Of a stretch of 46,507 nucleotides of DNA, positions 1-46,507 are shown in pieces. The notes beneath the pieces are model-generated. The model saw only the letters and a program-made list of their open reading frames with translations. It did no database searches and was not told the origin of the DNA. The stretch covers positions 1 through 46,507 of the forward strand of contig NZ_VILB01000033.1 of the NCBI RefSeq assembly GCF_009712035.1, in the 5' to 3' direction. The stretch's first letter is position 1; every line of letters begins with the position of its first letter. Made by a program: the position numbers and the translations under genes. Source of the stretch: Anabaena sp. UHCC 0187 (GTDB taxonomy: Bacteria > Cyanobacteriota > Cyanobacteriia > Cyanobacteriales > Nostocaceae).

Positions 1-391
1 AGGATGTTTTAAAAGTGGGAGGCTGTTGTAAGAAAGCTCACAAAGTATATGCTGGAATTTGTAGATAACAGCACCTTGTGAGCAGTGTTGATAATTTGCA
101 CCCTCTAAGAATCAAAAAATGATGAGGAGCGATGGCTGAAAGTATTGTTGTACATTGCTTTCAGCACTTGGTTTAATTCCTTAGCGTACGATTCTCCCGT
201 TTTGGGTGCGACACGATGGGTTGGAAGCACCTATATGCAAAGCTTCCAAAAGATGAGTGAGGAACCGATTCCTCCAGTCTGGTGTCCAAGACTGTTCCTA
301 ACATTCCCATGCACCACTGGTAACGGTGATGTGTGAAGCGGAAAGTAAAGCCCAAGGAAGCATTTAGCCTAGAAATGTAACCGGGCAAGGA

Positions 392-739
392 GGGGTAAAG
401 ACAAGATTCGCGCAAAATTTAGCATGACGTAAAGTTTTGTAACAAATTCAACGTTATCGCCTGTGTCTATATGCTAAAAAAGCACACTGAGTAAGGCTTT
501 CAGTCTTATAAAAGCTTCCCGCTTATTTATCCCATCTTGTAAAACATTGCCGAAAACGGAAGTTGAAGACTTTTATCAAGAAAGGACAAAACCTTTGTTA
601 TTCCGCTCAATTGATCTCATAACATTGCCTAAAATGAACCAAACTAGGCAATATTTGAATGTTTGTCAGAGATAAATACATGACTACGTTACAAAACTTT
701 ACGTCGTGCTAAATTTTGCGCGTACCTTGTCTTTACCCC
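392..739. repeat. 52-bp inverted repeat bounding a 348-bp segment
   Basis: The arms at 392-443 and 688-739 are 52 bases each and nearly perfect reverse complements, with 244 bases between them. The outer part of each arm (ggggtaaagacaag and its complement) matches the reading frame of the intron-encoded protein on the right side. The inner part contains GTAAAGTTTTGTAAC. No transposase is inside. It may be a miniature element whose insertion or rearrangement removed the intron core; no target duplication was recognised. Confidence 0.6.
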
Positions 740-1183
740 AAACGCACTCATCGAAATAAATCTGATAGCTGGCGTAAGGCGAAATACTGGGGGAATTTAA
801 ATCTTGATAGACCATTTGACCGATGGGTTTTCGGTAATAAACAAACCGGAGCCTATCTGTTGAAATTTTCCTGGTTCAAGATTGAAAGGCACATTCTTGT
901 TAGGGGTAAATCATCACCCGATGACCCAAAATTAAGGGACTACTGGATTAAACGGCAGGCAGCTAAAACTAAATCCGAACTAATCAAAAGTAGGCAGAAG
1001 ATAGCCCAAAGGCAACAATATGTCTGTCCTATATGTGGGGAATCTCTATTAAACGATGAGGAGTTACATCTTCATCATAAAAAGCCAAAATCGCAGGGTG
1101 GTGGTGACAATTACGGCAACCTACAACTCGTACATCTGTACTGTCATCAGCAAATACATTCTGGAACAATCCATAGTTTATGA
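716..1183 (+). pseudogene. Group II intron-encoded protein, C-terminal fragment (X/HNH domains)
   Basis: This 155-codon frame matches the tail of a group II intron maturase. It starts abruptly at the C-L-Y-P-K-R-T-H-R-N-K-S stretch of the maturase (X) region. It ends in an HNH endonuclease domain with paired CxxC motifs (YVCPICGE, residues about 102-109), a histidine-rich core (LHLHHKKPKSQGG) and NLQLVHLYCHQQIH. The reverse transcriptase (about 300 residues) is absent. The nominal TTG start lies inside the inverted repeat, so it is an accident of truncation and not a real start. The HNH fold looks intact, but expression is doubtful. Confidence 0.8.
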
Positions 1184-1190
1184 CTTGCTT

Positions 1191-1265
1191 GAGCCGGATG
1201 CGTTGTAAGGCGCAAGTCCGGTTCTGAGGGGGCGGGATTATAGCGATATAGTCCTGCTACCCGAC
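1191..1265 (+). ncRNA. Group II intron domains V-VI
   Basis: Positions 1191-1224 form the 34-nt domain V hairpin: gagccgg pairs with ccggttc, with a central gcgttgtaaggcgc. It is followed by a GAGGGGG linker and a domain VI-like stem (cgggatt...ctacccg) ending near 1265. This is the catalytic core and branch-point region of the intron, just downstream of the protein fragment as expected. Confidence 0.7.
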
Positions 1266-1475
1266 CACAGTCTAGCCATATACCCCATCATTTTCTCAAC
1301 CAAACCAGCCATAACAGTAATAGCGGTAAGGTTTTCGCTGTTGTCTGGTTGGTTGTCCAGTATGTCAATTTGGGGTAAGCAATAAATAGCCTTTTGGAAC
1401 TTGTCTTGTGAGGACAAAGTATGCTGAGATTAGGTAATCTCTGCATTATGCTGGAAAAACTTTGCTGAAGTAACT

Positions 1476-1778
1476 ATGATTACAGGAAAATTAGAAGTAA
1501 CAATCAAAATTAGTGAGTTGCCAGAAGCTAAAACGATAGAAAACGGCTGGCAACAGTTCGAGGTTGATTGCGATGGTCGGATTATTAGCGTCACAGTCAA
1601 ACCGAAAGTTTGGAAGAAACTGACTGATGCCCAAGCCAACTATCCTCAATGGGTGGGAGCGATTGCTGGCAAGTTGGGAGAAGCCACCGATAACGGATTT
1701 GTGCTATTAGAGCCTAATATCCAGACTTTTGAGAAAAAACCAAAAACACCAGCCGCAGATGCGGCTACTGCTACTTGA
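1476..1778 (+). CDS. Hypothetical protein, 100 aa
   Basis: I do not recognise the family. The protein starts MITGKLEVTIKISELP. It is a small, mostly soluble protein with alternating charged and hydrophobic residues (a beta-rich N-terminus), a central KVWKKLTDAQANYPQWVGAI segment, and an Ala/Pro/Lys tail (KKPKTPAADAATAT) that looks disordered. It lies between the intron remnant and the replication gene on the same strand, so it may be a plasmid accessory protein. A minus-strand frame overlaps most of it, but the plus-strand frame has more normal composition and a clear stop. Confidence 0.55.
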   Translation: MITGKLEVTIKISELPEAKTIENGWQQFEVDCDGRIISVTVKPKVWKKLTDAQANYPQWVGAIAGKLGEATDNGFVLLEPNIQTFEKKPKTPAADAATAT

Positions 1779-2587
1779 ACAACAGTTATACTACAGGTGG
1801 ATAATCACAGCTTGTATAAACAGATGTAGCCAAATTAAAGTTAAAAATCAAACTAATGTTAGGTTGCATCGGTGCAAAAGTTCTGTATGATCTTGCTAAT
1901 ACGTAAATAAAATGAGTAATGGAGGTGAAGAGATAACAACCACAAAAACGGCAAAAGGACAAAACGATACTAAATAGTACACGCTTTGTCCCATCATAGA
2001 ATTGCCGGTTTCAACTTTGCTCAATAGTATCCGAGCGGGGTTAATTTCAAAGAAACCGAAGAAGTGGCGTTTAGTTTGGTCGCTATCCCACCAATTGGCT
2101 TTCTTGAGATTATTTCATGTTGCTCTCCGAGGGAGAGTCGTTCTCCTATATTAAAGCAGATTGTTGCAACATTTCAACCCTTCCGACTGGAATATTTTAG
2201 AAAATAAATAATCTGACTGAAGATTTACCCACCTTTCATGACGTTTGAGACAGGGAACAAAGTGTAGAAAGTGGTGTGCAGTAAGAGTTTTATCAGTTTT
2301 GACGACCTCCTAACTCTTACTATTCACGGGATCTGGAAAAAAGATAGGGTGTGGAGTGCAGAGCGACAAAGAGGAATTATTCTCTTTCTTGTCTCCCCCA
2401 TCTCCCCAACAAGAACTGACCAAACCCCTGATTTTTAGATAACCTGTGTAAATCCTAAGATTATTTATTCCTCGCCAAAAAATAAACAAACCCAGAAAGA
2501 AGCAGCAGCAAATCTCATAAATATGTAAGTGCAGCACGATTACCCCCTCTGATACCCATAAAAACCAAGTATCAAGAGGAATCTACC
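1779..2587. other. 809-bp region without a convincing gene, upstream of the replication gene
   Basis: On the minus strand, roughly 1906-2120, about 70 sense codons run without an ATG (containing NWWDSDQTKRHFFGFF), which looks like the tail of a lost gene. A short imperfect hairpin (ctctccgagggagag) lies near 2134-2148. The segment should also hold the promoter of the replication gene, but I cannot place it. No RNA gene or repeat array is evident. Confidence 0.4.
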
Positions 2588-5500
2588 GTGATTAACGACA
2601 ACAACCAAAGCCAAACATCTTCTACCTCAAAACTTTCTCCAGCGAGTAACAGCCAGTCTCCTGCTCCAGTCCTTCTTCTAGAGCAGCAAGCAAACAGCCA
2701 AACATCAGCTTCTCAAAATAATCCAGAACAGCAAACAAACAGCCCGTCTCCGGTTCAACTCCCCAACAACCTCACAGAAGCCGAATACCACGAACTAGCG
2801 GTTAGTAGCGCTATCCATCCAGAACTGATAGAGCGCAACTTCATCCACATCGCCGGCGATACAGTCCTCAACTACCTGTTCATTTCCAACGCCATCCCTC
2901 GCTTAAACACAGGTAGAGTCACCAGCCCCTTTCTTAAACTGTACCAATACGTCACAGAGGGGGGAATGTGGATTTCAGGACTTGACCCCTTTAACAACTG
3001 GCAACCAATGGAGTGGGGACGATTCAAACCCACCCAAGGGCGTATTGACAAAAATGGCAAAATAGTTAAATACGAATCACCACCAAAAACACCCAACCGT
3101 GTCACCTACTTTGATGTTCCCGACTGTCTTGGGGAGCTAGTTGCAAAACGTTACAATATCAAACAAGATCATTCTTCCCCAGCACAGCATTTACAAGACA
3201 AATTAAATCCCCTCTCGTTTTGGGAAACTCCCATCTTATTTTGGGCATTGGTACTGTTGCTATGGAGTAATAACAAACAACAAACAGAAATAGCAGAAAC
3301 TCCATTCTCATTGTGGAAATGGTTAGTAATGCTATTAAGCAATAACCAACAACAAACAGAGACAGTAGCAACTCCATTCTCATTTGGAGAATGGGTACTG
3401 CTGCTATTAAGCAAGCACAAAAACCAACAACAAAAAGAAATAGCAGAAACTCCACTCTCATTTTGGAAGTGGGTCGTGCGGTTATTGAGCAATAATCAAC
3501 AACAAAAAGAAATAGTCGAAACTCCCCCTTCATTTTGGGAATGGGTCGTGATGCACCCAGAAATTCCCATTATTTTGTGTGAAGGGGAGAAAAAAGCAGC
3601 TAGTTTATTAAGTCAGGGATTTGTAGCGATCGCACTCCCAGGCATTTGGAGCGGACGCATTGGCAAAAAAGACTTTGACGAACGCTTACACCCCGATATC
3701 ATGCCCCTTGCCCAACCAGGGCGTAAATTCATTATTCTCTTCGACTACGAAACCAAATCCAAAACCCGTTGGTCAATATTCCAAGCCACCTTGCGTACAG
3801 GCAAAACCATTGAAGCTGTAGGTTGTACCTGTGAAGTCGCACTGCTACCAGGTCCTGAAAAAGGCGTAGATGATTTTATTGTTGAACGCAGTAAATTAAT
3901 CGAAAGTGGACAAACAGTTAAATACAGTCAATTCATTGAGGATAATCGAACTAATACCCACACTCAAGCAATTAATCAGATTTCACCAGTTGAAGGCAGT
4001 CAATTAAACAACAATGGTCAATTAATAGAATGTCATCAGGTAATTAATCAGATTTCACCAGTTGAAAACGATCAATTAACCGATAACGGTCAAGTCATAG
4101 AATGTCATCAAACAGTTAATCATAATCAAAACTCACTAGTTGACAACAATAAACTTACCAATAACGGTCAAGTTACAGAACAGCATGAAGTAATTAATCA
4201 GGATTCATTACTCAAAAGCAATCAACCTACTGAAAATTATCCAGAAACAAAATGCCGTCAAGCAATTAATCAAAATTCACAAGTTGAAAACAATCAATTA
4301 ACAGAACCTAGTCAATTAACAGAACAACATCTTGCAGTTAATCAGAATGTAGCAGTTTCAATTAATCAAATAAACGCCTTACTGACCACCATAATTGATG
4401 ATGCAATTAGCTTAAAACAATACCAACGCTTATTCCACACTAGGCATAGGGGATTAAGCAGTAAATACAAACCAGATATTCGTGTCAACGTCAAATACCT
4501 ATCATCAGCTGAAAAACTTCCCTCTTCTGGACTGGTAGTATTGTCCAGCGACATGGGGACAAACAAAACCGGACGCATGGCTCAATGGCGTGAAGCAAAT
4601 CCTGATGTCAAATTCCTCAACACCGGACATCGGGTTAACCTGCTGAAAAACTTAGCAACCCGTCTTAAAACAGATATGTACTCTGATTTAAGTTATGGAG
4701 GTTTAGCCAAAGCACAAGCTCTCAGCATCACCATTGACAGCTTACACAAGTTAAACACCCAAATGCTTAACTACGGATGCGTGTTCATTGATGAAGCTTG
4801 CCAATACTTAACTCACCTATTGCACAGTAAAACCTGTAAAGAATATCGAGCGCAAATACTGGAAGTGCTGGAATATATCGTTTATAACGCCACGCTAGTA
4901 GTCATCGCTGATGCTCATATGGACGACATCACAGTAGAATTCTTCCGAGCCATGCGTCCACTAGGGGAAAAACCATTTATTCTCAAAAACGATTGGAGAA
5001 ATGGCGATCGCTTAATTTATTGGTATGAAGGCAATAACTCCTCAGCCATAGTTGCCCAGATTTCCGCCGCGCTGATGAACAAACAGAAAATCATGGTAGC
5101 TTCTGACTCCAAGCGTTTCATTAAGAAATTAGAACAATCCCTTACCATGAAAGTACGGATAGAAGAGGCAGGTAGCAGGGAGCAGGTAGCAGGGGAGCAG
5201 GGGAGCAGGGGAGCAGAGGGACTGGATACCTTTACGGTAGTTAAAGATGGCGCAACTCAAACTTTGTCACAGGTAAATTCAGCATTATCTGCAACAGATA
5301 AAAATGAAAATTCTCAAATATTACAGGTAAATTCCACATCATCAAATCATTCCCCCACACCCGATACCCAACACCATTCAGACTTAGAAGTGAACGCTCA
5401 GTCAAACACTAACGCTCACAAAAGCACCACATCCAGACTGAGATTATGGTCTATTCACTCAGACAACTCAGGTAGCGAAGAAAACGTAGCCTTCATCAAA

Positions 5501-7162
5501 GATATTACCAACGCCGTCAAAGATGTTGATGCCCTGTTAACCTCCCCCAGTCTCGGTACAGGAGTAGACATCAACGAATATCACTTTGACGTAGTATATG
5601 GCATCTTTCACGCCAAATCCCAAACCGCTACCGAATGCGCCCAACAACTGTATCGTTATCGTCCCCACGTCCCCATTCATGTATGGGTTGCCCCCCGTCC
5701 TCCCTTTGGTTATCAGGAAACCAACGCCCAGAAAATCAAAGAACGAATCCTGCAAACCAACGAAGTTACGGCTTTCCTCATCCGCATTGACAAAGAAACT
5801 GGACGCAGAGGCGTAGAAAAAGATTGGGCATTAGATACTTATTGTCAAATTCTCGCTGCCCGTAACCGCTCTATCAACAATCTGCGGACTGATTTACAAG
5901 ATCTATTAACAGAAATGGGGAATAAAATCATCTCTATGGGTGGTGATGAAGATACATTTGCCCTAGACCAGATGAAAAAAGCTGCTGCGGCTTTAGATAC
6001 GGCTTATTACTCAGCAATAACTAAAGCTAAGAATATCTCCCCTACGGAATATCGTCAGCGTCAAAATAAAGATTACCTTAAACCAGAAGAAGTGTTTGAA
6101 TGTGAGAAATTCCGCCTTCAAGATACTTATGGTATGGAAGTAACAGAATCACTAGTAGAAAAAGATGCTGGTGGTAAATTAAGTCGAGCCATTTCCGCAT
6201 TTGAGGCCATCCTCAAAGAACCAGATGGAACAATTTTTGACACTAATAGCAATAGACAATACCCAGCCCCACCAACAATTGTGGCAGAGAAAGACCGCCA
6301 AGAGCGAGAACATTTGCCTTTATGTATGGACTGGGGTAATTATTCAGCTAAATGGTTAGCTAGGTTTAATTTGGGACTGCATCACATTTTAAAACGGTTA
6401 GTAGCCGGAGAGGAAGTTACTGCTCGTGATCCTGATTTATTGAGAATGGTAGCACTTGCTAAAGAATACGGGGTGTATATAAAAACTATTTTGGGCTTTA
6501 CAGTTCCAGATAAATGTCAACCCATCTGGTTGTTGGGGACTTTATTAGACCAACTGGGATTAAAGCTGGATGACCGCAAGGAGGGTCCACGTGGGAAACA
6601 GGTAAAACTTTTCTTCCTTTCTCAGGTGGAATTGGATTTTGCCCTCCAGGTAATTGCTCACCGAGAGCATAAGCGGAACATGAAGCAGGAAAGGGCGCAG
6701 CAAGCTCAGGAATCACAACGGCGTTATCAGGCTGGAATGCAGTCTAGATATGGGGTTGCGCCACCTCCTGACCCCGTATCCACTCCCCCCCCTAATGGTA
6801 TAGGGAAACCTCTAGGGGAGGGGGTGAATACTACGGTTGATCTAGTCGATTTTGCAGCTTGTTCTAGAAATGGTAATGACCCTTCTTTAGTTAATGATGC
6901 TGATAGAGTCGATTTTAGGCAGTTTCAACCGGATGATGGCGATGAAACTCTTTTGATTCATTGTGTTGAGTTACTGAGAACGAGTTTTAAAAAGGGGGTA
7001 GAGGCGATAAAGTCAGTTCTTCGTTCCTGGAGTGAAGATAGAAGATGGGGTACTGTGTTGTTGCTGGAGGACATTGCTGCTCAAGAATTGCGCTCGCTGG
7101 AGGAATTAATGCCACAGTTTTATGATTGGTTAAGCGAGTCGGTTTTACCAATGAATTGTTAA
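2588..7162 (+). CDS. Plasmid replication protein, CyRepA1 family
   Basis: A 1524-residue protein with the layout of cyanobacterial plasmid replication proteins. A Toprim/DUF3854-like module is near residues 320-445 (PIILCEGEKKAASLL, then FIILFDYETKSK). A superfamily-2 helicase-like part follows, with a Walker A-like SSDMGTNKT near 657 and a Walker B-like VFIDEACQYL near 735. It probably initiates and primes plasmid replication at the iterons just downstream. The start is GTG with AGAGGA about eight bases upstream. It is long for the family because of internal expansions: four tandem 24-26-residue units (about 214-318), an Asn/Gln-rich repeat region (about 450-590), and a GGGAGCAGG-type repeat read in frame (about 860-880). 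Confidence 0.85.
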   Translation: MINDNNQSQTSSTSKLSPASNSQSPAPVLLLEQQANSQTSASQNNPEQQTNSPSPVQLPNNLTEAEYHELAVSSAIHPELIERNFIHIAGDTVLNYLFISNAIPRLNTGRVTSPFLKLYQYVTEGGMWISGLDPFNNWQPMEWGRFKPTQGRIDKNGKIVKYESPPKTPNRVTYFDVPDCLGELVAKRYNIKQDHSSPAQHLQDKLNPLSFWETPILFWALVLLLWSNNKQQTEIAETPFSLWKWLVMLLSNNQQQTETVATPFSFGEWVLLLLSKHKNQQQKEIAETPLSFWKWVVRLLSNNQQQKEIVETPPSFWEWVVMHPEIPIILCEGEKKAASLLSQGFVAIALPGIWSGRIGKKDFDERLHPDIMPLAQPGRKFIILFDYETKSKTRWSIFQATLRTGKTIEAVGCTCEVALLPGPEKGVDDFIVERSKLIESGQTVKYSQFIEDNRTNTHTQAINQISPVEGSQLNNNGQLIECHQVINQISPVENDQLTDNGQVIECHQTVNHNQNSLVDNNKLTNNGQVTEQHEVINQDSLLKSNQPTENYPETKCRQAINQNSQVENNQLTEPSQLTEQHLAVNQNVAVSINQINALLTTIIDDAISLKQYQRLFHTRHRGLSSKYKPDIRVNVKYLSSAEKLPSSGLVVLSSDMGTNKTGRMAQWREANPDVKFLNTGHRVNLLKNLATRLKTDMYSDLSYGGLAKAQALSITIDSLHKLNTQMLNYGCVFIDEACQYLTHLLHSKTCKEYRAQILEVLEYIVYNATLVVIADAHMDDITVEFFRAMRPLGEKPFILKNDWRNGDRLIYWYEGNNSSAIVAQISAALMNKQKIMVASDSKRFIKKLEQSLTMKVRIEEAGSREQVAGEQGSRGAEGLDTFTVVKDGATQTLSQVNSALSATDKNENSQILQVNSTSSNHSPTPDTQHHSDLEVNAQSNTNAHKSTTSRLRLWSIHSDNSGSEENVAFIKDITNAVKDVDALLTSPSLGTGVDINEYHFDVVYGIFHAKSQTATECAQQLYRYRPHVPIHVWVAPRPPFGYQETNAQKIKERILQTNEVTAFLIRIDKETGRRGVEKDWALDTYCQILAARNRSINNLRTDLQDLLTEMGNKIISMGGDEDTFALDQMKKAAAALDTAYYSAITKAKNISPTEYRQRQNKDYLKPEEVFECEKFRLQDTYGMEVTESLVEKDAGGKLSRAISAFEAILKEPDGTIFDTNSNRQYPAPPTIVAEKDRQEREHLPLCMDWGNYSAKWLARFNLGLHHILKRLVAGEEVTARDPDLLRMVALAKEYGVYIKTILGFTVPDKCQPIWLLGTLLDQLGLKLDDRKEGPRGKQVKLFFLSQVELDFALQVIAHREHKRNMKQERAQQAQESQRRYQAGMQSRYGVAPPPDPVSTPPPNGIGKPLGEGVNTTVDLVDFAACSRNGNDPSLVNDADRVDFRQFQPDDGDETLLIHCVELLRTSFKKGVEAIKSVLRSWSEDRRWGTVLLLEDIAAQELRSLEELMPQFYDWLSESVLPMNC
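3227..3544 (+). repeat. Tandem 72/78-bp repeats inside the replication gene
   Basis: Four consecutive units plus a partial fifth encode variations of ETPxSFWkWVVxLLSNNQQQ. Unit lengths are 72, 72, 78 and 72 bases, all multiples of three, so the frame is kept. The last partial unit runs straight into the conserved HPEIPIILCEGEK segment. This suggests that the SFWxWV part of the native protein was amplified by in-frame duplication. Confidence 0.8.
5165..5221 (+). repeat. G-rich GGGAGCAGG-type tandem repeat, in frame
   Basis: A run of overlapping agcaggggagcagg units lies inside the replication gene and is read as AGSREQVAGEQGSRGAEG. Such 7-9-bp G-rich repeats are common between genes in filamentous cyanobacteria. 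Here one sits within the helicase part without breaking the frame, followed by a Ser/Thr/Asn-rich stretch that is also probably a loop. Confidence 0.7.
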
Positions 7163-7449
7163 CTTGATATTCTCCAGGAAGACAACTACGGAGATTCTTT
7201 GTTCAGTCATCTACATTAAAACAGCAAACTCAAGTAAAGCAATTGCGCGGAAGCGTAGTGCTGAAAGCAATCGCCGCAGATGATAAACCAACGATTCTCG
7301 GTTCAATTATCTACTGAGAAACAGTAAACCCAAAACGCTGGGATTTTTTGCTGGTTTGGGTAATGTCTTCTTACCAGGGAGATGCACATTGCAACATAGC
7401 TTGCTACGCGCCAAACGTTCTTTTCGACTGCTCGAATCAACAATTCAAT

Positions 7450-7658
7450 TGGCGTTGATTTGGCATTCAATTGGCGTTGAGATGGCGTTGGATTGGCATT
7501 TTTTGACCATTATTTTGTCAATAAGCTCTTTTATTGACAGGTTAAATATATACATAATGTACTTAATAATGTAATATTGGCGTAAGTATGGCGTAGTATT
7601 GGCATTGAAGTGGCGTTGAGTTGGCACTGATTTGGCATTCAATTGGCGTTGAAATGGC
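7450..7658 (+). repeat. Two iteron arrays, candidate plasmid replication origin (oriV)
   Basis: The core TGGC occurs at 7450, 7461, 7472, 7483 and 7494, and again at 7578, 7589, 7600, 7611, 7622, 7633, 7644 and 7655. That is 13 copies at exactly 11-bp spacing, all in one orientation, with consensus close to ATTGGCGTTGA. The 80-bp gap between arrays is very AT-rich and holds a perfect inverted repeat. The position is 290 bp downstream of the replication gene. Direct repeats on one helix face next to an AT-rich segment and a rep gene are the signature of an iteron origin. Function is inferred. Confidence 0.75.
7516..7539. promoter_or_regulatory. Perfect 9-bp inverted repeat between the iteron arrays
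   Basis: TGTCAATAA and TTATTGACA are separated by six bases. It lies in the AT-rich spacer and could be an initiator-protein operator or part of the DNA-unwinding region. It is followed by ATATATACATAATG-type AT-rich sequence. Confidence 0.5.
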
Positions 7659-8090
7659 ACATTTTTTTGATGAAACTGTTTCATTAAAAATGTGAGTATG
7701 ATTGATTCAACTTGAGATTTTTTTGTTGAACTTGTAAATGCTCGTGAGAAAAGTTGAAATTTTATGACGATGATTTTTACTGGTCAGATAATAACGTGAT
7801 TAAAGAAATAAAATTATCTTCTTAGTAGTGCAGTGGTAGAAATAAGCATCTACATTAAAACAACAAACCATACTAATGTACTTACTTGCAAAATTAGAAA
7901 AGCAATTTACAGAAACTACCAAATTAGATGGGATGATTCGGGAGAATATGCGCGGGTTGGGATATAATATAAATACTTGGGATATCATATAAATATATGA
8001 TGGGTTTTTCCTGAATTTACCCAACTCTTGAAATTGTGCAAGAGGTACTTGCACAAATATTAGAAAATTATTGACACTATTTTTATCACA
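7659..8090. other. AT-rich stretch without a gene
   Basis: I see only AT-rich sequence and a short repeated phrase (tgggatat...atataaat near 7959-7996). The minus-strand frame here has no recognisable protein features. The 3' end should hold the promoter of the following nuclease-like gene. Confidence 0.4.
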
Positions 8091-9029
8091 ATGACGGAAA
8101 TTACAGCTAACTATGATGAAACCTGGAAAGAAGCAATAGGAGATTATTTTGATTCATTTCTCGCCTTCTTTTATCCAGAAATCTATCAACAAATAGATTG
8201 GACTAAAACCCCCATTTCTCTAGATAAAGAATTAGAACAGATTACTGCATCTGCCGACAGCAAAACCCGCCACGCTGATAAATTATTTCAAGTGTGGTTA
8301 TTAGATAATCAAGAGGTTTGGATATTAATTCATGTAGAAGTACAAAGTCAATATGATAAAGAATTTTCCCAAAGAATGTTTATCTACAACTATCGTTCTT
8401 TTGATTTATATCAAAAACCAGTGATTAGTTTAGCCATACTAGGAGATGGAACTAAAAGTTGGCGACCTAGTTCTTACCAGTATGGTTTAGGAAGTAGTCA
8501 ATTAATCTTTAATTTTTCTATCGTCAAGCTTCTAGATTATCAATGGGAGGAGTTAGAGCAAAGTAATAATATTTTTGCTATAGTGGTAATGGCACATTTA
8601 AAGACTAAAGCCACTAATAGCAATTTGTCAGCTAGGGAACAGTGGAAATGGAACTTAGCTAGATTACTTTATGAAAGAGGTTATAACCGTAAAGAAATTG
8701 TTGATTTGTATAAGGTCATTGATTTAATGATGGCTTTATCTGAAGACTTGCAATTAAGTTTTGAAGAAAAATTAGCTAATTATCAAGAGGAACGAAAAAT
8801 GCCATTATTAACTAACATTGAAAGACGGACTATAGAAAAAACTCGGAAACAAGATATTATCAAACTTGTACAAGTGCGGTTTGGTGATATTCCCGAAAAT
8901 TTGATTGCCAGCATTAATCAAATTGATAAGACATCTTTTTTAGAACAACTTCTAATATCAACAATTAGCATTAGTTCTTTAGAAGAATTTGCACAGCTTG
9001 TTAATTCTAATTTACCAGAATCAGATTAA
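8091..9029 (+). CDS. Rpn-type PD-(D/E)XK nuclease-like protein (DUF4351 family)
   Basis: A 312-residue protein of the family annotated as Rpn recombination-promoting nuclease/putative transposase, very common in cyanobacteria. The N-terminus (DETWKEAIGDYFDSFLAFFYPE) and the core (KLFQVWLLDNQEVWILIHVEVQ, about residues 65-87, with the conserved HVEVQ strand of the nuclease fold) support this. The C-terminal part (RKQDIIKLVQVRFGDIP, then SLEEFAQLV) is the usual DUF4351-like tail. The Rpn proteins studied in E. coli are DNA endonucleases that promote RecA-independent recombination. It appears full length and stands alone. Confidence 0.75.
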   Translation: MTEITANYDETWKEAIGDYFDSFLAFFYPEIYQQIDWTKTPISLDKELEQITASADSKTRHADKLFQVWLLDNQEVWILIHVEVQSQYDKEFSQRMFIYNYRSFDLYQKPVISLAILGDGTKSWRPSSYQYGLGSSQLIFNFSIVKLLDYQWEELEQSNNIFAIVVMAHLKTKATNSNLSAREQWKWNLARLLYERGYNRKEIVDLYKVIDLMMALSEDLQLSFEEKLANYQEERKMPLLTNIERRTIEKTRKQDIIKLVQVRFGDIPENLIASINQIDKTSFLEQLLISTISISSLEEFAQLVNSNLPESD

Positions 9030-9192
9030 TAGATGTAAGTTGGGTTAAGCAACAGCGTAACCCAACAAAAGTATTGTTCAGGTGGAGTTCTTTCATAGAA
9101 GATCAAAATAATTCGTAATTGATAATAGTGCCTCCGCGTAGCAGTATTATGTTAGCGTAGGGTTTCCGCCTGAAATATTAGTAATTATTCAG

Positions 9193-9429
9193 TCATAAAT
9201 AAACTTGCAGCCAAGATTGATAGAGTCTAGCAAGTTCCTGAAGGAAATTGAGTTCTTCACCCTCAAGATTATTAAATAGCTTGTGATATTGCCAACCACG
9301 CTCATAGCGACTTAACATTTCTTCTGGAGTAAACCGATAAACATCTGCCGTCTGCCAACAGATGGACTCCAGAAACGGGAGCTTTTCTGGGATAATAACA
9401 GGATTAATTGTTGGTGTTGCGGTTGTCAT
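9193..9429 (-). CDS. Hypothetical protein, 78 aa
   Basis: A small protein starting MTTATPTINPVIIPEKLP, with helical segments rich in Trp, Tyr, Leu and Glu (SRYERGWQYHKLFNNLEGEE, then LNFLQELARLYQSWLQVYL). I recognise no catalytic motif. The acidic, amphipathic C-terminal helix resembles short cyanobacterial proteins of unknown function. Composition is protein-like and the frame has a clear ATG, so it is probably real. It lies alone between the nuclease-like gene and another minus-strand hypothetical gene. Confidence 0.55.
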   Translation of the reverse strand: MTTATPTINPVIIPEKLPFLESICWQTADVYRFTPEEMLSRYERGWQYHKLFNNLEGEELNFLQELARLYQSWLQVYL

Positions 9430-9676
9430 ATATTTTCATCAACCAATGCAATACTCTCTTTAATTTTAGATTATGTTTATGTATTTTGAAATTTAATTTC
9501 ATCCCAACGCTAAAACATTCCATTGAGTCAACGAGTGATATCGCACTCAATATAGTTAGATAATGAGCCATCTATTAACACGTCTTCATCAAAGGCTGTT
9601 TAGTCTTTGAGTTTTCAACTCATCTCATTAGCTAAACTTAGTTAAACGCATCAAACATCAAACAACGCATCAAACA

Positions 9677-10063
9677 TTAAACTTTGAACACCTGGTATTC
9701 TCTATCTGCTTTAATTGTAATTGTTAAATTGTTCTCACTATCAACGATAGCAGTCCATGTATATAACGCTTCAGGCATCATGAAATGTTTCATTATCTCA
9801 ACAGCTTGGCGTTTGAGGAAGTCAGCGATGATGTAGAATTCTTTTGCAGTAGTATCGTCAGTTTCACCATACCATTGGACATCAAATCGCTTGTTTTTTA
9901 AAGTGGCAGTTCCTCCGTAATCACTTTTAGTAAATTCATCTTTTACCTTGGCAAAAATTTTGTAGGCATCCGCTTCTAATTCCACACGGTAGGAATTAGG
10001 TGCAAGATTTCTAGCTTGTCCGTAATTAGTGTCTAAAAGTTTCCGTCGCTTTGCTTCTCCCAT
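9677..10063 (-). CDS. Hypothetical protein, 128 aa
   Basis: It begins MGEAKRRK, an N-terminus seen on many short uncharacterised bacterial proteins. A mixed alpha/beta sequence follows, with no membrane segment or known catalytic motif (ITIKADREYQVFKV at the end). ATG start with an AGGGGGAAT-like ribosome binding site. It lies between the partition genes and the 78-aa gene on the same strand, with a 200-bp gap to the ParR-like gene, so it is probably transcribed separately. Confidence 0.6.
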   Translation of the reverse strand: MGEAKRRKLLDTNYGQARNLAPNSYRVELEADAYKIFAKVKDEFTKSDYGGTATLKNKRFDVQWYGETDDTTAKEFYIIADFLKRQAVEIMKHFMMPEALYTWTAIVDSENNLTITIKADREYQVFKV

Positions 10064-10263
10064 ATATTCCCCCTGTATGAACCTATCTACTGCTTTTTAT
10101 TTTGTTTGACCTTGCTTGTGTTCGGTTCTATCATTGGGGGTTTGAATGCTACCCAATGAGCTATTACAACATTGTAATGCCACCAAATCAGCTATCACTA
10201 CAGTAGCAGTTATAGTTGCACTTTTCGTTTAGTTCTGACCACTGGTGACAGCAACGTAAAATG

Positions 10264-10734
10264 TTAAGCATCCCCAAACAGTCCATCCAAATCCTGAGAT
10301 GAAGCCTGACCTTGGATTAAAGTAGAAGGACGCTGCTTTTCTTGTTCTTCTACCAATGTATCTGACTCTAAATCTGTCATACCATTATGGGTATTACTAT
10401 TAGCTGAACTCATCACTGGAGCCACAGACGTAACATAATTTGGTAGCACAAACTGTGGCTGTTCCACACCCAAAGCCAAGCGCAGATTACTGCCATGTTT
10501 ATTTAAAACATCCTGTGATTCCCAACAAGCAAACCGCAATTGTTCCGGTGTATACTCCCCACTGTGATATCGAGCCAAAGGTAACAAAGCTGCTACCAAA
10601 ATATCCGATACCTTGCGATTAACCTCCTCCTTTGAGAGAGAATTCAAATAATCAACCACCTCCGCCATTGGTTCGCCTTCATAAGGCTGAAGACGCAAAC
10701 TTAAACTCTTCCGTTTTTTCCTGATTTTATTCAT
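10264..10734 (-). CDS. ParR-like partition adaptor
   Basis: A 156-residue basic-N-terminus protein (MNKIRKKRKSLSLRLQPYEG) lying 66 bp after the ParM-like gene on the same strand. The first 60 residues fit a ribbon-helix-helix fold: a strand SLSLRL followed by two helices with EVVDYLNSLSKEEVNRKVSDIL. The C-terminal half is polar and likely disordered, ending QDLDGLFGDA, a plausible ParM-binding tail. In type II plasmid partition, ParR binds the centromere and couples it to the ParM filament. The assignment rests mainly on position, size and the N-terminal pattern. Confidence 0.65.
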   Translation of the reverse strand: MNKIRKKRKSLSLRLQPYEGEPMAEVVDYLNSLSKEEVNRKVSDILVAALLPLARYHSGEYTPEQLRFACWESQDVLNKHGSNLRLALGVEQPQFVLPNYVTSVAPVMSSANSNTHNGMTDLESDTLVEEQEKQRPSTLIQGQASSQDLDGLFGDA

Positions 10735-10800
10735 TGACCCTTGCTTCCTCCCTGCTTTTTATCTATCTAAAAACAGACGATTAATCAAAATCAAAAACAG

Positions 10801-12075
10801 CTAACTATTTCCTTTGTCCAGCAAATAATCAAACATCCCAAAGCAGTCAATTAGCCTTTGAGACAGACATTGTTCACCATCTATCGCTTTATCTAAATCA
10901 AAAGTTTTTTTCACCACGTCAGCAATACCAGCCCCCCAAATCATCGGCGTGAAATTTTTGCTCTGGTTGCGCCGCTGATAACTGCTACTTCTCACCTTTT
11001 TTTGTGAACCCCAACTAGACCCAGACTCATATGCAGTCGTAACTTCACAGTTGAAATAAATTTCCAATTCCGGCTCCAAATGGTAAGCAGCACCACCGCC
11101 AATAATCACCTCATCCAATTTTGTCGGCAGCAGTCGATTTAACCACCGCTCTAACTTATCCCCATATTCAGCCGTCGCTCGCTCAATCGCCTGGACAATA
11201 TCTCGAATTTCCCTAGTTCTTAAATTCGTGTCTTTAGCACTAGCTAATGCTTGAATTGCTACACATTCACCCCAATTGGGGTGACGGGTTTGGGGATAAT
11301 TGGGGTTATATACCTTGTCAAGAGCAGCGTAACGAGCAGCAAATATCGCCTGTGCCAAACGCTCTCGGTCTAGTCCACTGGTCATCTCTACCACCTGGTC
11401 TAGCATATCTGCAAAACCCAACAGGGGACTATCTCCCAGCTTCAGTTGTCCCCGCTCAAAGTAAAGTGCCGTAGTATTTCTGTGACCAAACATCAGCACA
11501 CCCAACTGTTTAGAACGCAACCACTCCAGACCCTTTTGCTTAATGCGTACAGCAGCCAGTCCTCCACCTTCAGGACGGCACAAAAACTTAACTAATTTTA
11601 GCTTCAGTACCATTTCTCGCACCTGGAAACGAGCCAACATGATCTGTAACTGTTCCTCAAAACGCAAGCGGTCTGTATACTCATTCCAAGGCAACAGCAG
11701 TGCTAATTCTAGTGTTAATAGCTTTTTAGTAGAAAACTTAGCCTTGTGGGTTTCAATAATTAGCCCAATAGCTCCCAACACCTTCCACAAAGCATTTTCA
11801 TACTTGAGTTCCTTAATGCGGTCTTGGGGGTCAAAACAAGCGGCAAAATCACCCAACACCACCACACGTTCATTCCATTCCACCCATAATTGTTGTTCAG
11901 GACTAGGACTACCAATCCATCCCAAACGGGACATATAATTGTCAAGCTTGACTTTAGGAATCTCCTCAACCGCAGGAGGCAGCACTAAAAATTTGGGTTC
12001 TGGCAGGGCTGGGAGTTGATAAATAATTTTAGTTTGTGACCCACCCACGTCCACACTAATATATATGTCTGTCAT
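10801..12075 (-). CDS. ParM/StbA-like actin-family partition ATPase
   Basis: A 424-residue actin-fold protein. Phosphate motif 1 is IYISVDVGGSQTK at residues 4-16, and the adenosine motif is EVIIGGGAAYHLEPEL near 305-320. These are hallmarks of the ParM/StbA group, whose filaments push plasmid copies apart. It is followed by the ParR-like gene, forming a two-gene partition operon. Short repeats upstream could be the centromere. Length is somewhat above the 320-residue E. coli R1 ParM. The window also holds a separate ParA-type system. Confidence 0.8.
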   Translation of the reverse strand: MTDIYISVDVGGSQTKIIYQLPALPEPKFLVLPPAVEEIPKVKLDNYMSRLGWIGSPSPEQQLWVEWNERVVVLGDFAACFDPQDRIKELKYENALWKVLGAIGLIIETHKAKFSTKKLLTLELALLLPWNEYTDRLRFEEQLQIMLARFQVREMVLKLKLVKFLCRPEGGGLAAVRIKQKGLEWLRSKQLGVLMFGHRNTTALYFERGQLKLGDSPLLGFADMLDQVVEMTSGLDRERLAQAIFAARYAALDKVYNPNYPQTRHPNWGECVAIQALASAKDTNLRTREIRDIVQAIERATAEYGDKLERWLNRLLPTKLDEVIIGGGAAYHLEPELEIYFNCEVTTAYESGSSWGSQKKVRSSSYQRRNQSKNFTPMIWGAGIADVVKKTFDLDKAIDGEQCLSQRLIDCFGMFDYLLDKGNS

Positions 12076-12220
12076 AATTATTAGTCAGCTAAAATTCATT
12101 GGTCGATTGAGAGATGAATTAGCACCGGATTACATCTTTTCTAGCACATAAATTTGGCTATTTTCACAACAATTGATGTAACTTACTGTCAAGAGATAGA
12201 TGTTGAGGGTCAGTTAAATA

Positions 12221-12272
12221 GTGCAGGATTTGCACCAAACTTGTGCTAAACCTGTGCTGAAATTGCACCAAG
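12221..12272. repeat. Short interspersed repeats, candidate partition centromere
   Basis: Related 8-9-mers occur in both orientations within about 50 bp: gtgcagg, TTGCACCAA, TTGTGCTAA, TGTGCTGA and TTGCACCAA again. They sit about 150 bp upstream of the ParM-like start, where a ParR-binding centromere or operator is expected. Assignment is from position and repetition only. Confidence 0.4.
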
Positions 12273-12421
12273 TTATTGTTACCAACAGGAATACAGTTGA
12301 GTGGATTAAAATAGTTGTACTTACTACGGTTTTTTAGGTTTTTGGCAATTCAAGTTTTTCTGTAGGCAATTACTGGCTGTGTTTGGCACAAAAAGCCTGT
12401 AAGTAAGTTTTGTTGATGGCT

Positions 12422-12453
12422 TTTTTAGGGATAGCGATCGCTATCCCTAAAAA
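12422..12453. promoter_or_regulatory. 32-bp perfect palindrome centred on a HIP1 octamer
   Basis: The arm tttttagggatagcga is followed directly by its exact reverse complement. The centre is GCGATCGC and the ends are T and A runs. It lies between the divergent ParM and relaxase genes. It could be a bidirectional terminator-like hairpin or part of a transfer origin. Function is unproven. Confidence 0.5.
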
Positions 12454-12664
12454 TAATCTTACCAATTGGAAGGCAAACAACCATTTACCCATACGGTTCA
12501 CTCACAATCCAATGGTAATTTGTATTCTGGAAATTTCCTTAGCGATGCCCGCCGCAGGCATTGCTTTTGCTCTTGTCCTGTTATTGTCTGCGTTGTGTCT
12601 TACGGATGGCTATTGTCGCCTGCGTGGAATTGGTGAGGAACTGAGATGAAAGGAGGCTTCTGAT

Positions 12665-14794
12665 ATGGCTTATGCCATCGCCAGAGTGAAAAAATTGAAA
12701 CGAGCCAACATTGCTGGGAGTGCTGCCCACACTTCCAGACAGCGAGAAACACTCAATGCTGACCCCAATCAGCAAAATATCAGGTTTATTGGCAACGTTG
12801 ACAGGGAGGAAAAGTTAGAGGATTTGGTGTTAGCGAAGATTGGGCAGTATGAGCAAAAACGAAAAATTCGTACTGATGCGATCTACTGTGTGGAGATTTT
12901 GCTGACTGCTTCTCCTAGTTACTTTCGACCGCTTGATCCCACGGCTGCTGGGTATTATCAAGAGGAGAGGTTGGCTGATTGGTTGGAGGCGACGCAGCAG
13001 TGGTTAGAGAACGAATATGGTGATTGCGTTCCGCGCAGTGCCGTAGGTAATAGCACTAACTCCCGCGTTCAAGCAAGTGGAGAGCATCTGAGTGGAAAGA
13101 GCAGTGCCGTAGGCAATCGCATTGTCAGGGCTGAATTGCACTTGGATGAAGTGACCCCCCACATTCATGCTTATTTTGTGCCACTAGATGAAAACGGGCA
13201 ACTGCGGTGCAATCATTTTTTTGATGGTCGGCAGAAGATGCGAGATTTCCAAGAAAGCTACTTTGCATCTGTGCAGCACCTGGGGTTAGAGCGTGGTATT
13301 CAAGGTAGTGTGGCTAAACATCAGGATATTAAGGATTTTTATCGCATAGTTGAAGAAGGAAAGGATTTGAACTCTGACCTGACTATTGCACAGATGCGGG
13401 CTAAGTCTGCGGATCGAGATAGGGCGATGCAGAGTAAGAGTTCTATGGAGCGCACTGCTAAAAGGTTGGTGAAGGAAAATGAATCTCTGCGACAAAGGAT
13501 TCAGGAACTGGAAGCGTCCAAGGAGCAGTTGCAGGAGCAAACTGAACAATTAAGCGATTTGCTAAGTGATTTGCCCCTGGAAGATGTGGCTTGGCAGTTG
13601 GGACTGAACCAAGACAATAGCAGCTATCGCTGCTGGAAAGGGGGTGAACACATTATCTATATAAATGGCTCTCAATGGAGTCACCTTGCACCCGATACTC
13701 AGAAAACAGGTGCTGCTCAAAAAACAAGTGATGTTGTACCCGATACTCAGAATAGGTTGGATGCACCCAACACACAAACAACAGGTAATGGTACTGCCAA
13801 ATCTCAGAAAACCAGTGATAGGCAAGCCGATACTCAGAAAACTGGTACTGCCAAATCTCAGAAAATAGGTAATGTTGCAGCAAACTCCCAAAAAACTAGT
13901 GCTATTACTGATACTGGTGCTGTGGCGTTGGTAAAGCAGGTTAATGGGTGCAATTTTAAAGAAGCGATCGCTTGGTTGAATGATAGATTTGGTGAAGATG
14001 GGATGCAGAGGGCTGTCACTCACTATACTAAACAACAAGCGCAAGATATCCTCAAAGATGAGGCTGGACCACAGTTTGTCCCCCCAGTACCAGACAAATC
14101 GAACTGGCATTTAGTACACAATTACTTAACTACAAAGTGGGGATTGCCAACAGAGTTGGTGCAAGAATTATATCAGCGGGGGTGCGTTTATGCTGATGCT
14201 CAACAAAATGCAGTGTTTTTGTTGAAAAACCTCAATGGTGAAACTAAAGGTGCGTTTTTGCAAGGGACAAGAGCAGAAGATTCTACTTTAGAAGAAGACA
14301 ATACTTTGACAGGAGATGCTACTGGTTTTACAGGATATGCCACTGGTACAAAACGCAGTGATGGTTGGTTTTATCTCCAATGGGGAGGACAACCTACTGA
14401 TGAAATCCAAAAAGTAGTGTTGTTGAAGTCACCCCTTGATGTGCTGTCTTTTGCAATGTTGGAAGTTGAAAGACACCGAGGACTACCAGGAGGAGTACCA
14501 CAAGAAAGAACAATGTTCATGACTGTGGATAGTCCCAGGGGTTTACCTATGGAGTTATTGCCAGATATCCCTGAATTAGTTTGTGCTTATGATAACAATG
14601 CTGCTGGAGATGAGATAGCTGGTGCTGTAGGTGAATTGTTGCCCCAAGCTACTAGAGTTAAACCACAAGCGCAGAATTGGCATGAGGAATTGTTGGCATT
14701 GCTACGGTGGCAACAGAGGGAACAAGAAACACAACAACACCAGAAGCAACAACGACAGCGTGAGCGTAAACGTGAGTCTGAACTGGAGTTATAA
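12665..14794 (+). CDS. MobV-family relaxase fused to a primase/Toprim-like region
   Basis: The 709-residue protein starts as a MobV/Pre relaxase (MAYAIARVKKLKRANI). It carries the metal/active-site segment HLDEVTPHIH at residues 159-168. A coiled coil follows (about 270-305). Then comes a CHC2/primase-like stretch (DVAWQLGLNQDNSSYRCWKGG), a Gln/Lys/Thr-rich linker with repeated TQKTG/SQKTS (about 340-415), and a DUF3991/Toprim-like part (DKSNWHLVHNYLTTKWGLP, later ELVCAYDNNAAGDE). It would nick the transfer origin and may prime the transferred strand. A strong AAAGGAGG precedes the ATG. About 30 residues at 122-152 are translated from a dispersed repeat inserted just before the HLDE motif. 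Confidence 0.8.
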   Translation: MAYAIARVKKLKRANIAGSAAHTSRQRETLNADPNQQNIRFIGNVDREEKLEDLVLAKIGQYEQKRKIRTDAIYCVEILLTASPSYFRPLDPTAAGYYQEERLADWLEATQQWLENEYGDCVPRSAVGNSTNSRVQASGEHLSGKSSAVGNRIVRAELHLDEVTPHIHAYFVPLDENGQLRCNHFFDGRQKMRDFQESYFASVQHLGLERGIQGSVAKHQDIKDFYRIVEEGKDLNSDLTIAQMRAKSADRDRAMQSKSSMERTAKRLVKENESLRQRIQELEASKEQLQEQTEQLSDLLSDLPLEDVAWQLGLNQDNSSYRCWKGGEHIIYINGSQWSHLAPDTQKTGAAQKTSDVVPDTQNRLDAPNTQTTGNGTAKSQKTSDRQADTQKTGTAKSQKIGNVAANSQKTSAITDTGAVALVKQVNGCNFKEAIAWLNDRFGEDGMQRAVTHYTKQQAQDILKDEAGPQFVPPVPDKSNWHLVHNYLTTKWGLPTELVQELYQRGCVYADAQQNAVFLLKNLNGETKGAFLQGTRAEDSTLEEDNTLTGDATGFTGYATGTKRSDGWFYLQWGGQPTDEIQKVVLLKSPLDVLSFAMLEVERHRGLPGGVPQERTMFMTVDSPRGLPMELLPDIPELVCAYDNNAAGDEIAGAVGELLPQATRVKPQAQNWHEELLALLRWQQREQETQQHQKQQRQRERKRESELEL
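13027..13120 (+). repeat. Dispersed repeat inserted in frame in the relaxase gene
   Basis: Two copies of gcagtgccgtagg(t/c)aat at 13035 and 13101 flank a short spacer. This sequence type is a common intergenic repeat in Nostoc-like genomes. Here it is translated as PRSAVGN...SSAVGN. The flanking protein joins smoothly without it (WLENEYGD then RIVRAELHLDE). Confidence 0.6.
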
Positions 14795-14853
14795 GTAGTA
14801 TTGCAGTTTGTTGAATAACGCTATAAGCACGCAGTAGCAAGGAAAAAACAACA

Positions 14854-15141
14854 ATGACACAGGAAACAGTTTTTGAAGAAAGCAGTGGCAACGTATTCGC
14901 CGACCTCGGTTTGACAAATGCAGATGAACTTTTTACGCGAGGCCAGATAGGGATTCAGGTACTGCGCCTCTTGAAACAACGCCACCTCAAACAGCGAGAA
15001 ATTAGTGAAATTCTTGGCATTCCTCAGCCATTCGTATCTCATTTGATGAAAGGAGAATTTCAACGGTTCAGCGAGGGCAAACTCCTCATTCTCCTCAAGC
15101 GACTTGATACGCAATACAAATCGGTTAAGGAAATAAAGTAG
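14854..15141 (+). CDS. XRE-type helix-turn-helix protein (HigA-like antitoxin/regulator)
   Basis: A 95-residue protein with a helix-turn-helix at about residues 48-75 (LKQREISEILGIPQPFVSHLM), typical of short XRE proteins (COG5606 type). These commonly act as the antitoxin of a RelE/HigB-like toxin. The N-terminal NVFADLGLTNADEL is also family-typical. The usual toxin gene upstream is missing: the preceding gene is the relaxase, 60 bp away. It may therefore be an orphan antitoxin or a regulator of the mobilisation genes. Confidence 0.75.
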   Translation: MTQETVFEESSGNVFADLGLTNADELFTRGQIGIQVLRLLKQRHLKQREISEILGIPQPFVSHLMKGEFQRFSEGKLLILLKRLDTQYKSVKEIK

Positions 15142-15206
15142 ACTAAACCCCTTGAAATATCGTTGTCTATAATGCCCAAAAAAGGCTTAACCGAATAGGA
15201 TTGACT
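15140..15206 (+). repeat. Intergenic repeat, copy 1 (copy 2 at 16877-16943)
   Basis: About 67 bp beginning agactaaa..cttgaaatat and containing taatgccca..aaaggct. It matches 16877-16943 at roughly three quarters of positions by eye, in the same orientation. It starts at the stop codon of the helix-turn-helix gene. It could be a shared leader or operator, or the trace of a segmental duplication. Confidence 0.55.
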
Positions 15207-15257
15207 TGATACGGAAATCATCTTGCATCTTCGCCCTTGACATCAAAGCCGAGAAAT

Positions 15258-15292
15258 TAGCCAATTGGATAACCATTTAATAGCCAATTGGA
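15258..15292 (+). promoter_or_regulatory. Direct repeat TAGCCAATTGGA, 23 bp apart
   Basis: Identical 12-mers containing the palindrome CCAATTGG lie at 15258-15269 and 15281-15292, about two helical turns apart. They are about 215 bp upstream of the MobD-like gene, in a 366-bp gap with no gene. A third partial copy (tccaattga) is near 15349. This fits an operator for a dimeric regulator. Confidence 0.4.
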
Positions 15293-15507
15293 CGATGGTA
15301 ATTACTGAAACAAACAATTAACCTGAGTGTATGCTCAACTTACAACTCTCCAATTGATGTCTGACCTCACATTAACCTTTGACCCTGGTTCATCTTAGGG
15401 AAAAAGAGTAATTTACCACAAACAAACGCAGGTGCAGTAAACATAACAATTTTATATCGCCAGTGATTTACTAATTAATTAGTATTTAGCAATAAGGAAT
15501 TAGAAAA

Positions 15508-16242
15508 ATGGCAACAATTCACTTTATTGATGGTGAAAAAGGTGGAGTAGGTAAGTCATTATTTGCACGAGTCATGGTGCAATATTGTCTTGATAAAGAA
15601 TTACCATACGTGCTAGTAGAAGCCGACCAAAGTAACCCAGACGTGGGTGTATTTTACCCTGAAAATATCCAAACAGCAATTTTTAGTGAATCAGAACGTC
15701 AAGCTTATGCTGCTGATACAATTTTTAATTTAGCACTGACAACTCCTGTGATTGTCAATTTACCTGCTCACGTAACTAAAACAGTTAATGATTGGATTGA
15801 GCGCAATCAAATCCTAGAAATGGGAACTAAGCATAAAATTGATATCTGCAAGTGGTTTGTTGGTAACGGTGGATATGATAGCATTCAGTTATTGATTCAA
15901 TCTTTAAACCACTTTGAAGGCAAAATTAAGCACGTATTTGTTCGCAATTTTGGTTTATGCGATGACTGGAAACACGTGGATGAACGAGAGGATTTACAAG
16001 AGTTAATTCAAGCTCAAAAAGTCCCTATAATTAACTTTCCTAAGTTTAGTTATCGAGAGCGGGATTTACTTGATGCAACCCGGATCAACTTTTCTCAAGC
16101 TTTCTTAACTGCTGAGTTAGGTGTTTTGGGTCAGCAGCGTTTACATAGTTTTCTTAAAAAAGCTCATGAAGAAATTAGCAAAGCGCAAGTATGGAATGTG
16201 GGTCAACCGGTAGCCAATAAATTATCAGTAGATATAGCCTAG
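15508..16242 (+). CDS. ParA-superfamily ATPase, MobD-like
   Basis: A 244-residue P-loop protein starting MATIHFIDGEKGGVGKSLFARVM. It contains the deviant Walker A motif of the ParA/MinD group with the signature lysine (KGGVGKS), then VEADQSNPDVGVF as the A' region. Cyanobacterial homologues are often labelled mobilisation protein MobD because they sit near relaxases, as here. The length suits a single ATPase domain with no DNA-binding extension. AAGGAATTAG precedes the ATG. The likely role is plasmid positioning or transfer rather than partition, since the window has two dedicated partition systems. Confidence 0.7.
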   Translation: MATIHFIDGEKGGVGKSLFARVMVQYCLDKELPYVLVEADQSNPDVGVFYPENIQTAIFSESERQAYAADTIFNLALTTPVIVNLPAHVTKTVNDWIERNQILEMGTKHKIDICKWFVGNGGYDSIQLLIQSLNHFEGKIKHVFVRNFGLCDDWKHVDEREDLQELIQAQKVPIINFPKFSYRERDLLDATRINFSQAFLTAELGVLGQQRLHSFLKKAHEEISKAQVWNVGQPVANKLSVDIA

Positions 16243-16448
16243 CTAACAGTTTTGGTCATGGGGAAATCTGCAAAGAAGTCGAGGTCAGTTCCTCCTTTGG
16301 TGTTATGGTAAGGATAACTAGTTGACGTGATGACTAGTACAGCAAGAGCGCAAGTAAACCCACCATTAAAGTTGGTGAAAAATCAGTGATTTGAAACCCT
16401 TGTAAATGGTGGGTGATTGTTGCTGGTGAGTTTGAGCCAAAATAGGGG

Positions 16449-16808
16449 GTGTGTGTGAGTCGTTTTTCTAGGGAGGAGATTTATCAACAGATTGGCGAAA
16501 TTGTCTCGCCATTTACAAATCTACAATGTGACAAATGCGCTCAAGCCGTGATGCAATGGTTAGAATTAAATGGGATTGAGGGGAAAATTCTTCAGTTGAA
16601 GACGAAAAGACGAAATGATTTTTTTATCGTTAGTGATCGCTACAGCCCTAACGAATCTATCACAGATAACGGAGTTCATTACGGAGTAGAAGTTTTAGGA
16701 TTAGTTTTTGACAATCTCTCCCGTCAAGGATTACCCCGTGATGAGTGGAAAAAAGATTTTTCTTGTCGCAGTGGTGGCTTTTATTTAGAGGAGTTAGATA
16801 CGTTATAA
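16449..16808 (+). CDS. Papain-fold toxin-like protein (Tox-PL-2 type)
   Basis: A 119-residue protein matching by eye the papain-fold toxin 2 family of polymorphic-toxin effectors. The candidate triad is a cysteine in LQCDKCAQAVMQW (C30; C27 is the alternative), histidine 77 in NGVHYGVEV and aspartate 88 in LVFDNLS. The family is predicted to act as a cysteine protease or deamidase on cell proteins. It lacks any delivery domain, so it is a free-standing module here. The start is GTG at 16449 or more likely 16455, which is better placed after AGGGGG. The small gene after it probably encodes its immunity protein. Confidence 0.65.
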   Translation: MCVSRFSREEIYQQIGEIVSPFTNLQCDKCAQAVMQWLELNGIEGKILQLKTKRRNDFFIVSDRYSPNESITDNGVHYGVEVLGLVFDNLSRQGLPRDEWKKDFSCRSGGFYLEELDTL

Positions 16809-16876
16809 AAAAGAGTTATCAAATAGAAGTGAAGGTAAATGAACAGCCAATACTGCTCGGTTAACGAGGAGGAAGA

Positions 16877-16943
16877 AGACTGAAACACTTGAAATATAGT
16901 TATCTGTAATGCCCAATAAAGGCTGAATCGAGTAGTATTGAAT
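16877..16943 (+). repeat. Intergenic repeat, copy 2 (copy 1 at 15140-15206)
   Basis: The second copy of the roughly 67-bp repeat, ending about 28 bp before the start of the immunity-like gene. It therefore lies in the leader of that gene. Homology to copy 1 stops on both sides. Confidence 0.55.
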
Positions 16944-16971
16944 TAACAGCTTTGCCAAGGAGGAAAAGATA

Positions 16972-17331
16972 ATGAGTGGAGTTTTTAAGATTTTAGAAAA
17001 GATTAGAACTAAGCCAGGAATGTATATTGGTCGTCCTTCGGTGAGCGATTTATTTATGTTTTTGGTGGGGTATGAATGCGCCCGTAGTGAGTTAGAAATT
17101 GAAACCACTCAGGAGGATGATGATTTTTATGGTGAGTTTCAGCCTTGGTTACAGCAGAAGTTGGGGATAACAACCGTCAGTTCTTGGGCGAAGATGATTA
17201 TGGTTTATTGTCAAGATGAAAAGGCAGGGTTTGAATATTTTTATAATTTACTAGATGAGTTTAAACAGGGAGATAAAAGTTTAGATAAAAATGGAGTTAA
17301 GGAAATATCTGAAACTGTCGGAACTAGATAA
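16972..17331 (+). CDS. Small acidic protein, probable immunity partner of the papain-like toxin
   Basis: A 119-residue protein starting MSGVFKILEKIRTKPGMYIG. It has the pattern KIRxxPGMYIGxPSxxxLxxFLxGY found in small uncharacterised proteins that often neighbour polymorphic-toxin modules. It is helical and acidic (ETTQEDDDFYGEF), as expected of a toxin-binding protein. A very good AAGGAGGAAAAG site precedes the ATG, suggesting strong translation. It follows the Tox-PL-2-like gene by 163 bp with its own leader. Pairing is inferred from position, size and charge. Confidence 0.55.
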   Translation: MSGVFKILEKIRTKPGMYIGRPSVSDLFMFLVGYECARSELEIETTQEDDDFYGEFQPWLQQKLGITTVSSWAKMIMVYCQDEKAGFEYFYNLLDEFKQGDKSLDKNGVKEISETVGTR

Positions 17332-17367
17332 TATCAATTCTGCCCCCACATTTAGGGAGAGAAAATT

Positions 17368-17625
17368 TTGAGCCTTTCAATTGAGCGTGTTTTAAGTGAA
17401 ATAGATCAATTGACTCTAGTGGAACAGATGCAGGTATTAGAGCATTTAGTGAAGCAGATGAAGCAATCTGTGGAAGCTGTTGCGATAACTCCAAAGCCTA
17501 AGTATAAGGTAACTGATTTTTATGGCATAGCTCCCAATTTACTAGAGGGAATGGATGCCCAGGAATGGGTAAATCAGTTGCGGGATGAGTGGGAAGACCG
17601 TGAACCATGGAGACAGCCTCAATGA
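17368..17625 (+). CDS. Antitoxin-like protein (partner of a PIN-domain toxin)
   Basis: An 85-residue protein starting (TTG) MSLSIERVLSEIDQLTLVEQ. Its amphipathic helices and acidic C-terminus (DAQEWVNQLRDEWEDREPW) are typical of VapB-like antitoxins of cyanobacteria: the N-terminal half dimerises or binds DNA and the C-terminal half covers the toxin. The toxin frame begins within its last codons, the standard VapBC overlap, but is broken after about 30 codons. GGGAGAG serves as ribosome binding site. The gene is intact but now has no complete toxin. Confidence 0.65.
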   Translation: MSLSIERVLSEIDQLTLVEQMQVLEHLVKQMKQSVEAVAITPKPKYKVTDFYGIAPNLLEGMDAQEWVNQLRDEWEDREPWRQPQ

Positions 17626-17711
17626 AGCTAAGTGATGCTTTACAGGGTGTGACTAAAGTTTCCTTAGATACATCTCAATTAAGTTTATTATGTGGAGGCT
17701 GTACCTGCTAG
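17607..17711 (+). pseudogene. Truncated PIN-domain (VapC-like) toxin
   Basis: The frame reads MKLSDALQGVTKVSLDTS, the usual opening of cyanobacterial PIN toxins (DALQGVxxVxxDT, with the first catalytic Asp). After a few more residues it ends in LLCGGCTC and a stop. Only about 34 codons remain of a normal 130-150. It overlaps the antitoxin end. The start is the ATG at 17607 or 17622. The break lies close to the convergent recombinase gene. Confidence 0.65.
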
Positions 17712-17729
17712 TTAACAGATTACCTTTCA

Positions 17730-18749
17730 TCACTCCTGATTATTTAACATTCCTGTCAACAATTCCGACATTTCCCATAAATCTTTATTGCGGTTATCAT
17801 CATAAATCATCAACGTTCTGGGGTCAGCATGACGGCTCAACTTCTGCACCTTTCTAATATTCCCATCAGTCGCATCAAGCGCCGCCGTAATCGCCGAATG
17901 CCTGACCCTATGCGGTGACATAGGTTTCTTCACCCCCACCGCCTTAAAACTCGCCGACACAATTTTATAGATCCCATCCGCCGTCAATCTATGCCCAGAA
18001 TTATGAAAATCCAACGCCGTAAAAATCGGTAAATTCTCCTGCACATCCCCCCTAGCTATCAACCATTGGGCAATGGCAATGCCCACATCCTTAGACATAT
18101 CCAAATACTCTTCATTCGTTCCCTGACCCTTGCCCAAAATCCGCAACTTGCGACCATAAAAATCAAAATCGCCCACATTTAACTGACATATTTCCTGGCG
18201 ACGCAACGCTAAACCCCAAAGCACCATAAAAATTGCATAATTGCGCTTACCAATCAACGTTTCTCTATCAAACTGCTGAATCACCTTGGCTATCGTCTTA
18301 GTATCAACACCCCGCGTATCCCGATACGCCTTCACCTTTTCCCCCTCCACATCTTCCAGGGAATAGTTGCATACCCCCAACTTCCGCCCCATCTTCGCCA
18401 AGGACTTAATCGCCGCCAACCGCCGATTAATCGTCGCCTCCCGCACCCCAGATTTAATCAACATCGCCTTATATTTCAGCACCACCATCACTGCTTGCTC
18501 CCGCTGCAAGTGCAGAAACTCCAGCACACTATCAGTAGATGGCAACAAGCCCGTCATCTTCGTAAAAAAATCCCGAATATCCTTCTCATACGCCCGTTTG
18601 GTATTGGGATTGCGCTTATCTGCCAACAACTGTGCCAACACATCCGGGTCTTGGTCTAACTGCGCGTCAAAATACCGAGTGATCTTGGCATCCAAACACG
18701 CTTCCAACTCAGTCTTGACAATTTCTCCCACCCGTGGTTGATTAGCCAT
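17730..18749 (-). CDS. Tyrosine recombinase/integrase
   Basis: A 339-residue XerC/D-like recombinase. The N-terminal SAM-like core-binding domain spans about 35-130. The catalytic domain shows R183 or R184 (ALRRQEIC), K207 (LGKGQG), H280xxR283 (SPHRVRH), H307 (LSRHADP) and the nucleophile Y316 (LMIYDDN). It is full length and could resolve plasmid dimers or insert or excise DNA. It lies between two truncated PIN toxin genes. Its GC-richer, CCG-heavy codon use contrasts with the AT-rich neighbours, which may indicate separate origin. Confidence 0.85.
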   Translation of the reverse strand: MANQPRVGEIVKTELEACLDAKITRYFDAQLDQDPDVLAQLLADKRNPNTKRAYEKDIRDFFTKMTGLLPSTDSVLEFLHLQREQAVMVVLKYKAMLIKSGVREATINRRLAAIKSLAKMGRKLGVCNYSLEDVEGEKVKAYRDTRGVDTKTIAKVIQQFDRETLIGKRNYAIFMVLWGLALRRQEICQLNVGDFDFYGRKLRILGKGQGTNEEYLDMSKDVGIAIAQWLIARGDVQENLPIFTALDFHNSGHRLTADGIYKIVSASFKAVGVKKPMSPHRVRHSAITAALDATDGNIRKVQKLSRHADPRTLMIYDDNRNKDLWEMSELLTGMLNNQE

Positions 18750-18919
18750 TTTTCCTCACTGGTTCGTTCGTGATAATGTACGTTTTCAATAACGACTATC
18801 ATAAAACATAAAGTAATAACATTCCCGAATTAACTAAATACTCCTTACGGAAGTTGTCAGGTGTCATTTGTCTATGCTATATCTGTATTTACCTGTTTTG
18901 ATATCGAAGCTGATATCAG

Positions 18920-19057
18920 TTACCATATTTCTGTAAACTTGTTTTCCAATCTGTCAAAACCTTGGCAGAGGTTATAGTGCTGTTGTAGCCATCCCCACTC
19001 GTTGAGCCAGCAAAAATCAATCAGTGCTGTTGCGTCGAGAATTGTGCCATTAAGCAA
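18920..19057 (-). pseudogene. Truncated PIN-like toxin downstream of the XRE-ImmA gene
   Basis: A frame of 45 residues overlaps the last codons of the XRE-ImmA/IrrE gene. It reads LLNGTILDATALIDFCWLN then EWGWLQQHYN, resembling the first strand and helix of PIN-like toxins with the conserved Asp in LDATALID. The probable start is TTG at 19057, coupled to the upstream stop. It ends at TAA at 18920, well short of a 150-residue toxin. The rest of the 300-bp gap towards the recombinase shows no gene. Confidence 0.55.
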
Positions 19058-20153
19058 CTGCATAAACTTCATTCTCTTGATGACGCACCCACAGTTTTTC
19101 CACAGTTAAATTGAGCAGTTCTGCGGCTTTGATTGCGGAAATCTTGTCCAATTTTAAGCACTGCCAAATTAGAAATTCATAACGTTCATTTTCTGGATAT
19201 TCTGCTGCTGCTAGGGCTGGGGGTAATTCCATTGAGTTTTGCAAAGATTCACCATTATGTTGCTTTTTATAAATTGCACAAATTTTGGCTTTCTCTTTGG
19301 CCAAGTCAATGATTCCCATTGCTGCTAAACGATTCAAGATGACTAGGTAACTTACCCGAAAATGCCGTTTGAGTTTGACAATATCTTGGGTAAGTGCATA
19401 CATCCGTTCAAATTCAGCTTGGGGAACCAGTAGATGACTGGCAAAGTAATCAGCTACCTGTTCGCGGGCTTTTTCTTCAGATGAGGTTTCTGACTCAACT
19501 AAGGTGTCTTGGTACTCTACGCGGTGAAAGATGAGGTGTCCAATTTCATGGGCGAGGGTAAACAATTGACGTTCAATGGTGATGTTATGGGTGTTGACTA
19601 AGACAAATGCACCTTCAATGTCACTGCAAGCACTCAGACCAAAGAAACCTTTGATGGGAATGGGTTGACGTAAAACTTTTAAGCCGATTTCTTCTACTGA
19701 TTGAAATAAGTTGGCAATGGGGGCATCTCCCAAGCCCAGGCGATGGCGAAATAAAGCTGCTATTGCCTGAATGCGCTTTTCGTTGCCTTCTACTTGGTGG
19801 CAAGGTGTACTTTCTGGGGTGTAGGTCGGTAAGCCAACGGCTTGTTCTAGGGCGTTATAAGTTGGCAGCATTCGTAATACTTGGGCTGCAAACTGGGGGT
19901 TTTTGTCAAAGGAGGCATGGGCGCGAAACCGGAAGTTGGGCAGTCCTCCGCTGGGGGGACGTAGCAGGTCATCAAGTGTCACGCCGAAAACACGAGCCAG
20001 GGCGGAGAGGATTTTGCTGTCTGGTAAGGTTTTGGCGTTTTCGTAGTTGTTGATGCTCTGGCGAGTTACAGAGGCTTGTTCTGCAAGTTGCTCTTGAGAC
20101 AAGCCTAGACTTTTACGGTAGCGGAGCAGGTTGGCTGCAATAATTTCTTTCAT
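19050..20153 (-). CDS. XRE regulator with ImmA/IrrE metallopeptidase domain
   Basis: A 367-residue two-domain protein. Residues 1-60 form an XRE helix-turn-helix (LGLSQEQLAEQASVTRQSIN). Residues about 140-270 form a COG2856 zinc peptidase with TLAHEIGHLIFHR, the HExxH motif (near 200), and a downstream EQVADYFASHLLVP helix. Proteins of this type control mobile elements or toxin genes, sometimes by cleaving a repressor. The next frame downstream overlaps it and looks like a PIN toxin remnant, so this may be the antitoxin of a degraded toxin-antitoxin pair. Confidence 0.8.
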   Translation of the reverse strand: MKEIIAANLLRYRKSLGLSQEQLAEQASVTRQSINNYENAKTLPDSKILSALARVFGVTLDDLLRPPSGGLPNFRFRAHASFDKNPQFAAQVLRMLPTYNALEQAVGLPTYTPESTPCHQVEGNEKRIQAIAALFRHRLGLGDAPIANLFQSVEEIGLKVLRQPIPIKGFFGLSACSDIEGAFVLVNTHNITIERQLFTLAHEIGHLIFHRVEYQDTLVESETSSEEKAREQVADYFASHLLVPQAEFERMYALTQDIVKLKRHFRVSYLVILNRLAAMGIIDLAKEKAKICAIYKKQHNGESLQNSMELPPALAAAEYPENERYEFLIWQCLKLDKISAIKAAELLNLTVEKLWVRHQENEVYAVA

Positions 20154-20403
20154 GGCTGGTTTTTAAGAGCGATGCCTGATACTGTTGGCGAATTCATAAA
20201 AAGGCGATTTTTGGAAACTTTCGTTGAGGGATTTCCACAATGGCATAAGGGTTTCCAGCGTTAAGAAATATTTCGCCAAAGGTATCCGATACCTTGAGTG
20301 ATCTGATTCCTACGGAGCGCTTCGCTATCTCTCTTAGGCTCAAGGGCGGTGTCTGGTCAGATGTCAAAGTTGTTGACCTTATTTTATCTAATTATACTAT
20401 AAA

Positions 20404-20423
20404 ATGTAAAAGATATTTTACAT
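20404..20423. promoter_or_regulatory. Inverted repeat ATGTAAAA-N4-TTTTACAT
   Basis: A perfect 8-bp inverted repeat about 250 bp upstream of the XRE-ImmA start, overlapping AT-rich promoter-like sequence (tatactataaaatg). It could be the regulator's own operator. Assigned from symmetry and location only. Confidence 0.35.
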
Positions 20424-20468
20424 CATCAGGAGAGCGATGTCTGCTTTTTCGACAGAATCGTTGGCGGT

Positions 20469-20596
20469 AAGTAGGTGAACAAAATAAAAATGAGGAGTAT
20501 TGCATTTTGCAAAATGCCTGAAACTCAATCAGAATATCGCATTGAGACAACTTTACATACCGTTACATACCTGTAAATTTTTCTGTTCACCTACTT
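20469..20596. mobile_element. Miniature inverted-repeat element, 128 bp
   Basis: A perfect 13-bp inverted repeat, AAGTAGGTGAACA at 20469 and TGTTCACCTACTT at 20584, bounds a non-coding AT-rich core. The core holds a 16-bp palindrome (gcattttgcaaaatgc, 20502-20517) and a tandem cgttacatacc. No target duplication is clear. A long stem-loop rather than a transposon is possible. Confidence 0.45.
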
Positions 20597-20651
20597 AACA
20601 GAGCCGCTACCCATTACCATGCAACTAACAAAAGATGTATTTGGCTTCTCT

Positions 20652-20755
20652 TTGTAACCGCTCAATAATCCGGGGTAAATCGTTCAATGACAAGCCTCAA
20701 ATGGCGTAAAATCGTTCCCGAATAGGTAGTCCGCCCCCATTTATTGAGCGGTTAC
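20652..20755. mobile_element. 104-bp MITE with IS66-like ends and 8-bp target duplication
   Basis: Perfect 15-bp terminal repeats begin GTAACCGCTCAATAA. The element is flanked by TTCTCTTT at 20644-20651 and again at 20756-20763, an 8-bp direct repeat. Termini starting GTAA with 8-bp duplications are the hallmark of the IS66 family. It carries no gene and is probably mobilised in trans. Confidence 0.7.
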
Positions 20756-20882
20756 TTCTCTTTCTTGTGAGAAATCTGGGATGAGCCAGGGTGGTGGAGT
20801 TCCCAGTTTTGAAAGTTAAATTGTTAACGCCACAGCCTCCTTATTTGCTCAATCTATTAATTTATCTGTTACAAGCTTGCTG

Positions 20883-21341
20883 CTATTTTTGTCTTTTAGT
20901 CAAGTTAGTTAAACGAGTAATGCTGGAGCGAATATTACCTGCTTCTTTGCGATTTCTCAGTCTTTTTTTAGCTTCTTTTAGGACTTGTTTGAACACAGTA
21001 TCTTTGTCTTTGCAGGTGATATAAAAAGCCTCTAATAAGGTTTCAATGGTTATTTTCTCTTGAGCGCAAAGTTGGTCTATTTCTTCCTTGATTGGCACTT
21101 CTACTCTGACTGGGATGCGTGGGGAAATTTCGGGAAAGCTGGCTAGTTTCTCGGCTAGTTGTTTTAGTTCTGACCCTTCATTATTAACAACGGTAGAGTT
21201 CTCTGCTATTTGAGTATCTGGAGTAATTGGCTGGGTCTGTACTAGTACATCTTGTCTTGTTGGCACTGTTGGTTGAGTAGCTCTGCGGCGGATTTCTTCT
21301 AACATATCCATGTTATTAACGTTCTCGTTTAAATTATTCAT
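20883..21341 (-). CDS. Small partner of ParA (ParB-like/centromere-binding candidate)
   Basis: A 152-residue protein 23 bp after the ParA-like gene on the same strand. The first 90 residues are polar and likely disordered. The C-terminal part contains IPVRVEVPIKEEIDQLC followed by helices and a basic end (KKRLRNRKEAGNIRSS, then LTKRQK), compatible with a ribbon-helix-helix DNA-binding fold. Small proteins in this position act as centromere-binding ParB/ParG-like partners. I see no classical ParB motif, so the role is inferred from operon structure. Confidence 0.55.
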   Translation of the reverse strand: MNNLNENVNNMDMLEEIRRRATQPTVPTRQDVLVQTQPITPDTQIAENSTVVNNEGSELKQLAEKLASFPEISPRIPVRVEVPIKEEIDQLCAQEKITIETLLEAFYITCKDKDTVFKQVLKEAKKRLRNRKEAGNIRSSITRLTNLTKRQK

Positions 21342-21364
21342 GTTCTGCCTTTTAGTAAGAATGA

Positions 21365-22216
21365 TTAAGCTGTTTCTGTGGGGATTAATTTGGCATATTT
21401 TTCTAGCAAGGCTGGTTTTAAACGTTGTGCTAAAATCTGAATCGCGTACTCAAGTGATGCTTGTCCTAAGTCTGAAGGGCTAACCCGATAATTGATAGCA
21501 TTTTTGTAGACATCTGACTCTAATATATGGGGCAACATCAATTCATCTTTTACTAACTGCCGCATAGTATCAATGCTGGATTGGGTGGCTTTTGTCGGAT
21601 GCAGTCCAGTCCAGCGAGCGCGAAATGGGACTACGCCTAGCAGTTCGCCATAGGGGAGTGCTGGTTTAAATTCTTTGATTAGTTCTAATGTCCGCAAGAG
21701 TGATTGCACTCCCTTGACGTTAGATTCTGCGGGAATTACCCACTTATCTCCTGCCCCCAAGGATGTTTGTGCTAAGTGTGATCTCTCTGGCGGTGGGTCT
21801 ACAATTGCTACGCCAAAGTTATTGATGATTGGTTGCAGGCGATTTCTGAGGATAAATAAGCTCAGTCCGCTAGATGCCAGTTTGTAATTAGCACTCTCGA
21901 GTCCATCATCGGAAGGAATCAAAAACAAGTTGGCATTGCTAATGGTGCGTTCTCCTATTTGTCCGTCTGGGACTGAGGCAATGGCATCAATAATTCTCGT
22001 TTTCTCTTCTGGCTGAGTCAAAACTTCCAGTAGGGTTGGGGTATTAGGTTCTACTTTCACTCCCAGAAAACTAGTCAAGCTTGATTGGGGATCTGCATCG
22101 ACAAACAAGACGGGAATTCCTAATTTCCCTAAATATCTCCCTAGCATCAGTGCTACTGTCGATTTCCCCTGTCCTCCTGCTAGACCCAAGCTGACAACTG
22201 TTGGCGTGTTTGACAT
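21365..22216 (-). CDS. ParA-family partition ATPase with atypical Walker A
   Basis: A 283-residue ParA-like ATPase. Walker A is GLAGGQGKST at residues 12-21, the A' motif is VLFVDADPQSSLTSFLG near 37-53, and Walker B is GVAIVDPPPE near 134-143. The usual signature lysine of the KGGxGKS motif is replaced by alanine. There is no N-terminal helix-turn-helix, as in small type Ib ParA proteins. Together with the following small gene it forms a second partition operon, in addition to ParM/ParR. An AT-rich gap of about 150 bp upstream probably holds the promoter. Confidence 0.75.
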   Translation of the reverse strand: MSNTPTVVSLGLAGGQGKSTVALMLGRYLGKLGIPVLFVDADPQSSLTSFLGVKVEPNTPTLLEVLTQPEEKTRIIDAIASVPDGQIGERTISNANLFLIPSDDGLESANYKLASSGLSLFILRNRLQPIINNFGVAIVDPPPERSHLAQTSLGAGDKWVIPAESNVKGVQSLLRTLELIKEFKPALPYGELLGVVPFRARWTGLHPTKATQSSIDTMRQLVKDELMLPHILESDVYKNAINYRVSPSDLGQASLEYAIQILAQRLKPALLEKYAKLIPTETA

Positions 22217-22368
22217 AATACGATTGTATCTAAGTACGAAAATACTTTACTATTATTAGACTACTATATTTTTATATCTTTGAACTATTCTACTTTTATA
22301 CAATTGTACAAAAGTAAATGATGGTGATTGATTTGATCACAATAAAATTTCTAATTCAAAACTCTGTT

Positions 22369-22653
22369 AATACCGGGGGTAAATGAGCAATCGTACAGAA
22401 AGTTACGCTAAGGTTGCAACCTATACTGGATAAGCATTCTGTCAATCAATATTTTTGGTAATTCTCAACGTACCAATTAACCCCAAGTTTATTTAATACA
22501 GCATTTGACAACGTAGCCATAAGGATTTCAGGCTACAAAAACTAGAGGCGTTCAAATGGTACAGTTTTATCCATGCCAATCAGGATGTTACTAGCAGTTC
22601 ATAAAGTCCTTATCGTAACTTTCTGTATGGCTGCTCATTTGACCCCAGTTATT
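22369..22653. mobile_element. Inverted-repeat element, 285 bp, no transposase
   Basis: About 39-bp imperfect inverted repeats (about 80% by eye) lie at 22369-22407 and 22614-22653. They share aaatgagca..c.tacagaaagttacg. The core has no coding potential. Its right end abuts the glycosyltransferase fragment, so the insertion or a linked deletion cut that gene. Confidence 0.55.
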
Positions 22654-22655
22654 GG

Positions 22656-22990
22656 TTTTTAAAGGTAACATTCTTTTTGGTTGGAAACACAAAACCCTAG
22701 AATTAGCCCTTTTATTTGCTAATCTCAAAATGGTTTGGGTTGCTATTGTCAATGGCAGAAACAAAAAACCCAAGTACGTTGTGACAAGAAAGACGGCTAA
22801 ACATCAATCCTATCTTCGCTATTGTCGATTACATATTGCTCTCTTAATTCTATTAATCATGGGAATTGTGCGAGTTATATCCACAGGAATAGCTCTAGAA
22901 CATAGCATATTCTTGGTAGCGGCTATTTACTGGTCAATTAGATTAGTTGATGTCATGCGTTTAGCTTTGTATCAACCTCAGACCAATTGA
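22656..22990 (+). pseudogene. Glycosyltransferase, C-terminal fragment (duplicate of the 28238-29758 gene)
   Basis: The 110-codon frame aligns without gaps to the last quarter of the intact GT2 gene in this window (both contain FGWKHKTLELALLFANLK, then KNKKPKYVVTRKTAK and AIYWSIRLVDVMRLALYQP). Similarity is about three quarters identical by eye. It contains only the last membrane helices. It starts where the 22369-22653 element ends and is in inverse orientation to the intact copy. The catalytic domain is absent, so no activity is expected. Confidence 0.85.
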
Positions 22991-23180
22991 AGAGCAAGAT
23001 GCATAAATACAATTTAACTGGAAATCCAGTTCCCCTCCTCGCTTGCACCGGAGGGGCTAGGGGTGGGGTGGAAATAAATAATATGCACCCTCACAAATAA
23101 TTGGTATCACACATAAGCTGTAAATATTGACAATTAACATCAATATTGGTCTAATTTAAATTAAATCAGGATTTCAATTC

Positions 23181-23312
23181 ATGAAAATGCAACAATCTGG
23201 TGTGACTGTTTGGTTTACTGGTTTAAGTGGTGCTGGTAAAACTACTATTTGCAAAGCAGTAGAGCAAAAGCTTCTGGGGTTTTTTGTACAAACCCTCGAA
23301 AAGGGGGAATAG
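23181..23312 (+). pseudogene. cysC: APS kinase, N-terminal fragment (duplicate of the 27573-28145 gene)
   Basis: The first 31 codons match the intact APS kinase of this window almost perfectly (MKMQQSGVTVWFTGLSGAGK, P-loop included). At 23276 an inverted-repeat element begins and the frame runs into a stop at 23310-23312. It follows the glycosyltransferase fragment in the same order as the intact pair, so both come from one duplicated segment. Confidence 0.85.
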
Positions 23313-23537
23313 CAAAAACGAGGTTTGGCATTATTACCTTCAAATCCTTGTTAGCAAAGATTTTCCCATAACCGTGTCTCAGAAACTGTACTTTCTGAGA
23401 CAGACCTTTATTATCTCTCTTTTTATGTCTCAAAATGCAATTCCCTCAAAGTCTAAGGAGTAATGAGACATATATCTGCCACTTTTCAGCCATTAAACTC
23501 TTAATCCCCTTTTTCGAGGGGTTATGCAAACAACCCC
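23276..23537. mobile_element. Inverted-repeat element, 262 bp, between the APS kinase fragment and the sulfotransferase
   Basis: Roughly 35-bp imperfect inverted repeats lie at 23276-23310 (ggggttttttgtacaaaccc) and 23503-23537. A perfect 11-bp inner inverted repeat, tgtctcagaaa/tttctgagaca, is at 23375-23402. There is no transposase. The left end interrupts the APS kinase fragment and the right end directly touches the next ATG at 23538. No target duplication was seen. Confidence 0.6.
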
Positions 23538-24131
23538 ATGTTAACAAAAATATTTTGTATTGGCTTTCACAAAACTGGCACAACATCCCTTGCTGTAGCA
23601 TTAAAGAAGCTTGGCTATAGCGTCACTGGCCCAAATGGTGTACAAGACCTGAATATTAGCCAAAACGTATTTGTCATGGCCTATGCTCTTGTAGAGCAGT
23701 ACGATGCCTTTCAAGATAACCCTTGGCCAATCATTTACAAAGAATTGGACACAAAATATCCCGGTAGTAAATTTATACTTACATTAAGAGATTCAAAGTC
23801 TTGGATTAGAAGTCAAGTGCGTCACTTCGGGGTTCAGGAAACTCCCATGAGAAAATGGATATATGGTGTTGGTTGTCCGAAGGGCAATGAAGAAATATAT
23901 GTTAACAGATTTGAAAACCACAATAAGGAAGTTCTCGCTTACTTTAAAGAACGCCCAAGTGATTTATTGATTTTAAATTTGGCAAAGGGAGATGGATGGG
24001 AGCGTCTGTGTCCCTTTTTAGAAAAAGAAATCCCAAATGAGCCGTTCCCACATGCAAACAAAGCCGAAGATCGGGAAAAAAGTAAATCAACGTCAGTCGA
24101 GCCACAATGGCAAGAATCACCTAAAATTTGA
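23538..24131 (+). CDS. Small sulfotransferase-family protein
   Basis: A 197-residue protein of the cytosolic-type sulfotransferase superfamily. The 5'-phosphosulfate loop is at the very N-terminus (IFCIGFHKTGTTSLAVALKKLG, residues 5-26). The 3'-phosphate motif is near residues 77-95 (FILTLRDSKSWIRSQ). It would transfer sulfate from PAPS. The length and N-terminus fit the short Sulfotransfer_4-like group. The start directly abuts an inverted-repeat element with no visible ribosome binding site, so expression may be impaired. It lies opposite to the main cluster, in the duplicated and scarred junction. Confidence 0.7.
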   Translation: MLTKIFCIGFHKTGTTSLAVALKKLGYSVTGPNGVQDLNISQNVFVMAYALVEQYDAFQDNPWPIIYKELDTKYPGSKFILTLRDSKSWIRSQVRHFGVQETPMRKWIYGVGCPKGNEEIYVNRFENHNKEVLAYFKERPSDLLILNLAKGDGWERLCPFLEKEIPNEPFPHANKAEDREKSKSTSVEPQWQESPKI

Positions 24132-24159
24132 ACATGATACTAAATTACCAAAGTTAGTT

Positions 24160-24504
24160 TTATTTGCAATTAAATTCACTACTGCATTGACTTCCAAGCC
24201 AATAATACAATCCAAGACAACTTAGTATAACACGTAAAAAACATGGCGGCACGCAAGCGAAAAATCCACAGATAGAGTACAAAAACTCGATCTTAACTGA
24301 CTTAACATTTGTAAAAGGCTTCATCCGCTCAGTCAATAAGTCAAACGTTTTGGGAACAGGCTCAAATGAATAGATTGTGCTATCAGGAAAGTGTTGAGTA
24401 ATTAGCTTAGCTGTTTGTCCAACATGGGCATCCACATCAAAGACAGTCTCTAAAGTTTTCGCCTTGAGAAAAAATTTGAGGTCTTGATACCAAATAAATA
24501 CCAA
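24160..24504 (-). pseudogene. FkbM-type methyltransferase, N-terminal fragment
   Basis: The first 55 residues resemble the SAM-binding start of FkbM methyltransferases: ETVFDVDAHVGQTAKLI (normally VFDVGANxGQ) followed by TIYSFEPVPKTFDLL. Beyond that (after NVKSVKIEF) the frame turns Cys/Leu-rich and unrelated. The glycine motif is already altered (DVDAHVGQ). It is a remnant of a sugar or O-methyltransferase. The remaining 158 bp to the next gene show nothing. Confidence 0.65.
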
Positions 24505-24662
24505 AAGAGATATCTTAATGAGGCTCTAACAAACCCAATTGACGCAAGCCATTTTGAAGCAGTTTGGTTAAGATAAGCTCTGGTTTTGAGTTTAATAATT
24601 TCACTTTTTACTACAGTATTTTATCATGAAATAGATTCTCTATTTGAAGATTTTATCTTCAA

Positions 24663-25649
24663 CTAAAAGTGTTTTTCTAGTAAGGAATTACACTTAACTT
24701 CACACTCTTGAAACCAGATTTCTGGATGATATTCTTGCCAAACATTTATTCTGTCTTTTCTTGGTTTTGGCATTTCACCAGAAAATTTTAATTCAAATTT
24801 TGGAATGTGGGATATGATTTTAGACAATTCCCCAACAGGGTCTTGAATCAATGCTTCATACTCAAGCACGAGATCAGCAAACTGATCGGACCATTGATGA
24901 CTCAACTGATTGAGTAGATATATCTTTTCATAGCTGTTAAGGTCATGGAGAGAAAATTGAGGAACTGACACTTCTGATAGTGCATTTAGTTCTTCATTTA
25001 ACCCTACAAAGTCAATGACTTTCTCAATTCCATCATTTAAATTGGTGCGATCGCCATTGCCAGAACGTAAGTAAAGTCCAACGAAAGAAGCATAAATATC
25101 CCTAGGATTACGTCTTAAATTCACAATTAAGGCTCCCGGAAAATTAGCTTTAATCCAAGCCAGACGAAAATCAATGCGATTAAATTGTAAAACTTTCAAT
25201 TTTTGAGGATAGGTTGAAAGTAAAAAATTGAGATAATCTTTCAACTCAGAGTGATCTTCAGTTGCAGACAAAACCATCCTTTCAATTCCAAACTTTCGCT
25301 TGAAGTATTTTGTTAAAACCTCACGCTCAAGAGATTTGTACTCATAAAAATAACCATCCTGAAGGTTATGAGACAGCCACAGTTGAGTTTTTTGATGTTC
25401 CAAATCATCTTTTTCCAACCAATCCAATACGTGATAGTTCAAAGGCTCGTAAAAAGCAATGGTATTGGCTAGGCTCGAAAACAAAGAATACAGGTAAGTT
25501 GAACCTGTTCTATAGCGAGCTGTGATGAAAATGCAATCTTTAACTATCTTTTCCCTATCTCCATCTATATTAGCTAGTGCTGGTATGTGTTTCTTTTCCT
25601 GAAGATAAGCTGACAATCCTTTGAGCTTCATTTTTGTTAAATAGACCAA
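24663..25649 (-). CDS. Sulfotransferase
   Basis: A 328-residue PAPS-dependent sulfotransferase. The phosphosulfate-binding loop is CIFITARYRTGSTYLYSLF near residues 39-57. The 3'-phosphate site is LIVNLRRNPRDIYASFVG near 174-191. It is full length for the Sulfotransfer_1/3 group and soluble. It is the last gene of the minus-strand cluster, and PAPS can be supplied by the APS kinase encoded 2 kb upstream. The probable acceptor is a hydroxyl on the cluster's product or on a glycan; the sequence does not say which. Confidence 0.8.
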   Translation of the reverse strand: MVYLTKMKLKGLSAYLQEKKHIPALANIDGDREKIVKDCIFITARYRTGSTYLYSLFSSLANTIAFYEPLNYHVLDWLEKDDLEHQKTQLWLSHNLQDGYFYEYKSLEREVLTKYFKRKFGIERMVLSATEDHSELKDYLNFLLSTYPQKLKVLQFNRIDFRLAWIKANFPGALIVNLRRNPRDIYASFVGLYLRSGNGDRTNLNDGIEKVIDFVGLNEELNALSEVSVPQFSLHDLNSYEKIYLLNQLSHQWSDQFADLVLEYEALIQDPVGELSKIISHIPKFELKFSGEMPKPRKDRINVWQEYHPEIWFQECEVKCNSLLEKHF

Positions 25650-25729
25650 ATTAATATTCTATTCAATCATACTAAATGATGATTCTGGTAAGGCAACTAT
25701 AACAGAAATACTGAATCGGTATTCTGTGT

Positions 25730-27094
25730 TCAAGGCGCGTGCTTTTCCTGGTTCCTCTTTTCTTCTAAATTAAATAAACCATACAAAGCCCAAGAATTAA
25801 CTCCCACATTGTTCTTTGCTAAAATACTTAACCAAACTTTCCAAACGAACATGGAAAAAACCGTTGCCATTGCGGAACCCAGTATTCCAAAAAACATGAT
25901 TCCAATCGGATTGAGAATTAGATTAATTAAAGCGCTAAATGCAAATACGATTGCTGACTTATTTTGATGTCCGGTCATCCCCAGTAAAAAGCTCACAGGA
26001 CCAAATAAAACATTAATCACTTCACCAATCACTAGAATTTTTAGCACCCAGTCGGCTGCGACAAACTCTGGTCCAAACATCGCTAGAATTGGCCGGGAAA
26101 AAATGATCAAGATGGCTGCAATAATTAGAGATGGCCAGAGAACCCACAAAGCTGTAGTTGATACAACCGCTTGTAGTCCCTGGTGATCACCGCGAGCGTG
26201 GAGAGTTGCAAATGCAGGTGCTGCCACAATATTGATAATTTGCAAAAAGAAGGCAACCCACACGGCAGTGTTGCTAGCTGCGGAGTAAACGCCTGCTGCT
26301 TCTGCACCAACTAACGAACCAATCATCAAAATGTCAGTACGAAACAAAATCACAATGAAAGCAGATTGAAGCAATAAAGGGAGAGCAAGGTTTAACCACT
26401 CACGATAAGCGTAGGTAGGCGTGGCAGCTTCAACAGTTTGGTTGAGCTTTCTTCTCAACAACCATAACTGCAACAAAACAACTCCCAGTAAGATCAGTGT
26501 TGACAGCAAAATTACTGGTACACTGCTCAAAGAATGGTTTTTGGTGAAAAGAAGAAAACCTCCAAGCAGAATTAAGGCAGGCGATAAAATACGTGAGGGT
26601 GCAAAGGCTAGTGTAATATCTTCCAAGGCTCTAGAAGTTTCTAACTGTAGCTGAGTTAAAGCCTGTAATAGCACCATCCACAGACCAATGAGCAGAGGAG
26701 TCGTATAGTCCGATTCGTAATACCGATTAATGATTAAAACAATCACACTTCCTAGAAGAGAAACCACGCAGCCTGATAGAAAAACCAGTAGCCAACTTCC
26801 CCGAATTATCCCCCGCAACATCCCCCAATTTTGTTGAACCTTGTATTCTGAAACCAAGCGCAAAACCGCATGAGGCAAACCTAAACCTGCAAAAATTGCT
26901 AATAAGTAGGACCAAGAGAGTGCGTAATTATAAACACCATATTCGGTTGACCCCATCCACCAGATCAGTGCAAATTGAAGCATATAGGCAAGGGCATCAC
27001 CACTCGCCTGTAAAATTAAGGCAATACCAGCATCACGAGCTAGTAAGCCAATATCGACACTATTCTCAGATTGAGAAATTGCTGTTTGAGTCAT
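25730..27094 (-). CDS. Polysaccharide-type flippase (MOP superfamily)
   Basis: A 454-residue integral membrane protein with about 12-14 hydrophobic helices. The pattern of Wzx/polysaccharide biosynthesis flippases is visible in the first helices (ALAYMLQFALIWWMGSTEYG, AGLGLPHAVLRLVSEY). A late repeat has VLKILVIGEVINVLFGPVSF. It would move a lipid-linked or amphipathic product across the cytoplasmic membrane. With the adjacent glycosyltransferase it suggests a glycoconjugate, or it may export the PKS product. A 478-bp gap separates it from the APS kinase gene. Confidence 0.8.
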   Translation of the reverse strand: MTQTAISQSENSVDIGLLARDAGIALILQASGDALAYMLQFALIWWMGSTEYGVYNYALSWSYLLAIFAGLGLPHAVLRLVSEYKVQQNWGMLRGIIRGSWLLVFLSGCVVSLLGSVIVLIINRYYESDYTTPLLIGLWMVLLQALTQLQLETSRALEDITLAFAPSRILSPALILLGGFLLFTKNHSLSSVPVILLSTLILLGVVLLQLWLLRRKLNQTVEAATPTYAYREWLNLALPLLLQSAFIVILFRTDILMIGSLVGAEAAGVYSAASNTAVWVAFFLQIINIVAAPAFATLHARGDHQGLQAVVSTTALWVLWPSLIIAAILIIFSRPILAMFGPEFVAADWVLKILVIGEVINVLFGPVSFLLGMTGHQNKSAIVFAFSALINLILNPIGIMFFGILGSAMATVFSMFVWKVWLSILAKNNVGVNSWALYGLFNLEEKRNQEKHAP

Positions 27095-27572
27095 GATGTA
27101 TATATAAAGTCTTATGTGAGTTAATGGACTGAATACGGTATTGAGTTAGATCCACGGGAGTAGTCGGATCAGGTGGGAAAGTTACTTCTTTGACAGTGGG
27201 ATAAGAATCGTTAGACGAGAGAAGAGTGAGTTAATCCAATATGAGAATAGGAGATATAAAAAGAATCAGGTTTGCTTGAGTAATCAAAATGGCACGTTTT
27301 TAATGTATCTTTCCAAGTCATGAAGTGAAGATACATGATTTCAGCCTTGTGTCGGTAAAAAATAGCCAATTCACTGAAGAGTTATATCGGCAGGATTCCA
27401 GAAAAGCTGGAAACCATACAGGCCATTGCCCAAAATAGACTATAATGATTGCAATTTTCATTTTTTAAGCCATTTGAAATAGACATGAATTAAATCAATT
27501 CTCTAGTCATCCTCAACAGATCATCAAGAGCAACTTTTCAACCAAGTTATAGGTGTATTAGAGATAGAATAA
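27095..27572. other. 478-bp gap with one hairpin
   Basis: No gene is seen. A perfect 9-bp inverted repeat, ATGTATCTT at 27303 and AAGATACAT at 27328, has a 16-nt loop. The stretch probably holds a promoter for the flippase-sulfotransferase pair. No MITE ends or RNA gene were recognised. Confidence 0.4.
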
Positions 27573-28145
27573 CTATACACAATGAACCTGTGCGTGAGTA
27601 AGCAATCTAGCAGTATCGTTATTAACTTCAAATATTGCCTTTAAAACTTTGCTTACACTCTCATCTAGGTTCTCATGATCTGTTTTACATTCAACTTCTG
27701 GATAAGTTGGTGGTTCATAGGGATCATTAATTCCAGTGAAGTTTTTAATTTCCCCTGATCTAGCTTTTTGATATAAGCCCTTGACATCTCGTTGTTCACA
27801 AACATCTAACGGAGTATTGACATAAACCTCAATGAAATTACCAATTTTCTGCCGAACTTCATTACGGATATCTCGGTAGGGAGAAATGGCTGCAACTAAA
27901 ACAATCACACCATTGCGAGTCAATAATTGAGCAACAAAGCCTATACGACGAATATTTTCGTCTCTATCTTCCTTGCTGAAACCTAAACCCTTAGTTAAGT
28001 TCTGACGGACAATATCACCATCAAGAACTTCAACTTTATTGCCCTGTTCCCGAAGCTTTTGCTCTACATCTCTACAAATAGTAGTTTTACCAGCACCACT
28101 TAAACCAGTAAACCAAACAGTCACACCAGATTCTTGCATTTTCAT
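27573..28145 (-). CDS. cysC: APS kinase (adenylylsulfate kinase)
   Basis: A 190-residue kinase that phosphorylates adenosine 5'-phosphosulfate to PAPS, the sulfate donor of sulfotransferases. The P-loop is GLSGAGKTT at 14-22. The DGDxxR segment is VLDGDIVRQNLTKGLGFS, followed by the RxxNIRRIGFVAQLL helix, ISPYRDIRNEVR, and a lid with GINDPYEPP. All expected motifs are present and the length is normal. Placement between a glycosyltransferase and sulfotransferase genes points to dedicated PAPS supply rather than sulfur assimilation. A truncated second copy lies at 23181. Confidence 0.9.
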   Translation of the reverse strand: MKMQESGVTVWFTGLSGAGKTTICRDVEQKLREQGNKVEVLDGDIVRQNLTKGLGFSKEDRDENIRRIGFVAQLLTRNGVIVLVAAISPYRDIRNEVRQKIGNFIEVYVNTPLDVCEQRDVKGLYQKARSGEIKNFTGINDPYEPPTYPEVECKTDHENLDESVSKVLKAIFEVNNDTARLLTHAQVHCV

Positions 28146-28237
28146 GGGTTTGAATTCTCAATCTTAATTAAACAAATACTAGATGATCAAAAATGTTAAG
28201 GTGAGCGACAACCAAGTAATCAATTCACTATGTTTAT

Positions 28238-29758
28238 TCACGCCATTATATCCTTTGGGCGAGGTTGATACAAAGCTAAACGCATGACATCAACTAATCT
28301 GATTGACCAGTAAATAGCAGCTACAAAGAATATGCTATGTTCTAGGACTATTCCTGTGATTAAAACTCGAACAAGTCCTAAAAGCAATAGAACTAAGAGT
28401 GCAGCATGAAATTGACAATAGTGAAGATAGGATTGATATTTAGCCGTCTTTCTGGTTACAACGTATTTGGGTTTCTTGTTCTTGCCATTCATAATAGCAA
28501 CCCCAATCATTTTAAGATTGGCAAATAGAAGAGCTAATTCCAGGGTTTTGTGTTTCCAACCAAAGATCATATTACCTTTGAGAGTAACTAACTCGAAAAG
28601 AGCTATTGCGGCGATCGCTACAAAGACAATTGGCGGTACACTCAGAAACATTGGTTTACCAATTATTAAAGAAATAGCGATCGTCACATTCAAGAGAAAT
28701 ATTGATATAGGATAGAGCAGTTCTTTTATCCCTTTTGTACAAAAAGCTAGCTGTTGCTTAAGGCTCAGTCCTGACAAATCAGCAAAAAATACTAATCGCA
28801 AAGCATCTAAAGACCAAACAGAACGTTGCTTTAAAAAGTTTTCCAGATCAGTCACAGGGGCTTGAGTGGAGACACCTACCAAATCAAGTGCTTGAGAAGT
28901 CCAACCTTTTTGGAGAATACGGACTGTAGTGGTTACATCTTCAACCATATTCCAAGCATCAAAGCCCCCTACATCCACAAGTGATTGCTGATGATAGACA
29001 GTCCCTGATCCCAGTGAAAACACGCCTCCTAACCATATTTTCCCCGGTAGAACATAAGATTGTAAAAATACCTCTCGCGTATCAAAGGGATCTGACTCGT
29101 CTACAAGCTGCGTTTCTTTATAAGTTTGTACTAAGCCTACAGTGGGGTGATTAATCAGATAGGTTGTACATTTTCTCAGAAACTGTGGATCACCTACACA
29201 ATCATCACAGTCTCGTGTTTCTATGTAATTTATACCGGGAAAAAGATTACGAAGTTCCTTCCAAGCTGCATTGAGTGCGCCAGCTTTTGCCTCACCTTCC
29301 CGATCTGAAGAATCTTTAGAAGGTGGTAGAACATGATAGCAGGAGAGTTTTGGGTAAGCAGACTGCAAAATGGTTGTAAACGTTGCAATCTCATCTCTGC
29401 GAGCATCATTAGCAATGAACAGCTTAATTTTATCTATGGGATAATCCTGCTCAACAATGCTGTCAACTGTTGCCTTTAAAAAATGAATATCTTCGTTATA
29501 AATAGGAACGATAACGGCAACTTCTGGCGTTTCTGAACTTAATTGCTCTACCTTAACCGGACTGACAGTATGAATATTTACAATGATGAAGTAAATAAAA
29601 AACACTGCACTCATTAGCACACCTAATCCGCATAGGTAGGCTAATACGAAATAGTCGAGATTGAGATGGGAAAGGAGGGATAGGGTAGCTGTAAAGATGG
29701 ACGCGATCGCCACAATGCCAGTAATTTTGAGTATAACATTATAAGCTATCTGCTGCAT
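28238..29758 (-). CDS. Membrane GT2 glycosyltransferase (cellulose synthase-like)
   Basis: A 506-residue processive-type family 2 glycosyltransferase. Two N-terminal membrane helices (residues 5-60) precede the catalytic domain with VAVIVPIYNEDIHFL, FIANDARRDE and the metal-binding ETRDCDDCVGD. An ED motif in NMVEDVTTT and QRSVW stand for the ED and QxxRW motifs (the Arg is Val here). Several C-terminal helices follow. It would add sugar from a nucleotide sugar to a membrane-bound acceptor or polymer. A good GGAG site precedes the ATG. The altered QxxRW site suggests a non-polymerising enzyme or changed specificity. Confidence 0.8.
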   Translation of the reverse strand: MQQIAYNVILKITGIVAIASIFTATLSLLSHLNLDYFVLAYLCGLGVLMSAVFFIYFIIVNIHTVSPVKVEQLSSETPEVAVIVPIYNEDIHFLKATVDSIVEQDYPIDKIKLFIANDARRDEIATFTTILQSAYPKLSCYHVLPPSKDSSDREGEAKAGALNAAWKELRNLFPGINYIETRDCDDCVGDPQFLRKCTTYLINHPTVGLVQTYKETQLVDESDPFDTREVFLQSYVLPGKIWLGGVFSLGSGTVYHQQSLVDVGGFDAWNMVEDVTTTVRILQKGWTSQALDLVGVSTQAPVTDLENFLKQRSVWSLDALRLVFFADLSGLSLKQQLAFCTKGIKELLYPISIFLLNVTIAISLIIGKPMFLSVPPIVFVAIAAIALFELVTLKGNMIFGWKHKTLELALLFANLKMIGVAIMNGKNKKPKYVVTRKTAKYQSYLHYCQFHAALLVLLLLGLVRVLITGIVLEHSIFFVAAIYWSIRLVDVMRLALYQPRPKDIMA

Positions 29759-29767
29759 TAAATCTCC

Positions 29768-30035
29768 CTATTCTCTAAAATAAACGTAAATTAGCTTGCC
29801 ATTTTCCATAAACAGCCCATAGCCACCAAATCGTCCACCATGAGTCATGAGACTTCCCTCAGCCCCATCAGGGGGGATCTTGATCTGTTCGACTGATTTT
29901 GCCGCCAAAAGGACGGTCTGGTTGAGGCAGAATCGTCAGTGGTGAAGCTAAGGTAGGAAACCCTAAAGAACTCAACCCTAGCCACAAAAGGACGATCAGC
30001 ACAACTAATATCAGAGATGACTTTAGTCCTTGCAT
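29768..30035 (-). pseudogene. Arylsulfatase remnant (two joined ends)
   Basis: Starting at 30035 the frame gives MQGLKSSLILVVLIVLLWLG, a signal peptide or membrane anchor. Next come LPQPDRPFGGKISRTDQD and a stop. This is the N-terminal pattern of bacterial arylsulfatases (LPxPxxPFGGKIGRT). In the next frame GSLMTHGGRFGGYGLFMENG resembles their C-terminal domain, up to a stop at 29768. The whole catalytic core with the Cys/Ser-formylglycine site is deleted. It lies inside the sulfation part of the cluster, 10 bp before the glycosyltransferase. Confidence 0.65.
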
Positions 30036-30046
30036 ATGGAATAATC

Positions 30047-30451
30047 CTACCGAGTTGCCGGCAACTCCTGAATCTGATAACTGGAACTGTTTTTATTTCC
30101 TAACTTGTGGGACTCATGACCTTGAAGTGGGGGATTAAAGACGCAAATCAGCCGCATCCGAGTCTTTGCCCGCAGATAATGCTTTTCCTGTTGGTTCAGA
30201 GCATACATAGTACCCGGCTCCATCGAGTAGACAATCCCATCAACTTCGACTTCCCCTTCACCTTCAATGCAGTAGCAAGCTTCTAGATGATTTGTGTATT
30301 CCAAAAGAGATTCCGTGCCTGCATCTATGATCGTATCTGTGAGAGAATAACCCATACCATCTCTAGCAAGCAGAAACCGGCGACTTTGCCCATTGCCCCA
30401 AGCAACATCGCGTTCAGAGTTGATAATTTCGCTTAATTTTCTGATAATCAT
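30047..30451 (-). CDS. ectC: Ectoine synthase homologue (EctC, cupin)
   Basis: A 134-residue cupin matching EctC along its whole length: LLARDGMGYSLTDTIIDAGT, NHLEACYCIEGEGEVEV, MEPGTMYALNQQEKHYLRAK and MRLICVFNPPLQGHESH. The iron ligands known from EctC structures are present as Glu57, Tyr83 and His91. EctC closes N-gamma-acetyl-2,4-diaminobutyrate to the cyclic amidine ectoine. No ectA or ectB is in this window, and the gene sits among oxidases of a PKS cluster. It may close a cyclic amidine in a secondary metabolite, or serve as an orphan ectoine synthase. An AGGAAT ribosome site is present. Confidence 0.85.
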   Translation of the reverse strand: MIIRKLSEIINSERDVAWGNGQSRRFLLARDGMGYSLTDTIIDAGTESLLEYTNHLEACYCIEGEGEVEVDGIVYSMEPGTMYALNQQEKHYLRAKTRMRLICVFNPPLQGHESHKLGNKNSSSYQIQELPATR

Positions 30452-30616
30452 GACATTTGATTCCTGGAAAAATGGGATTTTAGTTGAAGGAGGCAGGAAA
30501 CAGAGCGCAGTTTTCTTCCTCCTTCCTGCCTTCCTGGATAAACTTCTAGCTTGTGCTTTGTAGTTTGTTATCTTTGAATATTTGCTGACAAATAACTAGT
30601 TTCAAGACCGAATTAG

Positions 30617-31684
30617 TCAGATATATTCCGAGAGAACGTTGTGAAAATGATCAACTCCCAGTTCATGCTCCTCGGCAAGTTGTGTTACCTGATAGGCGCG
30701 TGAATGGAGTCCGGCTTGAATTTGCCGACAAATGGAAAAATCCTCTTCCATGAGGACATCAAATCCCTGACGAAACTCTTGGGAGCGATAGGGAATACCT
30801 GCAAATTGAGAAGGAGCTTGGTAAATAATGATCTCCACCCTAGTGTTACCCGCATCCAAGGGAATCAGATGAAAGACAGAGAGAAATTTTTTGTGTGGGT
30901 TCAGCATCATATTTGGGAAAATATAGCCCTGATGTGAAACCTTCCCTGCTTCTGAAAAACTGGTAAAGAATTCTCCTCCCTGATTATTCGTATAGGGAAC
31001 CTCAATTCGGAGGTGGCGACCTGTGGGGAGGCTGCGGATGTTATCACTATCGTAAACTGTCCCAAACCCCTGATTGTGGACTACCTCAAAATGGTAATCC
31101 TCAACATAATTTTCCACGATCAATTTCCAGTTAATCGGTTGATCATAGAACCAACGGTCAACTTCTCGGAGGGAATTCCAATCCTGATCATAATGTTCCA
31201 AGAAAGCAGGCATACCCGCCAAGTAATCATCGAGGGATTCTCCGTTGGCATCGGGATTGACAAAAATAAACCCACCCCAGGTTTCTACTCTTGCTCGAAC
31301 TAGGTGAATTTGGGATTTGTCTAGGTTCGGAAAAAGCTTAGGCTTGGTAATGCCTATAAGCTGACCGTCTAAGCTGTATGTCCAGGCGTGATAAGGACAG
31401 GTAATTTTGTGATGAGCACAGTTACCTTCTCCCTCTAATAACTTTGCTCCACGATGGGGACAGACATTGTGCATGGCTTGAAGAGACCCATCAGTTGCCC
31501 GGATCACAAAAATTGGCTCTTCTCCCAAGGTATAAGTCAGGTAATCACCTGGTTCGGGAATAGTTTCTTGCCGACCAATCAATTGCCAGGTACTACGCCA
31601 AACGGTTTTTAGCTCATGAGCAAAGATTTCTGAATCTGTATAATATTTTGCCGGAAGTCCCAATTGCTTGGTTTGTAGCAGCAT
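30617..31684 (-). CDS. Rieske non-heme iron oxygenase, alpha subunit
   Basis: A 355-residue ring-hydroxylating-type oxygenase. The Rieske [2Fe-2S] ligands are C75-x-H77 (VCPHRGA) and C96-x2-H99 (CPYHAWTY). The mononuclear iron site is in ENYVEDYHFEVVH with H198 and H203 and the bridging acid E195 (or D196), plus a late acidic ligand near EEDFSICR. Related enzymes hydroxylate or demethylate small molecules such as choline, betaines and aromatics. No reductase or ferredoxin partner is encoded nearby, so electrons must come from elsewhere. It lies 48 bp after the exporter gene and is probably cotranscribed. Confidence 0.85.
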   Translation of the reverse strand: MLLQTKQLGLPAKYYTDSEIFAHELKTVWRSTWQLIGRQETIPEPGDYLTYTLGEEPIFVIRATDGSLQAMHNVCPHRGAKLLEGEGNCAHHKITCPYHAWTYSLDGQLIGITKPKLFPNLDKSQIHLVRARVETWGGFIFVNPDANGESLDDYLAGMPAFLEHYDQDWNSLREVDRWFYDQPINWKLIVENYVEDYHFEVVHNQGFGTVYDSDNIRSLPTGRHLRIEVPYTNNQGGEFFTSFSEAGKVSHQGYIFPNMMLNPHKKFLSVFHLIPLDAGNTRVEIIIYQAPSQFAGIPYRSQEFRQGFDVLMEEDFSICRQIQAGLHSRAYQVTQLAEEHELGVDHFHNVLSEYI

Positions 31685-31732
31685 CTTTTGTCCCTTTATA
31701 AATATCTTTCTCAGAAAGAGAGCGAACTAAAA

Positions 31733-32731
31733 TTAAACACTCTCCTCAATTTCCTTAACCCCAGACGAGCTAGAAATACTCAGAGATAGCCCCAGTACAA
31801 CTACGCAAAAAGCAAGTAAATTAGACAAGCTTAAAGTTTCTGAGAACATTATCCCAGCGATTATGGCAGTCGTAAATGGTGTTAGTAAAAAAACCAGGGC
31901 GACAAATCCTGATGAAAGCCGCTTGAGGCTATATAACAGTAGTCCTTGAGCAAGCAAACCGGAAACTGACATACTCACAATAGCTATCCAGCCTGGTAAC
32001 GAAGTCGGCAGTAGATTTTCTTGGGTTATTACCAGAACCATTAACGTCAATGGTGTTCCACAAGCAAAGCATCCTAGCAGTACAGTATCTGTCTGTAACT
32101 GAGTTCGGAGTTGTTCTGCTCCTAGTAAATATGCTGCTAGGAAAAGTGCCGAGACAAGTGCTAGAAAATCACCTTGTAACTTATCAATACCGATTTGAAA
32201 GTCATTAAATCCGATTATCAACAATCCTGAAACGGCGATCGCACACCCTATAAGAAAACGCCTGTCAAAGCACTGTTTGAATAGTAACCATCCCCCCAGA
32301 ACTGTGAAAACAGGCGTGAGATTATTTATTAGTTCACAATTGGCTACAGTGGTTTGACTTAAAGACCAAGCTAAGGTGATCAACATTCCCGCCAAAAAAT
32401 TCCCCGTTACCAGAAATAATCCCAGTAATTGAACACGGTGATAAAGCGGCGGAGATAGGGGGGGAGATTGATTTGGACAATTAGCCAATTGACGATATAT
32501 AGCCAGTAATCCCCAAATCAAACCTAAGATGATCGTTGTTAGAAAAAAGCGGTCAAAGATTGCGGTTCCTGAACTCGTTTCCATTGCACCCCATTTGGTA
32601 AAAACAGGAACGAAGGAAAACGCGATCAGTGATCCTAGCAATGAGATAAAAGACCACAAATCTTCCGACTTGATAGGTAACTTTTCTGGTGAAGCATCGG
32701 ATAAAACAGACATTTTCGAGAAAGAACTCAC
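31733..32731 (-). CDS. EamA/DMT-family exporter
   Basis: A 332-residue membrane protein with about ten helices forming two EamA repeats. Marks include the first-repeat ending LINNLTPVFTVLGGWLLF and the second-repeat ending VFLLTPFTTAIIAGIMFSETLSL, both typical of drug/metabolite transporters. It likely exports the cluster's product or an intermediate. It starts 26 bp after the radical SAM gene, within the operon. A permease of the same family (SxtPER) accompanies saxitoxin clusters, a functional parallel and not proof of relatedness. Confidence 0.85.
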   Translation of the reverse strand: MSSFSKMSVLSDASPEKLPIKSEDLWSFISLLGSLIAFSFVPVFTKWGAMETSSGTAIFDRFFLTTIILGLIWGLLAIYRQLANCPNQSPPLSPPLYHRVQLLGLFLVTGNFLAGMLITLAWSLSQTTVANCELINNLTPVFTVLGGWLLFKQCFDRRFLIGCAIAVSGLLIIGFNDFQIGIDKLQGDFLALVSALFLAAYLLGAEQLRTQLQTDTVLLGCFACGTPLTLMVLVITQENLLPTSLPGWIAIVSMSVSGLLAQGLLLYSLKRLSSGFVALVFLLTPFTTAIIAGIMFSETLSLSNLLAFCVVVLGLSLSISSSSGVKEIEESV

Positions 32732-32757
32732 GATCAGATTTATGGAGTCATTGAGGA

Positions 32758-33846
32758 TTACAGTGCGTAAATCTGACCCTTGGCTTCGGGTAAGAAGAAA
32801 TGCTCAAAATCAATATAGCGATTCTTGTAGCACCAGCTACACTCTTTAAAATGCGGTGCATGGGAACAACGGCTGGTGAGATGCTCCTGGCGTAAAGTTT
32901 GCCATTTCTCACCATTCCAAACTTCCTCGAAAGAAGATTCGTCAATGTTACCCAGGTGGTAAACTTCTGATCCTGACCCAATCAAGTGATCACAGAACCC
33001 AATAAACCCGTCATATTTAAAAGACACATAACTCCAGGGATGTAAGCAAGCGGAGCTATCGTCGGGTTTTTGCGGGATAGTGCCGATTTGGGTGGCGGCA
33101 ACGACTTTCACCCCATGTAGCCGACTGCGCTCTTGCATTTGCTTGAGGGTCGCGTCCACCTCAGCATCATGATTATATAAACTTAAGGGCGAATCAGGCG
33201 AGGCATGAACTGAGGCTAGGCGAATTTCTTGAATGCCGATATCCGCAGCAAAATCAACGAGATCGGGTAGTGACTCTAGCGCTGGGCGTTGCACGGTTGT
33301 GGTGAGATTGATGCGATCTGTTGAACCCCAGTGTTCGCGATAGCCCGCAGCCAACTTTCGCAGATTTCGTTCTACCTTGCTCAGATTACCGCCACGACGC
33401 AGGTGAGCAAAGACATCTGGATCGGGGCTATCAACTGAAATTGATAGGTAACAACCATGTTTGATCAGTAAATCAATGACTTCATCGCGTTGGAAAGACA
33501 TATTACTGACAAAGCGAATCGCCACTCCATATTCAGCAGCCACTTCAATGTATTTGCAAATCTGTGGCAGGATCAGGCTTTCACCATCTCCTCGCAAATC
33601 TACCATTTCAGCGGTGGGAAAGAGTTCTTGAGCAATCCGGTGATAAATGTCTTCTGACATCATTCGGGACTGAATCGTGATGACTTCGGGACGACACATC
33701 GTGCAGTGCAAGTTGCAACCCTGAGTCAATTCCACCATGACATACAGCGGACGGCTGTTTAAATGGGTTTTGCCCTGGCGATATTCCTCCAGATTCAAAA
33801 CACTATTTTCTTCGCGAGTTAATACGTGGTTATCTTTACACAACAT
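32758..33846 (-). CDS. Radical SAM enzyme with SPASM-type C-terminus
   Basis: A 362-residue radical SAM protein. The [4Fe-4S] motif is C44-x3-C48-x2-C51 (GCNLHCTMCRPE) and the GGE-like motif is LRGDGESL. The C-terminal part has the SPASM/twitch cysteine pattern for an auxiliary cluster: SACLHPWSYVSFKYDG, IGFCDHL, then RCSHAPHFKECSWCYK. An FEEVWNGEKWQTLRQ segment is typical of this family. It performs a radical reaction starting with hydrogen abstraction; substrates range from peptides to small molecules. No precursor peptide gene is nearby, so a small-molecule substrate is more likely. Its AGGATT site and a 37-bp gap link it to the dioxygenase gene. Confidence 0.85.
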   Translation of the reverse strand: MLCKDNHVLTREENSVLNLEEYRQGKTHLNSRPLYVMVELTQGCNLHCTMCRPEVITIQSRMMSEDIYHRIAQELFPTAEMVDLRGDGESLILPQICKYIEVAAEYGVAIRFVSNMSFQRDEVIDLLIKHGCYLSISVDSPDPDVFAHLRRGGNLSKVERNLRKLAAGYREHWGSTDRINLTTTVQRPALESLPDLVDFAADIGIQEIRLASVHASPDSPLSLYNHDAEVDATLKQMQERSRLHGVKVVAATQIGTIPQKPDDSSACLHPWSYVSFKYDGFIGFCDHLIGSGSEVYHLGNIDESSFEEVWNGEKWQTLRQEHLTSRCSHAPHFKECSWCYKNRYIDFEHFFLPEAKGQIYAL

Positions 33847-33883
33847 ATTCTAATCCTATGAAAGTGAATCAACAAGACAAAAA

Positions 33884-34837
33884 TCAACCAGAAACAGAAA
33901 CTTCTAGATTGGCAAAGGGGCTTTCTTTGCCGCTGTAGTCTTCTTCCGAGCTAACATACCAATCCTGTTTCTTGAAGATACCGAGTCCACCATCTCCTGT
34001 TTCTCCCTCTTCACTTGGATGGAAGTTGTGTTGTTCAAATACGGATGTGTAGCTACCATCTTTAATCACAGAATCAGGTAGTTTTTGAATGGGCTTGTAC
34101 TGATGATGCTCCTGTCCTTCAACCCAAAAGGGTGCATTAGAAACAGCATTGTAATGACAATGAACCACTGTCCGAGTTTGATCTGTGAGGTTGGGTCCAG
34201 AACAGTGCAAAGTATTACCGTGGAAAAACATCACATCGCCTGGTTCCATCTCGCAATACACGAGTTCTAGGCGCTTGAGAATTTCTTTGACACGTTTTGG
34301 ATCAGCAAATACCGCTTGATCTCCTCTGGACATATCAAAGCGACTAGCGAGATGAGACCCCTTGACCATTTGGATACAGCCGTTTTCTTTGGTATTTGCA
34401 GTAATGGCGATCGTGCAAGTTGCAAAATGGGGAAATAGACAACCATTTTGGTACCAGAAGGCGCAATCCTGATGCCAATCTACAGTCCCTTCACTGTAGG
34501 GGTCTTTTTTGAGAATCTTGGAATGCCAATGGTAGCTCTCCTCTCCCAAGAGAGCTTCTGTTCCATCTACTATGCGGGCAATTCTCGGCAAAACTCCTAG
34601 ATAGGTTTGTTCTAAATCAGTCCAAGTTGTCACCTTATAAATTTTGCCAAAGCTATCAACGATGTTGGTTTGATAGCCCATGACATTTGGGTCTTGTTCG
34701 CAAGCTTTACGCAGTGGCTCAATTTCATCTAGGTCGAAAAATCCTCGCACGATCAGAAAACCATCTTTGTGATATTGAGCAATTTGCTCCTGGGAAAGAG
34801 GTCGTACAGTATGAACTTTCGCGTCAAATGTCAACAT
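33884..34837 (-). CDS. Phytanoyl-CoA dioxygenase (PhyH)-family oxygenase
   Basis: A 317-residue Fe(II)/2-oxoglutarate enzyme. The iron triad is H122-x-D124 (VDWHQDCAFW) and H211 (FFHGNTLHCSGPN). The 2-oxoglutarate arginine is R222 (DQTRTVVHCHYN). The family hydroxylates or halogenates small molecules; the acidic residue of the facial triad is present, so hydroxylation rather than halogenation is expected. Ectoine hydroxylase EctD belongs to the same superfamily, but its signature (FxWHSDFETWH) is not matched. The gene starts a close-packed group of tailoring genes after a 253-bp gap containing a hairpin. Confidence 0.85.
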   Translation of the reverse strand: MLTFDAKVHTVRPLSQEQIAQYHKDGFLIVRGFFDLDEIEPLRKACEQDPNVMGYQTNIVDSFGKIYKVTTWTDLEQTYLGVLPRIARIVDGTEALLGEESYHWHSKILKKDPYSEGTVDWHQDCAFWYQNGCLFPHFATCTIAITANTKENGCIQMVKGSHLASRFDMSRGDQAVFADPKRVKEILKRLELVYCEMEPGDVMFFHGNTLHCSGPNLTDQTRTVVHCHYNAVSNAPFWVEGQEHHQYKPIQKLPDSVIKDGSYTSVFEQHNFHPSEEGETGDGGLGIFKKQDWYVSSEEDYSGKESPFANLEVSVSG

Positions 34838-35036
34838 GATTTTTTCTCAGCTTTGGTCTATTTTTATTCACTCACAATTTTGAAATTATTTCCAGGTAAA
34901 TTATCAATACAGCGAATAAAATATCAAGAATAATCGACCGCAGATGAACACAGATAAACACAGATAAAGAGGGATCAATCTATTTGGCTAGACTGTGCAG
35001 CCTCACATAAAATTGGTATTAGACTTTTGCAAATAG

Positions 35037-35069
35037 TGTGACTTGAATCATAAAATGCTTCAAGTCACA
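35037..35069 (-). terminator. Perfect 11-bp hairpin after the PKS gene
   Basis: TGTGACTTGAA and TTCAAGTCACA are separated by 11 bases, starting about 20 bp after the PKS stop. The position fits a terminator or a processing hairpin between the PKS and the tailoring genes. No clear T-tract follows on the minus strand, so termination may be partial. Confidence 0.5.
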
Positions 35070-35090
35070 AATAGGTCTATTAACTTGAAT

Positions 35091-38000
35091 CTAAACCTTA
35101 CCATCAGCAACCTTTAATGCCAGAATAGTCTTGAGTTTTTGAGCCAGAACTTGCACATACGGTTCTTTTACCATTGTGAAATGATTGCCAGGGACAAGAT
35201 GAAGCTGGATGGGTTGAGTAGAAACCTGATGCCAACCCCAAGTGGGATCTGTTTGGGTTGTAGCAGCATCGGGGAGAAAATCGAGCTGCCCCATTTCCTT
35301 GCCTCTGAAGAGGGTAATAGGAATGTCCGTAGGCTGCGGGACATAGGCTGTATCTGCAATCATGTTGGCGCGATAAACGGAGAAAATCTGTTGCAATTCA
35401 GGTAGAGTTAGTTTCTGACCAGTTGTTTGTACTTGCTCTAATAACAGCTTTAGTTGAGCCTCTGTATCTAACTTGGACAAAATCTCTGGGGAAGTCTCTA
35501 ATTGCTTACCACTAGCACCTCCATAAATTTCTGCCAATTTTGTGATGTACTGTACATCATCCCAAGTTGCGATCACGCGATCGCTTCCTGCAAGTACCGC
35601 AGGAATATCCATGATCGCCAGTAAAGATACTTCCTGTCCTTGATGGCTAAGTTGTTGAGCAATCTCAAAAGCGACTTTTCCTCCGAACGAATGCCCAGCC
35701 AATTGGTAGGGGCCTTGCGGTTGAATTTCTTGGATCGCCTTAATATGGTAAGCCGCAATATCAGCCATGGGAGTTAAGGCTTGCTCCCCAACCATTAGCC
35801 CCAGCGATCGCAATCCGTAGAAGGGTTGATCTGCACCAATGTGGCGTGCCAAGCCATAGAAATCAAACACACTTCCCAAAATGCCAGCTACACAGAACAA
35901 AGGTATTTTTGTCCCCTGGGGCTGAATGGCAATGATCGTAGAGTGATGTTGAGTGTTAACCCCATTATTTGTCACCTGCAAAGCCCCATGACTGCCCTTC
36001 CCCAGGCTAATGGGAAGGCTATCAGCATCTTCAGGAGCAACAAATTGTTGGCACAAATAATCAACCAGTGCATCTACAGTGGGATAATTAAACAACAACA
36101 CAGAACTTAACGAAGTTCCCATACTCGATTGCACCAAACTCAAAAATTCAATTGCCATCAGGGAGTCCAGTCCTAAATCCACCAGCCGTTGGTCCGTAGG
36201 CACTTGCTGTGGAGTCCCGATACCGAGAATTTTTGCCGCTTGGGTACACACATGAGTTTTCAAAGCTGCTTTGCATTCTTCAAGAGGTAGGGTTTCTAAG
36301 TGTTTACGAAACTCAATGGCAGATAACTGCCCAACCCTCTGTGCTAAGGGATCGTACAACTCGCTGAAAAAGGGAGTGAGCCTCTGTTGTCTTTCTAGAA
36401 AACGTTCCCAGTTCATCGGCATAACTCCTACCTGCACGGGTGACTGGTGTAGGAGCTTCCCCAGGATTTGCAAACCTTGTTGGGGGGGAATGCTATCTTC
36501 GCCTTTTTGGCGGAGGCGATCGCCCAGTTGCAGTTTTGCGGTCATTCCCACTTCTGCCCACGGACCCCAATTAATACTTAAGCCAGATAGCCCTTGTCTG
36601 CGTCTGTAGGATGCTAGGGCATCGAGAAAAGCATTTGCCGCCCCATAGTTGGCTTGTCCTGCTGTGCCTAGCAAGGATGCACTGGAAGAAAACAGCACGA
36701 AGAAATCTAACGGTTGGTTCTTAGTTAAGGTGTGGAGATTCCAAGCCCCTTGCACCTTAGGAGCCATAACCTGTATAAAGCGTTGCCAGGTTTGTTGTTG
36801 CAGTACCCCATCATCCAAGACACCTGCCGCATGAATAATGCCTCGCAACGGCGGAGCAGTTTTAGTCAAATGGGAAAATACTGCTGTAGCTTCTAATAAA
36901 TTAGACACATCAGCCTGAATGGTGATCACAGTAGCTCCCGCTTGCTCCATCTCACTGATTTGAGGAGCGATTGCTGCTGGAATATCACTACGTCCCATCA
37001 AAATAAGATAACGTGCGCCCTGTTCTACCAACCAACGAGCAACCAGCAATCCTAATCCTCCGAAGCCACCCGTGATCAGATAGCTGCCATCGCCTTGCAC
37101 CAAAGCTGATGCTGGCAAAGTTAAAACAATCTTACCGATGTGTTTTGCTTGTTGCATATAGCGAAACGCAGTTACCGCAGACTGGATGGGGAAGACAGTT
37201 TTCGCCAGCGGTTTTAAGTCATGGTTCTCAAACTGCTGCACAAGATGGCGCAGCATCAACTGGATTGCTGGTGCTTCCTCTTGGCAAGCTTTGGTAGTAT
37301 CTATCTTGAAGTAGGACACATCTGGTCGTAAATGCGTCATTTGCTCAGGACTCCAGATATCGCGCTTGGCGAGTTCCAGAAAGCGCCCATTTTCGGCAAG
37401 TACACTCAAACTACTGGCAATGAAACCCTCTCCTGTGAGTGAATTGAGGATAATATCAACTCCCTGCCCTTGAGTGAGTGCTATGATCTCCTGGGCAAAA
37501 TCCAGGGTGCGAGAGTTCATCACCACCTTGACCCCCATCGCTTCCAGGACAGCCCATTTGCTGGGACTAGCAGTAGCAAATACCTCTGCACCTGCTAGAA
37601 GTGCCAACTGCACAGCAGCTTGACCTACCCCGCCAGCAGCAGCATGAATTAGCACCCGATCACCAGGAGCAATCTTGGCTAAGTGATGCAGACTCCAGTA
37701 TGCTGTTAAAAAAGACTCTGGGATTGTGGCAGCTTCCTCAAAGGTGAGGGTAGTTGGCTTTAGCACGACTAAGTTAGCATCCACTGTCACATATTGACTG
37801 AAGCCGCCGCTGGCTATCGCTATCACTGCATCCCCAATCTCTAACCCAATCACTCCTGCACCAATGGCAACGATCTCACCTGCACATTCAATCCCCAGGG
37901 GCGGTTCACCGGGATAGAGTCCCAAGACATTCAAGACATCAATAAAGTTAAGTCCTGCGGAGTAAACTCTTATTTCCACTTCCCCGTCTGCAATTTGTTG

Positions 38001-41000
38001 GCGGTTAGTGGCTTGTAGTTGCAGGTTATCTGGTGTTCCTCGATTGGCGATCGCCAACCGAAAGGGCTGATTTTCAGGAATTGCCAATGCCGTTTGCCCG
38101 CCTAACGCATTGGAGCTTTGGCGGCGAACCAATCTAGCTACATAGCGGACCTGGTTACGGAAGGCAATTTGGTCTTCCATAGTATCTGCTGACAGAGGAG
38201 GGAATACTTCCGCGAACACAGCAAGAGCTGACTCAGTAGTTGTTACCCCCGGATCTAAATCGATCCGAATTACTCGCATAGCTGGATGCTCTAAGGCAAT
38301 TGTTTTACCCATCCCCCACACTAGGGAAGGTATTAACGCCTGCACCGAATGTTCTTGGATCGCCTGTCCACCTTTAGTGATTATCCACAGCGGCGGTACA
38401 GATATATTGCTTTTTGCCAAGGTTTGCACCAAGTGCAACACGCTGCCACAACTTAGCAAAGCCCTTTGCTCAAGGATCTCTGGTGTTAGGGTTTCTGGCT
38501 GTTCCCAGCCCCAAGCGTGAACGATTCCCTCAATCAACGGTAGAGATACCAACAGTTGCTGAAAATGTTCAGGGGCCGCAGGATTGAGGTGGTACTCGTG
38601 GGCGGAGATTGCTTCATAGTCCTGACCAGGCAGGACAAGAATGCAAATTTCACCCTGATCACGCAGCAGAGCAGCCAACTCCTGACCAATATGAGAACTA
38701 TCTGCAAAGATGAGCCAATGGCGAGGTTGGGAGTGATAGTTATCAATCGTTATGGACTTGTGGTTTTGCTCACGCCACTCCACTTCGTAGAGCCAATCCT
38801 GCTCAGTATTCTGGTTCTTGCCGAACATCGTTTGACGGCGAACCCGTTTCAGTTGCAGCCCATTCATCTCTGCAATGAGTTGTCCTTGAGGACTGAACAA
38901 CTTAATATCTGCATTAAGGGTTTCTGGGCGATCAGATTCACGCTTATGCAAGTTGGCATCACACCACATCTGGTTACTGGGCTGACCAAAAAACCGTAAC
39001 TCCTGGAAAAGGACAGGGACATAAGTTTCTTCCTGTTCTTCTAAAAGCGTTGCATCTAAAACTTGTAAACAGATATCTAATAATACTGGATGTAGCTGAT
39101 AATTGTCTAGGTCTAGTGCCACAGACTCCGGGAGGACGATGTGACCCAGCGCTCTGTCTTGATTCCGCCATACTTGCTTCACTGCCCGGAAACTTAAACC
39201 GTAGTCAATTTGCTGTTGTTGAAACTTGTGGTAAAGGTCAGCAACGGAAATTTCTTCTGTTATTTGCTGTTGTAGTTCCTTTAAATTCACCGTCGCTGGC
39301 GTTTCTGTCTTGGACAAATAGAGTTTGCCTGCTGCATGGAGGTTCCAAGCAGGTTGTCCTTTGTCCTCTGGTGGTGACGGATCTGGGCTGAAAATTTGGA
39401 AGGCGTAAGTTGTCGAGTCTTCTGGTTGCAACACCATCTGTAGGGGCTTGGTTTCGCCTTCCTCCGGAATAACCAGCGCCTTCTGGATGGTTACTCCTTC
39501 AAGCCGACAACTTTGACCAGATTGGGCAATCGTGGCTCCTGCCGCCAATGCCATATCCAAATAAGCAGTTCCCGGCAAAATCGTGGTTTCAAAAACACGA
39601 TGATCGCTTAACCATACCGGAAAATATTTGCTAATTTGTCCCTGGAAACGTAACTCGCGAGTTCCAGCCAAGGATAAAGGCTCACCTAGTAAAGGATGGT
39701 GCGAACCATCGAGTGTACTAGAATTGTTCAAAGGTAACGCAACAGGCGTTTGATGTGTAGCTGGAGCGTCTACCCAATACTGACGGCGTTGGAAGGGATA
39801 GGTGGGCAAGACTACCCTTTGCCGTAGGCAGTCTCGGTCAAAGCCCTCCCAATTGATTGTCACACCATGTAGGTAAAGTTCAGCTAAACTTGTGAGTAAT
39901 GTTTGCCAATCTCCTTGCTCTGGATGTAAGCTAGGTAGCCACAATCTATAATCGTCAGCAGGGAGACACTGACGACCCATACCCAGCAAAGTGGATTGAG
40001 GACCAATTTCTATAAATACTTCAACCCCCAGTTGTCCCAGCCTTTCCATGCTTTGAGCAAATCTAACAGGCTGAAGAATATGCTGACACCAATACTCTGG
40101 GGTGGTAATTGCATCTGTGATTATTTCTCCTGTAACATTGCTAATCAGGGGAATCTGCGGTGGTGAAAAGTGGACTTGTCGAGCCACCTGCTCAAATTCA
40201 GCCAGCATTGGCTCCATTAGGGGTGAGTGAAACCCATGGGAAACTCTGAGTTTCTTGGTTTTCACCCCTTGGGTTTCAAAAATAGCACAGGTGGCTTGAA
40301 TTGCTTCCTGATGCCCAGAAATAACAATACTTTGTGTTCCATTGATTGCTGCCAAAGACACCTGTTGAGCATAGGGACGAATTGCTGATAGCACTTCTTG
40401 TTCAGGAGCTAATACTGCAACCATCTCACCATTTTGGGGTAATGCTTGCATCAATCTACTTCGATGGGCAATGAGCTTTAATCCGTCCTCTAAGCTAAAA
40501 ATTCCCGCAATGCAAGCTGCCACATACTCACCAACACTGTGACCTATAACCACATCGGGTTGAATACCCCAGGATTTCCATAACTGAGCTAAAGAATATT
40601 CTAGTGCAAAGAGAGCAGGTTGTGTGTAAGCTGTACTATCTAGTTCTGAAGGACTGTCTGAATTGTCTGGATATAGTATTTCTAGTAAAGAAACCTCTAG
40701 ATATTCATTTAAAATCTGATTGCAGCGATCCAGATTTTCTCGAAAAGTCGGCTCACTCTCGTAGAGTTGACGACCCATACTAATGTACTGTGAGCCTTGC
40801 CCAGTGAAGAGAAAGCCAATTTTCTTGGTAGTCACAGCTTTGAGTACATGAGCTTTGGGGCGCGTTAATTTCTGCTTTTTATACTCGTTTTGAATAAATA
40901 CCTGCAATTGCGATCGCACATTCGCTTTAGAGTCAGCAACTATAGCCAATCGGTGATGAAAGTGTTTACGTCCTGTATTAGCAGTGAAGCAAATATTCCC

Positions 41001-42554
41001 TATATCCACATCGAGATTGGTATCTAGATAATCCACATACCTTTGGACTAACTCTTTTAGTGCTGTCTCTGTTTTGGCGGATAATGTTAATAAATGTAAT
41101 TTTCGTTCTAGTGAGTGCGAACTGCTTGCAGTAGTGCTAGTTCCCTCCGGGACGCTCCGCGAACGTAATCGCGCTCTTGTCTGAGGAGATTCTTCTAAAA
41201 CTATGTGGCAATTCGTACCACCCATGCCAAAGGAACTGACCCCTGCACGACGAGGCATTTCGCCGCGCTTCCATTCTGCTAAATCGGTATTTACATAAAA
41301 GGGTGTATTCGCAAAGTCAATATTGGGATTCGGTCGGCTAAAGTTTAAGCTAGGGGGAATAGCATGATGTTTGAGCGATAACACCGTCTTAATCAGTCCT
41401 GCAATCCCTGATGCGTCATCTAAATGTCCAATATTGGTTTTAACTGAACCGATGGCACAGAATCCATTTTTGTCTGTGTTCTCCTCTGTACTTTGGCGAA
41501 ATGCTTGGGTAAGAGCGGTTATTTCAATGGGATCGCCCAGAGCAGTTCCGGTTCCGTGGGCTTCTACATAGCTGACTGTACTGGCATCAACTCCCGATAC
41601 CGCCAAGGCTTCCGAAATTGCCGCAACCTGTCCGTGAATGCTCGGAGATGTGTAGCTCATTTTGTGCGCCCCATCGTTATTCACTGCTGATCCTTTGATG
41701 ACAGCATGGATGGTATCGCCTTCTGCAAGAGCTTTACTCAGTAATTTGAGAACAACAACACCGGCACCATTCCCAAAAACAGTTCCTTGAGCATCAGCAT
41801 CAAACGCTCGACAATGTCCATCTGGCGACAAAATCATGCCTTCTCGATAAAGATAGCCAATGCGATGGGGAACAAATATGGAAATACCTCCAGCTAATGC
41901 CACATCACATTCACCGAAATGCAAACTTTGACAGGCTAAATGCACCGCAACCAAGGAAGTAGAACAGGTGGTTTGCACATTTACACTCGGACCTGTTAAA
42001 CCCAATTTATAGGAAACCCTCATGGGTAAATGATCTGAGCCATTACCCTGTTCTATATGTAAATCGCTGGCGGCTCTAAACAGGCGATGGCTGAGAAATG
42101 GTCGCTGGGGTGAAAACCCCCGACTTGGACAAACATTATTGATTAAATAGGTACTCAGACTTGACCCTGCATAAACCCCTACTGACTCTTTGCGAATTTC
42201 TGGGTTATAGCCAGCACTCTCCAGAGCTTCCCAGGCACATTCCAAGAAAATTCGCTGCTGGGGGTCCATAATCTCGGCTTCTTTGGCACTGTAGCTGAAG
42301 AAGTCGGCATCAAACAGGTCAATATTGGCTAGTACAGCCCCCGCTTTGACGTAATTTGGATGACTCAGCAGGCTGGGATCAAAGAAGTCAAGCTCTTGAT
42401 CAGAAAAAAAGGAAATTGATTCTACCCCATTAGACAGATTTTTCCAAAACTCATCAATATTCTCTGCGCCTGGAAAGCGGCATGACATTCCCACAATGGC
42501 AATATCTGATTCGTTAAACTGCTGTTGTGAATCGTTATTTGGTAGAAGACTCAT
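35091..42554 (-). CDS. Type I polyketide synthase, one module: KS-AT-DH-ER-KR-ACP-TE
   Basis: A 2487-residue synthase. KS: residues about 13-445, nucleophile Cys in TTCSTSLVAVHLAC near 196, plus EAHGTGT and NIGHLD. AT: about 575-900, GHSVGEY with Ser near 671 and HGFHSP, fitting malonyl-CoA. DH: about 955-1240, His near 983 in LSDHRVFE, where the motif's Gly is Glu (HxxxE); the second motif HPVLLDICLQ is intact. A structural KR half follows, then ER (about 1500-1820, HAAAGGVGQAA), KR (GGFGGLG near 1833, Tyr near 1968), ACP (GLDSL, Ser near 2130) and TE (GHSFGG, Ser near 2288; final His near 2459). It adds one C2 unit, probably fully reduced if DH works, and releases the chain. No methyltransferase is seen. 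The KS-AT linker includes a translated dispersed repeat. Confidence 0.9.
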   Translation of the reverse strand: MSLLPNNDSQQQFNESDIAIVGMSCRFPGAENIDEFWKNLSNGVESISFFSDQELDFFDPSLLSHPNYVKAGAVLANIDLFDADFFSYSAKEAEIMDPQQRIFLECAWEALESAGYNPEIRKESVGVYAGSSLSTYLINNVCPSRGFSPQRPFLSHRLFRAASDLHIEQGNGSDHLPMRVSYKLGLTGPSVNVQTTCSTSLVAVHLACQSLHFGECDVALAGGISIFVPHRIGYLYREGMILSPDGHCRAFDADAQGTVFGNGAGVVVLKLLSKALAEGDTIHAVIKGSAVNNDGAHKMSYTSPSIHGQVAAISEALAVSGVDASTVSYVEAHGTGTALGDPIEITALTQAFRQSTEENTDKNGFCAIGSVKTNIGHLDDASGIAGLIKTVLSLKHHAIPPSLNFSRPNPNIDFANTPFYVNTDLAEWKRGEMPRRAGVSSFGMGGTNCHIVLEESPQTRARLRSRSVPEGTSTTASSSHSLERKLHLLTLSAKTETALKELVQRYVDYLDTNLDVDIGNICFTANTGRKHFHHRLAIVADSKANVRSQLQVFIQNEYKKQKLTRPKAHVLKAVTTKKIGFLFTGQGSQYISMGRQLYESEPTFRENLDRCNQILNEYLEVSLLEILYPDNSDSPSELDSTAYTQPALFALEYSLAQLWKSWGIQPDVVIGHSVGEYVAACIAGIFSLEDGLKLIAHRSRLMQALPQNGEMVAVLAPEQEVLSAIRPYAQQVSLAAINGTQSIVISGHQEAIQATCAIFETQGVKTKKLRVSHGFHSPLMEPMLAEFEQVARQVHFSPPQIPLISNVTGEIITDAITTPEYWCQHILQPVRFAQSMERLGQLGVEVFIEIGPQSTLLGMGRQCLPADDYRLWLPSLHPEQGDWQTLLTSLAELYLHGVTINWEGFDRDCLRQRVVLPTYPFQRRQYWVDAPATHQTPVALPLNNSSTLDGSHHPLLGEPLSLAGTRELRFQGQISKYFPVWLSDHRVFETTILPGTAYLDMALAAGATIAQSGQSCRLEGVTIQKALVIPEEGETKPLQMVLQPEDSTTYAFQIFSPDPSPPEDKGQPAWNLHAAGKLYLSKTETPATVNLKELQQQITEEISVADLYHKFQQQQIDYGLSFRAVKQVWRNQDRALGHIVLPESVALDLDNYQLHPVLLDICLQVLDATLLEEQEETYVPVLFQELRFFGQPSNQMWCDANLHKRESDRPETLNADIKLFSPQGQLIAEMNGLQLKRVRRQTMFGKNQNTEQDWLYEVEWREQNHKSITIDNYHSQPRHWLIFADSSHIGQELAALLRDQGEICILVLPGQDYEAISAHEYHLNPAAPEHFQQLLVSLPLIEGIVHAWGWEQPETLTPEILEQRALLSCGSVLHLVQTLAKSNISVPPLWIITKGGQAIQEHSVQALIPSLVWGMGKTIALEHPAMRVIRIDLDPGVTTTESALAVFAEVFPPLSADTMEDQIAFRNQVRYVARLVRRQSSNALGGQTALAIPENQPFRLAIANRGTPDNLQLQATNRQQIADGEVEIRVYSAGLNFIDVLNVLGLYPGEPPLGIECAGEIVAIGAGVIGLEIGDAVIAIASGGFSQYVTVDANLVVLKPTTLTFEEAATIPESFLTAYWSLHHLAKIAPGDRVLIHAAAGGVGQAAVQLALLAGAEVFATASPSKWAVLEAMGVKVVMNSRTLDFAQEIIALTQGQGVDIILNSLTGEGFIASSLSVLAENGRFLELAKRDIWSPEQMTHLRPDVSYFKIDTTKACQEEAPAIQLMLRHLVQQFENHDLKPLAKTVFPIQSAVTAFRYMQQAKHIGKIVLTLPASALVQGDGSYLITGGFGGLGLLVARWLVEQGARYLILMGRSDIPAAIAPQISEMEQAGATVITIQADVSNLLEATAVFSHLTKTAPPLRGIIHAAGVLDDGVLQQQTWQRFIQVMAPKVQGAWNLHTLTKNQPLDFFVLFSSSASLLGTAGQANYGAANAFLDALASYRRRQGLSGLSINWGPWAEVGMTAKLQLGDRLRQKGEDSIPPQQGLQILGKLLHQSPVQVGVMPMNWERFLERQQRLTPFFSELYDPLAQRVGQLSAIEFRKHLETLPLEECKAALKTHVCTQAAKILGIGTPQQVPTDQRLVDLGLDSLMAIEFLSLVQSSMGTSLSSVLLFNYPTVDALVDYLCQQFVAPEDADSLPISLGKGSHGALQVTNNGVNTQHHSTIIAIQPQGTKIPLFCVAGILGSVFDFYGLARHIGADQPFYGLRSLGLMVGEQALTPMADIAAYHIKAIQEIQPQGPYQLAGHSFGGKVAFEIAQQLSHQGQEVSLLAIMDIPAVLAGSDRVIATWDDVQYITKLAEIYGGASGKQLETSPEILSKLDTEAQLKLLLEQVQTTGQKLTLPELQQIFSVYRANMIADTAYVPQPTDIPITLFRGKEMGQLDFLPDAATTQTDPTWGWHQVSTQPIQLHLVPGNHFTMVKEPYVQVLAQKLKTILALKVADGKV
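41141..41172 (-). repeat. Dispersed palindromic-type repeat in frame in the PKS gene
   Basis: The sequence ttccctccgggacgctccgc followed by gaacgtaatcgc is a frequent intergenic repeat type in Nostoc-like genomes. Here it encodes RLRSRSVPEGT in the linker between KS and AT, followed by a Ser/Thr-rich stretch. The frame is kept, so the synthase should be functional. Confidence 0.55.
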
Positions 42555-42697
42555 CGATCTTTAATTCCTAGAAAACTTGGTAAGTAGTCGTGCAAAATAA
42601 ATTTTATATTTGGGAGAGGGAACAGGGAACAGATAAGAAATACAGAGATTTTTGTTTGTTCTAAAAATGTTAAATTAATTTTGCTCAGGTACTTAAC

Positions 42698-42887
42698 TAG
42701 GACTTACGCATTGACAACATTTACTAAATATGGATTGCGGTTTTTCGTCTTTTGTAGGGTGCGTCAGACCCGATAATTTAACCACATTCGCCATATTTTT
42801 CCATCTGACGCACCCTACTAATAAAGCTGGAAATGATTATTTCCGTTGACGCATATCATGTCTAATTTGTATAGTGCGTAAGTCCTA
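42698..42887. mobile_element. 190-bp MITE with nested hairpin, between PKS and hydroxylase genes
   Basis: The 13-bp terminal repeats TAGGACTTACGCA and TGCGTAAGTCCTA are perfect. Inside lies a second perfect 15-bp inverted repeat, gtagggtgcgtcaga at 42755-42769 and its complement at 42805-42819, itself a widespread cyanobacterial repeat. TTAAC flanks both ends (42693 and 42888); a TA duplication is the alternative reading. No gene is inside. It fills most of the 355-bp gap in the operon. Confidence 0.7.
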
Positions 42888-42909
42888 TTAACTCTGGTGC
42901 AGAGAAAAT

Positions 42910-43869
42910 TTAAATTGAGTTGTTTGGGGCAATAGTGTTACTGGTCTGAAAGGGAGAAACAATTTGCCCGACAACTGATTGGGGAATTTGTTCAGACTTA
43001 TTCAAGCCAAACTGCCAATCACAAGAACTCCCACGGGGCATTTCAAAGGTTCCAAACAGGACATCCCAGATGGGAAAAACATCTGCGAGGTTGGCATCAT
43101 AGCGGCAATGAACTGTGTGGTGCCAAGCGTGAAAGTTGGGAGTAGCAATCAGGTAAGCCCACCAAGGAAAGGTCTTTTTCGTATTGGGAAAGTCCACATT
43201 TAAATGCGGGAGAATACCTCCAAAAACCATACGAATGCTCAGACCAATCACTAACGCCTCATTGGTAACACCCAGAAGATAGGCCAGCCCAATATCTGAG
43301 GTGAGGTGACCTAGATTAAAAACAGGATGGTCACGGCTGCCAGTAATACAGTTGAGTTCAGTCACGCCATGATGTATTTTGTGAAACCGCCAAAAAAACG
43401 CGGAAGAATGATCTAATCTGTGAAAACAATACCGTTTGAAATCTTCTAATATTAAGTAAATAACAATTTGTAACGTCAAAGGTGTAGATAAGGCAACTAA
43501 TCCCCAATGACCTGTTCCTGACGGAAACTCTTTGAGCAATACACCAAACAGAAATGCCTGAAGGGAGATCGTGATCATCCCGGAAAACGCATTAATACCC
43601 AAAGTTATGAGTGTCTCCTTCGATGTCCAATGATTCGATTGTCGGAACCATAGAGATTCTAAAAAAATGCCAATCACCAAAATTCCTACACGCGTCCAGT
43701 CATGTAAAATTATTGCTGTAACCAATAAAATCAGTAATCCTGCGGTACTTAGCCAAAGAATAGCTTCCTGCCATTTGTGGGAAGTCCATTCAGCTACAAG
43801 ACATATCCCCAAAAGAATACACAGCAATAGTAGATTAATCAGTGTTTCACCCATTAAAGTAGTCACCAT
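42910..43869 (-). CDS. Fatty acid hydroxylase/sterol desaturase-family membrane oxygenase
   Basis: A 319-residue membrane di-iron enzyme. Four to six hydrophobic helices precede and separate the histidine clusters HRLDH (RYCFHRLDH), HKIHH (FHKIHHG) and HAWHHTVH, the metal-binding pattern of this superfamily. These enzymes hydroxylate or desaturate CH bonds in lipids and some small molecules. It starts 12 bp after the adenylation-PCP gene, so the two are surely cotranscribed. It could act on the loaded or released amino acid/polyketide. Saxitoxin clusters contain a protein of the same superfamily (SxtD). Confidence 0.85.
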   Translation of the reverse strand: MVTTLMGETLINLLLLCILLGICLVAEWTSHKWQEAILWLSTAGLLILLVTAIILHDWTRVGILVIGIFLESLWFRQSNHWTSKETLITLGINAFSGMITISLQAFLFGVLLKEFPSGTGHWGLVALSTPLTLQIVIYLILEDFKRYCFHRLDHSSAFFWRFHKIHHGVTELNCITGSRDHPVFNLGHLTSDIGLAYLLGVTNEALVIGLSIRMVFGGILPHLNVDFPNTKKTFPWWAYLIATPNFHAWHHTVHCRYDANLADVFPIWDVLFGTFEMPRGSSCDWQFGLNKSEQIPQSVVGQIVSPFQTSNTIAPNNSI

Positions 43870-43881
43870 AGATCGCGTTTC

Positions 43882-45909
43882 CTATCTTTGACGAGCACGA
43901 TGTGCTTGTCGGAGTTTCTTTTGTTGTTGAGCTACCGTAAAGCAGCGGTTACCAGAAAGTAAGTTCTGATTTGTAGCTTTAGGTTTTGATGTGTTCTGAC
44001 TTAACTGTTGGGCTAGTGTTTGGATTGTTGGATATTCAAATAAAGTTGTAATTGTTGTCAGGCGATCGCCAAAAATATTTGTAAGTTTTTCATAGACTTG
44101 CAGCAGTAACAAAGAAGTGCCGCCCACCTCAAAAAAATTGTGATTGACGCTCACCTCATCTAACTGTAGGATATACTGCCAAACCTCAGTAATCTTTTTT
44201 TCTGTTTCAGTTTGAGGGAGAACTAGTTCAGTTGTCAATACCGACAGCGATCGTTTAGGAACAGGTAAACTTCGTCGATCTAACTTACCACTGGGTGTCA
44301 GGGGCATTTGATCAAGTAACACTAGAGCCGCAGGTATCATGTAGTCAGGCAGACAATCGCGTAAATAACTGTGGACAATCACTTCCAAATCATGAGTAAT
44401 CGTATCCTGGGATGATACTATATAGGCTACTAACCGCTTGTTACCCAGAACATCCTCTCGCAAAATGACAGCACTCTCTTGCACCATTGAATGCTTGGCT
44501 AACAGCCCTTCAATCTCACCTAGTTCAATTCGGAATCCTCGCACTTTCACCTGACTATCACTACGTCCTAAGTGCTGAAGGTTACCATCTGGCAAACAGC
44601 GAGCTAAATCTCCTGTTTTATAAAGAAGACCAGAACCGAAAGGATTGGTAATAAATCGCTCTTTGGTGAGTTCTGGACGATTAAGATAGCCTCTAGAAAT
44701 TCCCTTTCCACCGATGTACAACTCGCCTGCAACCCCAGGAGAAAGAAGTTGGTGCAACTCATCTAAGATATAAATCTCAGTGTTATGGATAGGACGACCA
44801 ATAGGGGGAAGGAGATCCCAATCGTTCACGTCTGATGACAATGTAAAGCTTGTGACATCTTGACATTCAGTAGCTCCATAATGGTTGTGCAGTCTACAAC
44901 CAGTTTGCTGGAAGAATTGAGCAATATTTGGCAGAATTTGCAATTGTTCTCCTGCTGTCATAATTTCTCGCAGCTTTGTTTGCAACGGTCTACGGATAGC
45001 CACTTGAGCTAACTGCTGAAGTGCTGCAAAGGGCAAATATAGCTTTTCAATCCCTTGTTCCCAAATGATATTTAAGAGAGCTTCAGGATTACGTCGTTGT
45101 TCGTCAGATATCAAGACTAACGTGCCACCTGAACACCAAGTGGAAAAAATCTCATGAAAGGAGATGTCAAAACTAAGAGGAGCAAATTGCAGGGTCTTTG
45201 CACCAGTGATGCGATGATGGATATGCCAGTCAATGAGATTAAGAAGTGCCAAATGCTCCATCATCACCCCTTTGGGCTTTCCGGTGGAACCGGAGGTGTA
45301 AAGAACATAGGCTAAGTTGTGGTGCTTAACCAAACTGACTGGATTATGATTCGATACTTGTGAGATGGTCTCCCATTCTCTATCCAGATCAACAATGGAA
45401 TATCCCTCCGCAATATGGGAAATTACTGAGGAAGTTTCTAACAACCTTGTCGTAGTCAGTAGCAAGTAAACTTGGGCATCTGCCAGCATATAGGCAAGAC
45501 GTTCACTCGGATAAGACGGATCGAGAGGCACATAAGCTCCCCCGGCTTTGAGAACAGCCAACAGTGCTACAAGCATTACTAAGGATCGCTCAATACAAAT
45601 CCCCACTAATGTCTCTGGTTCAACTCCTAATGCTTGTAGGTGATGAGCTAGTTGATTCGCTCGTTGATTCAATTGCTGATAAGTCAGTTGTTCATTACCA
45701 AACACGACCGCGATATGATCTGGCGTTTGTTGAGTTTGTTCCTCAAACCATTCATGAATACATTGATAGTCTGTTACAGTATTATTCCAGCCTACCAAAA
45801 TCTGTAGCTGCTCTTTGGTTGTAGCAGTTATCACATGACGCAATGGATATTGTGATTCATCCTGGCTCTCACATAGTTCAACTCGAAAGCTATTTTCCAT
45901 ACTCTTCAT
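43882..45909 (-). CDS. NRPS loading protein: adenylation domain plus peptidyl carrier protein
   Basis: A 675-residue A-PCP didomain without condensation domain. A motifs: LAYVLYTSGSTGKPKG (A3), FAPLSFDISFHEIF (A4), HNHYGATE (A5), GELYIGGKGISRGYLNRP, YKTGDLAR (A7), VKVRGFRIELGEIE (A8) and PSGKLDRR (A10). The PCP has FFEVGGTSLLLLQ near residues 605-617 with the phosphopantetheine Ser. The basic C-terminal tail may dock to the PKS. Aligning by eye to the GrsA pocket gives D-I-H-Y-M-A-H-D-V-K, in the general style of proline-type domains (D-V-Q-F-I-A-H-V-V-K) but with an extra Asp. It activates an amino acid that I cannot name. It is the first gene of the cluster. Confidence 0.85.
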   Translation of the reverse strand: MKSMENSFRVELCESQDESQYPLRHVITATTKEQLQILVGWNNTVTDYQCIHEWFEEQTQQTPDHIAVVFGNEQLTYQQLNQRANQLAHHLQALGVEPETLVGICIERSLVMLVALLAVLKAGGAYVPLDPSYPSERLAYMLADAQVYLLLTTTRLLETSSVISHIAEGYSIVDLDREWETISQVSNHNPVSLVKHHNLAYVLYTSGSTGKPKGVMMEHLALLNLIDWHIHHRITGAKTLQFAPLSFDISFHEIFSTWCSGGTLVLISDEQRRNPEALLNIIWEQGIEKLYLPFAALQQLAQVAIRRPLQTKLREIMTAGEQLQILPNIAQFFQQTGCRLHNHYGATECQDVTSFTLSSDVNDWDLLPPIGRPIHNTEIYILDELHQLLSPGVAGELYIGGKGISRGYLNRPELTKERFITNPFGSGLLYKTGDLARCLPDGNLQHLGRSDSQVKVRGFRIELGEIEGLLAKHSMVQESAVILREDVLGNKRLVAYIVSSQDTITHDLEVIVHSYLRDCLPDYMIPAALVLLDQMPLTPSGKLDRRSLPVPKRSLSVLTTELVLPQTETEKKITEVWQYILQLDEVSVNHNFFEVGGTSLLLLQVYEKLTNIFGDRLTTITTLFEYPTIQTLAQQLSQNTSKPKATNQNLLSGNRCFTVAQQQKKLRQAHRARQR

Positions 45910-45922
45910 AAGGTTTTTTTGT

Positions 45923-46334
45923 ATCCCCTCAATATATCGGGGAAAGAGTTATTCAGATTAAAGTGTAAGCAGAAATGTTGAATGGCGTAACAAAACTTTA
46001 CATATTAAGATAAACCTAGCCTATAAGTACCATTTTTATCTGATCCAAATAAGTTTTTTAAACCAGTGAACATAACTCATTTCTTGACACATATATGCCT
46101 GAAGATAACGAAGTTGATCTAATAATATTTTGCCAAATTCTCTAGGGATTTCTATTAGCTGCAATATCAAATAAGCGATTAAACAGCACATTATTTGAAT
46201 TCTAATTCCATTCTCATTCTTTGTCATAAGTCTGTCTAACTTTAGGTGCATTTTTAAGAACTTCCATAGCAATTCAATTTGCCATCTTTGTATATAAATT
46301 TCGTATCCCCTCAATATTCCGGGGTAAGGAGTTC
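45923..46334. repeat. About 31-bp direct repeats flanking the IS4 fragment
   Basis: gtatcccctcaatat followed by a variable trinucleotide, cgggg and a purine run occurs at about 45923-45953 and again at about 46304-46334 in the same orientation, with few mismatches. The right copy overlaps the end of the other transposase fragment. They may be a target duplication, a recombination scar, or two copies of an element end. Confidence 0.5.
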
Positions 46335-46347
46335 TTGAGTCATCCAT
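46036..46347 (-). pseudogene. IS4-family transposase, C-terminal fragment
   Basis: The frame contains the IS4-family signature Y-(2)-R-(3)-E-(6)-K exactly, in YIQRWQIELLWKFLK, followed by a hydrophobic C-terminal helix. This is the last catalytic glutamate and the end of a DDE transposase; the first about 300 residues are missing. The nominal ATG and first 15 codons come from the neighbouring direct repeat. GTAACAAAACTTTAC downstream at 45987 nearly matches a motif in the inverted repeat at 688. Confidence 0.75.
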
Positions 46348-46505
46348 GAAAAACCAAAAGGATTAAGAGCAGATTTTTCCTGAATAATAGTTGATAAAGA
46401 GGGAATATTCCCAAGTTGAGAAATGCGGTCACGGATATATTCAAAAAAGCTGATTCCTAACTTACGAGTAGTAGCAACAAGGGACATAAAAGTATCCCAA
46501 GCCTG
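46311..46505 (-). pseudogene. Transposase C-terminal fragment, running off the window
   Basis: An open frame of 64 residues enters from the window end and stops at 46311. It reads QAWDTFMSLVATTRKLGISF and then FEYIRDRISQLGNIPSLS, ending SALNPFGFSWMTQELLTPEY. This pattern is frequent at the end of cyanobacterial DDE transposases with a long C-terminal helix. I cannot fix the family. Whether the gene is complete beyond the window is unknown. Confidence 0.5.
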
Positions 46506-46507
46506 AG

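Follow-up and report, generated by a model that had tools for sequence, protein, structure and literature searches.

An orphan-type EctC and an Asp330 proline-type adenylation domain in an apparently undescribed, probably plasmid-borne NRPS-PKS cluster of a freshwater cyanobacterium

The window analyzed here (an entire contig of 46,507 bases, from an assembly of 57 contigs) carries a hybrid NRPS-PKS cluster in which an adenylation (A) domain, carrier domains and a type I PKS lie in one conserved block. We think that its most important feature, absent from the first-pass annotation, is the combination of an orphan type of the ectoine synthase homologue EctC with a matching switch in the A-domain code. 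We propose, at a probability of about 0.45, that a large subgroup of orphan EctC proteins, spread over Cyanobacteria, Pseudomonadota and Actinomycetota, is dedicated to making an amidine analogue of proline, that at least two proline-activating lineages gained Asp330 to load this analogue, and that in clusters of the window's type a reducing PKS extends it, yielding an alkaloid-like compound that is oxidised, glycosylated and sulfated. The cluster is predicted to make a small, oxidised compound that may also carry sugar and sulfate, and it is apparently undescribed, no account of it having been found among the papers listed in literature searches. The features of the window are as follows.

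43882..45909, minus strand: A-PCP loading protein (AMP-binding + PP-binding), code DIHYMAHDV (domain search, alignments)
42910..43869, minus strand: membrane FA_hydroxylase, histidine-box, weakly OlsE-like (domain and homology search)
35091..42554, minus strand: type I PKS, KS-AT-DH-ER-KR-ACP-TE, one module with its own thioesterase (domains, motifs)
33884..34837, minus strand: PhyH Fe(II)/2-oxoglutarate oxygenase (domain and structure-database matches)
32758..33846, minus strand: Radical_SAM+SPASM enzyme (domain search)
31733..32731, minus strand: EamA/DMT-family transporter (domain search)
30617..31684, minus strand: Rieske+Ring_hydroxyl_A, Rieske oxygenase alpha subunit (domain and structure-database matches)
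30047..30451, minus strand: Ectoine_synth, orphan-type EctC (domain search, residue alignment)
28238..29758, minus strand: membrane GT2 glycosyltransferase, CelA-like (homology search; kept in five carrier assemblies)
27573..28145, minus strand: APS_kinase, PAPS supply (domain search)
25730..27094, minus strand: Polysacc_synt/MatE, Wzx/MatE-type flippase (domain search)
24663..25649, minus strand: Sulfotransfer_3-family sulfotransferase; other carriers have a different gene (domain search, carrier comparison)
23538..24131, plus strand: Sulfotransfer_4-family ORF, uncertain membership (domain search)
22647..23275, plus strand: remnant of a second GT2-APS kinase region (identity to UHCC 0259 and to the window)
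12665..22216: part of the plasmid backbone (domain matches; plasmid match), with the four genes below
21365-22216, minus strand: ParA-like
19050-20153, minus strand: HTH/M78
17730-18749, minus strand: integrase
12665-14794, plus strand: Mob_Pre/DUF3991

Twelve minus-strand genes were counted from 45909 down to 24663 by ORF list and domain searches, not the thirteen loci first annotated. The gene assignments otherwise held: the A-PCP loader, the single PKS module with its own TE, the EctC homologue, glycosyltransferase, APS kinase and sulfotransferase were identified by domain, and all four oxidative or radical enzymes and both export-type membrane proteins were identified as well. No condensation domain was found in the A-PCP protein. 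All catalytic motifs searched for in the PKS and the iron enzymes of the window are present.

In Planktothricoides the first nine genes (A-PCP to GT2) recur without change of order or orientation (70-87% identity); there the KS and KR motifs, missed by automated patterns, were read by eye (TTCATS, TGGCSGLG). The same block minus the radical SAM gene is found in UHCC 0259 and in G012, the third genome of the genus (92-100% identity); the gene is gone from both by one identical in-frame deletion (window 32772-33815). Five carrier assemblies were examined, two of them nearly identical: G715, from the hydroxylase search, agrees with Planktothricoides SR001 at 99.95% identity over 30.5 kb and is thus not an independent carrier; G702 and G013 share their positions with G061 (SR001) and G060 (UHCC 0259). 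The dN/dS ratios are 0.06-0.20 for Planktothricoides vs the window (dS 0.9-1.25, near saturation) and 0.03 to 1.35 for G012 vs the window, the latter being uninformative with so few changes. Since gene order and orientation are kept in Planktothricoides at low dN/dS, the grouping goes beyond chance, and these comparisons indicate that the nine-gene core is maintained in two genera under purifying selection. The comparison of gene order across cyanobacterial genomes, suggested at first pass as a check, thus found the core genes co-occurring, linked and in the same order in two genera, and the core very probably forms one biosynthetic pathway. The original idea of a single pathway stands for this block and is weaker for the APS kinase, flippase and sulfotransferase.

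The sulfation/export end has weaker cluster membership because it differs between carriers. Within the window's genus, each of the three carriers has the APS kinase and the flippase, but of the window's sulfotransferase UHCC 0259 and G012 retain only a fragment. Both have another sulfotransferase ORF, which in G012 is short, at 152 aa, with the N-terminal half of the domain missing. In Planktothricoides the sulfotransferase is a different one, and an additional glycosyltransferase and an ABC exporter occur. It is possible, if rather doubtful, that two systems are merely neighbours here, the NRPS-PKS core and a sulfated-glycan module of APS kinase, flippase and sulfotransferase that leaves the core product untouched: compared with the other two carriers in its genus, the window is 97-100% identical in the core and 86-93% identical in GT2, APS kinase and flippase, the sulfotransferases are not the same gene across carriers, and the nearby remnant of a second GT2-APS kinase region is 94.8% identical to the UHCC 0259 version and 85-87% identical, over parts, to the window's own. 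However, GT2 follows EctC in every carrier assembly examined, each with a sulfotransferase ORF and an exporter downstream, and we consider it somewhat probable that sulfation belongs to the pathway.

The window EctC falls in the same Pfam/NCBIfam family over cut-off as the P. lautus enzyme (PlEctC, PDB 5onn/5ono) and retains the Fe ligands E57/Y84/H92 together with R25, T40, Y52, C104 and F106 (PlEctC numbering). The canonical substrate residues Trp21 and Asn38 were looked for and are absent: the window protein has Trp18 and Gly21, Thr38 for Asn, and Glu51 for Trp. It lies outside an ect operon, with a shifted Trp and kept iron ligands, and is thus of the orphan type, for which a Trp shift of two residues is described (PMC6344544); in our alignment the shift is three residues. 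EctC is rare in Cyanobacteria (over the family cut-off in 3/386 sampled genomes), and none of five genomes searched, three of them carriers, had EctA over cut-off, with weak sub-cut-off matches in two. The ectoine/hydroxyectoine pathway was rejected on this ground and on that of the changed EctC pocket. The role of orphan EctC proteins is described as unclear, and the H. elongata EctC as converting glutamine to ADPC in a side reaction (PMC6344544, PMC5924519); PMC5924519 gives this reaction a very low catalytic efficiency and an equilibrium largely toward glutamine. Among the papers listed in literature searches, PMC8776678 and PMC8719888 mention EctC beside nonribosomal terms. Orphan EctC is not tied to NRPSs, since a search of 20 kb at a chromosomal orphan EctC-EamA pair of the window's own genome found no A domain.

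The window A domain is of the proline type with Asp at position 330 (DIHYMAHDV; code positions after the GrsA scheme). It belongs to the same tree group as cyanobacterial prolyl NRPS A domains and has a similar pocket, but it differs from them in Asp330 and in being a stand-alone A-PCP beside a PKS. Against DVQFIAHVV it has I236, H239, Y278, M299 and Asp330, and so does not match the proline code of its mostly DVQF-type relatives; 16/28 cyanobacterial control codes begin with DVQF, the proline code. Substrate prediction from A-domain codes is imperfect.

Asp330 correlates with EctC. The code DIHYMAHDV was read in two genomes of the phylum search (30 loci read), and both carry EctC in the cluster. 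In Mycetohabitans, an NRPS with the code DIHYIAHDV in its first A domain is directly preceded by an orphan EctC; this EctC is of the Asn38 type and differs from the window's at residue 38, and passages on endopyrroles in two papers do not name the product of the NRPS. Besides the window, 34 of 51 T38-type EctC loci (drawn from the best 80 of 341 relatives) have an A domain within reach, in each case a stand-alone ligase, with Asp330 in 33 and Asn330 in one; the ligase loci are one related family, so that the counts are not independent. Among loci picked instead by a RedW-like dehydrogenase, 16/19 regions have an A domain, with Asp330 in 6/6 where EctC is present and in 1/10 where it is not; the three others (L190-L192, around the best dehydrogenase matches) have no A domain and hence give no control. 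Asp330 was found in none of 28 cyanobacterial control A domains and in none of the eight C38-type orphan EctC loci (out of 13) with an A domain in reach. One Asp330 ligase (L206) has only fragmentary EctC matches within 16 kb; its genome holds one EctC elsewhere, which matches the family strongly, as does the lone distant EctC of the Val330 genomes. An Asp330 seen at another locus (L152) by pairwise alignment was discarded, the multiple alignment reading V330/D331.

With the code columns masked, a single origin of Asp/Asn330 is rejected (p-AU 6.75e-06; fewest changes 2), which supports at least two origins. FastTree suggested that the A domains of the window and of Mycetohabitans arose separately, but this was not retained, the masked tree pairing both weakly (66/50); since the two may share ancestry, a single Asp330 event within NRPSs is possible. 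Among 150 genomes of the Mycetohabitans family one further strong match was found (G637, 51%), in a region with neither Asp330 nor EctC. The RedW-like dehydrogenase gene is present at 34/34 of the EctC-picked ligase loci and both TrpD- and TrpC-like genes at 31/34 (Trp-like genes in 34/41 loci), an association that would be chemically reasonable for a loaded proline analogue with an exocyclic amine. Systems with a stand-alone prolyl ligase and a RedW/PigA-like dehydrogenase share proline-type activation with the window and, in their EctC-linked versions, Asp330 as well, whereas the window has no RedW-like dehydrogenase among its identified genes and continues to a type I PKS.

Gene content, core order, motifs, the EctC subtype and the A-domain code with its link to EctC are observed; the following pathway, including all substrates, products and the order of steps, we infer. 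The orphan EctC would cyclise glutamine to the cyclic-amidine proline analogue ADPC as the starting block; the A domain, its proline-type pocket having the new Asp330 facing the amidinium, would activate ADPC and load it onto its own PCP; and the PKS module would add and then reduce one malonyl-derived C2 unit, with TE release of 3-(aminopyrrolinyl)propanoic acid or a fused pyrrolizidine-type lactam. Oxidation would follow, by the membrane hydroxylase, PhyH and the Rieske enzyme, joined by the radical SAM enzyme in carriers that have it; GT2 and a PAPS-dependent sulfotransferase would decorate the product, and the EamA and flippase proteins would export it. We consider it probable that the A domain takes the EctC product, and give even chances that this product is ADPC; the whole ADPC-loading pathway may fall just short of even. 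Anthelvencin is a precedent for an ADPC unit, and the word is absent among the 15 matches listed of 491 in the literature search.

EctC could also act late in the pathway, which counts against ADPC as starter. The A domain would then load proline or a simple derivative, EctC would form a ring (amidine or other) in the product after its release, and Asp330 would reflect something else; the position of the domain inside the prolyl group suits this, as does that of EctC, which is the eighth of nine core genes and not beside the A-PCP gene. We hold it unlikely, as EctC lies directly upstream of the NRPS in Mycetohabitans and the same Asp330 switch occurs beside EctC in stand-alone ligases of a separate lineage, an outcome not expected from a late role. 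Ectoine being the known EctC product, and PhyH being weakly similar to ectoine hydroxylase, EctC might instead make an ectoine-like six-membered ring, for loading by the A domain, from imported or otherwise made N-acyl-diaminobutyrate; the lack of above-cut-off EctA matches in all three carriers searched, the replacement of PlEctC Trp21, Asn38 and Trp51, and an A domain of the five-ring proline type make this quite improbable. ADPC loading is the reading that we prefer.

Among the candidate tailoring enzymes, the FA_hydroxylase is found at E <= 1e-60 in 5/388 genomes of the order and has no match among plasmids at 1e-40. The best solved match of PhyH is a leucine hydroxylase, with ectoine hydroxylase also among the matches, and that of the Rieske enzyme is carnitine monooxygenase (2e-47). 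SxtT and SxtDIOX are cyanobacterial tailoring Rieske oxygenases of the same family, but their similarity to the window enzyme is weak and confined to the Rieske part (E 7e-07 and 9e-07), and a saxitoxin-like pathway was rejected on this weak similarity to SxtT. Matches to the radical SAM protein at E <= 0.001 occur in 21/60 genomes including the window's own, the best besides its own copy being 1e-19 at 27% identity, with one weak match to solved structures (E 0.0048) and seven Brachyspira plasmid records (23-24%); these matches do not narrow its function.

The window also carries plasmid-type genes (ParA, Mob_Pre, integrase, DUF3854), and the complete circular plasmid pUHCC0315b matches its plasmid part (52% of query 1-24000 covered, 94% identity). 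The two ends of the contig show no overlap that would indicate a circle. The cluster is located on different replicons: contigs with ParA for both the window and UHCC 0259, a 5.8 Mb contig with DDE transposase ORFs inside and adjoining in G012, and a 7.2 Mb contig in G715. These locations support the early view of the cluster as plasmid-borne and possibly transferable, and this freshwater cyanobacterium probably holds it on a plasmid.

The role of orphan EctC becomes directly testable with one small enzyme, one amino acid and one A domain, for which a proline domain serves as matched control and in which Asp330 can be swapped. If the proposal is true, an amidine building block would join the assembly-line code, and such clusters would be recognisable from sequence by genome miners. 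For the freshwater cyanobacterial genus, a compact, mobile cluster is named, of which natural variants without the radical SAM step exist.

The gene content that the first-pass annotation gave for the NRPS-PKS cluster (window 24663-45909, minus strand) agrees with our open reading frames and family identification, except that twelve rather than thirteen minus-strand genes are counted here. Its description of the cluster as undescribed stands provisionally, as no published account was found in a literature mostly without subscription papers; the accessible text of the SR001 genome paper names 2-MIB and a cyanobactin cluster (PMC5460452). Scanning genome contigs with EctC (ectoine synthase homologue) gave 341 confirmed relatives, and the best 80 were taken. 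Among these, a run of cluster genes was found, besides the window, only in Dolichospermum sp. UHCC 0259 (locus L025), which belongs to the window's genus in spite of its name, and Planktothricoides sp. SR001 (L026), with 9/12 and 7/12 cluster queries, respectively, matched at E ≤ 1e-20 within the stretch examined. Other loci of this set with three matches offered only EctC and distant KS and ligase matches. In additional stretches from UHCC 0259 and SR001, the A-PCP and hydroxylase genes were found upstream of the PKS gene. The hydroxylase was detected at E ≤ 1e-60 in 5/388 genomes of the order (the window's, UHCC 0259, SR001, G012 and G715); since the cluster region of G715 is 99.95% identical to that of SR001, there are four distinct carriers. 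Genome G013 of this set was taken to be UHCC 0259 because its contig number and coordinates coincide with those of the UHCC 0259 locus found with EctC (genome G060). For nine genes compared between the window and Planktothricoides, dN/dS was 0.06-0.20, with dS near saturation.

The window is the whole of contig C26, one of 57 in a 5.1 Mb assembly. Plasmid pUHCC0315b aligns with its bases 1804-22300 in 13 pieces, and searching the same collection with bases 24000-46507 gave five records, none with a matching piece much longer than about 200 bases. UHCC 0259 retains the ParA end of this backbone (98.5% over 1,075 bases). In G012, the third carrier in the genus, the cluster lies on a 5.8 Mb contig. 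Cyanobacterial plasmids with biosynthetic clusters are already known in general, according to the accessible text of PMC8600333. Other features of the window are:

16449-16808: Tox-PL-2 papain-fold open reading frame in the plasmid backbone
24160-24504: open reading frame without a Pfam match, by eye resembling the start of an FkbM-type methyltransferase, probably truncated
46036-46507: fragment of a DDE transposase where the contig ends; about 46302-46507 is a 94% match to a plasmid transposase of Nostoc sp. UHCC 0870

With specificity positions of the GrsA scheme, the A domain of the window, UHCC 0259, G012 and SR001 reads DIHYMAHDV, and the G715 domain has the same motifs. The cyanobacterial controls were the 28 A domains, among 30 loci, that do not belong to the cluster (65/386 genomes matched at E ≤ 1e-130, with three candidates scored per genome); in a multiple alignment none of the 28 has Asp330, and 16 start with DVQF. 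The first A domain of an NRPS adjoining EctC in Mycetohabitans reads DIHYIAHDV; on the M. endofungorum megaplasmid (L123 8009-18378, L051), an orphan EctC lies directly upstream of the large NRPS gene. A tree test on 41 domains, in which the code columns were masked, rejected a single clade for the 16 Asp/Asn330 rows (p-AU 6.75e-06), and the fewest changes to Asp/Asn330 were two; these rows were grouped by the trait itself, a practice against which the test carries a caution. A tree built from 40 NRPS domains pairs the Mycetohabitans domain with the window group at low support (66/50).

Among 85 aligned EctC proteins (82 loci L023-L104, L002, the window and PlEctC of P. lautus), the orphan signature (Trp18, no Trp21) is present in 72 and the canonical one in 13, and E57/Y84/H92 are kept in all. 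The window EctC is T38/E51; the Mycetohabitans protein has the orphan signature, yet Asn38. As far as the accessible texts go, the key Trp of orphan EctC is shifted by two residues in some cases (PMC6344544), orphan function is called unclear, and cyclisation of glutamine to ADPC, a cyclic-amidine proline analogue, is a reaction that H. elongata EctC can perform (PMC6344544, PMC5924519). The pairing of EctC with EamA recurs outside the cluster: a second orphan EctC gene of the window's genome (G000:C4:310129-311648; L118 10129-11648) overlaps an EamA transporter gene, flanked by rsgA-like and glycoside hydrolase 57 genes, and the 20 kb examined there contain no A domain. A Gloeothece verrucosa plasmid bears another EctC-bearing gene set (L023 18799-25110), in which an orphan-type EctC lies between a fatty acid desaturase gene and GNAT, tryptophan halogenase and HpaB genes.

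Besides the window there are 51 T38-type EctC loci. An adenylation domain falls within the examined stretch at 34 of them; all 34 are stand-alone ligases coded DL[LF][HQ]...D[TS], one with N. Among the other 17 are L025 and L026, for which the A domain falls outside the examined stretch. C38-type loci have adenylation enzymes at 8/13, none with Asp330; codes near L083, L091, L092, L093, L095 and L101 are DYYH.S.R[VI] and DVQFYAQVI. Those C38-type loci with other codes likely serve a different chemistry. The A38 (n=5) and L38 (n=1) loci have no adenylation domain in reach, and the sole N38 locus is that of Mycetohabitans, with Asp330.

Loci were also picked independently of EctC, by the RedW-like dehydrogenase that partners stand-alone prolyl ligases: 19 regions in Streptomyces, chosen from best matches. 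A twentieth region examined came from genome G637. Three of the 19 lack an adenylation domain, six carry EctC with an Asp330 ligase, and ten have no EctC; these ten comprise seven prolyl-type ligases without Asp330 (six V, one A), two other codes and one Asp330 ligase. The last (L206, genome G474) has the dehydrogenase and TrpD/TrpC-like genes with no EctC in 16 kb, and the single EctC of G474 lies away from it. The genomes of five Val330 loci (G485, G447, G443, G446, G524) each have one EctC, distant from the ligase; G496, with one Asp330 and one Val330 locus, has two, one of them at the Asp330 locus.

Altogether 41 stand-alone Asp/Asn330 loci, seven of them picked by the dehydrogenase, span Actinomycetota and Pseudomonadota (L024 among them; L122 2955-12089 is a further example). 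The dehydrogenase is present at 41/41, EctC at 40/41 and a TrpD- plus TrpC-like pair at 34/41; for the 34 EctC-picked loci the dehydrogenase is at all and the pair at 31, and the seven non-Asp loci have neither EctC nor the pair. In tryptophan synthesis, enzymes of the TrpD/TrpC type have an aromatic amine as substrate, so a loaded ring bearing an amino group, as ADPC would provide after oxidation, would fit. These loci look like a pathway building a second ring on an aminopyrrole.

The AT motif of the PKS is HGFH/HAFH, which we take to be malonyl-type, and the KR carries LDD, presumably B-type. In the DH motif E or D replaces the consensus G, so full reduction by the module, as predicted from these motifs, is probable, short of certain. 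The cluster is of an NRPS-PKS type whose starter unit is probably new.

The region 3' of EctC varies among carriers.

Genes past EctC in two carriers
SR001: sulfotransferase, GT2, 283-aa open reading frame without a Pfam match, GT4-type glycosyltransferase, ABC exporter
UHCC 0259: GT2, APS kinase, a different sulfotransferase, flippase

The G012 counterpart of the UHCC 0259 sulfotransferase has 152 aa, the second half of the domain only. DDE transposase open reading frames are also present in G012: one between the PKS and PhyH genes, which has a second copy upstream of the A-PCP gene, and a further one preceding the flippase gene. An identical junction in UHCC 0259 and G012 deletes window 32772-33815 (1044 bases, in frame), reducing the radical SAM gene to 14 codons; as the window and Planktothricoides both have this gene, its loss is derived. 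This in-frame deletion in two relatives provides a natural comparison for the role of the radical SAM enzyme.
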